Assembly: GCA_019787685.1 (NCBI GenBank)
Contig: JAHNUO010000014.1
Span: forward strand, 806,001-870,000
Source: Chiua virens
Taxonomy: Eukaryota; Basidiomycota; Agaricomycetes; Boletales; Boletaceae
Reading direction: 5' to 3'
Length of the DNA stretch: 64,000 bases
In this document: positions 1 through 64,000 of the stretch, in pieces
How the letters are laid out: every line of letters starts with the position of its first letter
Position numbering within the stretch: the stretch's first letter is position 1
Notes under the pieces: model-generated
What the model was told of the DNA's origin: nothing
Databases searched by the model: none
What the model saw: the letters and a program-made list of their open reading frames with translations, nothing else
Translations under genes and position numbers: made by a program

Positions 1-688
1 TCTATCTCTCGTCTCGGGGGGGGGGGGGGGGGGTGAGGTTTCCAAAGTTTTGGGTAAAGCGGGCGCTGTCGTGTAGGAACTGAGTAGATTTGATAGCTGC
101 CTAGACTTTCCGCGGGTATCACGTCGGAGACGGTCACGTTGGTGGGTGTATCGCGGGCAGTGGAGGAGAATGTGTGCGACGGTTTCGTCTCGATCCGGAC
201 AGTGCGGGCAGGAAGGGTTGTCGGCTTTGGATAGGCGATGGAGGTGCTTGTTTAACGGGGCGTGACCTGTTCTTAGTTGGAAGAGAATGGATGCGTGACG
301 TCGTGGTAGGCCTTCCGTGAGTTTAAAGAAGTTATGGGATGGGAGCGAGTCGTCGAGGGCTAGCATGGTTCGGGCTCGCGGTGATTTTTCGAATAGCGCT
401 CTTCGCCAGGTCTTTATGTCTTTTTTCACTTTTTATTTCGCAGCTGATTTGCTGCGGGGAAGCAGTCTAATAAGCCCTTTTGTGGTTCTAAGGCCGAGTG
501 GTAGGGATTTGGGGTCACTGGTATCGCCCCTGGCCGCGCGCTTTGCGGCGACGTCCGCTTCCTCATTGCCCGTGATGCCCATGTGGCCAGGTGTCCATCT
601 AATTTCGAGCGAGTCGAGGTTTCGATCTCGGAGGGTGGTGCGGAGACGGTCGTGACCCACCTTCCGAGAATAGACCACCTACGTTCAT
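1..688 (-). mobile_element. LINE 3' fragment: RNase H and C-terminal zinc-finger region
   Basis: The minus strand from about 678 to 433 encodes the end of an RNase H domain with the motif RWTPGHMGITGNEEADVAAK (H, E and D residues visible). Further along (about 232-160) it encodes a Cys/His motif, CPHCPDRDETVAHILLHC, typical of the C-terminus of fungal non-LTR retrotransposon ORF2. The upstream RT is absent: the fragment stops where the plus-strand LINE begins near 689. It may be the 3' half of the same LINE family inverted against the next element. It is a relic, not a host gene. Confidence 0.75.
16..33. repeat. Poly-G tract
   Basis: Run of 18 consecutive G at the very start of the window, inside or beside the LINE fragment. 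It is a homopolymer prone to length error and has no telomere-like periodicity. Confidence 0.8.
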
Positions 689-2097
689 ATGACCAGCTCG
701 AGGGATCACACACCCTCCGGCAAACCACCCCCGGCCCCCACCCGTATCAAACCCACTAGACCTGGAACGGGCCGGAGATCCTTCATATTTAGCAACAAGC
801 CCAAGGATGAAATACTCCTAGCCTACGAAAAGGAATACACCCCGAAATCCCAGACGGCGGTACTTCGCATTCTGGAAGAGCACGGCCTGTCTCTCAAGGA
901 AAATCCCGAACACATGCCCACTCTCATTACCGCGCTACTCGAATTCGCTTTTAACGCCCCCAGCACCTCAGCCCTCCATAAGGAGATACTAGGCGCGTTA
1001 TTCACTGTCATGGAAGGAGCGTGTGAACCACACACCCCGGCGCCGATACCCCAAACACTCTTTCTGGACGAGCAGATGGAAAAGATGGATAAGGCCAATG
1101 AGCGATGCGAACAGCAAATTAAAAAGCTATCTCAACTCGTAGAGGTCACCAAAGTATCCATCAGCTCATCCATCGACGAGCTCAAAAAACACACTGACCA
1201 GGCGGAAACCACGTTACGCTCTATCCCACGCCTCCCAACCTCAGTCCACCAACCTGCTCCGCCACAATCATATGCCGCCGCCGCCGCCAAGATCGGACTC
1301 AGCAGACAACACGAGGAACTAGCCGCCAAAAGCGAAGCAAAACTCCGACAGGTCGCCCTCAAATGCGATGGCAACAATCTATCCAATCTTTCCCAAAGGA
1401 ACTCGTCGCCAAAGCCGACCTGGCGCTTGAACACCTCTTCGATAAGGACGGGTACAAGAACACAATGCGATGCCTCAGCGCCCGTTCTGCGAGGGAAAAG
1501 ATCCTAATCCTGGAAATGGACAGCAGGGATAGCGCAGAGTGGTTGAAGGAAAAAGCCAACAAGGCAAGCTTCGTCACCTACTTCGGAGCTGACTTCACAT
1601 TTCTAGACACGCTATACCGAACAATCGCAGAGTTTGTCCCGGTCTCCCTAGACGTAGATGTACCATCGGCGATCTCTTGCGTCGAGCGCAGCTCCGGTTT
1701 GGCCCAAGGATCCATCCAAAAGATTACATGGGTCAAGCGACCAAACCTCCGGAGAAAAGACCAAAAGGTAGCCCGCACTATCGTATCCTTCGCCTCCGTG
1801 GAGGCCGCAAACAAGGCCATCAGATACGGTATGAACATAGAAGGGAAAAAGGTCGCAGCCCACCGAACCCACCCAGAACCCACCCGCTGCTACAAATGCC
1901 AAAAACTAGGCGACCACTTCGCCAGCAACTGCCCGTCGATCAACAAAACGTGTGGCACGTGCGGAGAGCACGACCACACCACAAAGGACTGCAAGACCGA
2001 CATACCTGAACACCGTTTCTGCATCAATTGCAACAGGAAGGGCCACGCTTCATGGGATCGCAACTGCGAATCCTTGCCGCAGCGAGGGAAAAGCTAG
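689..2097 (+). CDS. LINE ORF1 (gag-like, CCHC zinc knuckles), frameshifted
   Basis: Nucleic-acid-binding ORF1 of a non-LTR retrotransposon. Frame 689-1507 gives a charged, Pro-rich N-terminus with helical segments. The continuation lies in another frame from about 1363 to 2097, so one frameshift near 1365-1500 splits the product. The C-terminal half ends in three Cys/His knuckles: RCYKCQKLGDHFASNC, TCGTCGEHDHTTKDC and FCINCNRKGHASWDRNC. The 3' end overlaps the ORF2 start near 2028, as expected for a LINE. Its role would be to coat the element RNA. The frameshift suggests this copy is dead. Confidence 0.75.
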
Positions 2098-4034
2098 CCA
2101 GACGAAACAAGGAGATCGACCTCAAATTTTTCCCCACCCCAGACGACCCACTCACATGGATCCCCATCCATAACGAAACCGAAACCCAGCCTCGCCCTCA
2201 CACCCCTCCTCCCCACCAACACCAACCCCCCCTGGAACAGGAACCCCGCTCAGAAGAAACCATCAGAATGAGAGAGGCTGAACGTCGTCGACTCCAATCA
2301 ATTGCCGCAACCGCAAACGCCACCAACCCCCCCTCGCGCCCCCCCTGGCCGCCCCAACCCCCTCCCAATCGCCAAAACAAAAACAAAAACGCCCCTCCGC
2401 CTGCTACCTTCCCAGGAAAGCAAGGAAACCTAGACGGATTCGTCGTAAAACACCCTGCCACCCTCCTCCCCCTCAGCAGAACCAGAGGACGACATCTCCA
2501 GTTTCCACACCCTGCACGCAGCCAACATCGAAGACATCCTCACTTTCGACCCATGAACGAAAACGCTCGCGCCCCCCGACCGTCGGAGCGTCGAAACCTC
2601 CGCATCTGGCAACAGAACATGAACAAAGCGAAATCAGCCCAGCAACATTTCCTCCATAACCTTCACCCCCACGACTACGACGTGGCAGCCATCCAGGAAC
2701 CGGTAATCAACCCCGTAAACCTCACTACAGCCAACTCGAAATGGAACATCGTGTACCCATCCACCCACAACATCACAAACGCCGCCCACACCCGATCCGT
2801 CCTCTTCATCAACAAAAAGCTATCCATGGAACACTGGAGCGTCGTCCCGATCGAATCCCCGGACGTAACAGCCGTCAAAATCAGAGGATCATGGGGAAAA
2901 ATCAGAATATACAACGTGTACAACGATGGAACCCACGGAGACACCCTCGCACTACTAGAGCGCCATTTCATCGACCAATACAACAAGGACCGCGACTCTC
3001 CCTGGAACGGCGGACTGATCCTCTTAGGCGACTTTAACCGACATCACTTCTTATGGGACCACCCGAACAACTCCCACCTTTTCACCCCATCCAACATCCG
3101 AGCGGCGCAACCCCTCCTCGGCCTAATATCCACGTACAACCTAGACATGGCTCTTCCCGCCGGCACCCCAACTTTCCGATCCACAGCGACAGGGAGCCTC
3201 ATACGCCCGGACAACGTCTTCTGCTCCGAGCATCTCATGGGATCTATTGCCAGATGTGAGGTAGAGGAACACCTCATGCCCACGCAAACCGACCACTTTC
3301 CGATTATCTCCACATTCACGTTATCACCAGAGCACACTAATCCCCCCCCAGGGCACAATTTCAAAGAAACAGACTGGAAAAAATTTCCATCTGCTCTAGA
3401 AACGCGCTTACAAAACCTCCCTCAACCAGAACCGCTAACTTCAGTCGACGAGACCCGTGAGAAACTAGACGGCATTAACCGCGCCATCGCAGAATCAGTC
3501 GAACTGCACGTTCCCCTCACAAAACCCTCACCATACGCGAAATGATGGTGGACAACAGAACTAAGTGCGACTAACAAACAAATAAAACATCTCTCCTACA
3601 GATCCAAAGCGCGGAAACACATTCGCAATGACCCCGCTCACCGGGAACTACGCGAAACCCGCGCCGCCTACGCAAAGCAAATCCACCAGGCAAAAGTAGA
3701 GCACTGGAACGACTACCTGGAGGAGGTAAACATCACCAACATATGGCAGGCTCACAAATACCTCACAGACGAACCATCGGACCACTTCATCTCGAGAATA
3801 ACAACACTGCGCCAATCCCCTAACCACCCACTCCCGGACGAGCAAACCAACCAGACCAAGAGCGAACTGCTCTACGACGCATTCTTCAAACCGTGCCCAA
3901 ATGACATCCCGGATTTCTCACACACGCGATACCCAAACCCGGTTTGTCCCTTCTCCAACATCACTGACGACCAAATCCACCGTGCTATCAAACGGTTATC
4001 TCCTTATAAAGCACCCGGCCCTAACGGGGTCTGT
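2028..4034 (+). pseudogene. LINE ORF2: APE-type endonuclease and start of RT, truncated
   Basis: ORF2 nicks target DNA and reverse-transcribes the element. From about 2610 the protein has endonuclease/exonuclease/phosphatase motifs: an Asn in QNMNKA, the Glu in AIQEP, LGDFNRHH, and TDHFPI near the domain end. A TGA at 3543-3545 interrupts the frame just before WWTTEL. Coding then continues without a break in the same frame to the RT-proximal KAPGPNGVCNAV near 4030, where homology stops abruptly. The RT catalytic core and RNase H are missing. A Pro/His-rich linker (about 2160-2560) joins ORF1 and the endonuclease. Confidence 0.8.
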
Positions 4035-4261
4035 AACGCGGTGGAATCGAAAAGCGTGCGGAACGTCGGAAGACTTCGGATTGGACTGGAACGATACTGA
4101 ATTCGATGTTACGATGATACTGATGATGATAATGATAATGATGCGACGGATTGTACAAAGTAGTTTATATACGAAGGAGAAAAGGCTATGAAATGTGTAG
4201 GAAATGGTGAGCTTAGACACGACTGAATTAGGCTGAATAACGATGACAAACAAAATGAAAA
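4035..4261. other. Non-coding gap with (GAT/AAT)n microsatellite
   Basis: Stretch between the broken LINE and the next transposon. It holds a GAT/AAT trinucleotide run at 4112-4144 and no convincing ORF. The left terminus of the following DD34E transposon should lie here, but I found no match to its presumed right end. Confidence 0.5.
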
Positions 4262-6260
4262 GCTACGCGTGAGGGCGGTGAGCCTTCCGGACCAGATCGG
4301 TAGCCGGACGCGGAGCAGTCATTACACATACCACAGCAGCGAAGCCTACCAAGGGCAAGGCAGCTGCAGATGGCCCCAGCGATGTCGCCAAACTCACCAT
4401 CAAGTTACCTTCCCTAAGACCTCGCCTTGCGGAAGCAGCGGAGCAGGCAAACGCTTTGAGTCCACTTTCGGAACCACCACAATCACCCGAGATCATCATG
4501 GAGCCAGAGGCTGATATGGTGCGTATTCTCAACTATGTACATATGATCCCTCTGGGATGTCAGCAGTGTCGCTGATAAGAATTCAGCTGCCAGTGGCCTC
4601 TGCTCTCACTTCGAGTCGGGCCAACAGCTCGCAGGCTACTAGCACCCCCGGCAGGATCAAACCAGTGTTGGGTAAATTCCCGTTGCTTCAAAGTTCAGTG
4701 CTCTTACTGATTGTTCGATCTAGCACCATCTCCAAGTCCAGAGATTCAATTTGTCAACCATACCCCAGCGTCTTTCCCTCGCAAGCACCCACAGAAGGTC
4801 ACTGAAGACCCCATCTTGACCGATGTCAATCCACCGGTAAAAAAACCTAGAACAGGTGGTGCGGGTATGAGTGCTGCTATGCACAAACCATGCTCTGCCG
4901 ACAACGAGGAATCCGAAGAAGAGGCTCGCGATTTTACCGTTCATGTCCAAGTATATGAGACTAGTTTGGCTGAAAAAAAGTCAGGTCGGGGTAGCAAGTA
5001 ATCGACGACAGCAACTGTTGTGTCCGAGTCGAAGGGCCTATTCAAATTCAGTACAAATCTCAGCTTTGCCAAATTCAAGATGCGAGTGTCCTTTACCCTA
5101 TCCTGTGATTTCGGGGTCCTTCCAGTCACGAAATTTGAGTGGAAGTTCGAGGGACAGTCTCAGTCAGCTCCCCGCAAAAATCTGGGCAACACAGCTGGAT
5201 TTGAAGCCCTCCTTGATGCCATCAAAGCGAAACGTGCGACTGAGAATGTTGTTGTCTGGTTGTATACCCCAAAGCCATCAAGCGAGTCAGAAGAAGATGC
5301 CAGTGTATGTAAACATGACGCATATAACCTGCTTACTTGCTCAGATAAAATCCAGGGCGACAATGTGCAGCACGATGGTGACAACAGAGGTAGAAATGCA
5401 CTATCCGGCAACAAAACACATATTGTGAGCCGCTTGTCAGGAAAGAGTTTGAAATTTCCAACTGGATACTTGTCCATTATCTGCTGCTCGGCGTCATCTC
5501 TCATTGTTTTGATGCCAAACTTGAACGGATCAGGTTATGAGCGTGCATATACTTTTCCGTGATTTGAACAGATGGGGTGGAAGGACGAGCATGGCAATTA
5601 GTTTGAGCTAACCAATCTACGGATCAAGTTTTGGGCAAACGCTATTGTATGCGAATGTTTCGTTTACGATGCACTTCTTATAATACCTCATTGATCATTC
5701 CAGATCTGTGGAAAAGCAGAGCTTTCTGCGCCGCCGACTTCTCACCATTTCACAAAAGACAAGCGTCTTCAGGTTCCAAAAGCTGGCGCACGGGACTCGG
5801 ATGCGAGTGCTGTTGTGGGCGCTGCTAACGGGCCTTTGCCGGCACAGTATTACCCTCATACTGTGCATCCACCAGCAGGCTATGCCCCGCCTCTTCCACC
5901 AGCTTATGGGTATCCACCATACCTTACGCCCCTGCGCCTATTCAAGCTGTCCCTGGCGCTATTCCATATGGGTATCATCAACCCGCTGGTACTGGATTTC
6001 TACATCATATTCCTGGGCCGCCGACATCTTCGCCGACTAAACTATCCCATAATGTCTCGCTTGATGACTTTTGTGTCGAGTATGGGATCTCTGATAGTGA
6101 CAAGGAGAAGCCCAGGAACCTCGAGTACAGACCTGGTCACCATGGTGTTGAGAGATTCGAGGAAAGAGAATAGTGAGAATATGGAAAGTTTTCAAGATTG
6201 GGTTGGGAGACGTTCTTGGAGGCGCACCGTCACTTTCGTCAGAAAATCAAATCAGGTAAG
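4262..6260 (+). pseudogene. Transposon accessory protein (uncharacterised family), decayed
   Basis: Homologous exon by exon to the accessory gene at 27671-29653. Visible parts are: an acidic, Pro/Ser-rich N-terminus (about 4310-4940); a conserved block at about 5090-5270 with FEWKFEG and NVVVWLYTPKP (the other copy has LLWKHET and AVIFFYLPKP); an exon at about 5600-5650 reading FELTNLRIKFWANAIV (other copy FWELTTFRLDVWATAIV); a Pro/Tyr/Gly-rich tail (about 5820-6030); and a C-terminal block with DDFCVEYGISDSDKEK (about 6055-6110). The exon encoding YPVGNFKLFPDKR lies on the opposite strand at about 5430-5505, so the gene is internally inverted and cannot be intact. Function unknown. No catalytic motif was recognised. 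Confidence 0.6.
5430..5505 (-). other. Micro-inverted exon inside the accessory gene
   Basis: The minus strand reads MRDDAEQQIMDKYPVGNFKLFPDKR, which matches the coding-strand block of the 28.5 kb copy (AEPQRLQLEERYPVSNHPLFPDKR). The flanking exons of the left gene are on the plus strand. The breakpoints are approximate. Confidence 0.6.
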
Positions 6261-6377
6261 ATGTAGGTTTGTTCTCGGACCACACTGTTCGCATCTTGGC
6301 ATGTCACTTGGACTCCTGCTTCCATTTTCATCGTGTTTCATAGCATACATTCAGCTCGACTTCGGCAACATGTAACT

Positions 6378-7587
6378 CTACTCTGCAATGATGTACCCAG
6401 TATCCCGAAACCATCCCTGTGCTTTCTCCGCTGTAATACATGCAGTTGCGTCTAACAGTGCGTGAATTGGATCATCATCAAGGCGTAGCTCGTGACCATG
6501 GCGACGAATATATGCCTTGAAGGAGAGCGTGCTGTAAGTATTCTTACACTTTATAGGCGACGTACGAGCGCTGAATGATTCTTCGATTGGTGTGAGGTCC
6601 GGGGAATATGGTGGCAGGAAAAGCATATGACATCCTGAAATAACATTGTGTCGATGTAAAATGCCAATCAAAATATTTCATTACCTACTTCGTGAACAAG
6701 ATTAATGACATCTCGGTTGTGGTGAATCCGGCAGTTGTCGAGCACGATGACAGAACGTTCCTGCGGATACGAATTCATATGGGGCAACTAACAGGTGGTT
6801 TCTTGTCGAAAAAATAGTAAAAGGGCCTCGAAATATATGCACTTACAACATCTTCAGCAATAAAGTCATAGAACTGCTCAGCGTCATACGAGCCCTCTAC
6901 CACCCGTGCCGCAAGGTATCCGTCTGTTGTCAGGGCCACACACAAAGAGTATCGGGTTCCACGGACAAAGACATCGCGGATTTGAGCACGTTGTCCCTCC
7001 ATAGCTCTACCAAAACGTCGCGCATATGTGCGGTCGTTTTTGCTCGTCTCATCGATAACAACGAACTAGGATCCATCACCAACGAAATCGGTTTGGAGCA
7101 TTTGCTTGAACTCCTCGCGTCGAACCTCGACCCGTTCTAAAGCGATTTTCCGGAGCATTTTTCGAGTAAGGTCAGCATCATTCAGGTTTCGAGACGGCCT
7201 TGAGGTTGAAATCTCGATATTGTGTTCGACAGCAAGCCATGTGCAGACCTCATCAAGAAAGAGATCGGAGTCTTCAGAGTAAAGCCGCTCGATAGCGCCA
7301 AGGATTTTTCGAGTGATTTTTCGTGTGCGCCCAACCAGAGGAGACGGTGGCCGATTGACATTTCCGTATTCTGCGACGATCTTCCTCCATCGGTAACAGC
7401 TAGCTCTTGAGATTCCTAGAGCCTCACAGATGTCTTCAAGGGCCCAGCCATGGTTCCAGAGACCGAGAACACTCTCTTTGAGGTCGTCGCTGATCCGCCG
7501 ATTGACCATCGTAGACGCGTAGGGGTGGGTCCGTCGCTTTCCCCCGCTGCATGCTGTTGACACGGATTTCCTTTTTCGTCTGACCAT
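6378..7587 (-). pseudogene. DD34E transposase (IS630/Tc1-mariner type), left copy, nonsense mutation
   Basis: Cut-and-paste transposase, coded from 7587 leftwards. The N-terminus has a helix-turn-helix (GLWNHGWALEDICEALGISR, then YRWRK). The DDE core follows: first Asp in VVIDETSKND, second Asp in SVIVLDNCRIHH, and Glu in PPYSPDLTPIEE, with 34 residues between the second Asp and the Glu after removing a short intron near 6636-6690. The C-terminus is near 6378. A TAG at 7066-7068 stops the frame five codons before the first catalytic Asp, where the 26.4 kb copy has Gln (CAG). The inverted-repeat boundary at 7448 falls within this gene, but the gene runs through it uninterrupted. Confidence 0.8.
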
Positions 7588-7702
7588 CGCCGCGCCTCAA
7601 AATTTATCACACCCAATCTCGTTTCATTCACACACTGCTGTAATTGCAACTGGAGTGATCTTGTTTGTAAACGAAGTACTTTAATGAACTTTAAACGAAA
7701 AT

Positions 7703-8777
7703 CTACCAAGTCCCCCATGTCACGGCTCTCACTATTATTTCCTCGTTTGGCCCAAGTTGCCATTCAAACATTCTGGGGATGTTATCACGAGACACAGCAA
7801 TATGAATAAAAGAGACACTTACAGTTAAGTAGAGCGCATTGGCAGTTTCGGTCCCGTCACGCCGTACCGAAAGTCTAACTCGAGCGGTGAATTGGCAGTG
7901 AAGGCGCGAAAAGGGGGGAATGACGATTGCGCGCGTGTCAAACCGATGTAGCCGAAAATGCGCTGGAAAAAGGATTTTATGAGTAGGAATGTAAAGAATA
8001 AAAAAGACGTACAGTGAATATGTCTGAAATGGACTACGACCGTGTGATCGGTGTCGACCAAAGCAGTGTCGACCATCCTGTGTGTGATGCTGAAGAAAAG
8101 AAGATGAAGTAGATGCAGATAAAGTGGATAGGAAATATAATGCGTACTGGCGTAAATCTGAGCGTAAACGCACATTCAAAATGTCAGTGCGACGATAAAA
8201 TTTGCGAATTTGAAGGTAGACTTGAGGCTGTATGGACGAACGAGTGACGATGAGAAGGAAGGATAAATAAAAATAATGAGTACGCACCGGCGAGCCACCG
8301 AGTGATGGTGCGAATATATTGGTGATGGTGCCAAATATGTAGTCCATCTTGTTTGGAGGACGCTGAACGTTGGGGTCGTATAGTTGGATACTAAAACGAC
8401 AAGGTTAGATCGATTGTGGTGGAAGAAAGAAAAGAAAGACGTACGTGTCTCCAATGCTGAAGGCCAGATCGGTTACCAGAGCCGCATCACTCTCGCTAGG
8501 GAATCGAACTTGATGAAAACGGAAGTATGGTTAGTGTGGCATGACCAGCAATGAAACAACCTACTCTGGAGTGAATTGTAAGGATCCATATGTCTGGGGA
8601 CTGGATCATCCTGATGGATGTGAGCGATGTGCGAAAACGGGATGGCGGATCTGATGACTGCCATGACCATAGAAAGGGGATGGGATGGGTGGAATACGAA
8701 GGAATTTGGATGTACTGGTTGGCAGAAGGAGAGAAAGATAGCCGCGAGTCATCTTCATGCGCTTTTTGTAGTGACAA
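7703..8777 (-). CDS. BAH-domain-like protein, left-arm copy
   Basis: Multi-exon gene on the minus strand, with short introns visible as GT(A/G)...AG in the reverse complement. One exon run gives DAALVTDLAFSIGDT, then IQLYDPNVQRPP, GTITNIFAPSLGGSP, and after an intron PQVYLQIRKFYRRTDIL. The order 'functional when', 'diverse payload then', 'W/RKFYRxxD' resembles a bromo-adjacent homology domain, which reads chromatin or mediates protein contacts. The 3' exons toward 7703 are hard to join in frame, so the C-terminus is uncertain and the gene may be damaged. It lies about 60 bp from the presumed end of the DD34E transposon. Identical in the right arm. Confidence 0.4.
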
Positions 8778-8910
8778 CCTAATTGGAAAAGCGCGATTAG
8801 CACACTAGCAGTGGATTAGGTAATGAATAAATCACCACTTGTGTGGAAGTTTGACGGCGCCGCTTTGTAGTGATGTCAGCCCGATTGGAAAAGCGCGATT
8901 AGCACGCCCG
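8768..8910. repeat. Short direct repeat pair upstream of the BAH-like gene
   Basis: The block AATTGGAAAAGCGCGATTAG near 8780 recurs with one change (CGATTGGAAAAGCGCGATTAG) near 8882, each preceded by GTAGTGA. The spacing is about 100 bp, possibly promoter-proximal. The pair is mirrored near 46070-46212. Confidence 0.5.
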
Positions 8911-8939
8911 AATTGGGAAGGTGGGCTATGATTACCCAA

Positions 8940-10620
8940 TTTAGTAAACAAAGCGCGTGGAAAATGAAACACGCACAATAATGAGGTGGGCCAAAGTGGT
9001 GGGCGTGGGGGGGGGGTTTCAGGGGCATGTAACGATTGGTATGCTACGGAGACGAGGGCTCAGCCGTAAGAAAACGAAGCGGAAGACGGGAATGCGAACT
9101 TTGATGCCTACACATTCACCATTAACCGTTTGATGCGCAGAGCATGGTTTTAGGGGTATTTTCATGACATGTAGATAAATTGTCCAGGATGGTGAGGAGG
9201 ATGGAAGATGACTAAGACGTGCTAAAGGAGAAATTGGCGGGGAAAACGTTGGGGGGGATTGCACAGGAACTAAGCGAGGATTATGAGGGGGATCGCTAGG
9301 ATGAACCGCAGAGGAGCTGGGGGGGGGGGGGAACTGTGGGTGGATTTGCTGGAATGGACAGCACAGGAACTAAGGAAGGGACTAGGGGGAGAGTCGCCGG
9401 AATGGACCAGAGATACGGTCAAGTCTCGTACCGTAACGAAGGTGTCATACGGGGTAGAAAGAGGGTGAATTAAGATGCGACGTACCTCTTTAATGTCGGG
9501 TGTCCAGACGGCGATCGAGACCGGATCAACTTCGATGCACAATCAAGAGCACCAAACTGTTGGATCACGTTCTGATATGCGTATAGATACGCCCAGATCA
9601 GCAAGATCCGAAATCAAGACGTGGGGTAACACCTAGATCATGGTCTTCAAGATTCGAAAACAATTAGAAAAGGTGCATACGGAGGACGATCTACGCGGTT
9701 TTGAGGGGCGTAGATTAGGATCCGAAATTAGTCACACATAGATCTCCCTTAGGTCGTTCGTAACTTGTATTTCGGTATATTGGACTGGAACTGTAACTTG
9801 GGCTGGAACTGTAACTAGCTTTGTACTACTATTGCGTACTACGGGGTGAGTGGTCGTAAAGAAATACAATCATGGCAAGACAGGATTTAAATAGTGACCG
9901 TCAATTTCAAACCCAGCGCGTGATGCTGGGTTTGAAATCGGCCATCACTACTTAAGGTGGGAAATTAAGGTGGGAAATTTCGTGCGACTTTCTTTCTTCC
10001 TCAAGGTCTCAACCTTTTTGACGGTCACCCATGTAGCACGGCCACAAATGTCGTAGTAGATGGTAATAATACTACTTACTTGTAACGTGTAATACATTCA
10101 ATGGCCTCCAGCCTCCAACGAAACAAAGTCTTTGAGATGAGCTCTATTGCTCCGTATCTCCCCCGGTTCTGACGTGATGCGTTTAGCTCGTATCATACTG
10201 TACGTCGGATGCCGCCCTCCGTTACTCGGTAATCCTGACGATATGCTTAGGCTCGATGATCCAACGATCGGTATCAATCATCGTTATTCATCAGGAAACC
10301 TCACATGTAGGCTTTGTAGTCCTGTAGTACTGGTCGACTTCTTCTCCTTCAATTTATAAAATTATATAGTCACCTAATCCGAGCTAATCACCTATATATG
10401 ACCATATAGGAATGCATAATTAGAAACCCACTACTACATAGAATACAAACCAACCCTATAGCACAGCCTATAGCACAGTTCTGGACATGGTATCATCGAC
10501 AAATGGCAATATATTGATTGTGGACGGTACTACTACAACTATAGTGTCAGTCTGATACAAGTTGTTACAGGTCCTTACCGAGTGTTCCAGCGCACACCTG
10601 AGTCAGCCTGACCGATCGAC
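8940..10620. other. Left-arm intergenic region, no supported gene
   Basis: Contains G-rich tracts (9007-9016; a run of 13 G near 9319-9331), a strong hairpin at 9904-9938 and AT-rich sequence. Short open frames such as 9270-9542 (minus) have no recognisable motif. The mirrored region is about 44360-46040. Confidence 0.45.
9904..9938. repeat. Perfect 14-bp hairpin, left arm
   Basis: ATTTCAAACCCAGC, a 7-nt loop, then GCTGGGTTTGAAAT. The flanks (AGTGACCGTCA / CGGCCATCACT) extend the pairing imperfectly. It resembles the stem of a small foldback element. Mirrored at 45043-45077. Confidence 0.7.
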
Positions 10621-10723
10621 GGTCAAATCCCCTGCATCGTCGGAAGTTCTCGAAACCCACGCTCGGAGCCAACCAGGATATCTGGCCGGTTTGACATCCT
10701 CCCGACTCCTCCGAGGTGCAGGA

Positions 10724-11898
10724 TCAGTTCGCGAGGATGATTTCGGGGTGGATGTTGACGAACGATCGTGCTGACAACGTGGACGTCAGTGCGTCGTTCA
10801 TTGAGACAGGAAAAATCACTCGGGTTGTTAGATGAACGGTCCAGACAGTTGACCAAGGCGACATGTGGGAGCACTTCCACTTGATCGAGCTGGATGCGGT
10901 ACCGAGCGTGCACATCGCAGCGCTGGCCACAAGCGACCGTGGCCACAGTGATGTCGGGACAGAGCTAATGTGATCAAGTTGTGGGGTGAGTGAATGCGAG
11001 GGAGAGCGAAACGACAAAAAATGAACCTGATGTCCTGGCATGCCAATACTGGGCAAGAACATGTTAGTTGCTGAGGCTCGAAATGGCAGACAGGTGGATG
11101 GGGTGTAATGTACAATTTTGGCACGCCGAGCTGAGTGGCTCGAGCAGTGCGTGGTAGGCGAGCATATCTACCTGTATCATGAGCAGCAAGGCTAAACGAC
11201 GACTATAGTCAAAACGGATACCCACGCGCGTATGCTTTCGAGCCGAACAATCCTTGCTCTTTGCCAGCAAAGGCGATGAGTTCAATGTTGGTATGGAACT
11301 TGAGGCTGTGCACCTTAATACGTTGAGCGATCGCAAGTAATGAGACGGTGCCAGAATCATCGTCATTGCCGCCAGGTACCTACGGAAAACGACACCAGTG
11401 TATCAGTAGAAAATTAGCACAAAAGCGCACGGGTGACGAGCCAAATAACCCTCATGGATCATAGTGACCTGAGATCAGAACCATTACCTCCTGGTCTATT
11501 GTGCCAGCATATCTACTTCACGCGCAATGAATGCCCTGCGTCCAATGAGCAGAAGCGCAAGTCGGGAAAAACGACTTACCAGACGACGTTGGGTACAACA
11601 TCAAGAATAACTTGAGCTCGCACGAAGCACCGGTATCCTCGCGCGACCCATTAGAAAATAAACGGCACGACTCGATCCTGGATGTGCTGTCTCCGTTGCT
11701 CAGGTAGTGAGTATCCTTGCGCATCCTGTCGATAGAGATGCCATTGACGATACTCACAATGATAGGGTCAAATTCGAGGGAGGAGAGGAGCTTGCGAACG
11801 TGAGCGATGGCTTCTGCTGGGACGGGGAGGTAGGAGACGGGAGTGGGTGGAATCGGGGGGCCTTCCAGTAGCGTGGAGACTGCATGGGCGGTCAACAC
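10724..11898 (-). CDS. M28-family metallopeptidase-like gene, left-arm copy
   Basis: Likely Zn-dependent aminopeptidase. Read on the minus strand, the N-terminal part has AHAVSTLLEGPPIPPTPVSY and FDPIIVSIVNGISIDRM. Then come family hallmarks: VMVLISGHYD (metal-ligand His/Asp); GGNDDDSGTVSLLAIAQRI (bridging Asp region); and ELIAFAGKEQGLFGSKAYA, where M28 enzymes usually have EEQG, here KEQG. IQVDMLAYHALLEPL follows (second Asp region). Introns are short. Some joins require frame changes and the C-terminal His region is unclear, so it may be a damaged gene. It is divergent from HFM1, whose start is about 280 bp away. No clear signal peptide was found. Confidence 0.6.
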
Positions 11899-12176
11899 TG
11901 CGTCACCGTCATGGTCGTGTCATGTTGTGTCCTCGCGTTTTGCTGGTGCTGCTGAAGGTTGGGAGGTAGTATGCACAGAAGTGGGTAAGTAATCAAGAAG
12001 CCAGCTTGGGCAGCACCGCCGTGCGAAGGGGTCGATTGGTCCCGGCTCGCGACCCCTTTGAATGACCAATCTGCCCTCCTCCGTTTAGGATCGCGGCACA
12101 CGTGACCTCAAACCTCAACGTTCAACACCCTGTTCGGACGAGATCAGGGATTTGACGCGCTTTGTCCTCCACTATC

Positions 12177-15100
12177 ATGGATCACAACACCGGAGCTTTT
12201 GGGAATTGGGTCACACAGAACAACTCTTTCCTACCGCATGAAGATGGACATTATATGGAGCGGTTTCCATCTCCAGCTTCGATGTTACCAGATGCCATTC
12301 GCATCTACCGCGATTTTCCTGGTGTTTGGAACCACGCAGGTGGGTGTATATCTTTATCCGTGTTGCATGTCTGTATATGCTACCTCAGAATACACACCGT
12401 CTCCGCCTGAATCTCAGGAAGCGAGTTATGTGCACCTTCCGTTACCATCTGTCAGACCTTACGGTGGCGGACACACTCGCAGCGCGGAACAAGCTTTCAG
12501 CTTCCCCACTGGGCCATTTGTCCACAATTCATCACATCGGTGCCCTCCGGCTTCGATGTCACCAGATTCCACTCTCATCTATCCCGACTTCCTTGGTGTT
12601 TGGAACCATACAGGTGCGTGTATGCGCATTTATCTGTCTTGCATGTCTGTATATGCTATTTCAGAACACACACCGTCTCCGTCTGAATCTCAGGAAACAA
12701 GTTATGCCCACCCTCTGTTACCGTCCGTCAGGCTTTACAGTGACGTATCCCATCGCAGTGAAGAGCGACCTTTCGGCTTCCCCACTGGGCCATTTGTCCA
12801 TAATCCGTCACATCGGCGTGGCAAGTGCACTTTCTACTATCGTGTGTTACCTTTCTCTGACATTCCTTGCAGATATGCATATGGATCGTTCTGAGATGTC
12901 GCGGTCGTATTACCCAATCGTGTCGGGCCACTCTCCCTCTTGGATACCCCGTCCAACAAGTCCAACAAGTCCGGGCGAACGACCTCCTGAGTCTCATACT
13001 GCCACTGTCAGTGGGAATACCGCACAAAATGGTTTTGGTTGGAGGTTGCGCCCGGTCTCAGAATTACGTGCGTTGAAGGAATATGCTCCGACTCTCATTA
13101 CTTAATGCCCATCCTAGCTGGCAGGTTCCGTGGAGTATTCAAGTTCGGAGTATTCAATGCGGTACAATCAGCATGCTTTGACCAGGTTCGAATCGTTTTA
13201 GACTCGGATGTAAGGCATGGAAACTCATTCTTTATCCAGGTCTTAGGTTCGGATGAAAACTTGGTAAGTAGTTTTAATTCCAGGTAGCCTGGTAAATCTA
13301 AATTAAGTTCCCAGATTATCAGTGGTTGGTTTCGCAACTTGTGTCTTGTCCATTACCCTTGACCCCCCTGTTAGCACCTACTGGATGTGGAAAAACTGTT
13401 CTCTTCGAGCTGAGCATGATCCGAATTTTTACGCAATCCGCAAGTGATCCACGATCTGCCAAGTGTGTTTACGTTGCGCCAACAAAGGTCAGGCTTTCTC
13501 TCTCGACTTCGAATGTCATCCCACTTAAGGTTTTCAGGCCTTATGTACCGAGAAGTATAATGAGTGGACTGCAAAATTCGGAGGACTTGGAATTAAATGT
13601 TAGCCACATTTGCAACGCCAAGGTCACGATAGTGATTAACCAATACCTCCGCGGTCAGGCTGCGAATTGACTGGTGACACGTTCACGTTGGGAAAGGGAA
13701 TATGGGGTGACGCCAAAAGCTCGCACATAATGTAAGTTCAAGGGCAAGCCCTGCTGGTAATTATTCAGATGTGTTATTTTCACAGCATAACAACAGTAAG
13801 GAGGATTCGCCACATCGTTTCTGAATCATTTTCCACCCGTTTTAGGCAGAGAAGTGGGACAGTTTGACCCGAAATTGGTGCGCCTACACTCTTCTCTGTA
13901 CGAGTCATACGATGACGTCAGATAGGTCTGATCATGCCAAGATCCTATCACATATCAAACTATTCCTCGTGGACGAAGTAAGTAAACTGTATTGCTTTTT
14001 ATATATGTATGATAATTTATGTCGCGTCTAGGTCCACATCCTAAGTGAATCACGAGGGAGCACTCTTGAAGTCATAATTTCCCGTATGAAAGCGCGCGGA
14101 ACCGGCACGCGATTTCTTCTTGTTTCCGCCACTATCCCCAGCGTGGAAGATGTCGCGTGTTGGATTGGGAGTGCTGACGGAAGTGGTCAACCCGCTAAAA
14201 TATTTCAGGTTGGTTAACATCCTCGCATGCTCTCGTGGCCTAACAATTTTTGCAGTTCGGTGACGAATTCCGGCCCTGCCAGCTTACCAAATTTGTCTAT
14301 GGGGTGGCAAAACCTCAAGGGCAGAATGATTTTGCATATGCCCGTACCCTTGATTTGCGCCTATTCCCTGTGTTACAGCAACACTCCACCAACAAACCAA
14401 TCCTTGTCTTCTGCCCCACTAGGAAAGGTAGGCAGGGTCTATGATCTTTGACATACACAGTTTACCGGCTTGATGTCGCATATAGGCACACTGGATACAG
14501 CCAAGCAGTTGGCGAAGGACTATGAGAAAGCCAAGAAGGAGAAAAAGAATTTGCCTTGGCGACCTCCTGCGCGGTATGCTTCTGCATTCCTTGGGATTCC
14601 TTGCTCATTCCTGTTTAGTATTGACCGGAGGTTTCATGACAATGACTTGACCAGTGCGTTTACGTAATTGTGTTTTCATCTGGCAAAGCGTGACAGCGTG
14701 ACAGCTCTCGCGTCTGTGGGGATCGCAGTTCACCATGCCGGCTTGGACATAGATGATAGGAGAGCTGTAGAAGATTTATATTTGCAAAAGGCTCTATGCG
14801 TCTTGGTCGCCACGTCTGTAGGGGCTTTTCGCATTTACACCTACCGATCTCACCATCCCTTAGACCCTGGCAGTGGGCGTTAATTTGCGTAGGTTTGTAT
14901 AACTAGCCATTTTCGCCGTCTCAACGTTATCAAGCTGCCCAAATGGTCGTCATCAAGGGTGTCAAAAGATATCAAAACAGAGAGATGAGAGAGTACTCAG
15001 ATCTCGATATCATGCAGATGATGGGTCGAGCAGTAAGTTTCCCGCTCCAGCTTCTGTGTCCAAACTCCAGTTTTCGGCAATCAGGGGCGACCACAGTTTA

Positions 15101-18100
15101 GTGCGTATTCATTCCTGTCTGCTTTGTATTCGCTCATTGTCACGTGGCTTGTTAAGATGACGAAGGAGTCGCGATAATTTTATGTGAACCAGAACTGGAA
15201 CATAAGTATCGTACGCTCGTTCTGGGGAATACCGCTCTGGAGAGTAGCCTTCATCAAAATCTCCCAGAACACTTGAATTCGGAGATCGGTTTGGGCACCA
15301 TATCAACTGTCGAAAATGCAAAAGACTGGCTTCGGCACTCCTTTTTCTACCATCGTATCCAAAAGAATCCTCGTCATTATGATATCGGCAAATGCGAAAA
15401 CCAGACTTGGGAAGACAAAGTGGATGAGATCATCATACAAAGCATACGCAGTTTATGCGATGCACAGCTAATTGTGCACACTAAGGATGGAAGACTTTCT
15501 TCAACGGAGTATGGTGATATAATGAGCAAGGTAGGAGTCTTTACGTTGCATGACACTGTGATAACGCTCCAAAGTTTTATATTCGGCAAACAACGGTGCG
15601 TGCTGTCAATCAGATTCTTACTTGTCGTTCATCCCAACGGAAGATGCGGGCGATACTCAATCTACCTTCGTCAACCACCATGCGCGAAATCGTGAGAGGC
15701 TTGCAAACTGAAGTAATTTATATAACTGAAGATGGCTAGCTTGAACTTGTGTCTACCTCTGACGAGTGAGTCGTCACCTCATTGTCTTCTTCCTAGGCCG
15801 ATGATCCTCGTAGGGTTTCGGACCTGAAGCTACGTAATGGGGAGAAAGCAGTGTGTAGTCAAGGCTTCCCCGATCACGGAGTCAAATTCATCTGCTTTTA
15901 GATGTTTGAGAAGATTCGTCGTCGCAGCGATATTCGGTTTCCTCCCAAGAAAGCAGATACTACGAGTGACAAGGTTCTGCTATTGATCCAGGTGAAAAAC
16001 CAAATTTCAATGTGCAATCATAGTCCTCAGAAAAAGAACAGGGAATTTTCGCGGGCATTCCTTTCAACAGTGCCGAATTTAAATGTACGGAAGGACAACC
16101 ATACCTGGAAGCTGTCTCTATATTTCACCACGCAACGCGCATTGTATCAGGTGAGTGCTCACAACAAATGAGGACTCCACTCACTGCGTATTAGCTATAG
16201 CAGATGTTGCTATTGTCAACCGGAGTGGAGCTCAGGTCAAGTATGCACTTGAACTGCAAGTGTTTTTGAGCTTTTCGCGAATGCTTTTCTCAAGTTTGCT
16301 ACAGAGTACGCTGCTTCAGTGCGAAGGCGTGGGAAGACAAGCCGCTGGTTCTCAGACAGATCGAACACATTGGCGAAAAATCGCGAGTATACCAGTGCAG
16401 GCTCAGTGCGCTATAATTCAATGCTGTAACAGGGTCAAGGTACTGGCTGAGAATGGGGTCGGTACGATCCAAAAGCTGTTACAGACGTCACCTCTTCGAA
16501 TCGAGCAGGTCAGGCAGTTTTCTACTGCCGTTTTTATCACTGATAATCCCTAGCTTCTTAACCGCCGTCCCCCATTTGGCTTTGAAGTTTTGGCTGCCGC
16601 AAACAAATTTCCAAGGTATCATCTGAACATGAAGGAGCTCAAGTCTAGGTACAGCGATGGAAACTCGCCCGTGGAAGTGGAGTTTGTCGTCCAATGTGGT
16701 ATTGTTAGCAGTGATTCGCCACCCCAAAGAGCGAAGAAGCACGAGTGGGGTGAAACTGAGACGACGACTCTTCTGGTGGTGACCTCTGATATGGTCTTTA
16801 TTGACTTCCGACGCGTCGCGTGAGTGATTCTCTTCGTGTTGGTTCGTAAAACACTGATTTCGTTTTTCCACATAAGCACGAAAGCACTCAAAGAGAATAA
16901 GGAATTTACCCTCACAGCGCAACTCACGAAACCAAGCCAAGTGATCAACGCATACATCGCTTCCGTACACAACATTCCTGTTTCTTGTCTTCGCAAGCAG
17001 CTAATAGATATGTTAGCAAAAGTTTGCGGGCATTACCGTTTCTCGTACTTTAGTACCAAATGTTCCACCGGACAAATATCCAACTATGGAAACTCGAAGG
17101 TTGACATCCCTTGTGCGTGCTCTGCCTCTCCAGATCCTGAACGAGACATTCATGGAACCAAGGAAATGGACTTACAAGGCCTCGAGGATATTCCTGACTT
17201 CTGGGATTTCGACTTGGATGATGAGGATGAGGCTTCACATTTTCATATGGCAGATGTGTCGAAACACCATGGTAGGTTTATCGCGTGAAGCGGGTGTTAG
17301 CTAATTGGTGGTTTCCTAGGTGCTGATGAAGATACATCCAAACCGCAACAGCCCCAGCTGAATCTACCAGCGAAGCAACAAACGGAACGAGATCTGAGAA
17401 AACGCCCGGACGGCAAGTACGAGTGAGTTCACTTTCCTTCAACTCGGCACCCGTACGAATCGTTGTCCAGATGTAATCACCATTGCAAGGACAAAATGAA
17501 GTGTCGCCATTACTGGTGCGTTGTAACCAAAATTTTGGACCGCTAACGTCTGTTTTAGTTGCCAGGAGGGAATGCTAGCTCCCCCACGTGCCGGGAAGAA
17601 GAAACAGCCAGTAAATGGACACGATTCCAAAGCGAAATCCGTTCCGCAACCCCGAAAAGTCCTCACGGCAGGATCACCACAGGACAAAGATCAGAAACGG
17701 CGAGCGGTGCTGCATCAAATCATACCAGAAAGTCGAAGGTGCGCCAAACAATTCCCCCGGCACTCGGACAAGGTGCATGAGAGCCCCGATACTATGTCAA
17801 GTCCCCGCCTTGTGAAAGAGAGTCTGGAGTTGGCCCACTGTTCCAAGAAACCACGGAGCGGCAAAGCAACGCCAAACTTTGACTTGCATTCGACGACTTT
17901 GAAACGATTGCGATCGCCCCTCTTGGTCCCAACCGATGACTCTTGCGACGAGTTTCCATTAATTTCCGAAGGATACAGGCTCCCTCCACCATCAAAACGG
18001 CCCAGAACAGATGTTGCCATTGCCTCATGCCAGCCATCCCCTTCGCACAAAAAGGTTTGTTGCTTGTTGTGGATTTCACCATGCTGATTGCGTGTCAGGC

Positions 18101-18350
18101 CAAATCACGAAAAGATCCTCGATCTTCTACTGAGCTTTCCGAGAAACGATTCTGTCTTTCTGGCCCTGATAACGACGTCGTGGTTGATCATCGGATGACC
18201 GACGGTTCCACGGTCGGTCCACGTGGTTTCTCTTGCCCCACAAAAAAACATACAGAAACTGGCAAGATCAGTTTGCAAACCCTGGATGATCCTCTTGAGG
18301 AATTCGACCGTTGGGTGGCGAGTGGAGGTGTAGAAATAATTACGGACTGA
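12177..18350 (+). CDS. HFM1: MER3/HFM1 meiotic DNA helicase, left-arm copy
   Basis: Superfamily 2 Ski2-like helicase that promotes crossover formation by unwinding recombination intermediates in meiosis. The first ATG of the coding exon is at 12177 (MDHNTGAFG). A Ser/Pro-rich N-terminus contains a 75-codon duplication. Core motifs in order: RGVFKFGVFNAVQSACF (about 13125-13185); Walker A PTGCGKT (13377-13397); DEVH split by an intron (13970-14040); LLVSAT (about 14115); FGDEFRPCQLTKFVYGV; QMMGRA|GRPQ split by an intron (about 15015-15100); then winged-helix and Sec63-like segments (STVENAKDWLRHSFFYHRIQ; SGAQVKYALEL). A C-terminal Cys/His cluster CNHHCKDKMKCRHYW lies near 17470-17520. About 20 short introns. 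No premature stop in the exons I could assign, apart from doubt near 17125. Stop TGA at 18348-18350. Confidence 0.85.
12277..12825 (+). repeat. 274-bp tandem duplication in HFM1 N-terminal exons
   Basis: The block starting CTTCGATGTTACCAG at 12277 recurs at 12551 (CTTCGATGTCACCAG), followed in both by GTGTTTGGAACCA, a GTG(G/C)GTGTAT intron start, TGCATGTCTGTATATGCTA, and ACACACCGTCTCCG. The unit is 225 coding bases plus a 49-base intron, so the duplication adds 75 codons in frame. The units have diverged moderately. The mirror is at about 42156-42704. Confidence 0.8.
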
Positions 18351-18440
18351 AGTTTGACATCCCCCATTTCCTCTGAACGTGAAGAAACCTTAGATCCTTA
18401 CGGCAATACCACCGTATGTTTACGTTGTTGACGACCAATA

Positions 18441-19212
18441 TCAACGTTTACATATGTTTTCCTGACTAATACATCCGGTGGATTGGCTGGCATTACTCCT
18501 AAACACCTCCCGTTTGGCCTCCGACATCATATCTTTTGAAATTCCAGTACCCACTAGCCTGTGTGACGCGTAACATCTCACCCTCGTACTGGCGTCCGGG
18601 TCCGGCCCAACGTTCCTCGATGACCCAGTCAATCCGGTGTTCAAGCTTGCCGCCGCCTGCAGTGAGAACAGGCTCTGGGCGAGCAACCATGTGATAGGGG
18701 AACTAGGAAGCGGGTTCATGGTGCGCGCGTGAGCATGGCGGAGACATTCAAATTCCTGTGTGGTAATGCCAGATCTTGCGAAATTCTGTCGAATGGATGT
18801 CTGTCAGGCTCAGTAAACACACGTTCGAACCACGCACCTCCCGCCTTGATCGCCGATTTGAACGGCCCCGTAAATGACGCGCATAGCAGGTAATCCGCTG
18901 CTGCACTTGGATCAGCTTCTTGCCTCATGACGACCTTGGTGCCGCATGAGATGCAAAGCAAGAGAGGTCGTTGTGGAGTGTGCGGACTTGTGAATGAAAT
19001 GAGTGGACGGCATCGCCTTCGGGATTGTGGATAAGAACGTTGATAGAGGGGAAATCGGAGGAGAGGTGGAGTTGTACCATGCAAGCTACGAGTGCTGGAT
19101 CGTCAGGCGACAAAAAGGAGCAGGACATCTGTTTGAACAAGGGATTGACGACCTTTGTTTGCTTGCGGTGCCATTTTGCGTGTTTGGTCCCGGGTTCGCT
19201 ATCGGTTATCAC
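18441..19212 (-). CDS. Unidentified ORF cluster, left-arm copy
   Basis: Minus-strand frames downstream of and convergent with HFM1. In coding order, 19212-18925 reads TDSEPGTKHAKWHRKQTK and SFLSPDDPALVACMVQLHL. After a frame change it continues as RQEADPSAAADYLLCASF and FKSAIKAGGAWFERVF (within 19084-18716), then a frame with KLEHRIDWVIEERWAG (about 18690-18499). The amino-acid texture looks coding but I recognise no family. The joins need frameshifts or introns, so this could be a spliced gene or a relic. It may start further upstream near 19540. Confidence 0.35.
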
Positions 19213-19379
19213 GGCGTTGTCTTCGATGGTGATAGAAGGCTTGGCGGAAGAGATGCCCCCACTTGGCGCTTCTTCAGATTCATTCTAAGGGAGATTGGCC
19301 TCCAACTTGGGTTTTTTGCTTCGCAGAATGGTCACATCTGCTTCTTCAGCCTCGTGTTTTCCCGTGGTCTGTGAGTATT

Positions 19380-19420
19380 CCTGGACCGGGAAATTCCTGG
19401 ACCGGTTTTCCCGGTCCAGG
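19380..19420. repeat. Repeated palindrome before the Helitron gene, left arm
   Basis: CCTGGACCGG occurs twice as a direct repeat, and the second copy pairs with CCGGTCCAGG after four to five T/C bases, giving a 10-bp stem. It lies about 400 bp upstream of the Helitron protein and could be part of an element terminus. Confidence 0.7.
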
Positions 19421-19799
19421 TCTGGCATCCAATATTGTCGTTTATCTTGACCCTTATATGGCAGTGAATTGTTGCCAGCCGGCAACGGTGGCGCGCTCCA
19501 CGGCAGTTTCGATCGTTTGTGATAAGATAGATTATGTAACATTTTGGTACCTGGTTGGCTTTCGTTTTCCCATCCCCCTTTTCTTTAAACTGCTCTCCTT
19601 TCCACCGTAAACGTTCCGTGTCCTTTGTGACGTAGCAAACTTAGCAAGGTCAAATGAGTGGAAGTCGCGAGTCGTTTGGTCGCTGTTTTCCTATATTCGC
19701 TTATTCAAGATCAATTTCAGATGGTCTTCCTGAGGGAGTCAGGATCGTTGATGTCATGGAGAGGAGTCGCTAACAAGCGACTCCGTCAGTTTTGCAATT

Positions 19800-22700
19800 T
19801 TACGCCAGAATTTCGACTTCCTCGATCTCGACTACGATGCAATAGATGCTTCGTCGCTTTATCCTCAAGGTCCTTTCCTTCCGGTATACACGAATCATAT
19901 CCACGTATATGTTCAGGAATACCAATATTTTACGAACGTGCAATTACGTGTCGTTCTCCGTGCGCATGGTTTTCGACCCACGCCTAATCTTCGTCACAAC
20001 GCCTTGGTTGATCTTCTCCGGCTTCATGAGGGCTGTAATTGCGGTCGTATATTTCTAGTGTTCAGGCATCATGCGCGCCCCAGACAGAATGTTCGGGTAC
20101 TGCGTCTGGATCCCCCGCGCACCCAACACGAAACGATAACTATTCAACGTACTCAGAATAGGCGAGCGAGACGGCGAGTGCGTGCACAACAGAGGGCAAG
20201 AGAAGGTCCACTGCCGGAGGAAGAACACAACCCCTTTCCGGAGTACCACGGCTCCTTTCCAGAACTTCATGACTTCGAATATCATTCGTGAATGGCAAGA
20301 ACGAATGGATCCTTCGCGTTTCCATGAAACAGCGTGCACGGTGTGTGCGTGGTCATATGCATGTCACGAATTTGAAATGTTACATCCGACGGCGACCGTG
20401 TTGCGCGTGTTGAGGAACGAGTGCATTCCCATTTCGCTTCTACCTTCAACGTACGATATAGAAGCGTATTCTCATGCTATCCTTTGTCCCGAGGGCTTAA
20501 CGAACGTGAATGCGTTATCTCCTTTTCGAACATGCAAGCGATGTCGCCGGTACCTTGAGTCTTCATCTCTTCGTCAGCCTCCGTTTGCGCTTGGGATCTT
20601 TCTGCATTATGCGAGAGATCGCTTGCCACGACACGTTGCGGACGCGTTCGATACAGCTTCTCCTTTTGATTTGAGCTTGATATCGCGTTGTCAGTCTTCG
20701 ACGGTCACACATCACTTTGTTCGACGAGGCGCTCATGGAAGATATGTTCCTGAGGAATCTTCTCAGAGATTTAATCGAGGGAATCTCGCCATTTTCCCCC
20801 AGGACGTAGGTTCATTACGCAATGTGCTTCCCCCCGATGTTAGAGACACAATCTGTGTTTTATTTACGGGAGGGGGGACGAAACCGACCGTGGAAAGCCT
20901 GAGGAAGTTCGGCCCTGTTCTTGTTTGCAAGTCGAAAGTAGAGACGATGATCAAATTTTTGGTGGAGAATAACGAATGGTACCAATCAGACGGGGTACGA
21001 TACAGCGAGCGAAACATGCAGACGCTTCTCCCGCATGACGATGATAACTCAGATTTCGGTCTTCTGGGTTGTCTGCAGGTCGAGCACTCCCCTGAAGGAA
21101 AGGGTTCTGAAATACGAGAATCAGACTGGAACGAAATTCAGAACGACATTGTGATGACAATGTGACATACACTTTGGGCGATCATTCCACACGAAGTCGA
21201 GAATCGATGAAGGCGCACGCGCTAGCATATGCATTGGATCAAAACCGTTTCATACGATCTCATGCCGGCTCCAAATTTGTCAGCGACAGTCACGATGGTT
21301 TTCTGTCTTACCTTATTCCTCATCTTGATCCATGGGGGATCGGAGGCTTCAATCATCCTGGACGTACGGAAAGACAGCGAATCTCGTTTTCGGCTCAGCT
21401 AACGTGTTTACTGTGCCAACATCGTTCCCCTTTCGCAAGGGATTCAACCTTCGCGTTTGTTTGTTGGAACATCATCCAAAAAGAGTCGTTAGACAGCACA
21501 ATGTTTCCAATGACTTCGTCATCTCAACATACAATCGTAAACGAGCTTCGATTGCTTGGACCTGTTCTTACCGACGTCGCTAACAAATGGTACATCGATC
21601 CTTTAGTAAAAACCCGTGACAGACGCAGAAAAAAGAACGGTCACTGTATTGCGCAAACTGCATCTCTACGAAAAATTTGCTTGGCAGTCCGGGGTACAAG
21701 CTTTGTCGCCGAAACGAAATTGATTCGTTCGCCGGTTCTTGACGCCTGCATTGTTCATCACCTTGAACCCACATGACTTGACATCAACTTTACTAGCAGT
21801 CTAAGGTGGCATTGAGGAGGACCGATGGAGACGTATCGCAGACTGCATATGATCATGCGGTCTTCGTGGCGGGGCATCCGGATATTTTTGCGTATTTTGG
21901 TTTGCGTATTCATATTTTGTCAAGGATCGGAAGAAAATCTGTGCCAGTATGACCAATGGAGATCGATTATCGAGTCTTGTGAAGCTGATGAAAATGATGA
22001 AAGTTCGACGTCGCCTGACGATGGGATGTCAAAATGATGAATGATGCCGATAGAGAAGATTCAAGAACTGGAAAAGTAGATCTGAAAACAAATCTAGGAG
22101 AGCCAGAAGAATCTCTTGTGGCCGATGTGAAACGTTTGAAACCAAAACGACAGATGGCGTACGCCATAATCATCTCTTATCGCTCCTTCGAGGCGAATCA
22201 CCTCCGCAGCTTCGTATGCTTTTGCTAGGAGAGGGAGGTACGGGCAAAACACATCTGCTGGACTTGATAACTCCGACTTTTGAATCTTGTCATGTCAAAG
22301 ACAAGTTTGTGAAGACAGCGATGACAGGTATTGCGGCGAGTAACACTTCCCCGGCCATTGTGTCTCGACGTCGACACAATATGGTGGACAGATATCTTAT
22401 AGGTGTCGATGAAATCAGCATGTTAACAACAGACACTCTATCAGATCTCTCTCAACTTCTTTCCATCGTTCTCGACTGTGAAGACTCATCCGAAATTGTG
22501 GGAACGCTCAGTTTACTTTTCTTGCGAGATTTCCATTAAATTCCTCCCGTTGGTAAGAATCCACTTTCTTTGCATTTATGCAGAAATAAATATGCGTTCA
22601 CGTAGCGCGACAAAAGCACGCCCTCTATGTGGCAAAATAAACCACCAGCAAAGGTGGACTTGGCCGTTCCATCTTCACTCAAATTGAAACCGTGATTATA

Positions 22701-23714
22701 TTGGATGAACAAGTACGCATCACTGATTCCACCTGGATGGACATTTTGGACATTTTACGTCACGCTCGCGATGGGGCATGCACCTGTGAAGATTTACGGG
22801 AACTGCGCAAACTTGTACTCACAAGTGATGATTGCGATATTCCCAACTTTGACTCGCCTCCATGGCAAGATGCTATTCTTATCACATCGAGAAACAGTGT
22901 ATGTACTCAGTGGAATACTCTTTCACTATCGAAACACTGTACGTACACTGGACATCTGCATTTCCTTTTTTTTTCAGAAGATACCTCCTCGAAGGGCGAA
23001 TTATCACTGTCGGAGAGAATGGTGATTGCGCAAATGTCAGAAGAAGAGACGGGAAATTTGCCGATAAAAAGTGATCTAGCCATTGGAATGAAGGTAATGA
23101 TCGCAGAAATATCTCAACTTTGGCGAATCTCGCAAACGGTTCGAGGGGAATTGTTACAGACATTGTACTGGATCCTCGTGAACAAAGCATCGACGAGCAC
23201 CCCAATTCGCATATCGCTCTCAGATATCCACCACTCTATATTATTATCAAATTTTCAGGGCCTATGAAACTTCCCATTCTACCTTCTCTGAGCGATCGTG
23301 AGGTCCCTCTTGCTCCTGTTACACGAGGCTTCCACATTGGCACCAAACCCCGTACTCGAATTACTCGCCTTCAACTTCCAATCACCTGCCTATGCCTTTA
23401 CAGATTACAAATCTCAAGGACAAACTATCGAGAACACTATCGTTGACATCGGCAAAACAACAAACATTTCTATTTCTCCATTCAACGCGTATGTCGCACT
23501 GTCTCGTTCCCATGGCAGGAAGCACATACGTTGACTCCGTGAATTCGACAACGAGCTATTCACTCGACACCCTTCGGAGGCACTAAGGGAAGAGGAAGAA
23601 CGGCTACAGCTCCTAGCGAACGCCACTGAGGAGAGATACAAAGCAGGTTATTACGGTCCCTCTAGAAAGCCAACTTATCACGTTCTCGCTACGACTGTTA
23701 CTGTCCTGCACTGA
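19800..23714 (+). pseudogene. Helitron Rep/helicase relic, left-arm copy
   Basis: Rolling-circle transposon protein, decayed. In order: N-terminal region (HIHVYVQEYQYFTNVQLR; about 19810-20290); Cys-containing extension resembling DUF6570 (FRTCKRCRRYLESSSL, YARDRLPRHVADAF; 20290-21165); Helitron_like_N block (YLIPHLDPWGIGGFNHP, FAFVCWNIIQKES; 21300-21490); remnants of the HUH nuclease region in shifted frames (TLNPHDLTSTLL and FVAGHPDIFAYF, about 21740-21900); then a Pif1-like helicase with Walker A GEGGTGKT (near 22230), Walker B GVDEISML (near 22405), and C-terminal motifs FTDYKSQGQTIENT and AYVALSRSHGRKHI. At least four frame breaks, and a TGA at 23532-23534 before LREFDNELF. The nuclease cannot be active. 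Confidence 0.8.
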
Positions 23715-23855
23715 GCTTGATATCACGTCAGAGAGTTTCGAGCAGAACAGCCTTTATTCAGAAAGCAGTATTGCTTGCCTTGTCCGAGATTTTCGTTATA
23801 CGATCGCTTCTATTACTTTATTTGTCAACATTTACATATATTTATTATTTATCTA

Positions 23856-23914
23856 AGTTCTAGGAGACCTCGTGATCTCGGTAACCTAGAACTGGCACCT
23901 TGGCAAGCAAGGTG
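23856..23914. repeat. Two consecutive hairpins after the Helitron gene, left arm
   Basis: AGTTCTAGG (23856-23864) pairs with CCTAGAACT (23885-23893), and two bases later CACCTTG (23896-23902) pairs with CAAGGTG (23908-23914). Helitrons end in a hairpin close to the 3' terminus, but I saw no convincing CTRR end directly after it. Confidence 0.65.
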
Positions 23915-24479
23915 ACAAGGTGACATATCTTATTTAGGCTCCATTCAGACTGAACAATAAATATATTCGCAGTTTATCTTGTTTCGTTTTTATGTACAAG
24001 CATCCAGCTTTGTTTATGGCGTTTCTATTATCTTTGGGAGCAAATCGCATTCTCAAAGGTCCAGGGTTGCCCGTAGGGCCGTGAGAATTTGCAACACATG
24101 CTCGCTCTGCGAAAGCCTTGCCAAATCGGGATGAAAAATCCACCAGAATCTTGTAGATGAGGGTAAATTTGTAAACTCTAACCCAACGAACGTGGTCAAC
24201 ATAGACAAGATCGATTTGGTGGGATAGCAACCGCGGGCCAGCGCTCGAGGTTTAGTGTGGCCGAGGTTACTTAGTGGCTAGCCAGTGGTCTCCAACATTT
24301 CTGGTTCAGCACGGTTGTCTTGGCACCACACGGCAGTAATTCAGATCCCGATTGGATGAAAGCCCGTCAATGCCGCCGCCGGGTTCCCGCCCCGCCTCGC
24401 AGACTCCAAGCCACCCGGACTCCCGGACTTTCCAACTCAGAGACGCCCGAATTCAGGTATGCCAGCCCTCCAGTGGTGG
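23915..24479. other. Left-arm gap with one unassigned open frame
   Basis: Between the Helitron hairpins and the dispersed repeat. A 98-codon minus-strand frame (23934-24230) contains RFGKAFAERACVANSHGPTG but no known motif. I do not call it a gene. The mirror is 30503-31067. Confidence 0.35.
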
Positions 24480-25290
24480 CTGTCCGTGGGAACCTTTTTC
24501 GAAGGCCGCTGTGTGGTACCTTTTGTTGTCTTACCTGCTTACCTGCCATTGTGTGCCAGTACTAGTGACTATAAGCGTCATCGAAGGATGCCTAGCCCGA
24601 AAGGGCAGGGTCATCGTGACGTGCATCGACTGTAACATGCACTCTTGCTCGTGAGAGCAGAGGCATCGCGATGCACTAGCACTAGCACTGCATATTTTTT
24701 TCTTCTTTCATGTACCCATCACCGCATCGCTCCTTGACCCGGGACGACCTCGCTTCAACACACCAGTCGATTCGCTCAGTCTCTTGTCATTCGAATTGTG
24801 CCACTGCCGGTGGTCAATGTTTTCTTGTCGCGCGTTCGTCGCGCATTATCGTATGTACCCTAGGCTATAAGGTTACTCAACCCCCAACAATGCGAGACTC
24901 TCCCCTCAGGCTTCGAAGTCTTAGAGTCCCGCTAAGTCTTCTTCCTCTTGCATCTCGAGTCTGATTGCACTTTGGTGACCCTTTGGGGGCAGTAAGACGG
25001 CTTGGACCACTCACTTGCGTTTAGGCATTCCTTTTCGCGCGCTTCGAGTTGTAGTATCTCTGTATCTCTGTATCGTCCCCCCTTGAAGAGCACTGCGGAG
25101 TGCGTTGTCCCACCTGACCCTCTTGGTCCAGCCCCGGATCGTTGCGCGGTCGCTTTTCTCCAAGCGTGACCATTGTTCACGTGGGATACATCATGTTAAA
25201 ACATTGGGGTCTTGTACACACATCCCCATGGGGAATGCAAGCGCAACGGAACCACCAATGTGACGGCCTCAAGGGCCTGGACCACATTTG
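24480..25290 (+). repeat. Dispersed hairpin-rich repeat, full copy A
   Basis: Shares long blocks with 54258-54890: CCGTGGGAAC, then GCGTCATCGAAGG, GGGCAGGGTCATCGTGA, GCACTCTTGCTCGTGAGAGC, the Ser/Leu-rich middle, and finally TTGTACAC(A/G)CATCCCCATGGG and CAACGGAACCA. It contains small palindromes (GCCCGAAAGGGC; TGCTCGTGAGAGCA; GCATCGCGATGC). No protein or terminal repeat was recognised. It could be a non-autonomous element or SINE-like unit. It crosses the arm boundary at 25140 without a break. Confidence 0.65.
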
Positions 25291-25399
25291 GTACAGTCGA
25301 CTCGCACATAAGTGATACGGGGTATCCGCATGTCAATGGTAGCAATGGTAGCGTGCAACAGTCATCGGATTCAAACTCTTCAACTGTGCTCCGAGTCGC

Positions 25400-26300
25400 A
25401 CAGGCCAGCGACCACCCGCTCAGTAGAGCAAAAAATGTTGCATGTCCTAACTCCCAGGCTTTTTATGAACATCATAGGGACCGTGTTTCCCTCACTCGTA
25501 ACTTTCCATCGTCCGCTTTTTAGGTACGCTTGTCGCTTCTCGATCCATTGTGGGTATAACGCTTCGGGACAGCGCGATGCTCGCCATGGATAGATTTTGG
25601 TTGGATCTATTAGCGGAATTTGATGATTAATAGCGCGTAACGGAGGTAAGCCTGTCTCGCTCGCCTTGGCACAGAGCGGTTTTGCTAACTCGTAGAGTTG
25701 CTTCCGGACGTCATCGATCCTTTCATCTAAAACGTCCGTAGTGCGGGAGCTCAACTCCTGCACCTGCACCTCTTTGATAGGCTGGGGACAAGCGCTTCCG
25801 ATCACGACGCGCGAGTCGTTGAAGCCGATTGACACGCGGTGCTGGAACAAGAAAGGCGTTCCGAATATAAGGTCATAGTTCTGGATGTTTATGATGTCGA
25901 AATACCGCTGAGTCCGGATGTTTTGATAGCAGAATTCCACCTTCGTTCCATAGTTCACTTTGGACCTCGATCCTTGGACCGCGAGCTGCACGGTAAGCGG
26001 TTTCGTTAGTTCAATTCGCGGCACGTCTAATTGTTCCGCTATATTGGCAGACATGAAATCTGCAAGCGGTGAATCAACCAGCGCGTGACAAGGCCGACCT
26101 TGGATATCCACCACGATCACCACCGGTTTCGGAATCAACCGGGTAAATTCGTCGTCGCCGCATTGCGTTCGATCGCCGCGTTATTGGAGATCCCAATCTC
26201 GACATAGTAGTAAGTACAGCCACTGCTTACGTAACAGCAGGTACACCGTTCAGTTGCACCGTACTTAGTTTGTCCATCGAAGTGGACTATACACACACAT
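25400..26300 (-). mobile_element. Ty3-type retrotransposon fragment: protease and RT leader
   Basis: Minus-strand coding. From about 26290: LLLRKQWLYLLLCRDWDLQ in a shifted frame; then a retropepsin-like segment with IPKPVVIVVDIQGRPCHALV and, at the active site, DSPLADF where an aspartic protease needs Asp-Ser/Thr-Gly; then VNYGTKVEF and YDLIFGTPF. The linker to RT follows (LPPLRAINHQIPLIDPTKIY, WIEKRQAYLKSGRW) and ends near 25450, before the RT core. The changed active site and missing RT make it dead. The second DD34E transposon is inserted at its upstream side. 45 bp of the same element may remain at 29797-29841. Confidence 0.75.
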
Positions 26301-26302
26301 TA

Positions 26303-26342
26303 CAGCGCTTCCCGAATAGATGGAGACTCGCGACTTTTTTTT
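26303..26342 (+). repeat. Left terminal inverted repeat of the central transposon
   Basis: Starts CAGCGCTTCCCGAATAGATG directly after TA at 26301-26302. Matches the reverse complement of 29755-29794 except for a 4-base stretch (GCTT against TGTG). Confidence 0.9.
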
Positions 26343-26433
26343 GGTTTATTTGTCGTGCGAGTTCCAAATCGGGAAGAGCCTGAGCGTGTATAGCGCGTAC
26401 TGTAGCATTCGAACTGATAAGTTATCTACCACT

Positions 26434-27570
26434 ATGCCCAGTCGTCTGATCAGTAAGGACTTCAAAGAACGTGCCCTTCAGCTCTGGGATCTTGGCTGGG
26501 AAGTGGACGACATCTGCTTGGCGCTGGGCATCTCACGCACCAGCTTCTACCGCTGGAAAGCAAACTTCGACACGTATGGCAACATAATCCGGCCTCCAAA
26601 CCCACTTCGTGGTCCTACTCGGATCCTCACTCGTGCACTCCTCACTGCCTGTGAGGAACTGTTTGCAAACGAATCAGACCTCTACCTTGATGAAGTTGTC
26701 ACTTGGCTCGCTCTTGTACACAATATCAGTATTTCAACATCAACACTCTCTCGTAACCTCGTCGAAGCTGGTCTGACACGCAAAGTACTTCAAAAACTAG
26801 CCAGAGAGCGGAATGAAGAACTGCGCCAAGCGTGGATGACGATGATCACTGCTGAGTTCCTTCCAGATGGATCCCAGTTCGTCTTTGTTGACGAGACAAG
26901 CAAGAATGAGCTTACCTGGGCTCGTCATCATGGAAGAGCTCCTCGTGGCGATCGTGCAACACTCACTGATGTGTTCATCCGAGGAAAACGTTACTCGGTT
27001 GTCGCTGGAATGTCCGTCAATGGCTACGTTAGTGCAGATGTAGTGGAGGGGTCATTTGACGCAGAATCCTTCTACAACTTCGTCGCCGAAAAGCTTGTAA
27101 GTATCCCATTTTTCTGCCAGGTGTACTGCTGATCCTCAAGTCTTTGAAAGCTTCCAAATATGAACCCTTTCCCCGCAGAGCAATCCGTCATTGTTCTCGA
27201 CAATTGTCGAATTCATCATAATCGAGATTTGATTGATCTTGTTCATGCAGCTGGTTCGTTTCATGATCAATCCGACTGCCATTTCTGATGCTCCTAATGG
27301 ACAGGTTGTCTCATTGTTTTCCTTCCACCCTACTCCTGATATGAATCCGATTGAGGAATCATTCAGTTCGTGTAAGTCATTGCCTCAAGAAGTAGTACTA
27401 GTAGATTGGTGTTGACATTATGTCTCAAGTAAAGGCATATTTACGTCGTCATGCCCACCGTCTTCGTAGGGACGAACATCCGACATACGTTTTACTTGAA
27501 GCATGTGGACACATTACAGCGGATATGACAAAAGCGTGGTTTCAGCATGCTGGGTATGTTCGGGAATAAT
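26434..27570 (+). pseudogene. DD34E transposase, central copy
   Basis: N-terminal helix-turn-helix (LWDLGWEVDDICLALGISRT, then YRWK). First catalytic Asp in FVFVDETSKNE (near 26885), second in SVIVLDNCRIHH (near 27190-27225), Glu in PDMNPIEESFS (near 27340-27365), C-terminus near 27568 ending AGYVRE. Three short introns fit: about 27097-27150, 27252-27302 and 27372-27430. In the exon with the catalytic Glu, the frame of the FLPPYS motif and the frame of PDMNPIEE differ by two bases, so this copy probably makes no complete enzyme unless splicing differs. The coding start was chosen at MPSRLISKDF because the left copy begins its HTH domain at the same place. Confidence 0.75.
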
Positions 27571-27670
27571 TGACGTGGTTGTAGCATTACACAAACATAA
27601 ACTTCTTGAGCTATGGTACATGCTGGGTGACAATGTGTTTTGTACAAATACAGAGGAGAAAGTCCATGGC

Positions 27671-29653
27671 TCATCCGTCATCTGCGGAGTCAGCATGAGA
27701 AGCCTGAGTAGGATTCGCTTGTGCATGAGTTGCAAGCGGTGGTGTATAGTACGAGTATGGCAACTGTGGATAGACGGGCGAAGAGTAAGGGGCATAGTAC
27801 AGGCCTGGATGATACATTGGAGGCATCGTTCCATATGGTATCGGGGCCATCGGATGGGGTGCTGGGGTGATTCCGTACGGTGTTGGAGCCATCACGGTGG
27901 CATGAGACATTGGAACCATTCCATGACCTGGTGGGGGCATTCCGTATGGTGTTGGCTGAGCCATCGCGGCAGTATGAGACATTGGAACCATTCCATGACC
28001 TGGTGGGGGCATTCCGTATGGTATTGGCTGAGCTATCGTGGCAGTATGAGACATCGGGACCATTCCATGACCTGGTGGGGCCATTCCGTACGGTGTTGGA
28101 GCCATCGCAGGCGCCATTCCATACGGTGTTGCAGGCATACCATATGTCGGCTGAGGCATAACACCGGTGGCAGGTGGTGCTGTGGTTTCCACTTTGCTGG
28201 GATGCTCGGATGCAGACTCTGAGTTGGCCAGCCCACCAGGCCCAGGCGCGTCTTGTTTGTAGTGGTGATATGCTGAAAATGCTTTCAAAGGTGCACTCGG
28301 AGGGGGGCGAGTGGGCTTGATGGCAGTTTTGGCTGAGAAATGTGTTGACGTGGGAGGTGCATCGTAAGTTGCACGTCCCAGAGCCTGATATAGTATGAAG
28401 CTTGAGTGCGACCTGTAAGACAGCTACAAATCAGAATAGCTTACAATTGCGGTTGCCCAGACATCAAGACGGAAGGTTGTGAGTTCCCAAAACTCTTTTC
28501 CGCGTGCATATATGCGCTTGTCTGGAAAGAGTGGATGGTTGCTGACTGGATACCGCTCCTCCAACTGTAATCGCTGGGGTTCGGCAGCACTACGCATCAT
28601 ACCCTGCATATAACCGTGTGAGTACTACTATGACTTCCGTGAATCTTCTAAAGACATTACAATCTGCCCCTTGATGCTATCGATATCGTAGTTTGTGCTT
28701 TTGTCGTTATCAGTTAGCACCATCATGCTACTAGCATTTCGAGTCGCAACCGAAGACATTGCAGGCTAGAATCATAGTTAGCCACATACCATCTAATCAC
28801 CTTCAACATACCATTGTCACAGTCATTGCCAGTGGTTTCGGCAAGTAGAAAAAGATGACCGCATTGCCCTTCTTCGCTTGGGCAGATTTGACCATAGCTT
28901 TGTAACTAGTTTCGTCTGACAAAAGTTTCCGTTCACCCTTCGCAGGTGTCTCATGCTTCCAAAGCAGCTTTGAGATCATTTCATCGATTTGGGAGATCGA
29001 AACCTGAGCAGTCTTCGTCATTTCGTCCAGAAAGCCATTGAAGGGGGTATTAGTGGTAAAGATGAAGGCTGGGCATTGCATTGCATCGACTGTCGTAACT
29101 ATATTTGGTTTTGCAGAGCGGCTGCGACCTGGAATGGATGTTGTCGTGACAGTTTCGAGCCAAAGGTGGCCAGTGATCTCGGTGGGGGCAAGCTCGGCCA
29201 CAGTGTCCTGTTGGTCCTTTGTGACACTCAGACTTGGACTGAGGTCACGGTCGCCAACCTCTGTGTCCATCATGGCCTTGGTCCTTGTCCTCTTGGATTT
29301 CCTAGCAACTGGCTTTTTGAGTGATTTGGATTTGGCAGGTCCTCCGTCACGATCATCAGCTACTAGTGTGACATTGTCCATGTCATCCAGGCTTTCGACA
29401 TCCGAGTCAGGGCAAGATCGCTTGGTGGTTCCAGTTGTTGATGGTGGTCCTGTCTCATAAATGAAGGTGAAAGGACCTTCTTTCACGACTGTATGCATCA
29501 CCATAGTAGTGAGATGCGTCTGTCAGACTCAAAAGTGAAAGGCTTACTGGTACACTTTGGTGCTTCACGAAGAGGCTGCTGGCTTGTCGGGGCACTGGTT
29601 TCACTGTCATACCCCTCATAAAGCAGTTCATGATCATCGTTTTCCATCGCCAT
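27671..29653 (-). CDS. Transposon accessory protein (uncharacterised family), central copy
   Basis: Spliced minus-strand gene starting MAMENDDHELLYEGYDSE at 29653. Regions in order: acidic Ser/Thr-rich N-terminus with basic patches (KKPVARKSKRTRTK); a block with AFIFTTNTPFNGFLDEM, LLWKHETPAKGERK and NAVIFFYLPKP (about 29090-28830); an exon with RYPVSNHPLFPDKRIYARGK and FWELTTFRLDVWATAIV (about 28550-28440); an exon with SFILYQALGRATYDAP; then a Pro/Tyr/Gly/Met tail with 24-residue tandem repeats and a stop at 27671. The C-terminal DDFC block of the left copy is missing here. No enzyme signature was seen. It could be a DNA-binding partner of the transposase, but that is inference from linkage only. 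Confidence 0.65.
27880..28110 (-). repeat. 72-bp coding tandem repeats in accessory gene tail
   Basis: About three units. CCATGACCTG recurs at 27921, 27993 and 28065, i.e. every 72 bp. Each unit encodes 24 residues of the form PYGMPPPGHGMVPMSHTA. Confidence 0.85.
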
Positions 29654-29754
29654 GTTTCAGATCAGACGATGTGAGTAGCAGGAGATAAGATAAGAGAGTA
29701 CGTTATTCCAATTTTGATCCCATCCCAATTTGGAAGTATGTACATTGCCCCCCG

Positions 29755-29794
29755 AAAAAAAAGTCGCGAGTCTCCATCTATTCGGGCACAGCTG
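29755..29794 (-). repeat. Right terminal inverted repeat of the central transposon
   Basis: Reverse complement starts CAGCTGTGCCCGAATAGATG. TA follows at 29795-29796. Confidence 0.9.
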
Positions 29795-29796
29795 TA

Positions 29797-29841
29797 AGTG
29801 TTTCTACACGTGTTTCACCTGGACACCTTTCTTGACCAAAT
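29797..29841. other. 45-bp flank between the transposon and the right arm
   Basis: Probably the continuation of the interrupted Ty3 fragment. The right arm starts directly after it. Confidence 0.4.
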
Positions 29842-30502
29842 GATCCGGGGCTGGACCAAGAGGGTCAGGTGGGACAACGCACTCCGCAGTGCTCTTCAAG
29901 GGGGGACGATACAGAGATACAGAGATACTACAACTCGAAGCGCGCGAAAAGGAATGCCTAAACGCAAGTGAGTGGTCCAAGCCGTCTTACTGCCCCCAAA
30001 GGGTCACCAAAGTGCAATCAGACTCGAGATGCAAGAGGAAGAAGACTTAGCGGGACTCTAAGACTTCGAAGCCTGAGGGGAGAGTCTCGCATTGTTGGGG
30101 GTTGAGTAACCTTATAGCCTAGGGTACATACGATAATGCGCGACGAACGCGCGACAAGAAAACATTGACCACCGGCAGTGGCACAATTCGAATGACAAGA
30201 GACTGAGCGAATCGACTGGTGTGTTGAAGCGAGGTCGTCCCGGGTCAAGGAGCGATGCGGTGATGGGTACATGAAAGAAGAAAAAAATATGCAGTGCTAG
30301 TGCTAGTGCATCGCGATGCCTCTGCTCTCACGAGCAAGAGTGCATGTTACAGTCGATGCACGTCACGATGACCCTGCCCTTTCGGGCTAGGCATCCTTCG
30401 ATGACGCTTATAGTCACTAGTACTGGCACACAATGGCAGGTAAGCAGGTAAGACAACAAAAGGTACCACACAGCGGCCTTCGAAAAAGGTTCCCACGGAC
30501 AG
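29842..30502 (-). repeat. Dispersed hairpin-rich repeat, truncated copy at right-arm start
   Basis: Mirror of 24480-25140. The last 150 bp present in copy A are missing because the inverted-repeat junction lies inside the element. Confidence 0.75.
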
Positions 30503-31067
30503 CCACCACTGGAGGGCTGGCATACCTGAATTCGGGCGTCTCTGAGTTGGAAAGTCCGGGAGTCCGGGTGGCTTGGAGTCTGCGAGGCGGGGCGGGAACC
30601 CGGCGGCGGCATTGACGGGCTTTCATCCAATCGGGATCTGAATTACTGCCGTGTGGTGCCAAGACAACCGTGCTGAACCAGAAATGTTGGAGACCACTGG
30701 CTAGCCACTAAGTAACCTCGGCCACACTAAACCTCGAGCGCTGGCCCGCGGTTGCTATCCCACCAAATCGATCTTGTCTATGTTGACCACGTTCGTTGGG
30801 TTAGAGTTTACAAATTTACCCTCATCTACAAGATTCTGGTGGATTTTTCATCCCGATTTGGCAAGGCTTTCGCAGAGCGAGCATGTGTTGCAAATTCTCA
30901 CGGCCCTACGGGCAACCCTGGACCTTTGAGAATGCGATTTGCTCCCAAAGATAATAGAAACGCCATAAACAAAGCTGGATGCTTGTACATAAAAACGAAA
31001 CAAGATAAACTGCGAATATATTTATTGTTCAGTCTGAATGGAGCCTAAATAAGATATGTCACCTTGT

Positions 31068-31126
31068 CACCTTGCTTGCCAAGGTGCCAGTTCTAGGTTA
31101 CCGAGATCACGAGGTCTCCTAGAACT
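31068..31126. repeat. Two consecutive hairpins, right arm
   Basis: Mirror of 23856-23914. Confidence 0.65.
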
Positions 31127-31267
31127 TAGATAAATAATAAATATATGTAAATGTTGACAAATAAAGTAATAGAAGCGATCGTATAACGAAAATCTCGGAC
31201 AAGGCAAGCAATACTGCTTTCTGAATAAAGGCTGTTCTGCTCGAAACTCTCTGACGTGATATCAAGC

Positions 31268-34200
31268 TCAGTGCAGGACAGTAACAGTCGTAGCGAGAAC
31301 GTGATAAGTTGGCTTTCTAGAGGGACCGTAATAACCTGCTTTGTATCTCTCCTCAGTGGCGTTCGCTAGGAGCTGTAGCCGTTCTTCCTCTTCCCTTAGT
31401 GCCTCCGAAGGGTGTCGAGTGAATAGCTCGTTGTCGAATTCACGGAGTCAACGTATGTGCTTCCTGCCATGGGAACGAGACAGTGCGACATACGCGTTGA
31501 ATGGAGAAATAGAAATGTTTGTTGTTTTGCCGATGTCAACGATAGTGTTCTCGATAGTTTGTCCTTGAGATTTGTAATCTGTAAAGGCATAGGCAGGTGA
31601 TTGGAAGTTGAAGGCGAGTAATTCGAGTACGGGGTTTGGTGCCAATGTGGAAGCCTCGTGTAACAGGAGCAAGAGGGACCTCACGATCGCTCAGAGAAGG
31701 TAGAATGGGAAGTTTCATAGGCCCTGAAAATTTGATAATAATATAGAGTGGTGGATATCTGAGAGCGATATGCGAATTGGGGTGCTCGTCGATGCTTTGT
31801 TCACGAGGATCCAGTACAATGTCTGTAACAATTCCCCTCGAACCGTTTGCGAGATTCGCCAAAGTTGAGATATTTCTGCGATCATTACCTTCATTCCAAT
31901 GGCTAGATCACTTTTTATCGGCAAATTTCCCGTCTCTTCTTCTGACATTTGCGCAATCACCATTCTCTCCGACAGTGATAATTCGCCCTTCGAGGAGGTA
32001 TCTTCTGAAAAAAAAAGGAAATGCAGATGTCCAGTGTACGTACAGTGTTTCGATAGTGAAAGAGTATTCCACTGAGTACATACACTGTTTCTCGATGTGA
32101 TAAGAATAGCATCTTGCCATGGAGGCGAGTCAAAGTTGGGAATATCGCAATCATCACTTGTGAGTACAAGTTTGCGCAGTTCCCGTAAATCTTCACAGGT
32201 GCATGCCCCATCGCGAGCGTGACGTAAAATGTCCAAAATGTCCATCCAGGTGGAATCAGTGATGCGTACTTGTTCATCCAATATAATCACGGTTTCAATT
32301 TGAGTGAAGATGGAACGGCCAAGTCCACCTTTGCTGGTGGTTTATTTTGCCACATAGAGGGCGTGCTTTTGTCGCGCTACGTGAACGCATATTTATTTCT
32401 GCATAAATGCAAAGAAAGTGGATTCTTACCAACGGGAGGAATTTAATGGAAATCTCGCAAGAAAAGTAAACTGAGCGTTCCCACAATTTCGGATGAGTCT
32501 TCACAGTCGAGAACGATGGAAAGAAGTTGAGAGAGATCTGATAGAGTGTCTGTTGTTAACATGCTGATTTCATCGACACCTATAAGATATCTGTCCACCA
32601 TATTGTGTCGACGTCGAGACACAATGGCCGGGGAAGTGTTACTCGCCGCAATACCTGTCATCGCTGTCTTCACAAACTTGTCTTTGACATGACAAGATTC
32701 AAAAGTCGGAGTTATCAAGTCCAGCAGATGTGTTTTGCCCGTACCTCCCTCTCCTAGCAAAAGCATACGAAGCTGCGGAGGTGATTCGCCTCGAAGGAGC
32801 GATAAGAGATGATTATGGCGTACGCCATCTGTCGTTTTGGTTTCAAACGTTTCACATCGGCCACAAGAGATTCTTCTGGCTCTCCTAGATTTGTTTTCAG
32901 ATCTACTTTTCCAGTTCTTGAATCTTCTCTATCGGCATCATTCATCATTTTGACATCCCATCGTCAGGCGACGTCGAACTTTCATCATTTTCATCAGCTT
33001 CACAAGACTCGATAATCGATCTCCATTGGTCATACTGGCACAGATTTTCTTCCGATCCTTGACAAAATATGAATACGCAAACCAAAATACGCAAAAATAT
33101 CCGGATGCCCCGCCACGAAGACCGCATGATCATATGCAGTCTGCGATACGTCTCCATCGGTCCTCCTCAATGCCACCTTAGACTGCTAGTAAAGTTGATG
33201 TCAAGTCATGTGGGTTCAAGGTGATGAACAATGCAGGCGTCAAGAACCGGCGAACGAATCAATTTCGTTTCGGCGACAAAGCTTGTACCCCGGACTGCCA
33301 AGCAAATTTTTCGTAGAGATGCAGTTTGCGCAATACAGTGACCGTTCTTTTTTCTGCGTCTGTCACGGGTTTTTACTAAAGGATCGATGTACCATTTGTT
33401 AGCGACGTCGGTAAGAACAGGTCCAAGCAATCGAAGCTCGTTTACGATTGTATGTTGAGATGACGAAGTCATTGGAAACATTGTGCTGTCTAACGACTCT
33501 TTTTGGATGATGTTCCAACAAACAAACGCGAAGGTTGAATCCCTTGCGAAAGGGGAACGATGTTGGCACAGTAAACACGTTAGCTGAGCCGAAAACGAGA
33601 TTCGCTGTCTTTCCGTACGTCCAGGATGATTGAAGCCTCCGATCCCCCATGGATCAAGATGAGGAATAAGGTAAGACAGAAAACCATCGTGACTGTCGCT
33701 GACAAATTTGGAGCCGGCATGAGATCGTATGAAACGGTTTTGATCCAATGCATATGCTAGCGCGTGCGCCTTCATCGATTCTCGACTTCGTGTGGAATGA
33801 TCGCCCAAAGTGTATGTCACATTGTCATCACAATGTCGTTCTGAATTTCGTTCCAGTCTGATTCTCGTATTTCAGAACCCTTTCCTTCAGGGGAGTGCTC
33901 GACCTGCAGACAACCCAGAAGACCGAAATCTGAGTTATCATCGTCATGCGGGAGAAGCGTCTGCATGTTTCGCTCGCTGTATCGTACCCCGTCTGATTGG
34001 TACCATTCGTTATTCTCCACCAAAAATTTGATCATCGTCTCTACTTTCGACTTGCAAACAAGAACAGGGCCGAACTTCCTCAGGCTTTCCACGGTCGGTT
34101 TCGTCCCCCCTCCCGTAAATAAAACACAGATTGTGTCTCTAACATCGGGGGGAAGCACATTGCGTAATGAACCTACGTCCTGGGGGGAAATGGCGAGATT

Positions 34201-35182
34201 CCCTCGATTAAATCTCTGAGAAGATTCCTCAGGAACATATCTTCCATGAGCGCCTCGTCGAACAAAGTGATGTGTGACCGTCGAAGACTGACAACGCGAT
34301 ATCAAGCTCAAATCAAAAGGAGAAGCTGTATCGAACGCGTCCGCAACGTGTCGTGGCAAGCGATCTCTCGCATAATGCAGAAAGATCCCAAGCGCAAACG
34401 GAGGCTGACGAAGAGATGAAGACTCAAGGTACCGGCGACATCGCTTGCATGTTCGAAAAGGAGATAACGCATTCACGTTCGTTAAGCCCTCGGGACAAAG
34501 GATAGCATGAGAATACGCTTCTATATCGTACGTTGAAGGTAGAAGCGAAATGGGAATGCACTCGTTCCTCAACACGCGCAACACGGTCGCCGTCGGATGT
34601 AACATTTCAAATTCGTGACATGCATATGACCACGCACACACCGTGCACGCTGTTTCATGGAAACGCGAAGGATCCATTCGTTCTTGCCATTCACGAATGA
34701 TATTCGAAGTCATGAAGTTCTGGAAAGGAGCCGTGGTACTCCGGAAAGGGGTTGTGTTCTTCCTCCGGCAGTGGACCTTCTCTTGCCCTCTGTTGTGCAC
34801 GCACTCGCCGTCTCGCTCGCCTATTCTGAGTACGTTGAATAGTTATCGTTTCGTGTTGGGTGCGCGGGGGATCCAGACGCAGTACCCGAACATTCTGTCT
34901 GGGGCGCGCATGATGCCTGAACACTAGAAATATACGACCGCAATTACAGCCCTCATGAAGCCGGAGAAGATCAACCAAGGCGTTGTGACGAAGATTAGGC
35001 GTGGGTCGAAAACCATGCGCACGGAGAACGACACGTAATTGCACGTTCGTAAAATATTGGTATTCCTGAACATATACGTGGATATGATTCGTGTATACCG
35101 GAAGGAAAGGACCTTGAGGATAAAGCGACGAAGCATCTATTGCATCGTAGTCGAGATCGAGGAAGTCGAAATTCTGGCGTAA
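31268..35182 (-). pseudogene. Helitron Rep/helicase relic, right-arm copy
   Basis: Mirror of 19800-23714 with the same frame breaks and the same TGA, so the decay predates the duplication. One substitution (20795/34187) changes Phe to Ser in the NLAIFPQDVG segment. Confidence 0.8.
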
Positions 35183-35561
35183 AATTGCAAAACTGACGGA
35201 GTCGCTTGTTAGCGACTCCTCTCCATGACATCAACGATCCTGACTCCCTCAGGAAGACCATCTGAAATTGATCTTGAATAAGCGAATATAGGAAAACAGC
35301 GACCAAACGACTCGCGACTTCCACTCATTTGACCTTGCTAAGTTTGCTACGTCACAAAGGACACGGAACGTTTACGGTGGAAAGGAGAGCAGTTTAAAGA
35401 AAAGGGGGATGGGAAAACGAAAGCCAACCAGGTACCAAAATGTTACATAATCTATCTTATCACAAACGATCGAAACTGCCGTGGAGCGCGCCACCGTTGC
35501 CGGCTGGCAACAATTCACTGCCATATAAGGGTCAAGATAAACGACAATATTGGATGCCAGA

Positions 35562-35602
35562 CCTGGACCGGGAAAACCGGTCCAGGAATTTCCCGGTCCA
35601 GG
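35562..35602. repeat. Repeated palindrome before the Helitron gene, right arm
   Basis: Mirror of 19380-19420. Confidence 0.7.
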
Positions 35603-35769
35603 AATACTCACAGACCACGGGAAAACACGAGGCTGAAGAAGCAGATGTGACCATTCTGCGAAGCAAAAAACCCAAGTTGGAGGCCAATCTCCCTTAGAAT
35701 GAATCTGAAGAAGCGCCAAGTGGGGGCATCTCTTCCGCCAAGCCTTCTATCACCATCGAAGACAACGCC

Positions 35770-36541
35770 GTGATAACCGATAGCGAACCCGGGACCAAAC
35801 ACGCAAAATGGCACCGCAAGCAAACAAAGGTCGTCAATCCCTTGTTCAAACAGATGTCCTGCTCCTTTTTGTCGCCTGACGATCCAGCACTCGTAGCTTG
35901 CATGGTACAACTCCACCTCTCCTCCGATTTCCCCTCTATCAACGTTCTTATCCACAATCCCGAAGGCGATGCCGTCCACTCATTTCATTCACAAGTCCGC
36001 ACACTCCACAACGACCTCTCTTGCTTTGCATCTCATGCGGCACCAAGGTCGTCATGAGGCAAGAAGCTGATCCAAGTGCAGCAGCGGATTACCTGCTATG
36101 CGCGTCATTTACGGGGCCGTTCAAATCGGCGATCAAGGCGGGAGGTGCGTGGTTCGAACGTGTGTTTACTGAGCCTGACAGACATCCATTCGACAGAATT
36201 TCGCAAGATCTGGCATTACCACACAGGAATTTGAATGTCTCCGCCATGCTCACGCGCGCACCATGAACCCGCTTCCTAGTTCCCCTATCACATGGTTGCT
36301 CGCCCAGAGCCTGTTCTCACTGCAGGCGGCGGCAAGCTTGAACACCGGATTGACTGGGTCATCGAGGAACGTTGGGCCGGACCCGGACGCCAGTACGAGG
36401 GTGAGATGTTACGCGTCACACAGGCTAGTGGGTACTGGAATTTCAAAAGATATGATGTCGGAGGCCAAACGGGAGGTGTTTAGGAGTAATGCCAGCCAAT
36501 CCACCGGATGTATTAGTCAGGAAAACATATGTAAACGTTGA
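35770..36541 (+). CDS. Unidentified ORF cluster, right-arm copy
   Basis: Mirror of 18441-19212, identical in all frames compared. Product not recognised. Confidence 0.35.
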
Positions 36542-36631
36542 TATTGGTCGTCAACAACGTAAACATACGGTGGTATTGCCGTAAGGATCTAAGGTTTCTT
36601 CACGTTCAGAGGAAATGGGGGATGTCAAACT

Positions 36632-39600
36632 TCAGTCCGTAATTATTTCTACACCTCCACTCGCCACCCAACGGTCGAATTCCTCAAGAGGATCATCCAG
36701 GGTTTGCAAACTGATCTTGCCAGTTTCTGTATGTTTTTTTGTGGGGCAAGAGAAACCACGTGGACCGACCGTGGAACCGTCGGTCATCCGATGATCAACC
36801 ACGACGTCGTTATCAGGGCCAGAAAGACAGAATCGTTTCTCGGAAAGCTCAGTAGAAGATCGAGGATCTTTTCGTGATTTGGCCTGACACGCAATCAGCA
36901 TGGTGAAATCCACAACAAGCAACAAACCTTTTTGTGCGAAGGGGATGGCTGGCATGAGGCAATGGCAACATCTGTTCTGGGCCGTTTTGATGGTGGAGGG
37001 AGCCTGTATCCTTCGGAAATTAATGGAAACTCGTCGCAAGAGTCATCGGTTGGGACCAAGAGGGGCGATCGCAATCGTTTCAAAGTCGTCGAATGCAAGT
37101 CAAAGTTTGGCGTTGCTTTGCCGCTCCGTGGTTTCTTGGAACAGTGGGCCAACTCCAGACTCTCTTTCACAAGGCGGGGACTTGACATAGTATCGGGGCT
37201 CTCATGCACCTTGTCCGAGTGCCGGGGGAATTGTTTGGCGCACCTTCGACTTTCTGGTATGATTTGATGCAGCACCGCTCGCCGTTTCTGATCTTTGTCC
37301 TGTGGTGATCCTGCCGTGAGGACTTTTCGGGGTTGCGGAACGGATTTCGCTTTGGAATCGTGTCCATTTACTGGCTGTTTCTTCTTCCCGGCACGTGGGG
37401 GAGCTAGCATTCCCTCCTGGCAACTAAAACAGACGTTAGCGGTCCAAAATTTTGGTTACAACGCACCAGTAATGGCGACACTTCATTTTGTCCTTGCAAT
37501 GGTGATTACATCTGGACAACGATTCGTACGGGTGCCGAGTTGAAGGAAAGTGAACTCACTCGTACTTGCCGTCCGGGCGTTTTCTCAGATCTCGTTCCGT
37601 TTGTTGCTTCGCTGGTAGATTTAGCTGGGGCTGTTGCGGTTTGGATGTATCTTCATCAGCACCTAGGAAACCACCAATTAGCTAACACCCGCTTCACGCG
37701 ATAAACCTACCATGGTGTTTCGACACATCTGCCATATGAAAATGTGAAGCCTCATCCTCATCATCCAAGTCGAAATCCCAGAAGTCAGGAATATCCTCGA
37801 GGCCTTGTAAGTCCATTTCCTTGGTTCCATGAATGTCTCGTTCAGGATCTGGAGAGCAGAGCACGCACAAGGGATGTCAACCTTCGAGTTTCCATAGTTG
37901 GATATTTGTCCGGTGGAACATTTGGTACTAAAGTACGAGAAACGGTAATGCCCGCAAACTTTTGCTAACATATCTATTAGCTGCTTGCGAAGACAAGAAA
38001 CAGGAATGTTGTGTACGGAAGCGATGTATGCGTTGATCACTTGGCTTGGTTTCGTGAGTTGCGCTGTGAGGGTAAATTCCTTATTCTCTTTGAGTGCTTT
38101 CGTGCTTATGTGGAAAAACGAAATCAGTGTTTTACGAACCAACACGAAGAGAATCACTCACGCGACGCGTCGGAAGTCAATAAAGACCATATCAGAGGTC
38201 ACCACCAGAAGAGTCGTCGTCTCAGTTTCACCCCACTCGTGCTTCTTCGCTCTTTGGGGTGGCGAATCACTGCTAACAATACCACATTGGACGACAAACT
38301 CCACTTCCACGGGCGAGTTTCCATCGCTGTACCTAGACTTGAGCTCCTTCATGTTCAGATGATACCTTGGAAATTTGTTTGCGGCAGCCAAAACTTCAAA
38401 GCCAAATGGGGGACGGCGGTTAAGAAGCTAGGGATTATCAGTGATAAAAACGGCAGTAGAAAACTGCCTGACCTGCTCGATTCGAAGAGGTGACGTCTGT
38501 AACAGCTTTTGGATCGTACCGACCCCATTCTCAGCCAGTACCTTGACCCTGTTACAGCATTGAATTATAGCGCACTGAGCCTGCACTGGTATACTCGCGA
38601 TTTTTCGCCAATGTGTTCGATCTGTCTGAGAACCAGCGGCTTGTCTTCCCACGCCTTCGCACTGAAGCAGCGTACTCTGTAGCAAACTTGAGAAAAGCAT
38701 TCGCGAAAAGCTCAAAAACACTTGCAGTTCAAGTGCATACTTGACCTGAGCTCCACTCCGGTTGACAATAGCAACATCTGCTATAGCTAATACGCAGTGA
38801 GTGGAGTCCTCATTTGTTGTGAGCACTCACCTGATACAATGCGCGTTGCGTGGTGAAATATAGAGACAGCTTCCAGGTATGGTTGTCCTTCCGTACATTT
38901 AAATTCGGCACTGTTGAAAGGAATGCCCGCGAAAATTCCCTGTTCTTTTTCTGAGGACTATGATTGCACATTGAAATTTGGTTTTTCACCTGGATCAATA
39001 GCAGAACCTTGTCACTCGTAGTATCTGCTTTCTTGGGAGGAAACCGAATATCGCTGCGACGACGAATCTTCTCAAACATCTAAAAGCAGATGAATTTGAC
39101 TCCGTGATCGGGGAAGCCTTGACTACACACTGCTTTCTCCCCATTACGTAGCTTCAGGTCCGAAACCCTACGAGGATCATCGGCCTAGGAAGAAGACAAT
39201 GAGGTGACGACTCACTCGTCAGAGGTAGACACAAGTTCAAGCTAGCCATCTTCAGTTATATAAATTACTTCAGTTTGCAAGCCTCTCACGATTTCGCGCA
39301 TGGTGGTTGACGAAGGTAGATTGAGTATCGCCCGCATCTTCCGTTGGGATGAACGACAAGTAAGAATCTGATTGACAGCACGCACCGTTGTTTGCCGAAT
39401 ATAAAACTTTGGAGCGTTATCACAGTGTCATGCAACGTAAAGACTCCTACCTTGCTCATTATATCACCATACTCCGTTGAAGAAAGTCTTCCATCCTTAG
39501 TGTGCACAATTAGCTGTGCATCGCATAAACTGCGTATGCTTTGTATGATGATCTCATCCACTTTGTCTTCCCAAGTCTGGTTTTCGCATTTGCCGATATC

Positions 39601-42600
39601 ATAATGACGAGGATTCTTTTGGATACGATGGTAGAAAAAGGAGTGCCGAAGCCAGTCTTTTGCATTTTCGACAGTTGATATGGTGCCCAAACCGATCTCC
39701 GAATTCAAGTGTTCTGGGAGATTTTGATGAAGGCTACTCTCCAGAGCGGTATTCCCCAGAACGAGCGTACGATACTTATGTTCCAGTTCTGGTTCACATA
39801 AAATTATCGCGACTCCTTCGTCATCTTAACAAGCCACGTGACAATGAGCGAATACAAAGCAGACAGGAATGAATACGCACTAAACTGTGGTCGCCCCTGA
39901 TTGCCGAAAACTGGAGTTTGGACACAGAAGCTGGAGCGGGAAACTTACTGCTCGACCCATCATCTGCATGATATCGAGATCTGAGTACTCTCTCATCTCT
40001 CTGTTTTGATATCTTTTGACACCCTTGATGACGACCATTTGGGCAGCTTGATAACGTTGAGACGGCGAAAATGGCTAGTTATACAAACCTACGCAAATTA
40101 ACGCCCACTGCCAGGGTCTAAGGGATGGTGAGATCGGTAGGTGTAAATGCGAAAAGCCCCTACAGACGTGGCGACCAAGACGCATAGAGCCTTTTGCAAA
40201 TATAAATCTTCTACAGCTCTCCTATCATCTATGTCCAAGCCGGCATGGTGAACTGCGATCCCCACAGACGCGAGAGCTGTCACGCTGTCACGCTTTGCCA
40301 GATGAAAACACAATTACGTAAACGCACTGGTCAAGTCATTGTCATGAAACCTCCGGTCAATACTAAACAGGAATGAGCAAGGAATCCCAAGGAATGCAGA
40401 AGCATACCGCGCAGGAGGTCGCCAAGGCAAATTCTTTTTCTCCTTCTTGGCTTTCTCATAGTCCTTCGCCAACTGCTTGGCTGTATCCAGTGTGCCTATA
40501 TGCGACATCAAGCCGGTAAACTGTGTATGTCAAAGATCATAGACCCTGCCTACCTTTCCTAGTGGGGCAGAAGACAAGGATTGGTTTGTTGGTGGAGTGT
40601 TGCTGTAACACAGGGAATAGGCGCAAATCAAGGGTACGGGCATATGCAAAATCATTCTGCCCTTGAGGTTTTGCCACCCCATAGACAAATTTGGTAAGCT
40701 GGCAGGGCCGGAATTCGTCACCGAACTGCAAAAATTGTTAGGCCACGAGAGCATGCGAGGATGTTAACCAACCTGAAATATTTTAGCGGGTTGACCACTT
40801 CCGTCAGCACTCCCAATCCAACACGCGACATCTTCCACGCTGGGGATAGTGGCGGAAACAAGAAGAAATCGCGTGCCGGTTCCGCGCGCTTTCATACGGG
40901 AAATTATGACTTCAAGAGTGCTCCCTCGTGATTCACTTAGGATGTGGACCTAGACGCGACATAAATTATCATACATATATAAAAAGCAATACAGTTTACT
41001 TACTTCGTCCACGAGGAATAGTTTGATATGTGATAGGATCTTGGCATGATCAGACCTATCTGACGTCATCGTATGACTCGTACAGAGAAGAGTGTAGGCG
41101 CACCAATTTCGGGTCAAACTGTCCCACTTCTCTGCCTAAAACGGGTGGAAAATGATTCAGAAACGATGTGGCGAATCCTCCTTACTGTTGTTATGCTGTG
41201 AAAATAACACATCTGAATAATTACCAGCAGGGCTTGCCCTTGAACTTACATTATGTGCGAGCTTTTGGCGTCACCCCATATTCCCTTTCCCAACGTGAAC
41301 GTGTCACCAGTCAATTCGCAGCCTGACCGCGGAGGTATTGGTTAATCACTATCGTGACCTTGGCGTTGCAAATGTGGCTAACATTTAATTCCAAGTCCTC
41401 CGAATTTTGCAGTCCACTCATTATACTTCTCGGTACATAAGGCCTGAAAACCTTAAGTGGGATGACATTCGAAGTCGAGAGAGAAAGCCTGACCTTTGTT
41501 GGCGCAACGTAAACACACTTGGCAGATCGTGGATCACTTGCGGATTGCGTAAAAATTCGGATCATGCTCAGCTCGAAGAGAACAGTTTTTCCACATCCAG
41601 TAGGTGCTAACAGGGGGGTCAAGGGTAATGGACAAGACACAAGTTGCGAAACCAACCACTGATAATCTGGGAACTTAATTTAGATTTACCAGGCTACCTG
41701 GAATTAAAACTACTTACCAAGTTTTCATCCGAACCTAAGACCTGGATAAAGAATGAGTTTCCATGCCTTACATCCGAGTCTAAAACGATTCGAACCTGGT
41801 CAAAGCATGCTGATTGTACCGCATTGAATACTCCGAACTTGAATACTCCACGGAACCTGCCAGCTAGGATGGGCATTAAGTAATGAGAGTCGGAGCATAT
41901 TCCTTCAACGCACGTAATTCTGAGACCGGGCGCAACCTCCAACCAAAACCATTTTGTGCGGTATTCCCACTGACAGTGGCAGTATGAGACTCAGGAGGTC
42001 GTTCGCCCGGACTTGTTGGACTTGTTGGACGGGGTATCCAAGAGGGAGAGTGGCCCGACACGATTGGGTAATACGACCGCGACATCTCAGAACGATCCAT
42101 ATGCATATCTGCAAGGAATGTCAGAGAAAGGTAACACACGATAGTAGAAAGTGCACTTGCCACGCCGATGTGACGGATTATGGACAAATGGCCCAGTGGG
42201 GAAGCCGAAAGGTCGCTCTTCACTGCGATGGGATACGTCACTGTAAAGCCTGACGGACGGTAACAGAGGGTGGGCATAACTTGTTTCCTGAGATTCAGAC
42301 GGAGACGGTGTGTGTTCTGAAATAGCATATACAGACATGCAAGACAGATAAATGCGCATACACGCACCTGTATGGTTCCAAACACCAAGGAAGTCGGGAT
42401 AGATGAGAGTGGAATCTGGTGACATCGAAGCCGGAGGGCACCGATGTGATGAATTGTGGACAAATGGCCCAGTGGGGAAGCTGAAAGCTTGTTCCGCGCT
42501 GCGAGTGTGTCCGCCACCGTAAGGTCTGACAGATGGTAACGGAAGGTGCACATAACTCGCTTCCTGAGATTCAGGCGGAGACGGTGTGTATTCTGAGGTA

Positions 42601-42804
42601 GCATATACAGACATGCAACACGGATAAAGATATACACCCACCTGCGTGGTTCCAAACACCAGGAAAATCGCGGTAGATGCGAATGGCATCTGGTAACATC
42701 GAAGCTGGAGATGGAAACCGCTCCATATAATGTCCATCTTCATGCGGTAGGAAAGAGTTGTTCTGTGTGACCCAATTCCCAAAAGCTCCGGTGTTGTGAT
42801 CCAT
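36632..42804 (-). CDS. HFM1: MER3/HFM1 meiotic DNA helicase, right-arm copy
   Basis: Mirror of the left gene, from ATG at 42804 to stop at 36632. All helicase motifs are present and unchanged in every exon compared. The only difference found is loss of one base opposite 17125 (right-arm position about 37856). It shifts the frame between the segment following CSTGQISNYGNSKVDI and the acidic block DPERDIHGTKEMDLQG, unless a small intron removes it. The two copies point at each other across the 4.7-kb centre. Confidence 0.8.
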
Positions 42805-43082
42805 GATAGTGGAGGACAAAGCGCGTCAAATCCCTGATCTCGTCCGAACAGGGTGTTGAACGTTGAGGTTTGAGGTCACGTGTGCCGCGATCCTAAACGG
42901 AGGAGGGCAGATTGGTCATTCAAAGGGGTCGCGAGCCGGGACCAATCGACCCCTTCGCACGGCGGTGCTGCCCAAGCTGGCTTCTTGATTACTTACCCAC
43001 TTCTGTGCATACTACCTCCCAACCTTCAGCAGCACCAGCAAAACGCGAGGACACAACATGACACGACCATGACGGTGACGCA

Positions 43083-44257
43083 GTGTTGACCGCCCATGCA
43101 GTCTCCACGCTACTGGAAGGCCCCCCGATTCCACCCACTCCCGTCTCCTACCTCCCCGTCCCAGCAGAAGCCATCGCTCACGTTCGCAAGCTCCTCTCCT
43201 CCCTCGAATTTGACCCTATCATTGTGAGTATCGTCAATGGCATCTCTATCGACAGGATGCGCAAGGATACTCACTACCTGAGCAACGGAGACAGCACATC
43301 CAGGATCGAGTCGTGCCGTTTATTTTCTAATGGGTCGCGCGAGGATACCGGTGCTTCGTGCGAGCTCAAGTTATTCTTGATGTTGTACCCAACGTCGTCT
43401 GGTAAGTCGTTTTTCCCGACTTGCGCTTCTGCTCATTGGACGCAGGGCATTCATTGCGCGTGAAGTAGATATGCTGGCACAATAGACCAGGAGGTAATGG
43501 TTCTGATCTCAGGTCACTATGATCCATGAGGGTTATTTGGCTCGTCACCCGTGCGCTTTTGTGCTAATTTTCTACTGATACACTGGTGTCGTTTTCCGTA
43601 GGTACCTGGCGGCAATGACGATGATTCTGGCACCGTCTCATTACTTGCGATCGCTCAACGTATTAAGGTGCACAGCCTCAAGTTCCATACCAACATTGAA
43701 CTCATCGCCTTTGCTGGCAAAGAGCAAGGATTGTTCGGCTCGAAAGCATACGCGCGTGGGTATCCGTTTTGACTATAGTCGTCGTTTAGCCTTGCTGCTC
43801 ATGATACAGGTAGATATGCTCGCCTACCACGCACTGCTCGAGCCACTCAGCTCGGCGTGCCAAAATTGTACATTACACCCCATCCACCTGTCTGCCATTT
43901 CGAGCCTCAGCAACTAACATGTTCTTGCCCAGTATTGGCATGCCAGGACATCAGGTTCATTTTTTGTCGTTTCGCTCTCCCTCGCATTCACTCACCCCAC
44001 AACTTGATCACATTAGCTCTGTCCCGACATCACTGTGGCCACGGTCGCTTGTGGCCAGCGCTGCGATGTGCACGCTCGGTACCGCATCCAGCTCGATCAA
44101 GTGGAAGTGCTCCCACATGTCGCCTTGGTCAACTGTCTGGACCGTTCATCTAACAACCCGAGTGATTTTTCCTGTCTCAATGAACGACGCACTGACGTCC
44201 ACGTTGTCAGCACGATCGTTCCTCAACATCCACCCCGAAATCATCCTCGCGAACTGA
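43083..44257 (+). CDS. M28-family metallopeptidase-like gene, right-arm copy
   Basis: Mirror of 10724-11898 on the plus strand. The HYD motif is near 43500-43527, the GGNDDDSG block near 43604-43645 and the KEQGLFGS block near 43720-43745. One substitution separates the copies (C at 10759 against C at 44222 on opposite strands). It changes one residue in the 3' frames. Same doubts about intactness. Confidence 0.6.
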
Positions 44258-45042
44258 TCCTGCACCTCGGAGGAGTCGGGAGGATGTCAAACCGGCCAGA
44301 TATCCTGGTTGGCTCCGAGCGTGGGTTTCGAGAACTTCCGACGATGCAGGGGATTTGACCGTCGATCGGTCAGGCTGACTCAGGTGTGCGCTGGAACACT
44401 CGGTAAGGACCTGTAACAACTTGTATCAGACTGACACTATAGTTGTAGTAGTACCGTCCACAATCAATATATTGCCATTTGTCGATGATACCATGTCCAG
44501 AACTGTGCTATAGGCTGTGCTATAGGGTTGGTTTGTATTCTATGTAGTAGTGGGTTTCTAATTATGCATTCCTATATGGTCATATATAGGTGATTAGCTC
44601 GGATTAGGTGACTATATAATTTTATAAATTGAAGGAGAAGAAGTCGACCAGTACTACAGGACTACAAAGCCTACATGTGAGGTTTCCTGATGAATAACGA
44701 TGATTGATACCGATCGTTGGATCATCGAGCCTAAGCATATCGTCAGGATTACCGAGTAACGGAGGGCGGCATCCGACGTACAGTATGATACGAGCTAAAC
44801 GCATCACGTCAGAACCGGGGGAGATACGGAGCAATAGAGCTCATCTCAAAGACTTTGTTTCGTTGGAGGCTGGAGGCCATTGAATGTATTACACGTTACA
44901 AGTAAGTAGTATTATTACCATCTACTACGACATTTGTGGCCGTGCTACATGGGTGACCGTCAAAAAGGTTGAGACCTTGAGGAAGAAAGAAAGTCGCACG
45001 AAATTTCCCACCTTAATTTCCCACCTTAAGTAGTGATGGCCG

Positions 45043-45077
45043 ATTTCAAACCCAGCATCACGCGCTGGGTTTGAAAT
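45043..45077. repeat. Perfect 14-bp hairpin, right arm
   Basis: Mirror of 9904-9938, with the stem unchanged. Confidence 0.7.
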
Positions 45078-46202
45078 TGACGGTCACTATTTAAATCCTG
45101 TCTTGCCATGATTGTATTTCTTTACGACCACTCACCCCGTAGTACGCAATAGTAGTACAAAGCTAGTTACAGTTCCAGCCCAAGTTACAGTTCCAGTCCA
45201 ATATACCGAAATACAAGTTACGAACGACCTAAGGGAGATCTATGTGTGACTAATTTCGGATCCTAATCTACGCCCCTCAAAACCGCGTAGATCGTCCTCC
45301 GTATGCACCTTTTCTAATTGTTTTCGAATCTTGAAGACCATGATCTAGGTGTTACCCCACGTCTTGATTTCGGATCTTGCTGATCTGGGCGTATCTATAC
45401 GCATATCAGAACGTGATCCAACAGTTTGGTGCTCTTGATTGTGCATCGAAGTTGATCCGGTCTCGATCGCCGTCTGGACACCCGACATTAAAGAGGTACG
45501 TCGCATCTTAATTCACCCTCTTTCTACCCCGTATGACACCTTCGTTACGGTACGAGACTTGACCGTATCTCTGGTCCATTCCGGCGACTCTCCCCCTAGT
45601 CCCTTCCTTAGTTCCTGTGCTGTCCATTCCAGCAAATCCACCCACAGTTCCCCCCCCCCCCAGCTCCTCTGCGGTTCATCCTAGCGATCCCCCTCATAAT
45701 CCTCGCTTAGTTCCTGTGCAATCCCCCCCAACGTTTTCCCCGCCAATTTCTCCTTTAGCACGTCTTAGTCATCTTCCATCCTCCTCACCATCCTGGACAA
45801 TTTATCTACATGTCATGAAAATACCCCTAAAACCATGCTCTGCGCATCAAACGGTTAATGGTGAATGTGTAGGCATCAAAGTTCGCATTCCCGTCTTCCG
45901 CTTCGTTTTCTTACGGCTGAGCCCTCGTCTCCGTAGCATACCAATCGTTACATGCCCCTGAAACCCCCCCCCCACGCCCACCACTTTGGCCCACCTCATT
46001 ATTGTGCGTGTTTCATTTTCCACGCGCTTTGTTTACTAAATTGGGTAATCATACCCCACCTTCCCAATTCGGGCGTGCTAATCGCGCTTTTCCAATCGGG
46101 CTGACATCACTACAAAGCGGCGCCGTCAAACTTCCACACAAGTGGTGATTTATTCATTACCTAATCCACTGCTAGTGTGCTAATCGCGCTTTTCCAATTA
46201 GG

Positions 46203-47277
46203 TTGTCACTACAAAAAGCGCATGAAGATGACTCGCGGCTATCTTTCTCTCCTTCTGCCAACCAGTACATCCAAATTCCTTCGTATTCCACCCATCCCAT
46301 CCCCTTTCTATGGTCATGGCAGTCATCAGATCCGCCATCCCGTTTTCGCACATCGCTCACATCCATCAGGATGATCCAGTCCCCAGACATATGGATCCTT
46401 ACAATTCACTCCAGAGTAGGTTGTTTCATTGCTGGTCATGCCACACTAACCATACTTCCGTTTTCATCAAGTTCGATTCCCTAGCGAGAGTGATGCGGCT
46501 CTGGTAACCGATCTGGCCTTCAGCATTGGAGACACGTACGTCTTTCTTTTCTTTCTTCCACCACAATCGATCTAACCTTGTCGTTTTAGTATCCAACTAT
46601 ACGACCCCAACGTTCAGCGTCCTCCAAACAAGATGGACTACATATTTGGCACCATCACCAATATATTCGCACCATCACTCGGTGGCTCGCCGGTGCGTAC
46701 TCATTATTTTTATTTATCCTTCCTTCTCATCGTCACTCGTTCGTCCATACAGCCTCAAGTCTACCTTCAAATTCGCAAATTTTATCGTCGCACTGACATT
46801 TTGAATGTGCGTTTACGCTCAGATTTACGCCAGTACGCATTATATTTCCTATCCACTTTATCTGCATCTACTTCATCTTCTTTTCTTCAGCATCACACAC
46901 AGGATGGTCGACACTGCTTTGGTCGACACCGATCACACGGTCGTAGTCCATTTCAGACATATTCACTGTACGTCTTTTTTATTCTTTACATTCCTACTCA
47001 TAAAATCCTTTTTCCAGCGCATTTTCGGCTACATCGGTTTGACACGCGCGCAATCGTCATTCCCCCCTTTTCGCGCCTTCACTGCCAATTCACCGCTCGA
47101 GTTAGACTTTCGGTACGGCGTGACGGGACCGAAACTGCCAATGCGCTCTACTTAACTGTAAGTGTCTCTTTTATTCATATTGCTGTGTCTCGTGATAACA
47201 TCCCCAGAATGTTTGAATGGCAACTTGGGCCAAACGAGGAAATAATAGTGAGAGCCGTGACATGGGGGACTTGGTAG
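46203..47277 (+). CDS. BAH-domain-like protein, right-arm copy
   Basis: Mirror copy of the 7703-8777 gene, here on the plus strand. Likely introns: after GGAGACAC near 46533 (GTACGT...TTTAG); 46695-46750 (GTGCGT...ACAG); 46805-46889 (GTGCGT...TTCAG); and 46969-47018 (GTACGT...CCAG). BAH-like residues (IQLYDPN, GTITNIF, VYLQIRKFYRR) lie in the second and third of these exons. No sequence difference from the left copy was seen in the coding part. Confidence 0.4.
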
Positions 47278-47392
47278 ATTTTCGTTTAAAGTTCATTAAA
47301 GTACTTCGTTTACAAACAAGATCACTCCAGTTGCAATTACAGCAGTGTGTGAATGAAACGAGATTGGGTGTGATAAATTTTGAGGCGCGGCG

Positions 47393-47532
47393 ATGGTCAG
47401 ACGAAAAAGGAAATCCGTGTCAACAGCATGCAGCGGGGGAAAGCGACGGACCCACCCCTACGCGTCTACGATGGTCAATCGGCGGATCAGCGACGACCTC
47501 AAAGAGAGTGTTCTCGGTCTCTGGAACCATGG
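47393..47532 (+). pseudogene. Transposase 5' stub at the right-arm end
   Basis: Mirror of 7448-7587: the first 46 codons of the left DD34E transposase, ending LKESVLGLWNHG, after which the sequence changes to unrelated TTTAAAAATAAG. This defines the outer junction of the inverted repeat. Confidence 0.9.
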
Positions 47533-47565
47533 TTTAAAAATAAGAACAGAACGAACGAGACTCAC

Positions 47566-47665
47566 TTTTAATGGCATTGTATTCTTTGAGGTGGTCTGGA
47601 AGCTCCTTCGTCTGGTCAATGTCCATAGCGAAGATGTACGGTATATCGGAGGTGATGGTGGCCAT
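47566..47665 (-). pseudogene. Orphan first exon beside the inverted-repeat junction
   Basis: Minus strand from ATG at 47665: MATITSDIPYIFAMDIDQTK, then ELPDHLKEYNAIK, followed by a GTGAGT donor at about 47565. Further exons would lie beyond 47532, where the inserted arm now begins. It looks like a gene cut by the rearrangement. Family unknown. Confidence 0.35.
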
Positions 47666-47739
47666 TGGGTATTGAGAAGGGAACGTTGTGGCAGTGTGAA
47701 GGATGAGGTGTACGATGATGTCAAATAATACGAGACAAA

Positions 47740-48270
47740 TAGTGAGGAAGTGGGTATTGTTATGTGAGTGTACTATACTGGTTTGGAAATGAAGAGATCG
47801 ATCTACGATCTACCACTACATTCATGTTTATATTTATATAGCATGTAGTGAAAATAGTGTATATGTATATACCAGTAGAAGCTACGCAGCGGCGAGCAAG
47901 GAGGAGGTATTCATTGATTATGGGCCAGCTATTTACAATATACTATCGACACTACCGCACTACGTTACCAGCACGAAGCTATACATGATTTACCGAGAAC
48001 GTTGATGGGTACAAATGCAGTGATTATACCCCATTTACGCTTTCAGGATACGTTCGCCATTCACCTCGATCATGTCAAACCTCATTGAAGTTCCGAACGC
48101 GAGCACTTCCGACCGTGGGATAAATACCCGTTGCTCGTCTAAGCCGGACCATTTTCCAGCACTCCGGCCAGCTAATTGGCTTGGCTCCTGGTAAGATGGT
48201 ATCAAGTATCTGACGAACGCTGAAAGTATTTTTACAAGGCTGTGACGAGGTATGCCGGTATGTGGCGCAC
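47740..48270. other. Intergenic, no gene seen
   Basis: AT-rich stretch with TATATAT tracts near 47835-47870. No open frame with recognisable motifs. Confidence 0.4.
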
Positions 48271-48273
48271 TGA

Positions 48274-49385
48274 ATGGTCGTAAAGTGTGTTGTGATTCTC
48301 GATCATATAGTACAAGCCGGCGCCAACGTTCAAAGTGCGGAACCCTCCAACTGGTCGGTAATTCTAAGCAGTCGCCAGCACTTGGAAGAATTGACGAAAG
48401 CGTTCAATGATAAACTCTTGCTGGTGGAAGCTACGGATGACGTGCGTAAATTAATTGTCATTTTAACGCTGCCGATGCTCATATCAAATTTTTGGCCGCA
48501 AATTCAGCTGAAATTCACGCTAGGCCATGAGGTCATTGACAATCTCTATAACGAGGGAATTGTTTGTTCTCACCTTCCTGAAATATAAGTGGTCTCGTCC
48601 TCAACGATGTGCTGAATCTCAAATGGAATGGTGGAGTAATCAGAGATCCAAGAAGTATTTATTTCACATCGAGTATACGTAGAGTGTAATAGTTTTTGTT
48701 GGTCTACCAGTATGTACGGTGTCCCTGCTTCCTCTTCCTTTGCTTCTCACTTGATCACCTCAGGGCGCGATCTCGAGTAGATTGATCTCAACATTCGTTA
48801 CACTGTCGACATCATCAATGGGGGATCATAGTAGGATTTTCCCCCAGATTTTTGAGACCGTAAGCCAACTACACGTTATCTCAGGCATAGGTTATATCAA
48901 ATCACCAGACTAGCTGCGCGATCCCTGACAAATATTCCCAAGAACATCCGCGGCGTAAAGCTACTTTGTCCGGTAGTTGAAGAAAGACAGCGATATTTGA
49001 AGGTATACTCAATGAACCTGTTCGTTTCCCTCGTTGTCAACGATAGCGGGCTCATTATCAGGCTGATTGATGACAGAATGACTTTCTATCCTGGCTGATG
49101 GATGAATCCAATGGTCCAGAGATGACTGCAGAACGCTCGACGCTTCGTCTACCGGTTCTTAATTTTGCAGTCGTTCATGTGAGTGAAAACACAATCTTGA
49201 ATGCCGGATGCTCAAATATCTGATTCATATTACAGACAACCTTGAATGTACGCTCAGGCTCTTGCCGTAGTTCGACCGTGGGTTAACTTTCCCTCGCTAG
49301 TCTTTCACGAGGAAGTTGAAGGAGTCGTCGCAAAAGACGAGTGGACGAAGGTGACATTGAGCAAAACGTAGAAGGTTGATGGTTT
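48274..49385 (+). pseudogene. Cytochrome P450 fragment 1
   Basis: Scattered exons of a basidiomycete microsomal P450 in order: SNWSVILSSRQHLEELTKAF (about 48340), QLKFTLGHEVIDNLYNEGIV (about 48506), IDLNIRYTVDIING (about 48782), NIRGVKLLCPVVEERQRYLK (about 48945), DFLSWLMDESNGPEMTAERS (about 49078), EEVEGVVAKDEWTKVTLSK (about 49310). A TAG follows at about 49370, before KVDGF. The N-terminal anchor, ExxR-to-heme region and heme loop are absent. Order and content match the complete neighbour at 49.8 kb, so it is a truncated tandem paralogue. Confidence 0.65.
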
Positions 49386-49810
49386 CATAAGGAGTGCCAG
49401 CGTATGAAGCTTATCAGTCCAAGACGTTTCTTTGCCGAAACCAAGCTGAACCGATGCTGGCACTCGGGACATACGATGTGCTGGACAATACAAACAACCC
49501 GCCGAGCTTGCATATCGACACTTTCATCTTCGCAAATATTCACGCCAAGGTCATGTTCAGAAATCGGCATTGTTGATGTAATTGTACTTACAGAGACCTG
49601 CCGTGCCCCTCCAGTCTAAAGTGAAGTTACCAGATGTATTTTCGTCCAACTTATCTCCGGTAAGTCTAAGTCAGGCAGAATATAAGTACGCGGCACGCAA
49701 TGGGCATTGCCACGCAAAGATGTAAGTTTAAGGCTAGGTTTCCGGATATAACCCACGTCATATGTTCTGGTTTCCTCCCGGGCTATGAATAATTGATAAG
49801 ATAGGCTTGT
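49386..49810. other. Spacer between the two P450 copies
   Basis: Only short overlapping frames on both strands, none with a recognisable motif. Confidence 0.35.
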
Positions 49811-51830
49811 ATGTGCCTCGTTATCATGGGACTTCAACTGCCAGAGCTATCGGAAGAAATCTCGTCCGTCATCTACTATGGTGTTATCAGTCTGGTAGTT
49901 GCCATCGTCGTACTTGCGAAACTGGGTCAAGGCCCCAATGTGAGTAAATACCATGTGAACATGCTAGGATTCCAACTGAAAAATTTCGGGCCATGTCCCC
50001 AGCTTGATGCATTTCCAACTGTGGGCTCAACCAGTTGGATTGGCTCGTGGTGGGCCAGCTTCAAATTTCTGATGAATGCTGCAATAATCATACAACTGAT
50101 ACGAGAAGGGTACGAGAAGGCAAGTGCAGTTTCGTCGAAGGCTATCATTTATTTATATCAAGTCAAACCACTGTCAGCACAATTCTGCACCATCTAAAAC
50201 CGCAGAACCGTTCCATTGGACAGTCATTCTAAGTGACCACAAACACCTGGAAGAGGTGGCAAGGGCTCGTGAGGATGAATTTTTCATTATCGGAAGCCAT
50301 GAGGGATGTGAGTCAATGATGGTTTGTTCGTATAAAAGATTGGATTCGCGTTACTGACATACCGCCGGTAGCTAATTCAGACCAGGTACACAATTGGCCC
50401 CGTGGTTGCAACGTTGATCAACAGCCCAAACATCATGTGGCAATCTGCGGCCCACTTACTCGCAATATTGAAGTCCTCATTTCTGGAGTTCGAGACGAGA
50501 TCATCACATCCTTCGACGATATCCCGGAACTGAGAGGATATGGTGAGTAATTCTGCGAGTATCGTACGTTATATCTGCTGAGCCAAGGTCTCTAGAATGG
50601 AGGAGTGTAACGGCAATGAACTTCATCTAACAGGTCGTCTGTCGGGCATCAAATTGTGTAGATTCTTGGTTCGTCGACCTTTATATCTCGGTTTCTTAGC
50701 CGACCACTCTAGGCCGCGATCCTGATTGGATCGATCTCAACATACAATATGTCTCTGATATCGGCATGAGGCTATAGTTGGGCTTTTCCCTGCGTTCATG
50801 AGACCGTAAGCTGTTATTTACCACATCATCTAGGGGTTTGTTTTAATAGGCCGACAGACTGGCTACTCGTTTCCTTACAAATATCCCTCGAAGCCTTACA
50901 CGCGGCATACTAAATCTGCTTCGGCCAATAATCAAAGAGCGGCTAAAGTTTCTGAGTGACCACGGATCAGAGTGGGACGATAAGCCTGTTTGTCTTCTTT
51001 GATGCAAAGTGAAATCATTGACACGAAAAGTTGACAGAATGGCATTTTATCGCGGTTAATGGACGAAGTAAAGGACCCAGAGTTTGGCATAGAGAACCTG
51101 ATGGTTTGTGTGCTGGTTGTGAATTTCACAGCTATTCAGGTAAGTACCACCAAGAAGTCGTCTCAGTGATGAATTCTCAACCTATTCTTTGATTTATATT
51201 CTAGACAACCTCGAATGTTTGTTCGAGTTCATGTTGTCGCTCGATCGCAGGTTAATATTTCCAAGTAGTTCTTTACACACTGTGGTCCTGCGTTACCTTG
51301 CCACGTACCCTCAGTGCGTGCCGGTGCTTCGTCAGGAAGTTGAAGATGTCGTCTTGAGAGACGGATGGACGAAGATTGCAATGGGCAAGATGAGGAAAGT
51401 AGACAGCTTCCTGCGAGAGTGCATGCGCATGAGGATGACCAATGGTAGTGGCTTTCAGATTTTATACATCTGCTGACTGTTTTGATATCAGCCCCAAAGC
51501 TGGCCTTTCACGGAAGGTTGTAAAAGACTAGAAATTCCAAGGTGGAGCTTTTGTTCCCAAGGGAGCCATGATCATTCGAGCCATTCCGATTTACATGCAA
51601 GAGTCTCAGGAAGATAGAAAATATGGAAAACATCAATTTCCATCGACTTCACTCGAAATTTTGGGGTTCGGACACGGGTAGACATGCTTGGTATAATTTG
51701 ATTGTATTTTAGCCCGGGACGTTCCTTTGCTGCAATCGAACTCAAAACAATATTGGCCCATATCATATCCTGAATTACGATGTGAAACTGGACAGTGCAT
51801 TAATCACGTTACTGGACGACAACATGTGTT
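49811..51830 (+). pseudogene. Cytochrome P450, near full length with frameshift at the heme loop
   Basis: Membrane-bound monooxygenase family. Start MCLVIMGLQLPELSEEIS, then a membrane anchor (VIYYGVISLVVAIVVLAKLG). After an intron (49939-50001) comes LDAFPTVGSTSWIGSWW. Next are WTVILSDHKHLEEV (50217), YTIGPVV and GPLTRNIEVLISGVRDEI (about 50390-50510), DPDWIDLNIQYVSDIG (50721), LTNIPRSLTRGILNLLRPII (50873), ILSRLMDEVKDPEFGIENL (51040), RYLATYPQCVPVLRQEVEDV (51290), RKVDSFLRECMRM (51395), GAFVPKGAMIIRAIP (51545), and a heme loop GFGHG / GRHAC in two frames at 51661-51690. The heme Cys codon is split by the intron that precedes PGRSFAAIELKTILAHII (51718 on). One extra base in the loop breaks the frame, so the product should lack heme ligation. 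Confidence 0.7.
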
Positions 51831-52079
51831 CCTTTTTTTGTAAAAAAAAAAAACCCTCTCTCAATTATCTAAAAAATATACGCACGTCACTCGTCCAGAA
51901 ATTCAGATCACCTGCACAGCTCCGACGCGTTTAAGGAGGCTGACCAAGTCCCAAACGATGCCCCCGAGCACACTCCCGACTACCTTGCCGTGTTCATTTG
52001 CACTATCTAACGGAACCTCTCAGTCGAGAAGCCTTGGTTTAGTTCACAACGCCCGTTCAGACAACAGCAATTCACCGAC

Positions 52080-52340
52080 ATTTCGCTGAAGTACAATTTT
52101 TCCTGGTCCCGGAAACGAAACTCATTGGATCCCACGTATATCCTTCAATTTCAATCCTCCCCGTTCCAACTGGACAATTACTTGCAAGCGCTTTCCTCTT
52201 CGCCTTGCTTATGCCACCACTTTCAACGGATGTCAAGGTCTTACTCTCGACCGTTCCGTGCTCGACCTTCGCGTGGATCCTTTCACTCACGGTCAATTAT
52301 ACACAGCGCTTTCACGCGTGTGAGTGAGAGAAGATACATT
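52080..52340 (+). pseudogene. Helitron/Pif1-like helicase C-terminal fragment
   Basis: Frame reading WTITCKRFPLRLAYATTFNG, then CQGLTLDRSVLDLRVDPFTH and GQLYTALSRV. The RLxYAxTxxxxQGxTL and GQLYTALSR motifs are those at the end of Helitron-type Pif1 helicases. The rest of the gene is absent. It is a different family from the copy in the inverted repeat. Confidence 0.65.
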
Positions 52341-54257
52341 AGCTCTTTTTTTTGGACTCAAATGAAGATCGTTCAACAGCAAACATAGTCTACAAAAATT
52401 TACTACTATAGACTATTATGACTGCTGACTACGCCACTACATTACATTCTCATCCGTGCATTTCCGTACGTCCGAAGGATACGCTCCGCTTGTAGTAAAT
52501 AGGTACATGTTAACTTGCTTTCCGATGGGAAATCAACATATCTCTCGAGACCTCAAGCTAACTGCTCAGCGTATGACTTCATAATCAGGGCATTCTTACT
52601 ATGCAGGAAATCCTCGATATTGTCAGATTCTTAAAGCATACATATTAGTGTATCCAAAAGCTCTATCACAGAACTGGTGATGTTGTATCAAATCCAGCAC
52701 ATAATGAGCTCATTGGATGACCAAGAGTCCTGAACTTCAGCAACATTCAGTACATTGTCGAGCTCAGGAAGATTACCGTAAAATGAAATGAAAATGTCTG
52801 TACTAACTTTATGCAAAAAATCTCCCAGTACATGTCAAACAAGCTTTACAGTATTCATTAATGAGCACATCCAAAGACAAATGAATTCTTTTCAGGCAGT
52901 ATGGTTGGGTGAAGAAGAGCAAGAGGGCATCAATAAAGGATGTCTTTGTATGAGGACGCCGCCTTACTGCAGTGGGAGTGATGTCATACGACAGAATCAT
53001 CACTGCATATGCTGATCAAAGCTTTGGATGAAAAAGCTTGGGGAATCCCTTTCAATCCCTTGCATTTAAGTTCCGGTGGCACTTAACCCTGGTTCTTATA
53101 ATAATGTAGTTGGTATCTTGTTGTAATGTCTCTCATCTTGAAAGCCATCCCGTATTTGAGCCCAAGTCAAGAGTCACAGTGTTCAAGTTATAATTTGTGG
53201 TGTGTTCTTAGGTTTTCTCATTCTTCTTTTCAAGTCAATCTTTCACGACCCCTTCTTTTGTTTTCTAATCAATATATGTATATGCTGTTCGGTTAGGCCT
53301 CTGTAGATAGCCAAGAGTATGTACGTTTATGTTGGGGTTTGAACTGAAGTTGGAATATGTGCTACGTAGACCTTCCAGAGTGACAAATGCAGTTGAAATG
53401 GCCCAAGCATGGATGACCCTTGAGTGGCTGTGCAAAGTACCGCTTCCCTTGAAAAGATAAAAAAGACCGAGAAATGCCCCCCCCTTGAAAAAAAAAGGTG
53501 ACGGGATGACCCATCATGCCGCGTTAAGATGGCATAAGGTTAGGAAATCGACATAAACGTCGGCGCGGTTGATTGTCGGGCTCCACCATGGAGTGAATCG
53601 ATGATTGGGAATTTGGCTTAGACCGGACTACCCGACATCCGTTAGCCTCTTGTATCGCATATATTCTTCGAAGCTAGATGCATTCTCCCAGAAAAGACCC
53701 TCCAAGGCGGGGAAATAACTTGAAGTCCCCTTGAATAGCGTGTACTCGAGAATTCCTTCGACACCACCAAGGGTAGCGATGACATCTACCCCGGTAATTG
53801 TTCAGCTGCCATAGCTTTCCATCGTGTCGCTGGGAAGTCCGCCAGATGGGATTACTGTCCAAAGCCACCTTAGATGAACGAGGGCGCGCACTATTTCAAT
53901 AACTGATACTACTTCCAATCAGTGCGGACATGCCGACCGCGATCATAAGCCAACCTTGAGAAAAATCGTCACTACGATGCAGCGTAACTATTATCCAGAA
54001 CTTACATATCACGACCTTTTTGAATAACGTATTGATCCCTTAAGGAATATCTCTGTCCCAGCTATCCTGAAGATCCTCTAGTGTCAGCCAGTGGTTTTGT
54101 GCGTTTTCTTCCTTTCGCTTCATCAATTATTCCGACCACACGCGTGCGGAATCCAGGAACTCGGCTTCCCAAGGCTGAAGGTAGCTGTACAAGTTAGGAA
54201 TCAATTGATCTTCTTCACAAGACACGACCACAGACAAATACAGACAAATCAAGCCGT
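52341..54257. other. Region without supported gene
   Basis: Short frames only (for example 52788-53015 plus and 53674-53868 minus) with no recognised motif. Probably decayed intergenic or TE sequence. Confidence 0.4.
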
Positions 54258-54890
54258 GGGAACAGGTTTCGAAGCCCGCTGTGCGAGTAAGATCACCTCA
54301 CCTCTGTTTTCCTGCTTGTCAACACCGTGCTGCAAGGCGTCATCGAAGGCTTCCTAGCCCAAAAGGGCAGGGTCATCGTGATGTACATCGACATGCACTC
54401 TTGCTCGTGAGAGCAGAGGCACCAGATGCATTGGCAGCACTATGTGTTGTTTTTTTTTTCGCATGCTCACCGCTTTGCTCCTTCACTGCTCAGCTTCTCA
54501 ATCTCGAATATTATTTAGGCGCCCAAGCCCCCTCTCATGCATGCGCCTTGGCTCATCCTCGTTCTGATTGCGCTTGGCGACCCTTTTTGTTCAGCAAGAC
54601 GGTTCGGACCACGCCCCTGCGCTACATGTTTTCATTTCCCCCAGGCCCTTCAAGTTGGTGCGTCTCCATCATATCGAAGCATTATCTCCCCTTAAAGAGT
54701 GCCGTAGAATCCTTTGTTCCACCCCGACCCTCTTTGTTCCGCCGGATGGATTGGCCGGACCACTACTAAGGTACGTCCTGTTAAAACGTCGTCGTCTTGT
54801 ACACGCATCCCCATGGGCGATGGGAACGCAACGGAACCACATACGTGCAACCTAAAGCGGCCCCCATCACATTTGGTGGGGACAGTTGTT
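54258..54890 (+). repeat. Dispersed hairpin-rich repeat, diverged copy B
   Basis: Same order of blocks as copy A with many substitutions and small indels, including the CTTGCTCGTGAGAGCAGAGG hairpin near 54400 and the CATCCCCATGGG end near 54806. This older insertion shows that the repeat continues past the sequence matching 25140. Confidence 0.65.
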
Positions 54891-55434
54891 ATAGTAAATT
54901 CTGCCAGTACCCACGCCCATTTTCATGCGATAAGCTCATGAATTACCTGGGTAACCTTTTCTGACCCATTTACCCCGTCATGTTGACACAATATGGCGTG
55001 TCTATTCATCCTCCTATGGTCGACAGTCTGTTGAGACAAGGTTCCGCCAACGAATTCTACCGCTGGACGTGATGACACCATACAGTCTCTTTTTTGCCTC
55101 TCGTCGTGCAGTCCCTCGCAGCAATAGTAGTTGACTACGTAACCGTCCTTCGTCTGCATCTCGCCGTCGTCTTAAACTCTTCCTCTGTTTGAATCCAGTT
55201 TGAATGCATCTTCAAACATTCGAGCTACGTCCAGACAGAGGGAACGTTGAATAGATTGCAGGACAAATTTTTCACGGTACACTCACAATCTCACAGTATT
55301 CACCAGTCGTCGTCACATAAGAAGCAATACGTGGCTGGTAACCATCCGTCCATCCAAGTCCAAGCGACGACTCGCCTCGAACTCCGAAGCCAGCAATTTG
55401 CCAGGTTTGTGCTGCTCAATTCGTGAGTTTATGT
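54891..55434. other. Region without supported gene
   Basis: A 78-codon minus frame (54923-55159) containing VNYYCCEGLHDERQK is open but matches nothing I recognise. Confidence 0.35.
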
Positions 55435-56160
55435 TCACTTGCACACGGAGTGTGAACTTCGAAATGCTTCAGCCTTCGGCATCGTCAATGCATAGCCTCG
55501 ACAAGAACGAACACAATCATACCTGCTCGCCGCCGTAGACTCGTTCAACCAGCCGATCATGTATCGATCTTTTGCTACAGCACAGCTAGAGGAGATGCTC
55601 GTTCCAAAGAACACAACGGAATGAAATAGGAACAAACCGCGGATATCCCAATCGCAACAGTTTCTTTCCATACCACGTTCTTTGACCATTTTCTGGTACA
55701 ATCCCCACATTTTCTGTCTATTGGGCGGCTTTGTTGTGTTCGTCCAGATTTTGGCAAGTGCAAGCGCGGTGTAATTGATTGATACAAACGTTTGGATGGC
55801 TGTACTAACTGCACCTCTCAACTACTCATAGGAAACCATCGTGTATGCCCGATTGAATTGGTTACGAACTGCTGAGGAATGCAAGATGGGGTCCTCGAGA
55901 TAATATTGTTTGAGATATAAATCTGGAATATGGGAGCCATCCGGGAGGAGATTTGAAGGTGATCCCGCCGGAGTAGTGCCTTCATGAAGCACAAAGGTTG
56001 CATTACCGTAGTATCGTGGCCAGAATGGCAATGTATCGAGTACGACAGTCAATTCCCGATATGAGCTTGGGGCGGTGTCCACCATCGAGGGATCTTCTGA
56101 GCTCAATGAGCCCTGAAGGGGAGACCCATCGAGTATAGGCAAGAACCACACTATTTCCCC
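55435..56160 (-). CDS. Unidentified ORFs, minus strand
   Basis: Two adjacent minus-strand frames with coding-like composition: 56151-55822 (ELTVVLDTLPFWPRYYGNAT, LPDGSHIPDLYLKQYYLEDP) and 55821-55435 (INYTALALAKIWTNTTKP). They may be exons of one gene, possibly continuing from 56688-56164. No domain recognised. Confidence 0.3.
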
Positions 56161-56551
56161 AATTCACTGACAGCCGTGTTTTTTGGGATCCGGTTCCTCG
56201 GATTTCCTAGGGTGATTTATGGCGATGCGTTTTTTGACCGGAAAGGATAATTCTTGTTTAATTGCCAGGTAAGCAGAGAGAAATATACCTAGTTTAACAG
56301 CGACCGATGGACTTCCAGCGGTAGCTCTGCCTGGGCAGCGCTTCCGTGTGTAGTTGATGCCAGAGTTGTTCCCAACACCTGGAAGAGATGAGTTCGTGGT
56401 AAACGGTGAAGGACATCCGGAGTACGAAATCAGAGATACAACGAAATCTGTATTGTAACAAAAAAAGTACACAGAAGGGCCGCAGCGTACAAGACAGGAT
56501 GAGAGAGCGCAATACAACAAACATATGGATTGTGAGGTGGCGGCACAACTC

Positions 56552-57330
56552 CTAGTCGGCCCAAGGGGGGGGAGCAGCAGACGAAGGATTGGCAGTAAAC
56601 GAGGGCCCAATGACAGATGGGGGACCAGGAGGGAATGAGGAACCCGCAGCTGAGGAACCACCGGCAGGGGGGGGCGGCGGCGCTGCAATGCAGCTGGTCT
56701 CGAAATTCCATTTGCAAGCGTAGTAATTCAATCTGCCGTTCAATCTTGTGGGATTCCTCCTGGTTTAGCTGGACATCAAGCTGCTTGAGTTTTTTCCTGG
56801 TGTTCGAACTCGGATTCAGCGAATTCAGCTTCGGCTTTCCTGAGAGCAAGCTCTCGCTGGCCTTGGAGCTCCTGCTGGTGTAGATGATACGTATAACGTA
56901 ACGTCTTGCTTGAAATAGTGCTGGTACTCTGCTCCGCAAGTTTCTCGCTAGCCCTGTCCCATTCATGTAGCCTGGCTGAAAACGGGTTTGAGGTCATCAA
57001 CGAAAGTGAAGACGGCTTTTTGGCTCGACTGGCGCTGCTTGTCGTTGAGTCAGCACTACTGATGGGACAATCATAGTATGGAGTTTGCTTCCGAGCTGTG
57101 AACGAGGAGCGACTGTCGCGTGACGGAGTCTTGCCCTTTGGTTGGAGGGAAACGAAGCGAAGTCTCGAGAAGGGCGGACTTGAGCTTGATGCACACTTGA
57201 CATCTGATGAAGAGAGTGGATTAGTACCGGCATAATAAAGAACATGGCTTGAAAATACCTGGCGAGGAGAAACATCCTCTGTAGTAGCCCGCTCATCACA
57301 GTCCATCTCACTGCCCTCAATACCTTCCAC
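56552..57330 (-). CDS. Unidentified Ser-rich coiled-coil protein
   Basis: From 57330: MEGIEGSEMDCDERATTEDV, a Ser-rich stretch with a likely 55-bp intron (GTATTTTC...CATCAG near 57206-57260), then a long charged helix (QELQGQRELALRKAEAEFAE). In a second frame beginning near 56790 it continues as LDVQLNQEESHKIERQIELL and ends in a Pro/Ala/Ser tail (PPPPAGGSSAAGSS) at 56552. The frame change falls on an A6 run near 56790, suggesting a one-base indel or sequencing error. This arrangement is common in proteins encoded near fungal DNA transposons, but I cannot name the family. Confidence 0.4.
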
Positions 57331-58269
57331 TGGAAAACTTTGAGCAGACTTTCTGCACGATTGGCCCTTGGTTTGGGTGAAACGAGGTCGCTGTCGAAGG
57401 AGGGGATGCCATTCTAAATGGCGTCAAGGTCGAACAACGTCTTCTAGAAGGGATGATGTACCCATAAGATTCCATGCTATCTCCTCCGAGTCGTCAGTCA
57501 CGGTCTGAGGTACAACACCATTTCTGGTGCTTTTGAATCATGCACGCTGCTCACGATACTTGCTTTTGAGCCTGAGTAAAATTTTGAACCCTAAAAATAT
57601 GCGGAAAAAAAGGGATTAGAGAACCCACGCGCCCAAACAGTTGATCACGGAGGTTACATATTTTGAGGGATCCTCAATAAACGTCGCAGAATGCTCAGGA
57701 TCAGTCTCAAGTGGTGCTTTTCAATTGCTGTTGAAACTTCTTTTTTGTTTTTGGAAGATGGCCTGTTGCCAGATGACGTCTTGGGAGCTGAGACGGATCG
57801 GTCATGAAACGGGATATGTCGATCGGCTTCGTGGGTGGCGACCCATCCAGCGAGCAGGTCTGTTCGCCTTCCTCCCCGTACGATGTTTGTAGATTGCGAT
57901 TTCTTGGGAGGTGCAGGTACATGTGGCATCCATCAACACGCATTCCCTATTGCCGTAGATCTGCGTAACTTATAGCGCTTCATCGAACACACTGTAGCCT
58001 AGCGCATAATAGTTCTAATCTCGCCGACAACTCTGCTATCAAGCTTAAGCTTAAGCTCAAGCTCCCTCCCCTCCCTGCTCTACCTGTCTCTGCTGAGAAA
58101 GACAAGAACGAGGGCAATAATGAGGGAGCTACAGGGAGTACTAAATCGTCACAGTGAACGCAAAGGCCTGGGGCTTTAAACCGGTGAATGCGACCTATGA
58201 AAACTAAAACTGGATAGTAGATTATCATCTCGGGGTGGCCAATTACTTATCGATTGGAGATCTAGTAAC
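57331..58269. other. Region without supported gene
   Basis: Contains an AAGCTTAAGCTTAAGCTCAAGC mini-repeat near 58041-58062. Short frames at 57641-57943 have no motif. Confidence 0.35.
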
Positions 58270-58521
58270 TTGTGTGGGCTGCGTTGGCTGGCACAGATCA
58301 ATGAAAACGGAACGTGTGATGAGTTTTGTATGTACTGGAACCATGAGCTGAACCAGGAACAACTGAACCAGGAACAGCGTGAAGTAGGTGCAAAGACACG
58401 CGCATATCTGTTGCTAACACCCCTTCTGTATGAAAAAGAGGCTAAAGAGTTGGCAAGTCTGCAAGACACCCTGTGGGTATATACTGACACTAGTGCAGGT
58501 ATATACGAATGCCTGGAATGA
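58270..58521 (+). CDS. Short unidentified coding fragment
   Basis: An 83-codon frame with INENGTCDEFCMYWNHELNQ and QREVGAKTRAYLLLTPLLYE. Charged helical composition looks coding; possibly an exon or transposon remnant. No family assigned. Confidence 0.25.
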   Translation: MCGLRWLAQINENGTCDEFCMYWNHELNQEQLNQEQREVGAKTRAYLLLTPLLYEKEAKELASLQDTLWVYTDTSAGIYECLE

Positions 58522-59700
58522 CGCCATATCTCGAGGTACACTCCACTAACACCCTGCTCTCCATCATGCGCACGAATCCTACCACCTCTATTGCTTGTCC
58601 CTCGTCGTTTGTCTCGCCGCTTTTCAATTTGGATCTTCCGACTACTTGTTGCTCACCACTCGTCTTCGCTTTGTCGTACTATATCCGCTCGAATATCTAA
58701 GCACTCTGAGATTTTCTTGCGGACTTCTGTAGGTTCGAAAGCTGACATCCGAATTATGTACTTCAACTCACCAAACCGAGTCGAACTCCATACTTTCAAA
58801 CCAAACTCGTAAAAGTTCCAAAAAAAGTTCAGTTCGACGCCAACTTCGACAGCAACACTAGCTCAGACTAAGGAAACCCATTCCGACGCTAAATGAACTG
58901 GCGTGGGAAGTATGTAAGCATGCATTTATCCCAAGACAATTTCTGCGCCAGACTAAATCTGCTGGGCCACAAGTATGCATGTGGCAGCCTGGAATGAGCC
59001 CAGAAACGGCACACTTACAAAAAAAAAGCCTCGACGACGCCGTTTTCCTGGAAAGATCCTATTTTTTTCCCTTAGCAACGTCCTAAACTTCTAATATACA
59101 TCAGCCTGCCCCCGTGCCACCCCTCCCAAATTCCTCCGAGCCCGCTGCTTCCTTAATATTGACATACTTACCCAGCGGCTCCACCTGTCTCCCGCAGGCG
59201 GGATGTGGAGGTTCACCGTGGCGTTGTTGCTCTCGAGGCCTCAGACCAGGCTGGGGCCGTGGCAGCTCTGCTGGCAGTTGCTCGTGGTGGCCAGGTAGAG
59301 GTAGCTGCGCTGGAGGGTGTGATTGCACATGTTGGAGCTGTTTCTCTTGGGGCGGATGTGGGAAAAGCCCGTTGGGCCAAACGTAGCGGCGGGGGAGCTG
59401 CTACCAGTGTGCTAAAATGTGAATGTCAGCCATATTATCATATTCGAGGTGGAAATAGTGAGACAAACCTCTCTCGTTCTCCTCGTCTGCGCTGCCAAAG
59501 AGACCGCCGTCCATGCATAGTTAACTGATCTTCTGCAGCACTGGCTATCCGTTTCCGTGGATGCTGACCATCAGGTGCGGGAGTTTGGGGCCGCTTTGCG
59601 GGGAGAGGAAGAACTGGAGTTTAAGCATGGAAAACGGAGGTGCAAAAGCTGGTAAGACACTACTCACCTGACTGCTTCACCGTTCAACGGTCATGTACAG
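58522..59700. other. Region without supported gene
   Basis: Includes an Ala/Val-rich open frame at 59205-59400 (GVVALEASDQAGAVAALLAV), probably fortuitous in GC-rich sequence. Confidence 0.3.
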
Positions 59701-59769
59701 CACAGCCTACTATGACGACACGTTGAGAGTCCGTACAAGGTAAAAGTCTTAGACCATGACAGAGTTGTC

Positions 59770-60300
59770 AACTCTGAGGAGCTGCAACAAACCGCGCGTT
59801 TACTGGAATCCGTAAAAAGTTCACTGAGTTCCTTAACTCATCGGTTCGTGCTTGGGGATATCAAAATGTCGGCTACATCAAAACACCTCCTGGTTTTAAA
59901 GTAAGTTACCGCTTCAACCCATTGTTTTATAGCACAAGAAATTGACGTTCTAAATAGATCACTGAGCACCGATACCTCAAGGTGAATTATGGATCAATTG
60001 TTGACTGGCGAGAAACCACAGATTACCTTCGATGGACTTCGCACTTGTACAACCGTACTCAACGAGGACTGGTGTTTCTCGCCAGTTAGACCGCGATCTT
60101 GGCCTCATTCGCGTCAAGGCTGCCCCCACATCATCTGCTATCTTCATTCCCACAGCCTCTATCATTCGTGGGGCTGTCCTGGCTCCCGACACTCAAAACA
60201 GGGACGACTACATTGTTTTCAGTTATCTTGATGATGACATGTTCCTCCGTCTCAATGATACGGCAAACTTTAATTCACAAAACGAAACCTAATTTCTGTG
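59770..60300 (+). pseudogene. Transposon-associated protein remnant (uncharacterised)
   Basis: One exon run reads KFTEFLNSSVRAWGYQNVGY and KTPPGFK up to a GTAAGT at about 59900. After an AG near 59958 comes ITEHRYLKVNYGSIVDWRET and DYLRWTSHLYNR. Frame changes follow, then RQLDRDLGLIRVKAAPTSSA, ASIIRGAVLAPDT and YIVFSYLDDDMFLRL. The DRDLGLxRV and SIIRGA elements resemble tails of proteins found with mushroom DNA transposons. The frameshifts imply a relic. Confidence 0.4.
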
Positions 60301-60399
60301 TAAGTCTTAGGACTAAACGTGTTGAATTCAAAGGTACTCGTTCGTACGCTGATTTCTGGTTCAGAGCGGATGGCACACAGCTATGGGCCTAGACTCGGA

Positions 60400-61071
60400 C
60401 GAAATAGTATCAAGTTGATTCCCGGACCAGCCTGAGAGCATGTTATTATTGTTGGATGTCGATGGACGTACTGTTAGAATTGAGCCAAGCCTTTGAAGGA
60501 TGATATTTTAGCATAGTAATATTCCATGTGTTGATGATAGCTGAATCACTAGGTGGCGTCAATGGCTCTCATTGTCTTTCATCCATCCAATTTTGTCTCG
60601 TCCTGGCAGTCCTCCTCAGGCCACATGACAAATATCATCATTCTCTTTTACACATGCTAATGCCAACCGACATGCCCACCTGGACCGACAGCTCCCGTAT
60701 TATTCAGACCGCCTTACTCAGAGTGAGAGAACGATGCGACGGCATTGATGCTGGTGTCAATGTACGTATCAATTGCTGTATGATGCCTGAATCCAGTCTA
60801 AAAAAGCTGATGATCAAAAGGACACGACGCTGACACGTGTCTCGTTATTCTCAAGTACGTCCTGATCCGTAATTCTTCAAGTCGTTTATCTGCTAACGAA
60901 CATGATCCGATTCAAATTACCGTCTAGACCCTGACATCGCCACAACTGAGGACATTATTATATGAGTCGGTGAGCTGTTGATTCGTCGGTAGCTTCTCAC
61001 AGCTAACTGCCTCTTACTCTCATCACTTTGAACGTGTCTCAGGCTCTCAGCCATTCTCATTGTTGTGATTC
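60400..61071. other. Upstream region of the 61-kb gene
   Basis: Minor frames only (60528-60833). No motif recognised. Confidence 0.35.
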
Positions 61072-62944
61072 ATGCGTCACTCTACCCCACAGCATCAAGA
61101 GGAAGGTTTTAACCTGGATGGATCCGACTTGGATTCCAATGGTTCTGCTCGGGAGATTCAGGAAGACGAGGAAGATAGCGACTTAGAGCAAGTTATGAGT
61201 GCTTTGCGGGTACCAGGACCTGGTGCAGAGATGGCTGAATTGCGAAAGGTAGGTTTGCACCATTAATATTTTCATTCGCTCTCTCTCATATTCGGAATCG
61301 ACACAGGCGCTTGCATTGTGTCAGAGGACCTTGACTGCGATCCAAGCTCTCAAGGCAGCCTTACCACCGAATAAGTGCAAGGCTATATTGAACAAGTCGG
61401 ACTCGCTCAACGAGACTACCGGCCGAGTCGCAAAGAAGTTTGCCTTGCTATACCGTCTCTGGGTCATCGAGGGCCTTTTCCCCATCACGAGCAACTCCGA
61501 TGTTGACCTCTTCAGTGCAGGTCGCCGGGCTTCACCTGATGCCAAACGTGACGCAGTCATCGCTGAACTATTCATGATTACGCCCAACTTGGGCTCTGCA
61601 CAAAGAGATGATTACATACAAGGCTTTAGGTTCTGTGGTACGTGGTAATTATTTAAACCATTCTCTCCGTATTAACAATGTTGAACTTTTGATAGTTCTC
61701 CGGCGCCCTGAACCAGGAGAGATCCAATATACTCCGGGCCATCAAGGAAGCGTCAACTCTTGTCTTCGCTCCACTGAAGATCTCGGATGCAACTATTTTC
61801 ACTTCTCTTGCTCGTAAGGGAGACGATCCTGAGATGAAGCGATTGTCGATGGAAGACGGCACATACCATCGCCTCTCTCCCTTTTTATTTGCAGATCCAA
61901 ATCAGATGACACCTGACGGGTTTCTCAGGAATCCGGTCCTCGTCAATGTAAGCTAGTCTCTCTCTCTATATTTGACTGTGCAAGGCTTGATGTCGACGCT
62001 TGTTTTCCAGATTATTCGTCTCCTCCTTTTCGGCAAGGCTTCACTCACCAAGGAGAAGGCTCGTGGAGGACCAAAGGCGAGGGGACAAATTCACAATTTC
62101 CAGAGTGTAACGGAAGGTCTTATAGCGACGGCAGCGATATTTGTAAGTGGATTCAAATATATGTGAGCTCACGAAACTAACCAAGTTCCTACTTGAGGCT
62201 CGTTACTTGCTTACACCAGACCCCAAACTCCAAGCTGTGGGTAGCGAAACCAAGATTTCCTATGAAGCAGATTATGATTTCTACCTTGAACGTCTCCTTA
62301 AACGTTCCGACTGGGCCATCAAAACCATCAACTTCTTTAATACAGGGATCTTTGGTAGTAAGAAAGATAGCAATTTGTCTACTGAGCCGACGGTACTGTC
62401 CGCCCCCAGCCGTACCTGGGAAGACGACTTCCTCGACGACTTGGACAATGCTCAGGCTGAACTAGCTGTGCAAGTGCCGACCAGCGCGTCAAGTATTACA
62501 CAGCCCACCACCAACACTATCTCAGCTCATGGACAACCTTCACTTTCCTTTCATCATGGCTCGCCGACTCACTCTCCTCAGCCCTCACCAACTCACTCTC
62601 CCGTTCATTCTTCCCCCTCGCACTCTCCTGTTCATCCTTTGCTACCTCCGCCGCCAACTCTCACAACATCGATGGCATCCATTCACAATCATTTATCCGC
62701 AGCCTCTATGTCGTCTGTATCAAAGTTGCAGGTTGATGTTGGACAGATGAGTATCAATAGTACGATAGGCTCTACGACTACCACCGATCGTGTCCAAGTG
62801 CCGACGTCAGGTCGCCGAGTTTCCTCTGCTCGTCGTGTCATTCCTGCTCAGCTTCCTGAATCATCGATGCCCCCGGCTGGTTCTGAACCCCTAGTCCGGA
62901 AGCGTGCTACACGCTCTCATACCAAGACCACTGGCAAGAAGTGA
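61072..62944 (+). CDS. Spliced gene of unknown function, Ser/Pro/His-rich C-terminus
   Basis: Start MRHSTPQHQEEGFNLDGSDL at 61072. Exon 1 ends at 61248 before GTAGGT, and exon 2 starts at 61307 (ALALCQRTLTAIQALKAALP). The helical body includes RVAKKFALLYRLWVIEGLFP and RRASPDAKRDAVIAELFMIT. An intron at 61638-61695 is followed by FSGALNQERSNILRAIKEAS in a frame offset by one from the preceding exon, so either an indel or different splicing. Then come IIRLLLFGKASLTKEKARGG, EGLIATAAIF, and from about 62190 ARYLLTPDPKLQAVGSETK and YEADYDFYLERLLKRSDWAI. The tail has SPTHSP repeats and ends in basic RKRATRSHTKTTGKK. It resembles fungus-specific repeated hypothetical proteins. No function can be given. 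Confidence 0.55.
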
Positions 62945-63539
62945 GATGGATTCCAGTTGCCGTCTTCGTCTTACATTGTTCGAGTTTTACCGTTGTTCTG
63001 AATCTTGTGCCGTTCATGAGCGTACCACTTGTCACTATGCATAATGCATATCTGCTGGTACTCTGATTCAGAATCCCGATGACTTGATTTCTAATTTACG
63101 ATTGATGAATGAAGTTCACTCAATGACTCTGAATCAGATTCAGTCTAAGATCAAGAGTCGATCAACATAATATCGAGAGCGCTCGTGCACCTGGAGGATC
63201 CCAATTCAGTGAGAAAGAGTCCAGGAGGAGGGTCCAGGGAAGGTTCAACTGGACCAAGTGAGAGATCCTCAGGCTGGTGGGCCGCATTCATGTCATATTC
63301 CTCGATTTCCTCCGATCAATCCCCTTGCCATCTTGGTTGTACAACTCGGACGTCCGCGTCAGGCAAATTATGTAATTTGGCTCGGGAGTCGGAGGTGAGT
63401 CTGTTGGAAATCGACGATACAACAAATACGAGCAAACCAAGCTCGGCCAATGAGTCACCCATCACAAAGACTCAGCTTATACATCGTCGTGAATTATTCA
63501 GCTTACAAAGCCTGTACCTAAAATGAGTACACACCGTGA
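62945..63539. other. Region without supported gene
   Basis: A Ser-rich 113-codon frame (63185-63526) is open but low in complexity and matches nothing I recognise. Confidence 0.35.
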
Positions 63540-63690
63540 CCGAAAACCGGGTGAACTTACCCATAGTATGATACCGATGTCTGGGGACCTGCGAGAACTG
63601 CATCCCTGGAAGGATACCGGTACTACGTATCTTTTATTGACGATGCGACGAGAAACTGTAAAATCGCGCATACGCTGATTACATGGAAGA
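63540..63690 (+). mobile_element. Ty1/copia integrase remnant
   Basis: Frame reading DTDVWGPARTASLEGYRYYV then SFIDDATRNCKIAHT: the TDVWGP and F(I/V)DD segments of a copia-type integrase core, with a small frame offset upstream at ELTHS. It is about 50 residues long and ends where LINE sequence begins. Confidence 0.65.
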
Positions 63691-64000
63691 AAACGGATCC
63701 ATAGTAGCCCTCGATCAGGAGAAAGCATACGACAAAATAGATCACTCCTACCTGCTAAACGCACTTAAAACCTTCCGCGTACCTGAACAATTTATCATAA
63801 CGGTAGAATCCCTATATAAAACTGCACACACAGCAGTAATGATAAATGGCATACTAAGTGAACCATACCGAGTCACTCGGGGGGTACGACAAGGAGACCC
63901 ACTATCCTGTCTGCTTTTCAACTTAGCAATAGAGCCACTAGCAGCATCCATCCGCAACTCACCCGACCTGAAAGGATATACAATCCCAGGGAGCGAAGCT
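63688..64000 (+). mobile_element. LINE reverse transcriptase fragment, continues past window end
   Basis: Open frame ADYMEENGSIVALDQEKAYD (RT motif A region, catalytic Asp), then LLNALKTFRVPEQFI, TAVMINGILSEPYRVTRG, and VRQGDPLSCLLFNLAIEPL (motif B region). The YxDD motif should lie beyond the window. The fragment starts abruptly inside the RT fused to copia sequence, so it is 5' truncated or part of a nested insertion. It may be the same family as the LINE at 689-4034. Confidence 0.8.

What the first reader, a model, noticed from the sequence alone, without database searches (positions are those of the whole stretch)
7448..47532. Giant 17.7-kb near-identical inverted repeat around a 4.7-kb centre
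Seen: every frame from about 7.45 to 25.14 kb recurs in reverse order and strand at 29.84-47.53 kb. Coordinate sums are constant at 54980-54982, and only five differences were found in about 17.69 kb. Arms this long and this similar mean very recent duplication, ongoing gene conversion, or mis-assembly. Large palindromes are structurally unstable and are rarely kept outside sex chromosomes and amplicons. If real, this is a recent segmental inversion-duplication carrying several host genes.
Basis: seen in the sequence. Interest (0 to 1): 0.88.

Follow-up and report, generated by a model that had tools for sequence, protein, structure and literature searches.

The report
Back-to-back giant palindromes in a mushroom
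A mushroom chromosome segment carries two giant mirror-image DNA duplications joined end to end, and a smaller palindrome in the same genome indicates that such mirror halves keep correcting each other, a trick best known from sex chromosomes.

Summary
The inverted repeat is there exactly as described: window 7448-25143 against 47532-29839, 5 mismatches and 2 single-base gaps. It is half of the structure. A second one abuts it with no base between: 47533-66162 against 90081-71452 (18,630 bp, 5 mismatches), partly beyond the window. The order is X-A-c1-A'|B-c2-B'-Y, 82.6 kb, on a 1.21-Mb contig of what is probably Chiua virens, a bolete. Relatives elsewhere in the genome run through X|A, A|c1, B|c2 and B'|Y; none listed runs through A'|B. 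So two fold-backs were joined at their outer ends. The contig has further near-identical palindromes with 3.3- and 4.7-kb spacers. One, D, recurs on contig C30 with the same arm ends. A 555-bp insert is in both C30 arms and neither C14 arm, and 13 of 13 variable columns of 694 separate the loci, none the arms. That supports D as real and homogenised by arm-to-arm gene conversion. I read the 18-kb pair the same way. An amplification or assembly artefact for the pair itself stays open: no reads could be examined. No mating-type match lay on this contig.

The parts
1..7447 (+). X, left flank; joins arm A in the native order
   Evidence: C9:1198942-1201386 runs through X|A at 88%, C33:153670-155016 at 85% by 77 bases; a 176-aa transposase-like frame (7069-7596, minus) runs through the joint
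7448..25143 (+). Arm A of palindrome 1; holds parts of a Ski2-type helicase gene (13302-15692) and a Helitron-like DUF6570/PIF1 stretch (20140-22536)
   Evidence: Pfam DEAD (25.6 bits, cut-off 26), SNRNP200_wHTH, DUF6570, AAA_19, PIF1 (25.5 bits, cut-off 25.9)
25144..29838 (+). Spacer c1, single copy; joined natively to A on its left; fold-back joint on its right
   Evidence: C14:669324-670184 runs through A|c1 by 115 bases; no listed row outside the structure runs through c1|A'
26295..29801 (+). 3.5-kb transposon with about 47-bp terminal inverted repeats and a DDE_3 transposase, inserted at TA inside a 130-bp repeat; coordinates are those of the inverted repeats and include a few flanking bases
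   Evidence: 99% copy C22:277128-280630; terminal repeats; DDE_3 and HTH; TA duplication read
29839..47532 (-). Arm A', inverted copy of A
47532..47533 (.). A'|B joint, novel; the transposase sequence that continues at X|A stops here (the frame stays open for 64 unrelated residues)
   Evidence: none of the 12 rows outside the structure runs through it, one overruns by 6 bases; frames
47533..64000 (+). Arm B of palindrome 2, continues to window position 66162; mirror B' is 71452-90081, spacer c2 66163-71451, these beyond the window
   Evidence: 18,630-bp inverted match, 5 mismatches, no gap; reverse transcriptase frame (RVT_1) at 63662

Best explanation
Two large palindromes lie back to back on a repeat-bearing bolete contig. 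They formed in one rearrangement. Two chromosome ends or replication forks (X-A-c1 and Y'-B-c2) each folded back over a 5-kb loop and copied 18 kb of their own sequence in reverse. The two copied ends were then joined without shared bases, creating the outer joint A'|B. Afterwards, pairing of each arm with its mirror lets gene conversion erase differences and sometimes flips the spacer; c2 stands opposite to what a simple fold-back predicts. SHOWN: the anatomy; which joints have unpaired relatives; conversion-like homogenisation in the stretch tested of palindrome D on the same contig. INFERRED: that the 18-kb pair is real in the organism, that it arose in one event, the fold-back route, and that conversion acts on it as on D.
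For: Structure. Native joints run through by relatives: X|A, A|c1, B|c2, B'|Y (one relative, C12:892148-893195, 74-77%). No row outside the structure runs through A'|B (12 rows), c1|A' or c2|B'; these lists hold only the best candidates. Frames: a 176-aa transposase-like frame continues across X|A and changes sequence at A'|B; a 184-aa frame continues across B|c2 and changes at c2|B'. A'|B shares no base with either native continuation (letters). Of 5 pairs of at least 800 bp and 95% identity in 314 kb of C14, 3 are inverted, with 4.7-5.3-kb spacers, and 2 direct. A further palindrome, 100% over 4,062 bp with a 3,258-bp spacer, is at C14:355-373 kb. D: both arms recur on C30, the second with exactly the ends of C14's own second arm in the same search, and a 555-bp insert sits in both C30 arms and neither C14 arm; 13 of 13 variable columns of 694 are locus-specific, 0 arm-specific. 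Yeast fold-backs with loops of thousands of nucleotides are reported (PMC7467729, passages).
Against: No reads or depth were seen. I found no near-identical second copy of A or B elsewhere, so the D test could not be repeated on the 18-kb pair; but the two whole-arm searches did not list even the query's own place, so their silence is weak. Shorter queries that did list themselves cover only the arm ends. Both arms are similarly long (17.7 and 18.6 kb), which would suit a technical length limit. That c1|A' and c2|B' are new rests partly on missing rows in capped lists. The flip of c2 could be an arbitrary choice by an assembler.
Confidence: 0.6

Rival explanations
1. The 18-kb pair is a technical product: fold-back or amplification chimeras were built into the contig, or two contig ends were wrongly closed.
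For: Inverted joins less than 10 kb apart are the commonest chimera of multiple displacement amplification (337 of 475 chimeras in PMC1855051, passages), and complex multi-inversion reads occur (PMC13265396, passages). A plus c1 is 22.4 kb and B plus c2 23.9 kb, sizes usual for long-read inserts (recalled). The differences in palindrome 1 include two single-base indels, one in a G-run. c2 ends in a G-rich minisatellite, a hard place for assembly.
Against: Three separate joints would all have to be artefacts. The plain long-read fold-back artefact is defined with a gap of at most 200 bp (PMC12870357, part 1 of 5 of the text), not about 5 kb. Palindrome D on the same contig is supported independently by its C30 copy. 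No N in the window or the loci read.
Confidence: 0.27
2. Real, but simply very young: an inverted duplication so recent that mutation has had no time; gene conversion plays no part at this locus.
For: Only 10 substitutions in 36.3 kb of arms. No diverged second copy of the palindrome was listed (with the weakness that these did not list the query's own place).
Against: In the stretch tested of D the arms stay identical while the two loci differ by 13 of 694 columns, so the genome does homogenise such arms.
Confidence: 0.11
3. A circular or dumbbell-shaped molecule (stem A'B, loops c1 and c2) was inserted between X and Y.
For: The order A-c1-A'-B-c2-B' is that of a linearised dumbbell (reasoning).
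Against: It predicts that A'|B is the native joint and that X|A and B'|Y are new. The relatives show the reverse.
Confidence: 0.02

Closest known systems
Palindromes of mammalian and willow sex chromosomes
   Same: Arms of about 99.9% identity or more around a single-copy spacer; arm-to-arm conversion, here for palindrome D; only the starts of the abstracts of PMC3723533, PMC8981503 and PMC7023750 were seen
   Different: No mating-type match on this contig; two palindromes share one joint; content, as far as tested, largely transposon-type
Maintained inverted repeats of Caenorhabditis (PMC1803023, passages)
   Same: Arms agree within a genome more than between related genomes, on structures older than the split
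   Different: Smaller: the F44E5.4 example has 2.2 kb of arms and a 126-bp spacer, against 3.5 to 18.6-kb arms and 3.3 to 5.3-kb spacers here
Fold-back inversions of Saccharomyces cerevisiae (PMC7467729, passages)
   Same: Inverted copy primed across a loop that can be thousands of nucleotides long, followed by secondary rearrangement
   Different: There recovered in a laboratory selection, many in mutants; here found in a genome assembly and double-sided
Inverted chimeras of multiple displacement amplification (PMC1855051, passages)
   Same: Inverted joins a few kb apart
   Different: Laboratory product; would not be expected to put the same ends and a shared insert in two loci, as seen for D

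Membership tests
Gene-converting chromosome palindrome | Two long arms, near-identical, inverted, with a single-copy spacer | tested here: met
   within c1 the transposon itself has a copy on C22
Gene-converting chromosome palindrome | Arms evolve together: identical within a locus, different between homologous loci | tested here: inconclusive
   Met for palindrome D (13 of 13 variable columns of 694; shared 555-bp insert). Not testable for the 18-kb pair, for which no close second copy was listed
Gene-converting chromosome palindrome | Present in the organism, not only in the assembly | not testable with these tools
   No reads. Indirect support for D only
Sex or mating-type chromosome palindrome | Linked to the sex or mating-type locus | tested here: not met
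   STE3 matches on C13, C2 and C7 (23 rows) and homeobox (KN) matches on C4 and C6 (4 rows), none on C14. Only these two families were searched; C14 could still belong to the same chromosome as one of those contigs
Fold-back inverted duplication | One native and one novel inner joint per palindrome | tested here: met
   A|c1 and B|c2 run through by relatives; c1|A' and c2|B' by none of the listed rows outside the structure (lists hold the best candidates only)
Fold-back inverted duplication | Short complementary bases at the fold | tested here: inconclusive
   The native sequence beyond the folded ends of c1 and c2 is unknown
Long-read fold-back artefact | Breakpoint near the read middle with a gap of at most 200 bp | tested here: not met
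   Gap part only: spacers 3.3-5.3 kb against the definition in PMC12870357; reads were not available

The most novel reading that the evidence does not exclude
A mushroom contig without mating-type matches is a palindrome district: several inverted duplications with 3-5-kb spacers, made repeatedly by double-sided fold-back repair and kept intact for the age of its homologous copies by arm-to-arm conversion and spacer flipping, perhaps in nuclei that stay apart for most of the life cycle.
Probability: 0.33. Interest if true: 0.75.

Novelty: new member of a known kind. Interest (0 to 1): 0.55.

Why it matters
Large palindromes kept alike by arm-to-arm conversion are discussed mainly for sex chromosomes, where they are thought to replace recombination with a partner. 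Finding them on a mushroom contig without mating-type matches would suggest that linkage to a sex locus is not required. It would also give a test, with single-spore progeny, of how fast arms convert and spacers flip. If the 18-kb pair is an artefact, it is a warning about palindromic joints in a public genome.

Tried and rejected
Rejected: a mating-type palindrome (none of the 23 and 4 rows is on C14; two families only). Rejected: insertion of a circular inverted-repeat molecule (predicts the wrong native joints). Rejected: two independent palindromes, because they share one novel joint. Rejected as sole cause: the plain fold-back read artefact (gap definition).

Led nowhere: searches for the sequencing method of the Chiua virens genome (listings only; one passage of PMC12135008 that mentions the species without method). 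Microhomology at the folds could not be scored because the native continuation of c1 and c2 is unknown. A fifth palindrome at about C14:458-475 kb (coordinate sum 933487) was not followed. A 130-bp repeat lies within 100 bp of one breakpoint in each of the two large palindromes; the sampled stretches hold 4 copies, two of them mirrors of each other, and I treat this as a hint only.

A control that failed: the whole-arm searches (queries of 17.7 and 16.5 kb) did not list the query's own place or its mirror, though shorter queries did. Their lists are therefore incomplete at the top, and 'no close second copy' is weak.

Literature on palindromes in fungi: searches listed no title that reports large gene-converting palindromes in a mushroom outside mating-type regions; these are three word searches of open papers (15 of 18, 5 of 5 and 20 of 88 papers listed), not proof of absence.
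Full report
WHAT IS THERE. The window is G000:C14:806001-870000, in a 48.3-Mb genome of 136 contigs. The inverted repeat is real in the sequence: 7448-25143 against 47532-29839, 99.960%, 5 mismatches, 2 gaps. Fetching both sides showed a second inverted repeat that begins at the next base: window coordinates 47533-66162 against 90081-71452 (C14:853533-872162 and 877452-896081), 18,630 bp, 5 mismatches, no gap, spacer 5,289 bp. I call the order X-A-c1-A'|B-c2-B'-Y.

ORGANISM. Relatives of an arm protein, JVU11DRAFT_9167 and _9169, are filed as Chiua virens and listed with a contig of 1,210,310 bp, exactly the length of C14 (contig length). Chiua virens is a bolete. STE3 matches lie on C13, C2 and C7 and homeobox (KN) matches on C4 and C6 (23 and 4 rows, none on C14; only these two families were searched). 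So no sign of a mating-type region here.

WHICH JOINTS ARE OLD. I used diverged relatives elsewhere in the genome as witnesses; the lists hold the best candidates only. X|A: C9:1198942-1201386 runs through it at 88%, and C33:153670-155016 and C15:862387-863059 overrun it by 77 and 65 bases. A|c1: C14:669324-670184 runs through it by 115 bases, and after the arm end both sampled relatives continue into c1. B|c2: C5:334937-335821, C14:1018072-1018966 and C14:697873-698764, among others, run through it. B'|Y: one relative, C12:892955-893195, runs through it at 77%, and C12:892148-892935 continues into Y at 74%. A'|B: of 15 rows one is the place itself and two are its mirrors; none of the other 12 runs through it. 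The C9 relative stops at the last base of A', and C5:1676063-1676162 overruns by 6 bases. Open frames agree: a 176-aa transposase-like frame continues across X|A, while at A'|B its sequence changes after 49 residues, the frame staying open for 64 more; a 184-aa frame continues across B|c2 and changes at c2|B'. Hence X-A-c1 and Y'-B-c2 are native, A'|B is new, and c1|A' and c2|B' are new as far as the lists go. The two palindromes share one new outer joint, so one event, or two linked ones, made both. At A'|B neither native continuation matches the joined base, so no microhomology. For a simple fold-back anchored on Y, c2 should face the other way; it may have been flipped by recombination between B and B', or its orientation may be an arbitrary assembler choice.

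THE CENTRES AND FOLD POINTS. c1 holds a 3.5-kb transposon with 47-bp terminal inverted repeats, a DDE_3 transposase frame and a 99% copy at C22:277128-280630. It sits at a TA inside a 130-bp dispersed repeat; the fold point is about 40 bp further on. c2 ends in a 114-bp-period G-rich minisatellite. A transposon end and a G-rich array are plausible break or stall sites (inference), but the second is also hard to assemble.

CONTENT. Arm A: parts of a Ski2-type helicase gene (DEAD at 25.6 bits, cut-off 26; SNRNP200_wHTH 1.4e-13), a Helitron-like DUF6570 frame (4.3e-19) and an AAA_19/PIF1-like frame. Arm B: a reverse transcriptase frame (RVT_1, 3.1e-13). I sent 20 frames of the window, chosen by length or look, to Pfam; 11 of 20 had no family and 7 of the 9 others had transposon-type families. 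The family names are Pfam's; Ski2-type and Helitron-like are my readings.

OTHER PALINDROMES. In 314 kb of C14 (first 200 kb; 786-900 kb, the window) there are 5 pairs of at least 800 bp and 95% identity: 3 inverted (D and the two large ones) and 2 direct. The 786-900-kb part was chosen because of the finding; the first 200 kb was not, and was to be the start of the whole contig. D: C14:25524-28993 against 37129-33660, 99.885%, spacer 4,666 bp. A further one was seen through search rows: C14:358501-362562 against 369882-365821, 100% over 4,062 bp, spacer 3,258 bp, with symmetric hits out to 355187 and 373196. No comparable survey of other contigs was possible, so enrichment on C14 is untested. 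Rows for arm A do favour C14 (26 of 65 rows, several of them the two arms of one palindrome).

THE KEY TEST. Searching C14:32,500-38,500 (right arm of D and its edges) found both arms of D again on C30: C30:312021-316586 and 317142-318452 on the minus strand, 322178-322453 and 323009-326203 on the plus strand, 96-98%. The plus arm covers query 1165 to 4630, exactly as C14's own left arm does in that search. Both C30 arms are interrupted at the same place by 555 bp, with a 5-base overlap like a target duplication; both C14 arms lack it. A 700-bp piece of each C30 arm, aligned with both C14 arms, gave 13 variable columns of 694: all 13 separate C14 from C30, none separates arms. Over the whole D arms C14 has 2 substitutions besides 2 indels. 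A palindrome older than the split of the two copies, with arms alike within and different between, is the mark of arm-to-arm gene conversion. Independent formation at the same ends in both loci, or the same artefact twice, is far less likely. C30 may be the other haplotype of C14:20-38 kb, since the flanks are also matched (inference). But C79:31052-35887 carries one arm with its native flank at 98% without the insert; three copies do not fit two haplotypes simply, so segmental duplication is possible. The argument from arms does not depend on which it is.

HOW IT MOST LIKELY WORKS. Two ends fold back over a loop of about 5 kb, copy 18 kb of themselves and are joined. Large-loop fold-backs, with loops up to thousands of nucleotides and secondary rearrangements, are described in yeast (PMC7467729, passages). 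Later the arms pair and convert. For the 18-kb pair these steps are inferred; for D homogenisation is shown in the stretch tested.

ARTEFACT. Plain fold-back reads have gaps of at most 200 bp by the definition in PMC12870357 (first of five parts read), unlike these. Amplification chimeras do join inverted segments a few kb apart (PMC1855051, passages; PMC13265396, passages). I found no statement of how this genome was sequenced. The similar arm lengths count against certainty. So does the lack of a second copy of A or B: for longer pieces the best listed are 93% for A (98% over 97 bp) and 87-93% for B. But these two searches did not list even the query's own place, so a close copy could have been missed; the arm ends are better covered. 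I give the artefact 0.27.

KNOWN OR NEW. It resembles sex-chromosome palindromes (starts of abstracts) and maintained inverted repeats of Caenorhabditis (PMC1803023, passages). It does not show the sex-locus feature. I file it as a new member of a known kind, with the shared outer joint as its oddity.

Noticed in passing
window 47533-64000 and C14:870001-896081: Second 18.6-kb palindrome, directly abutting the first and cut by the window edge.
   Followed up: yes
C14:25524-37129 and C30:312021-326203: Small palindrome D present in two 96-98% identical loci, arms alike within each where tested, 555-bp insert in both C30 arms.
   Followed up: yes
C79:31052-35887: A third 98% copy of one D arm with its flank, without the 555-bp insert, ending at the inner arm edge.
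   Followed up: no
C14:355187-373196: Further palindrome, 100% over 4,062 bp, 3.3-kb spacer; arm A has 69% matches there in the DUF6570 part.
   Followed up: partly
C14:458231-475256 and C80: Search rows with a constant coordinate sum (933487) suggest another palindrome; C80 looks like a second copy of C14:474-491 kb.
   Followed up: no
C9:1198942-1256000: Relative of X plus arm A, 87-90% in the sampled part, with the inner part of A in the opposite orientation.
   Followed up: partly
window 26181-26302; C14:871940-872070; C14:897296-897426: A 130-bp dispersed repeat lies close to one breakpoint of each large palindrome.
   Followed up: partly
window 12271-12816: Two tandem copies of a 276-bp unit in arm A.
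   Followed up: no
C14:39442-45838 and 111987-118362: Direct pair of 6.4 kb, 97% identical, perhaps two retroelement copies.
   Followed up: no
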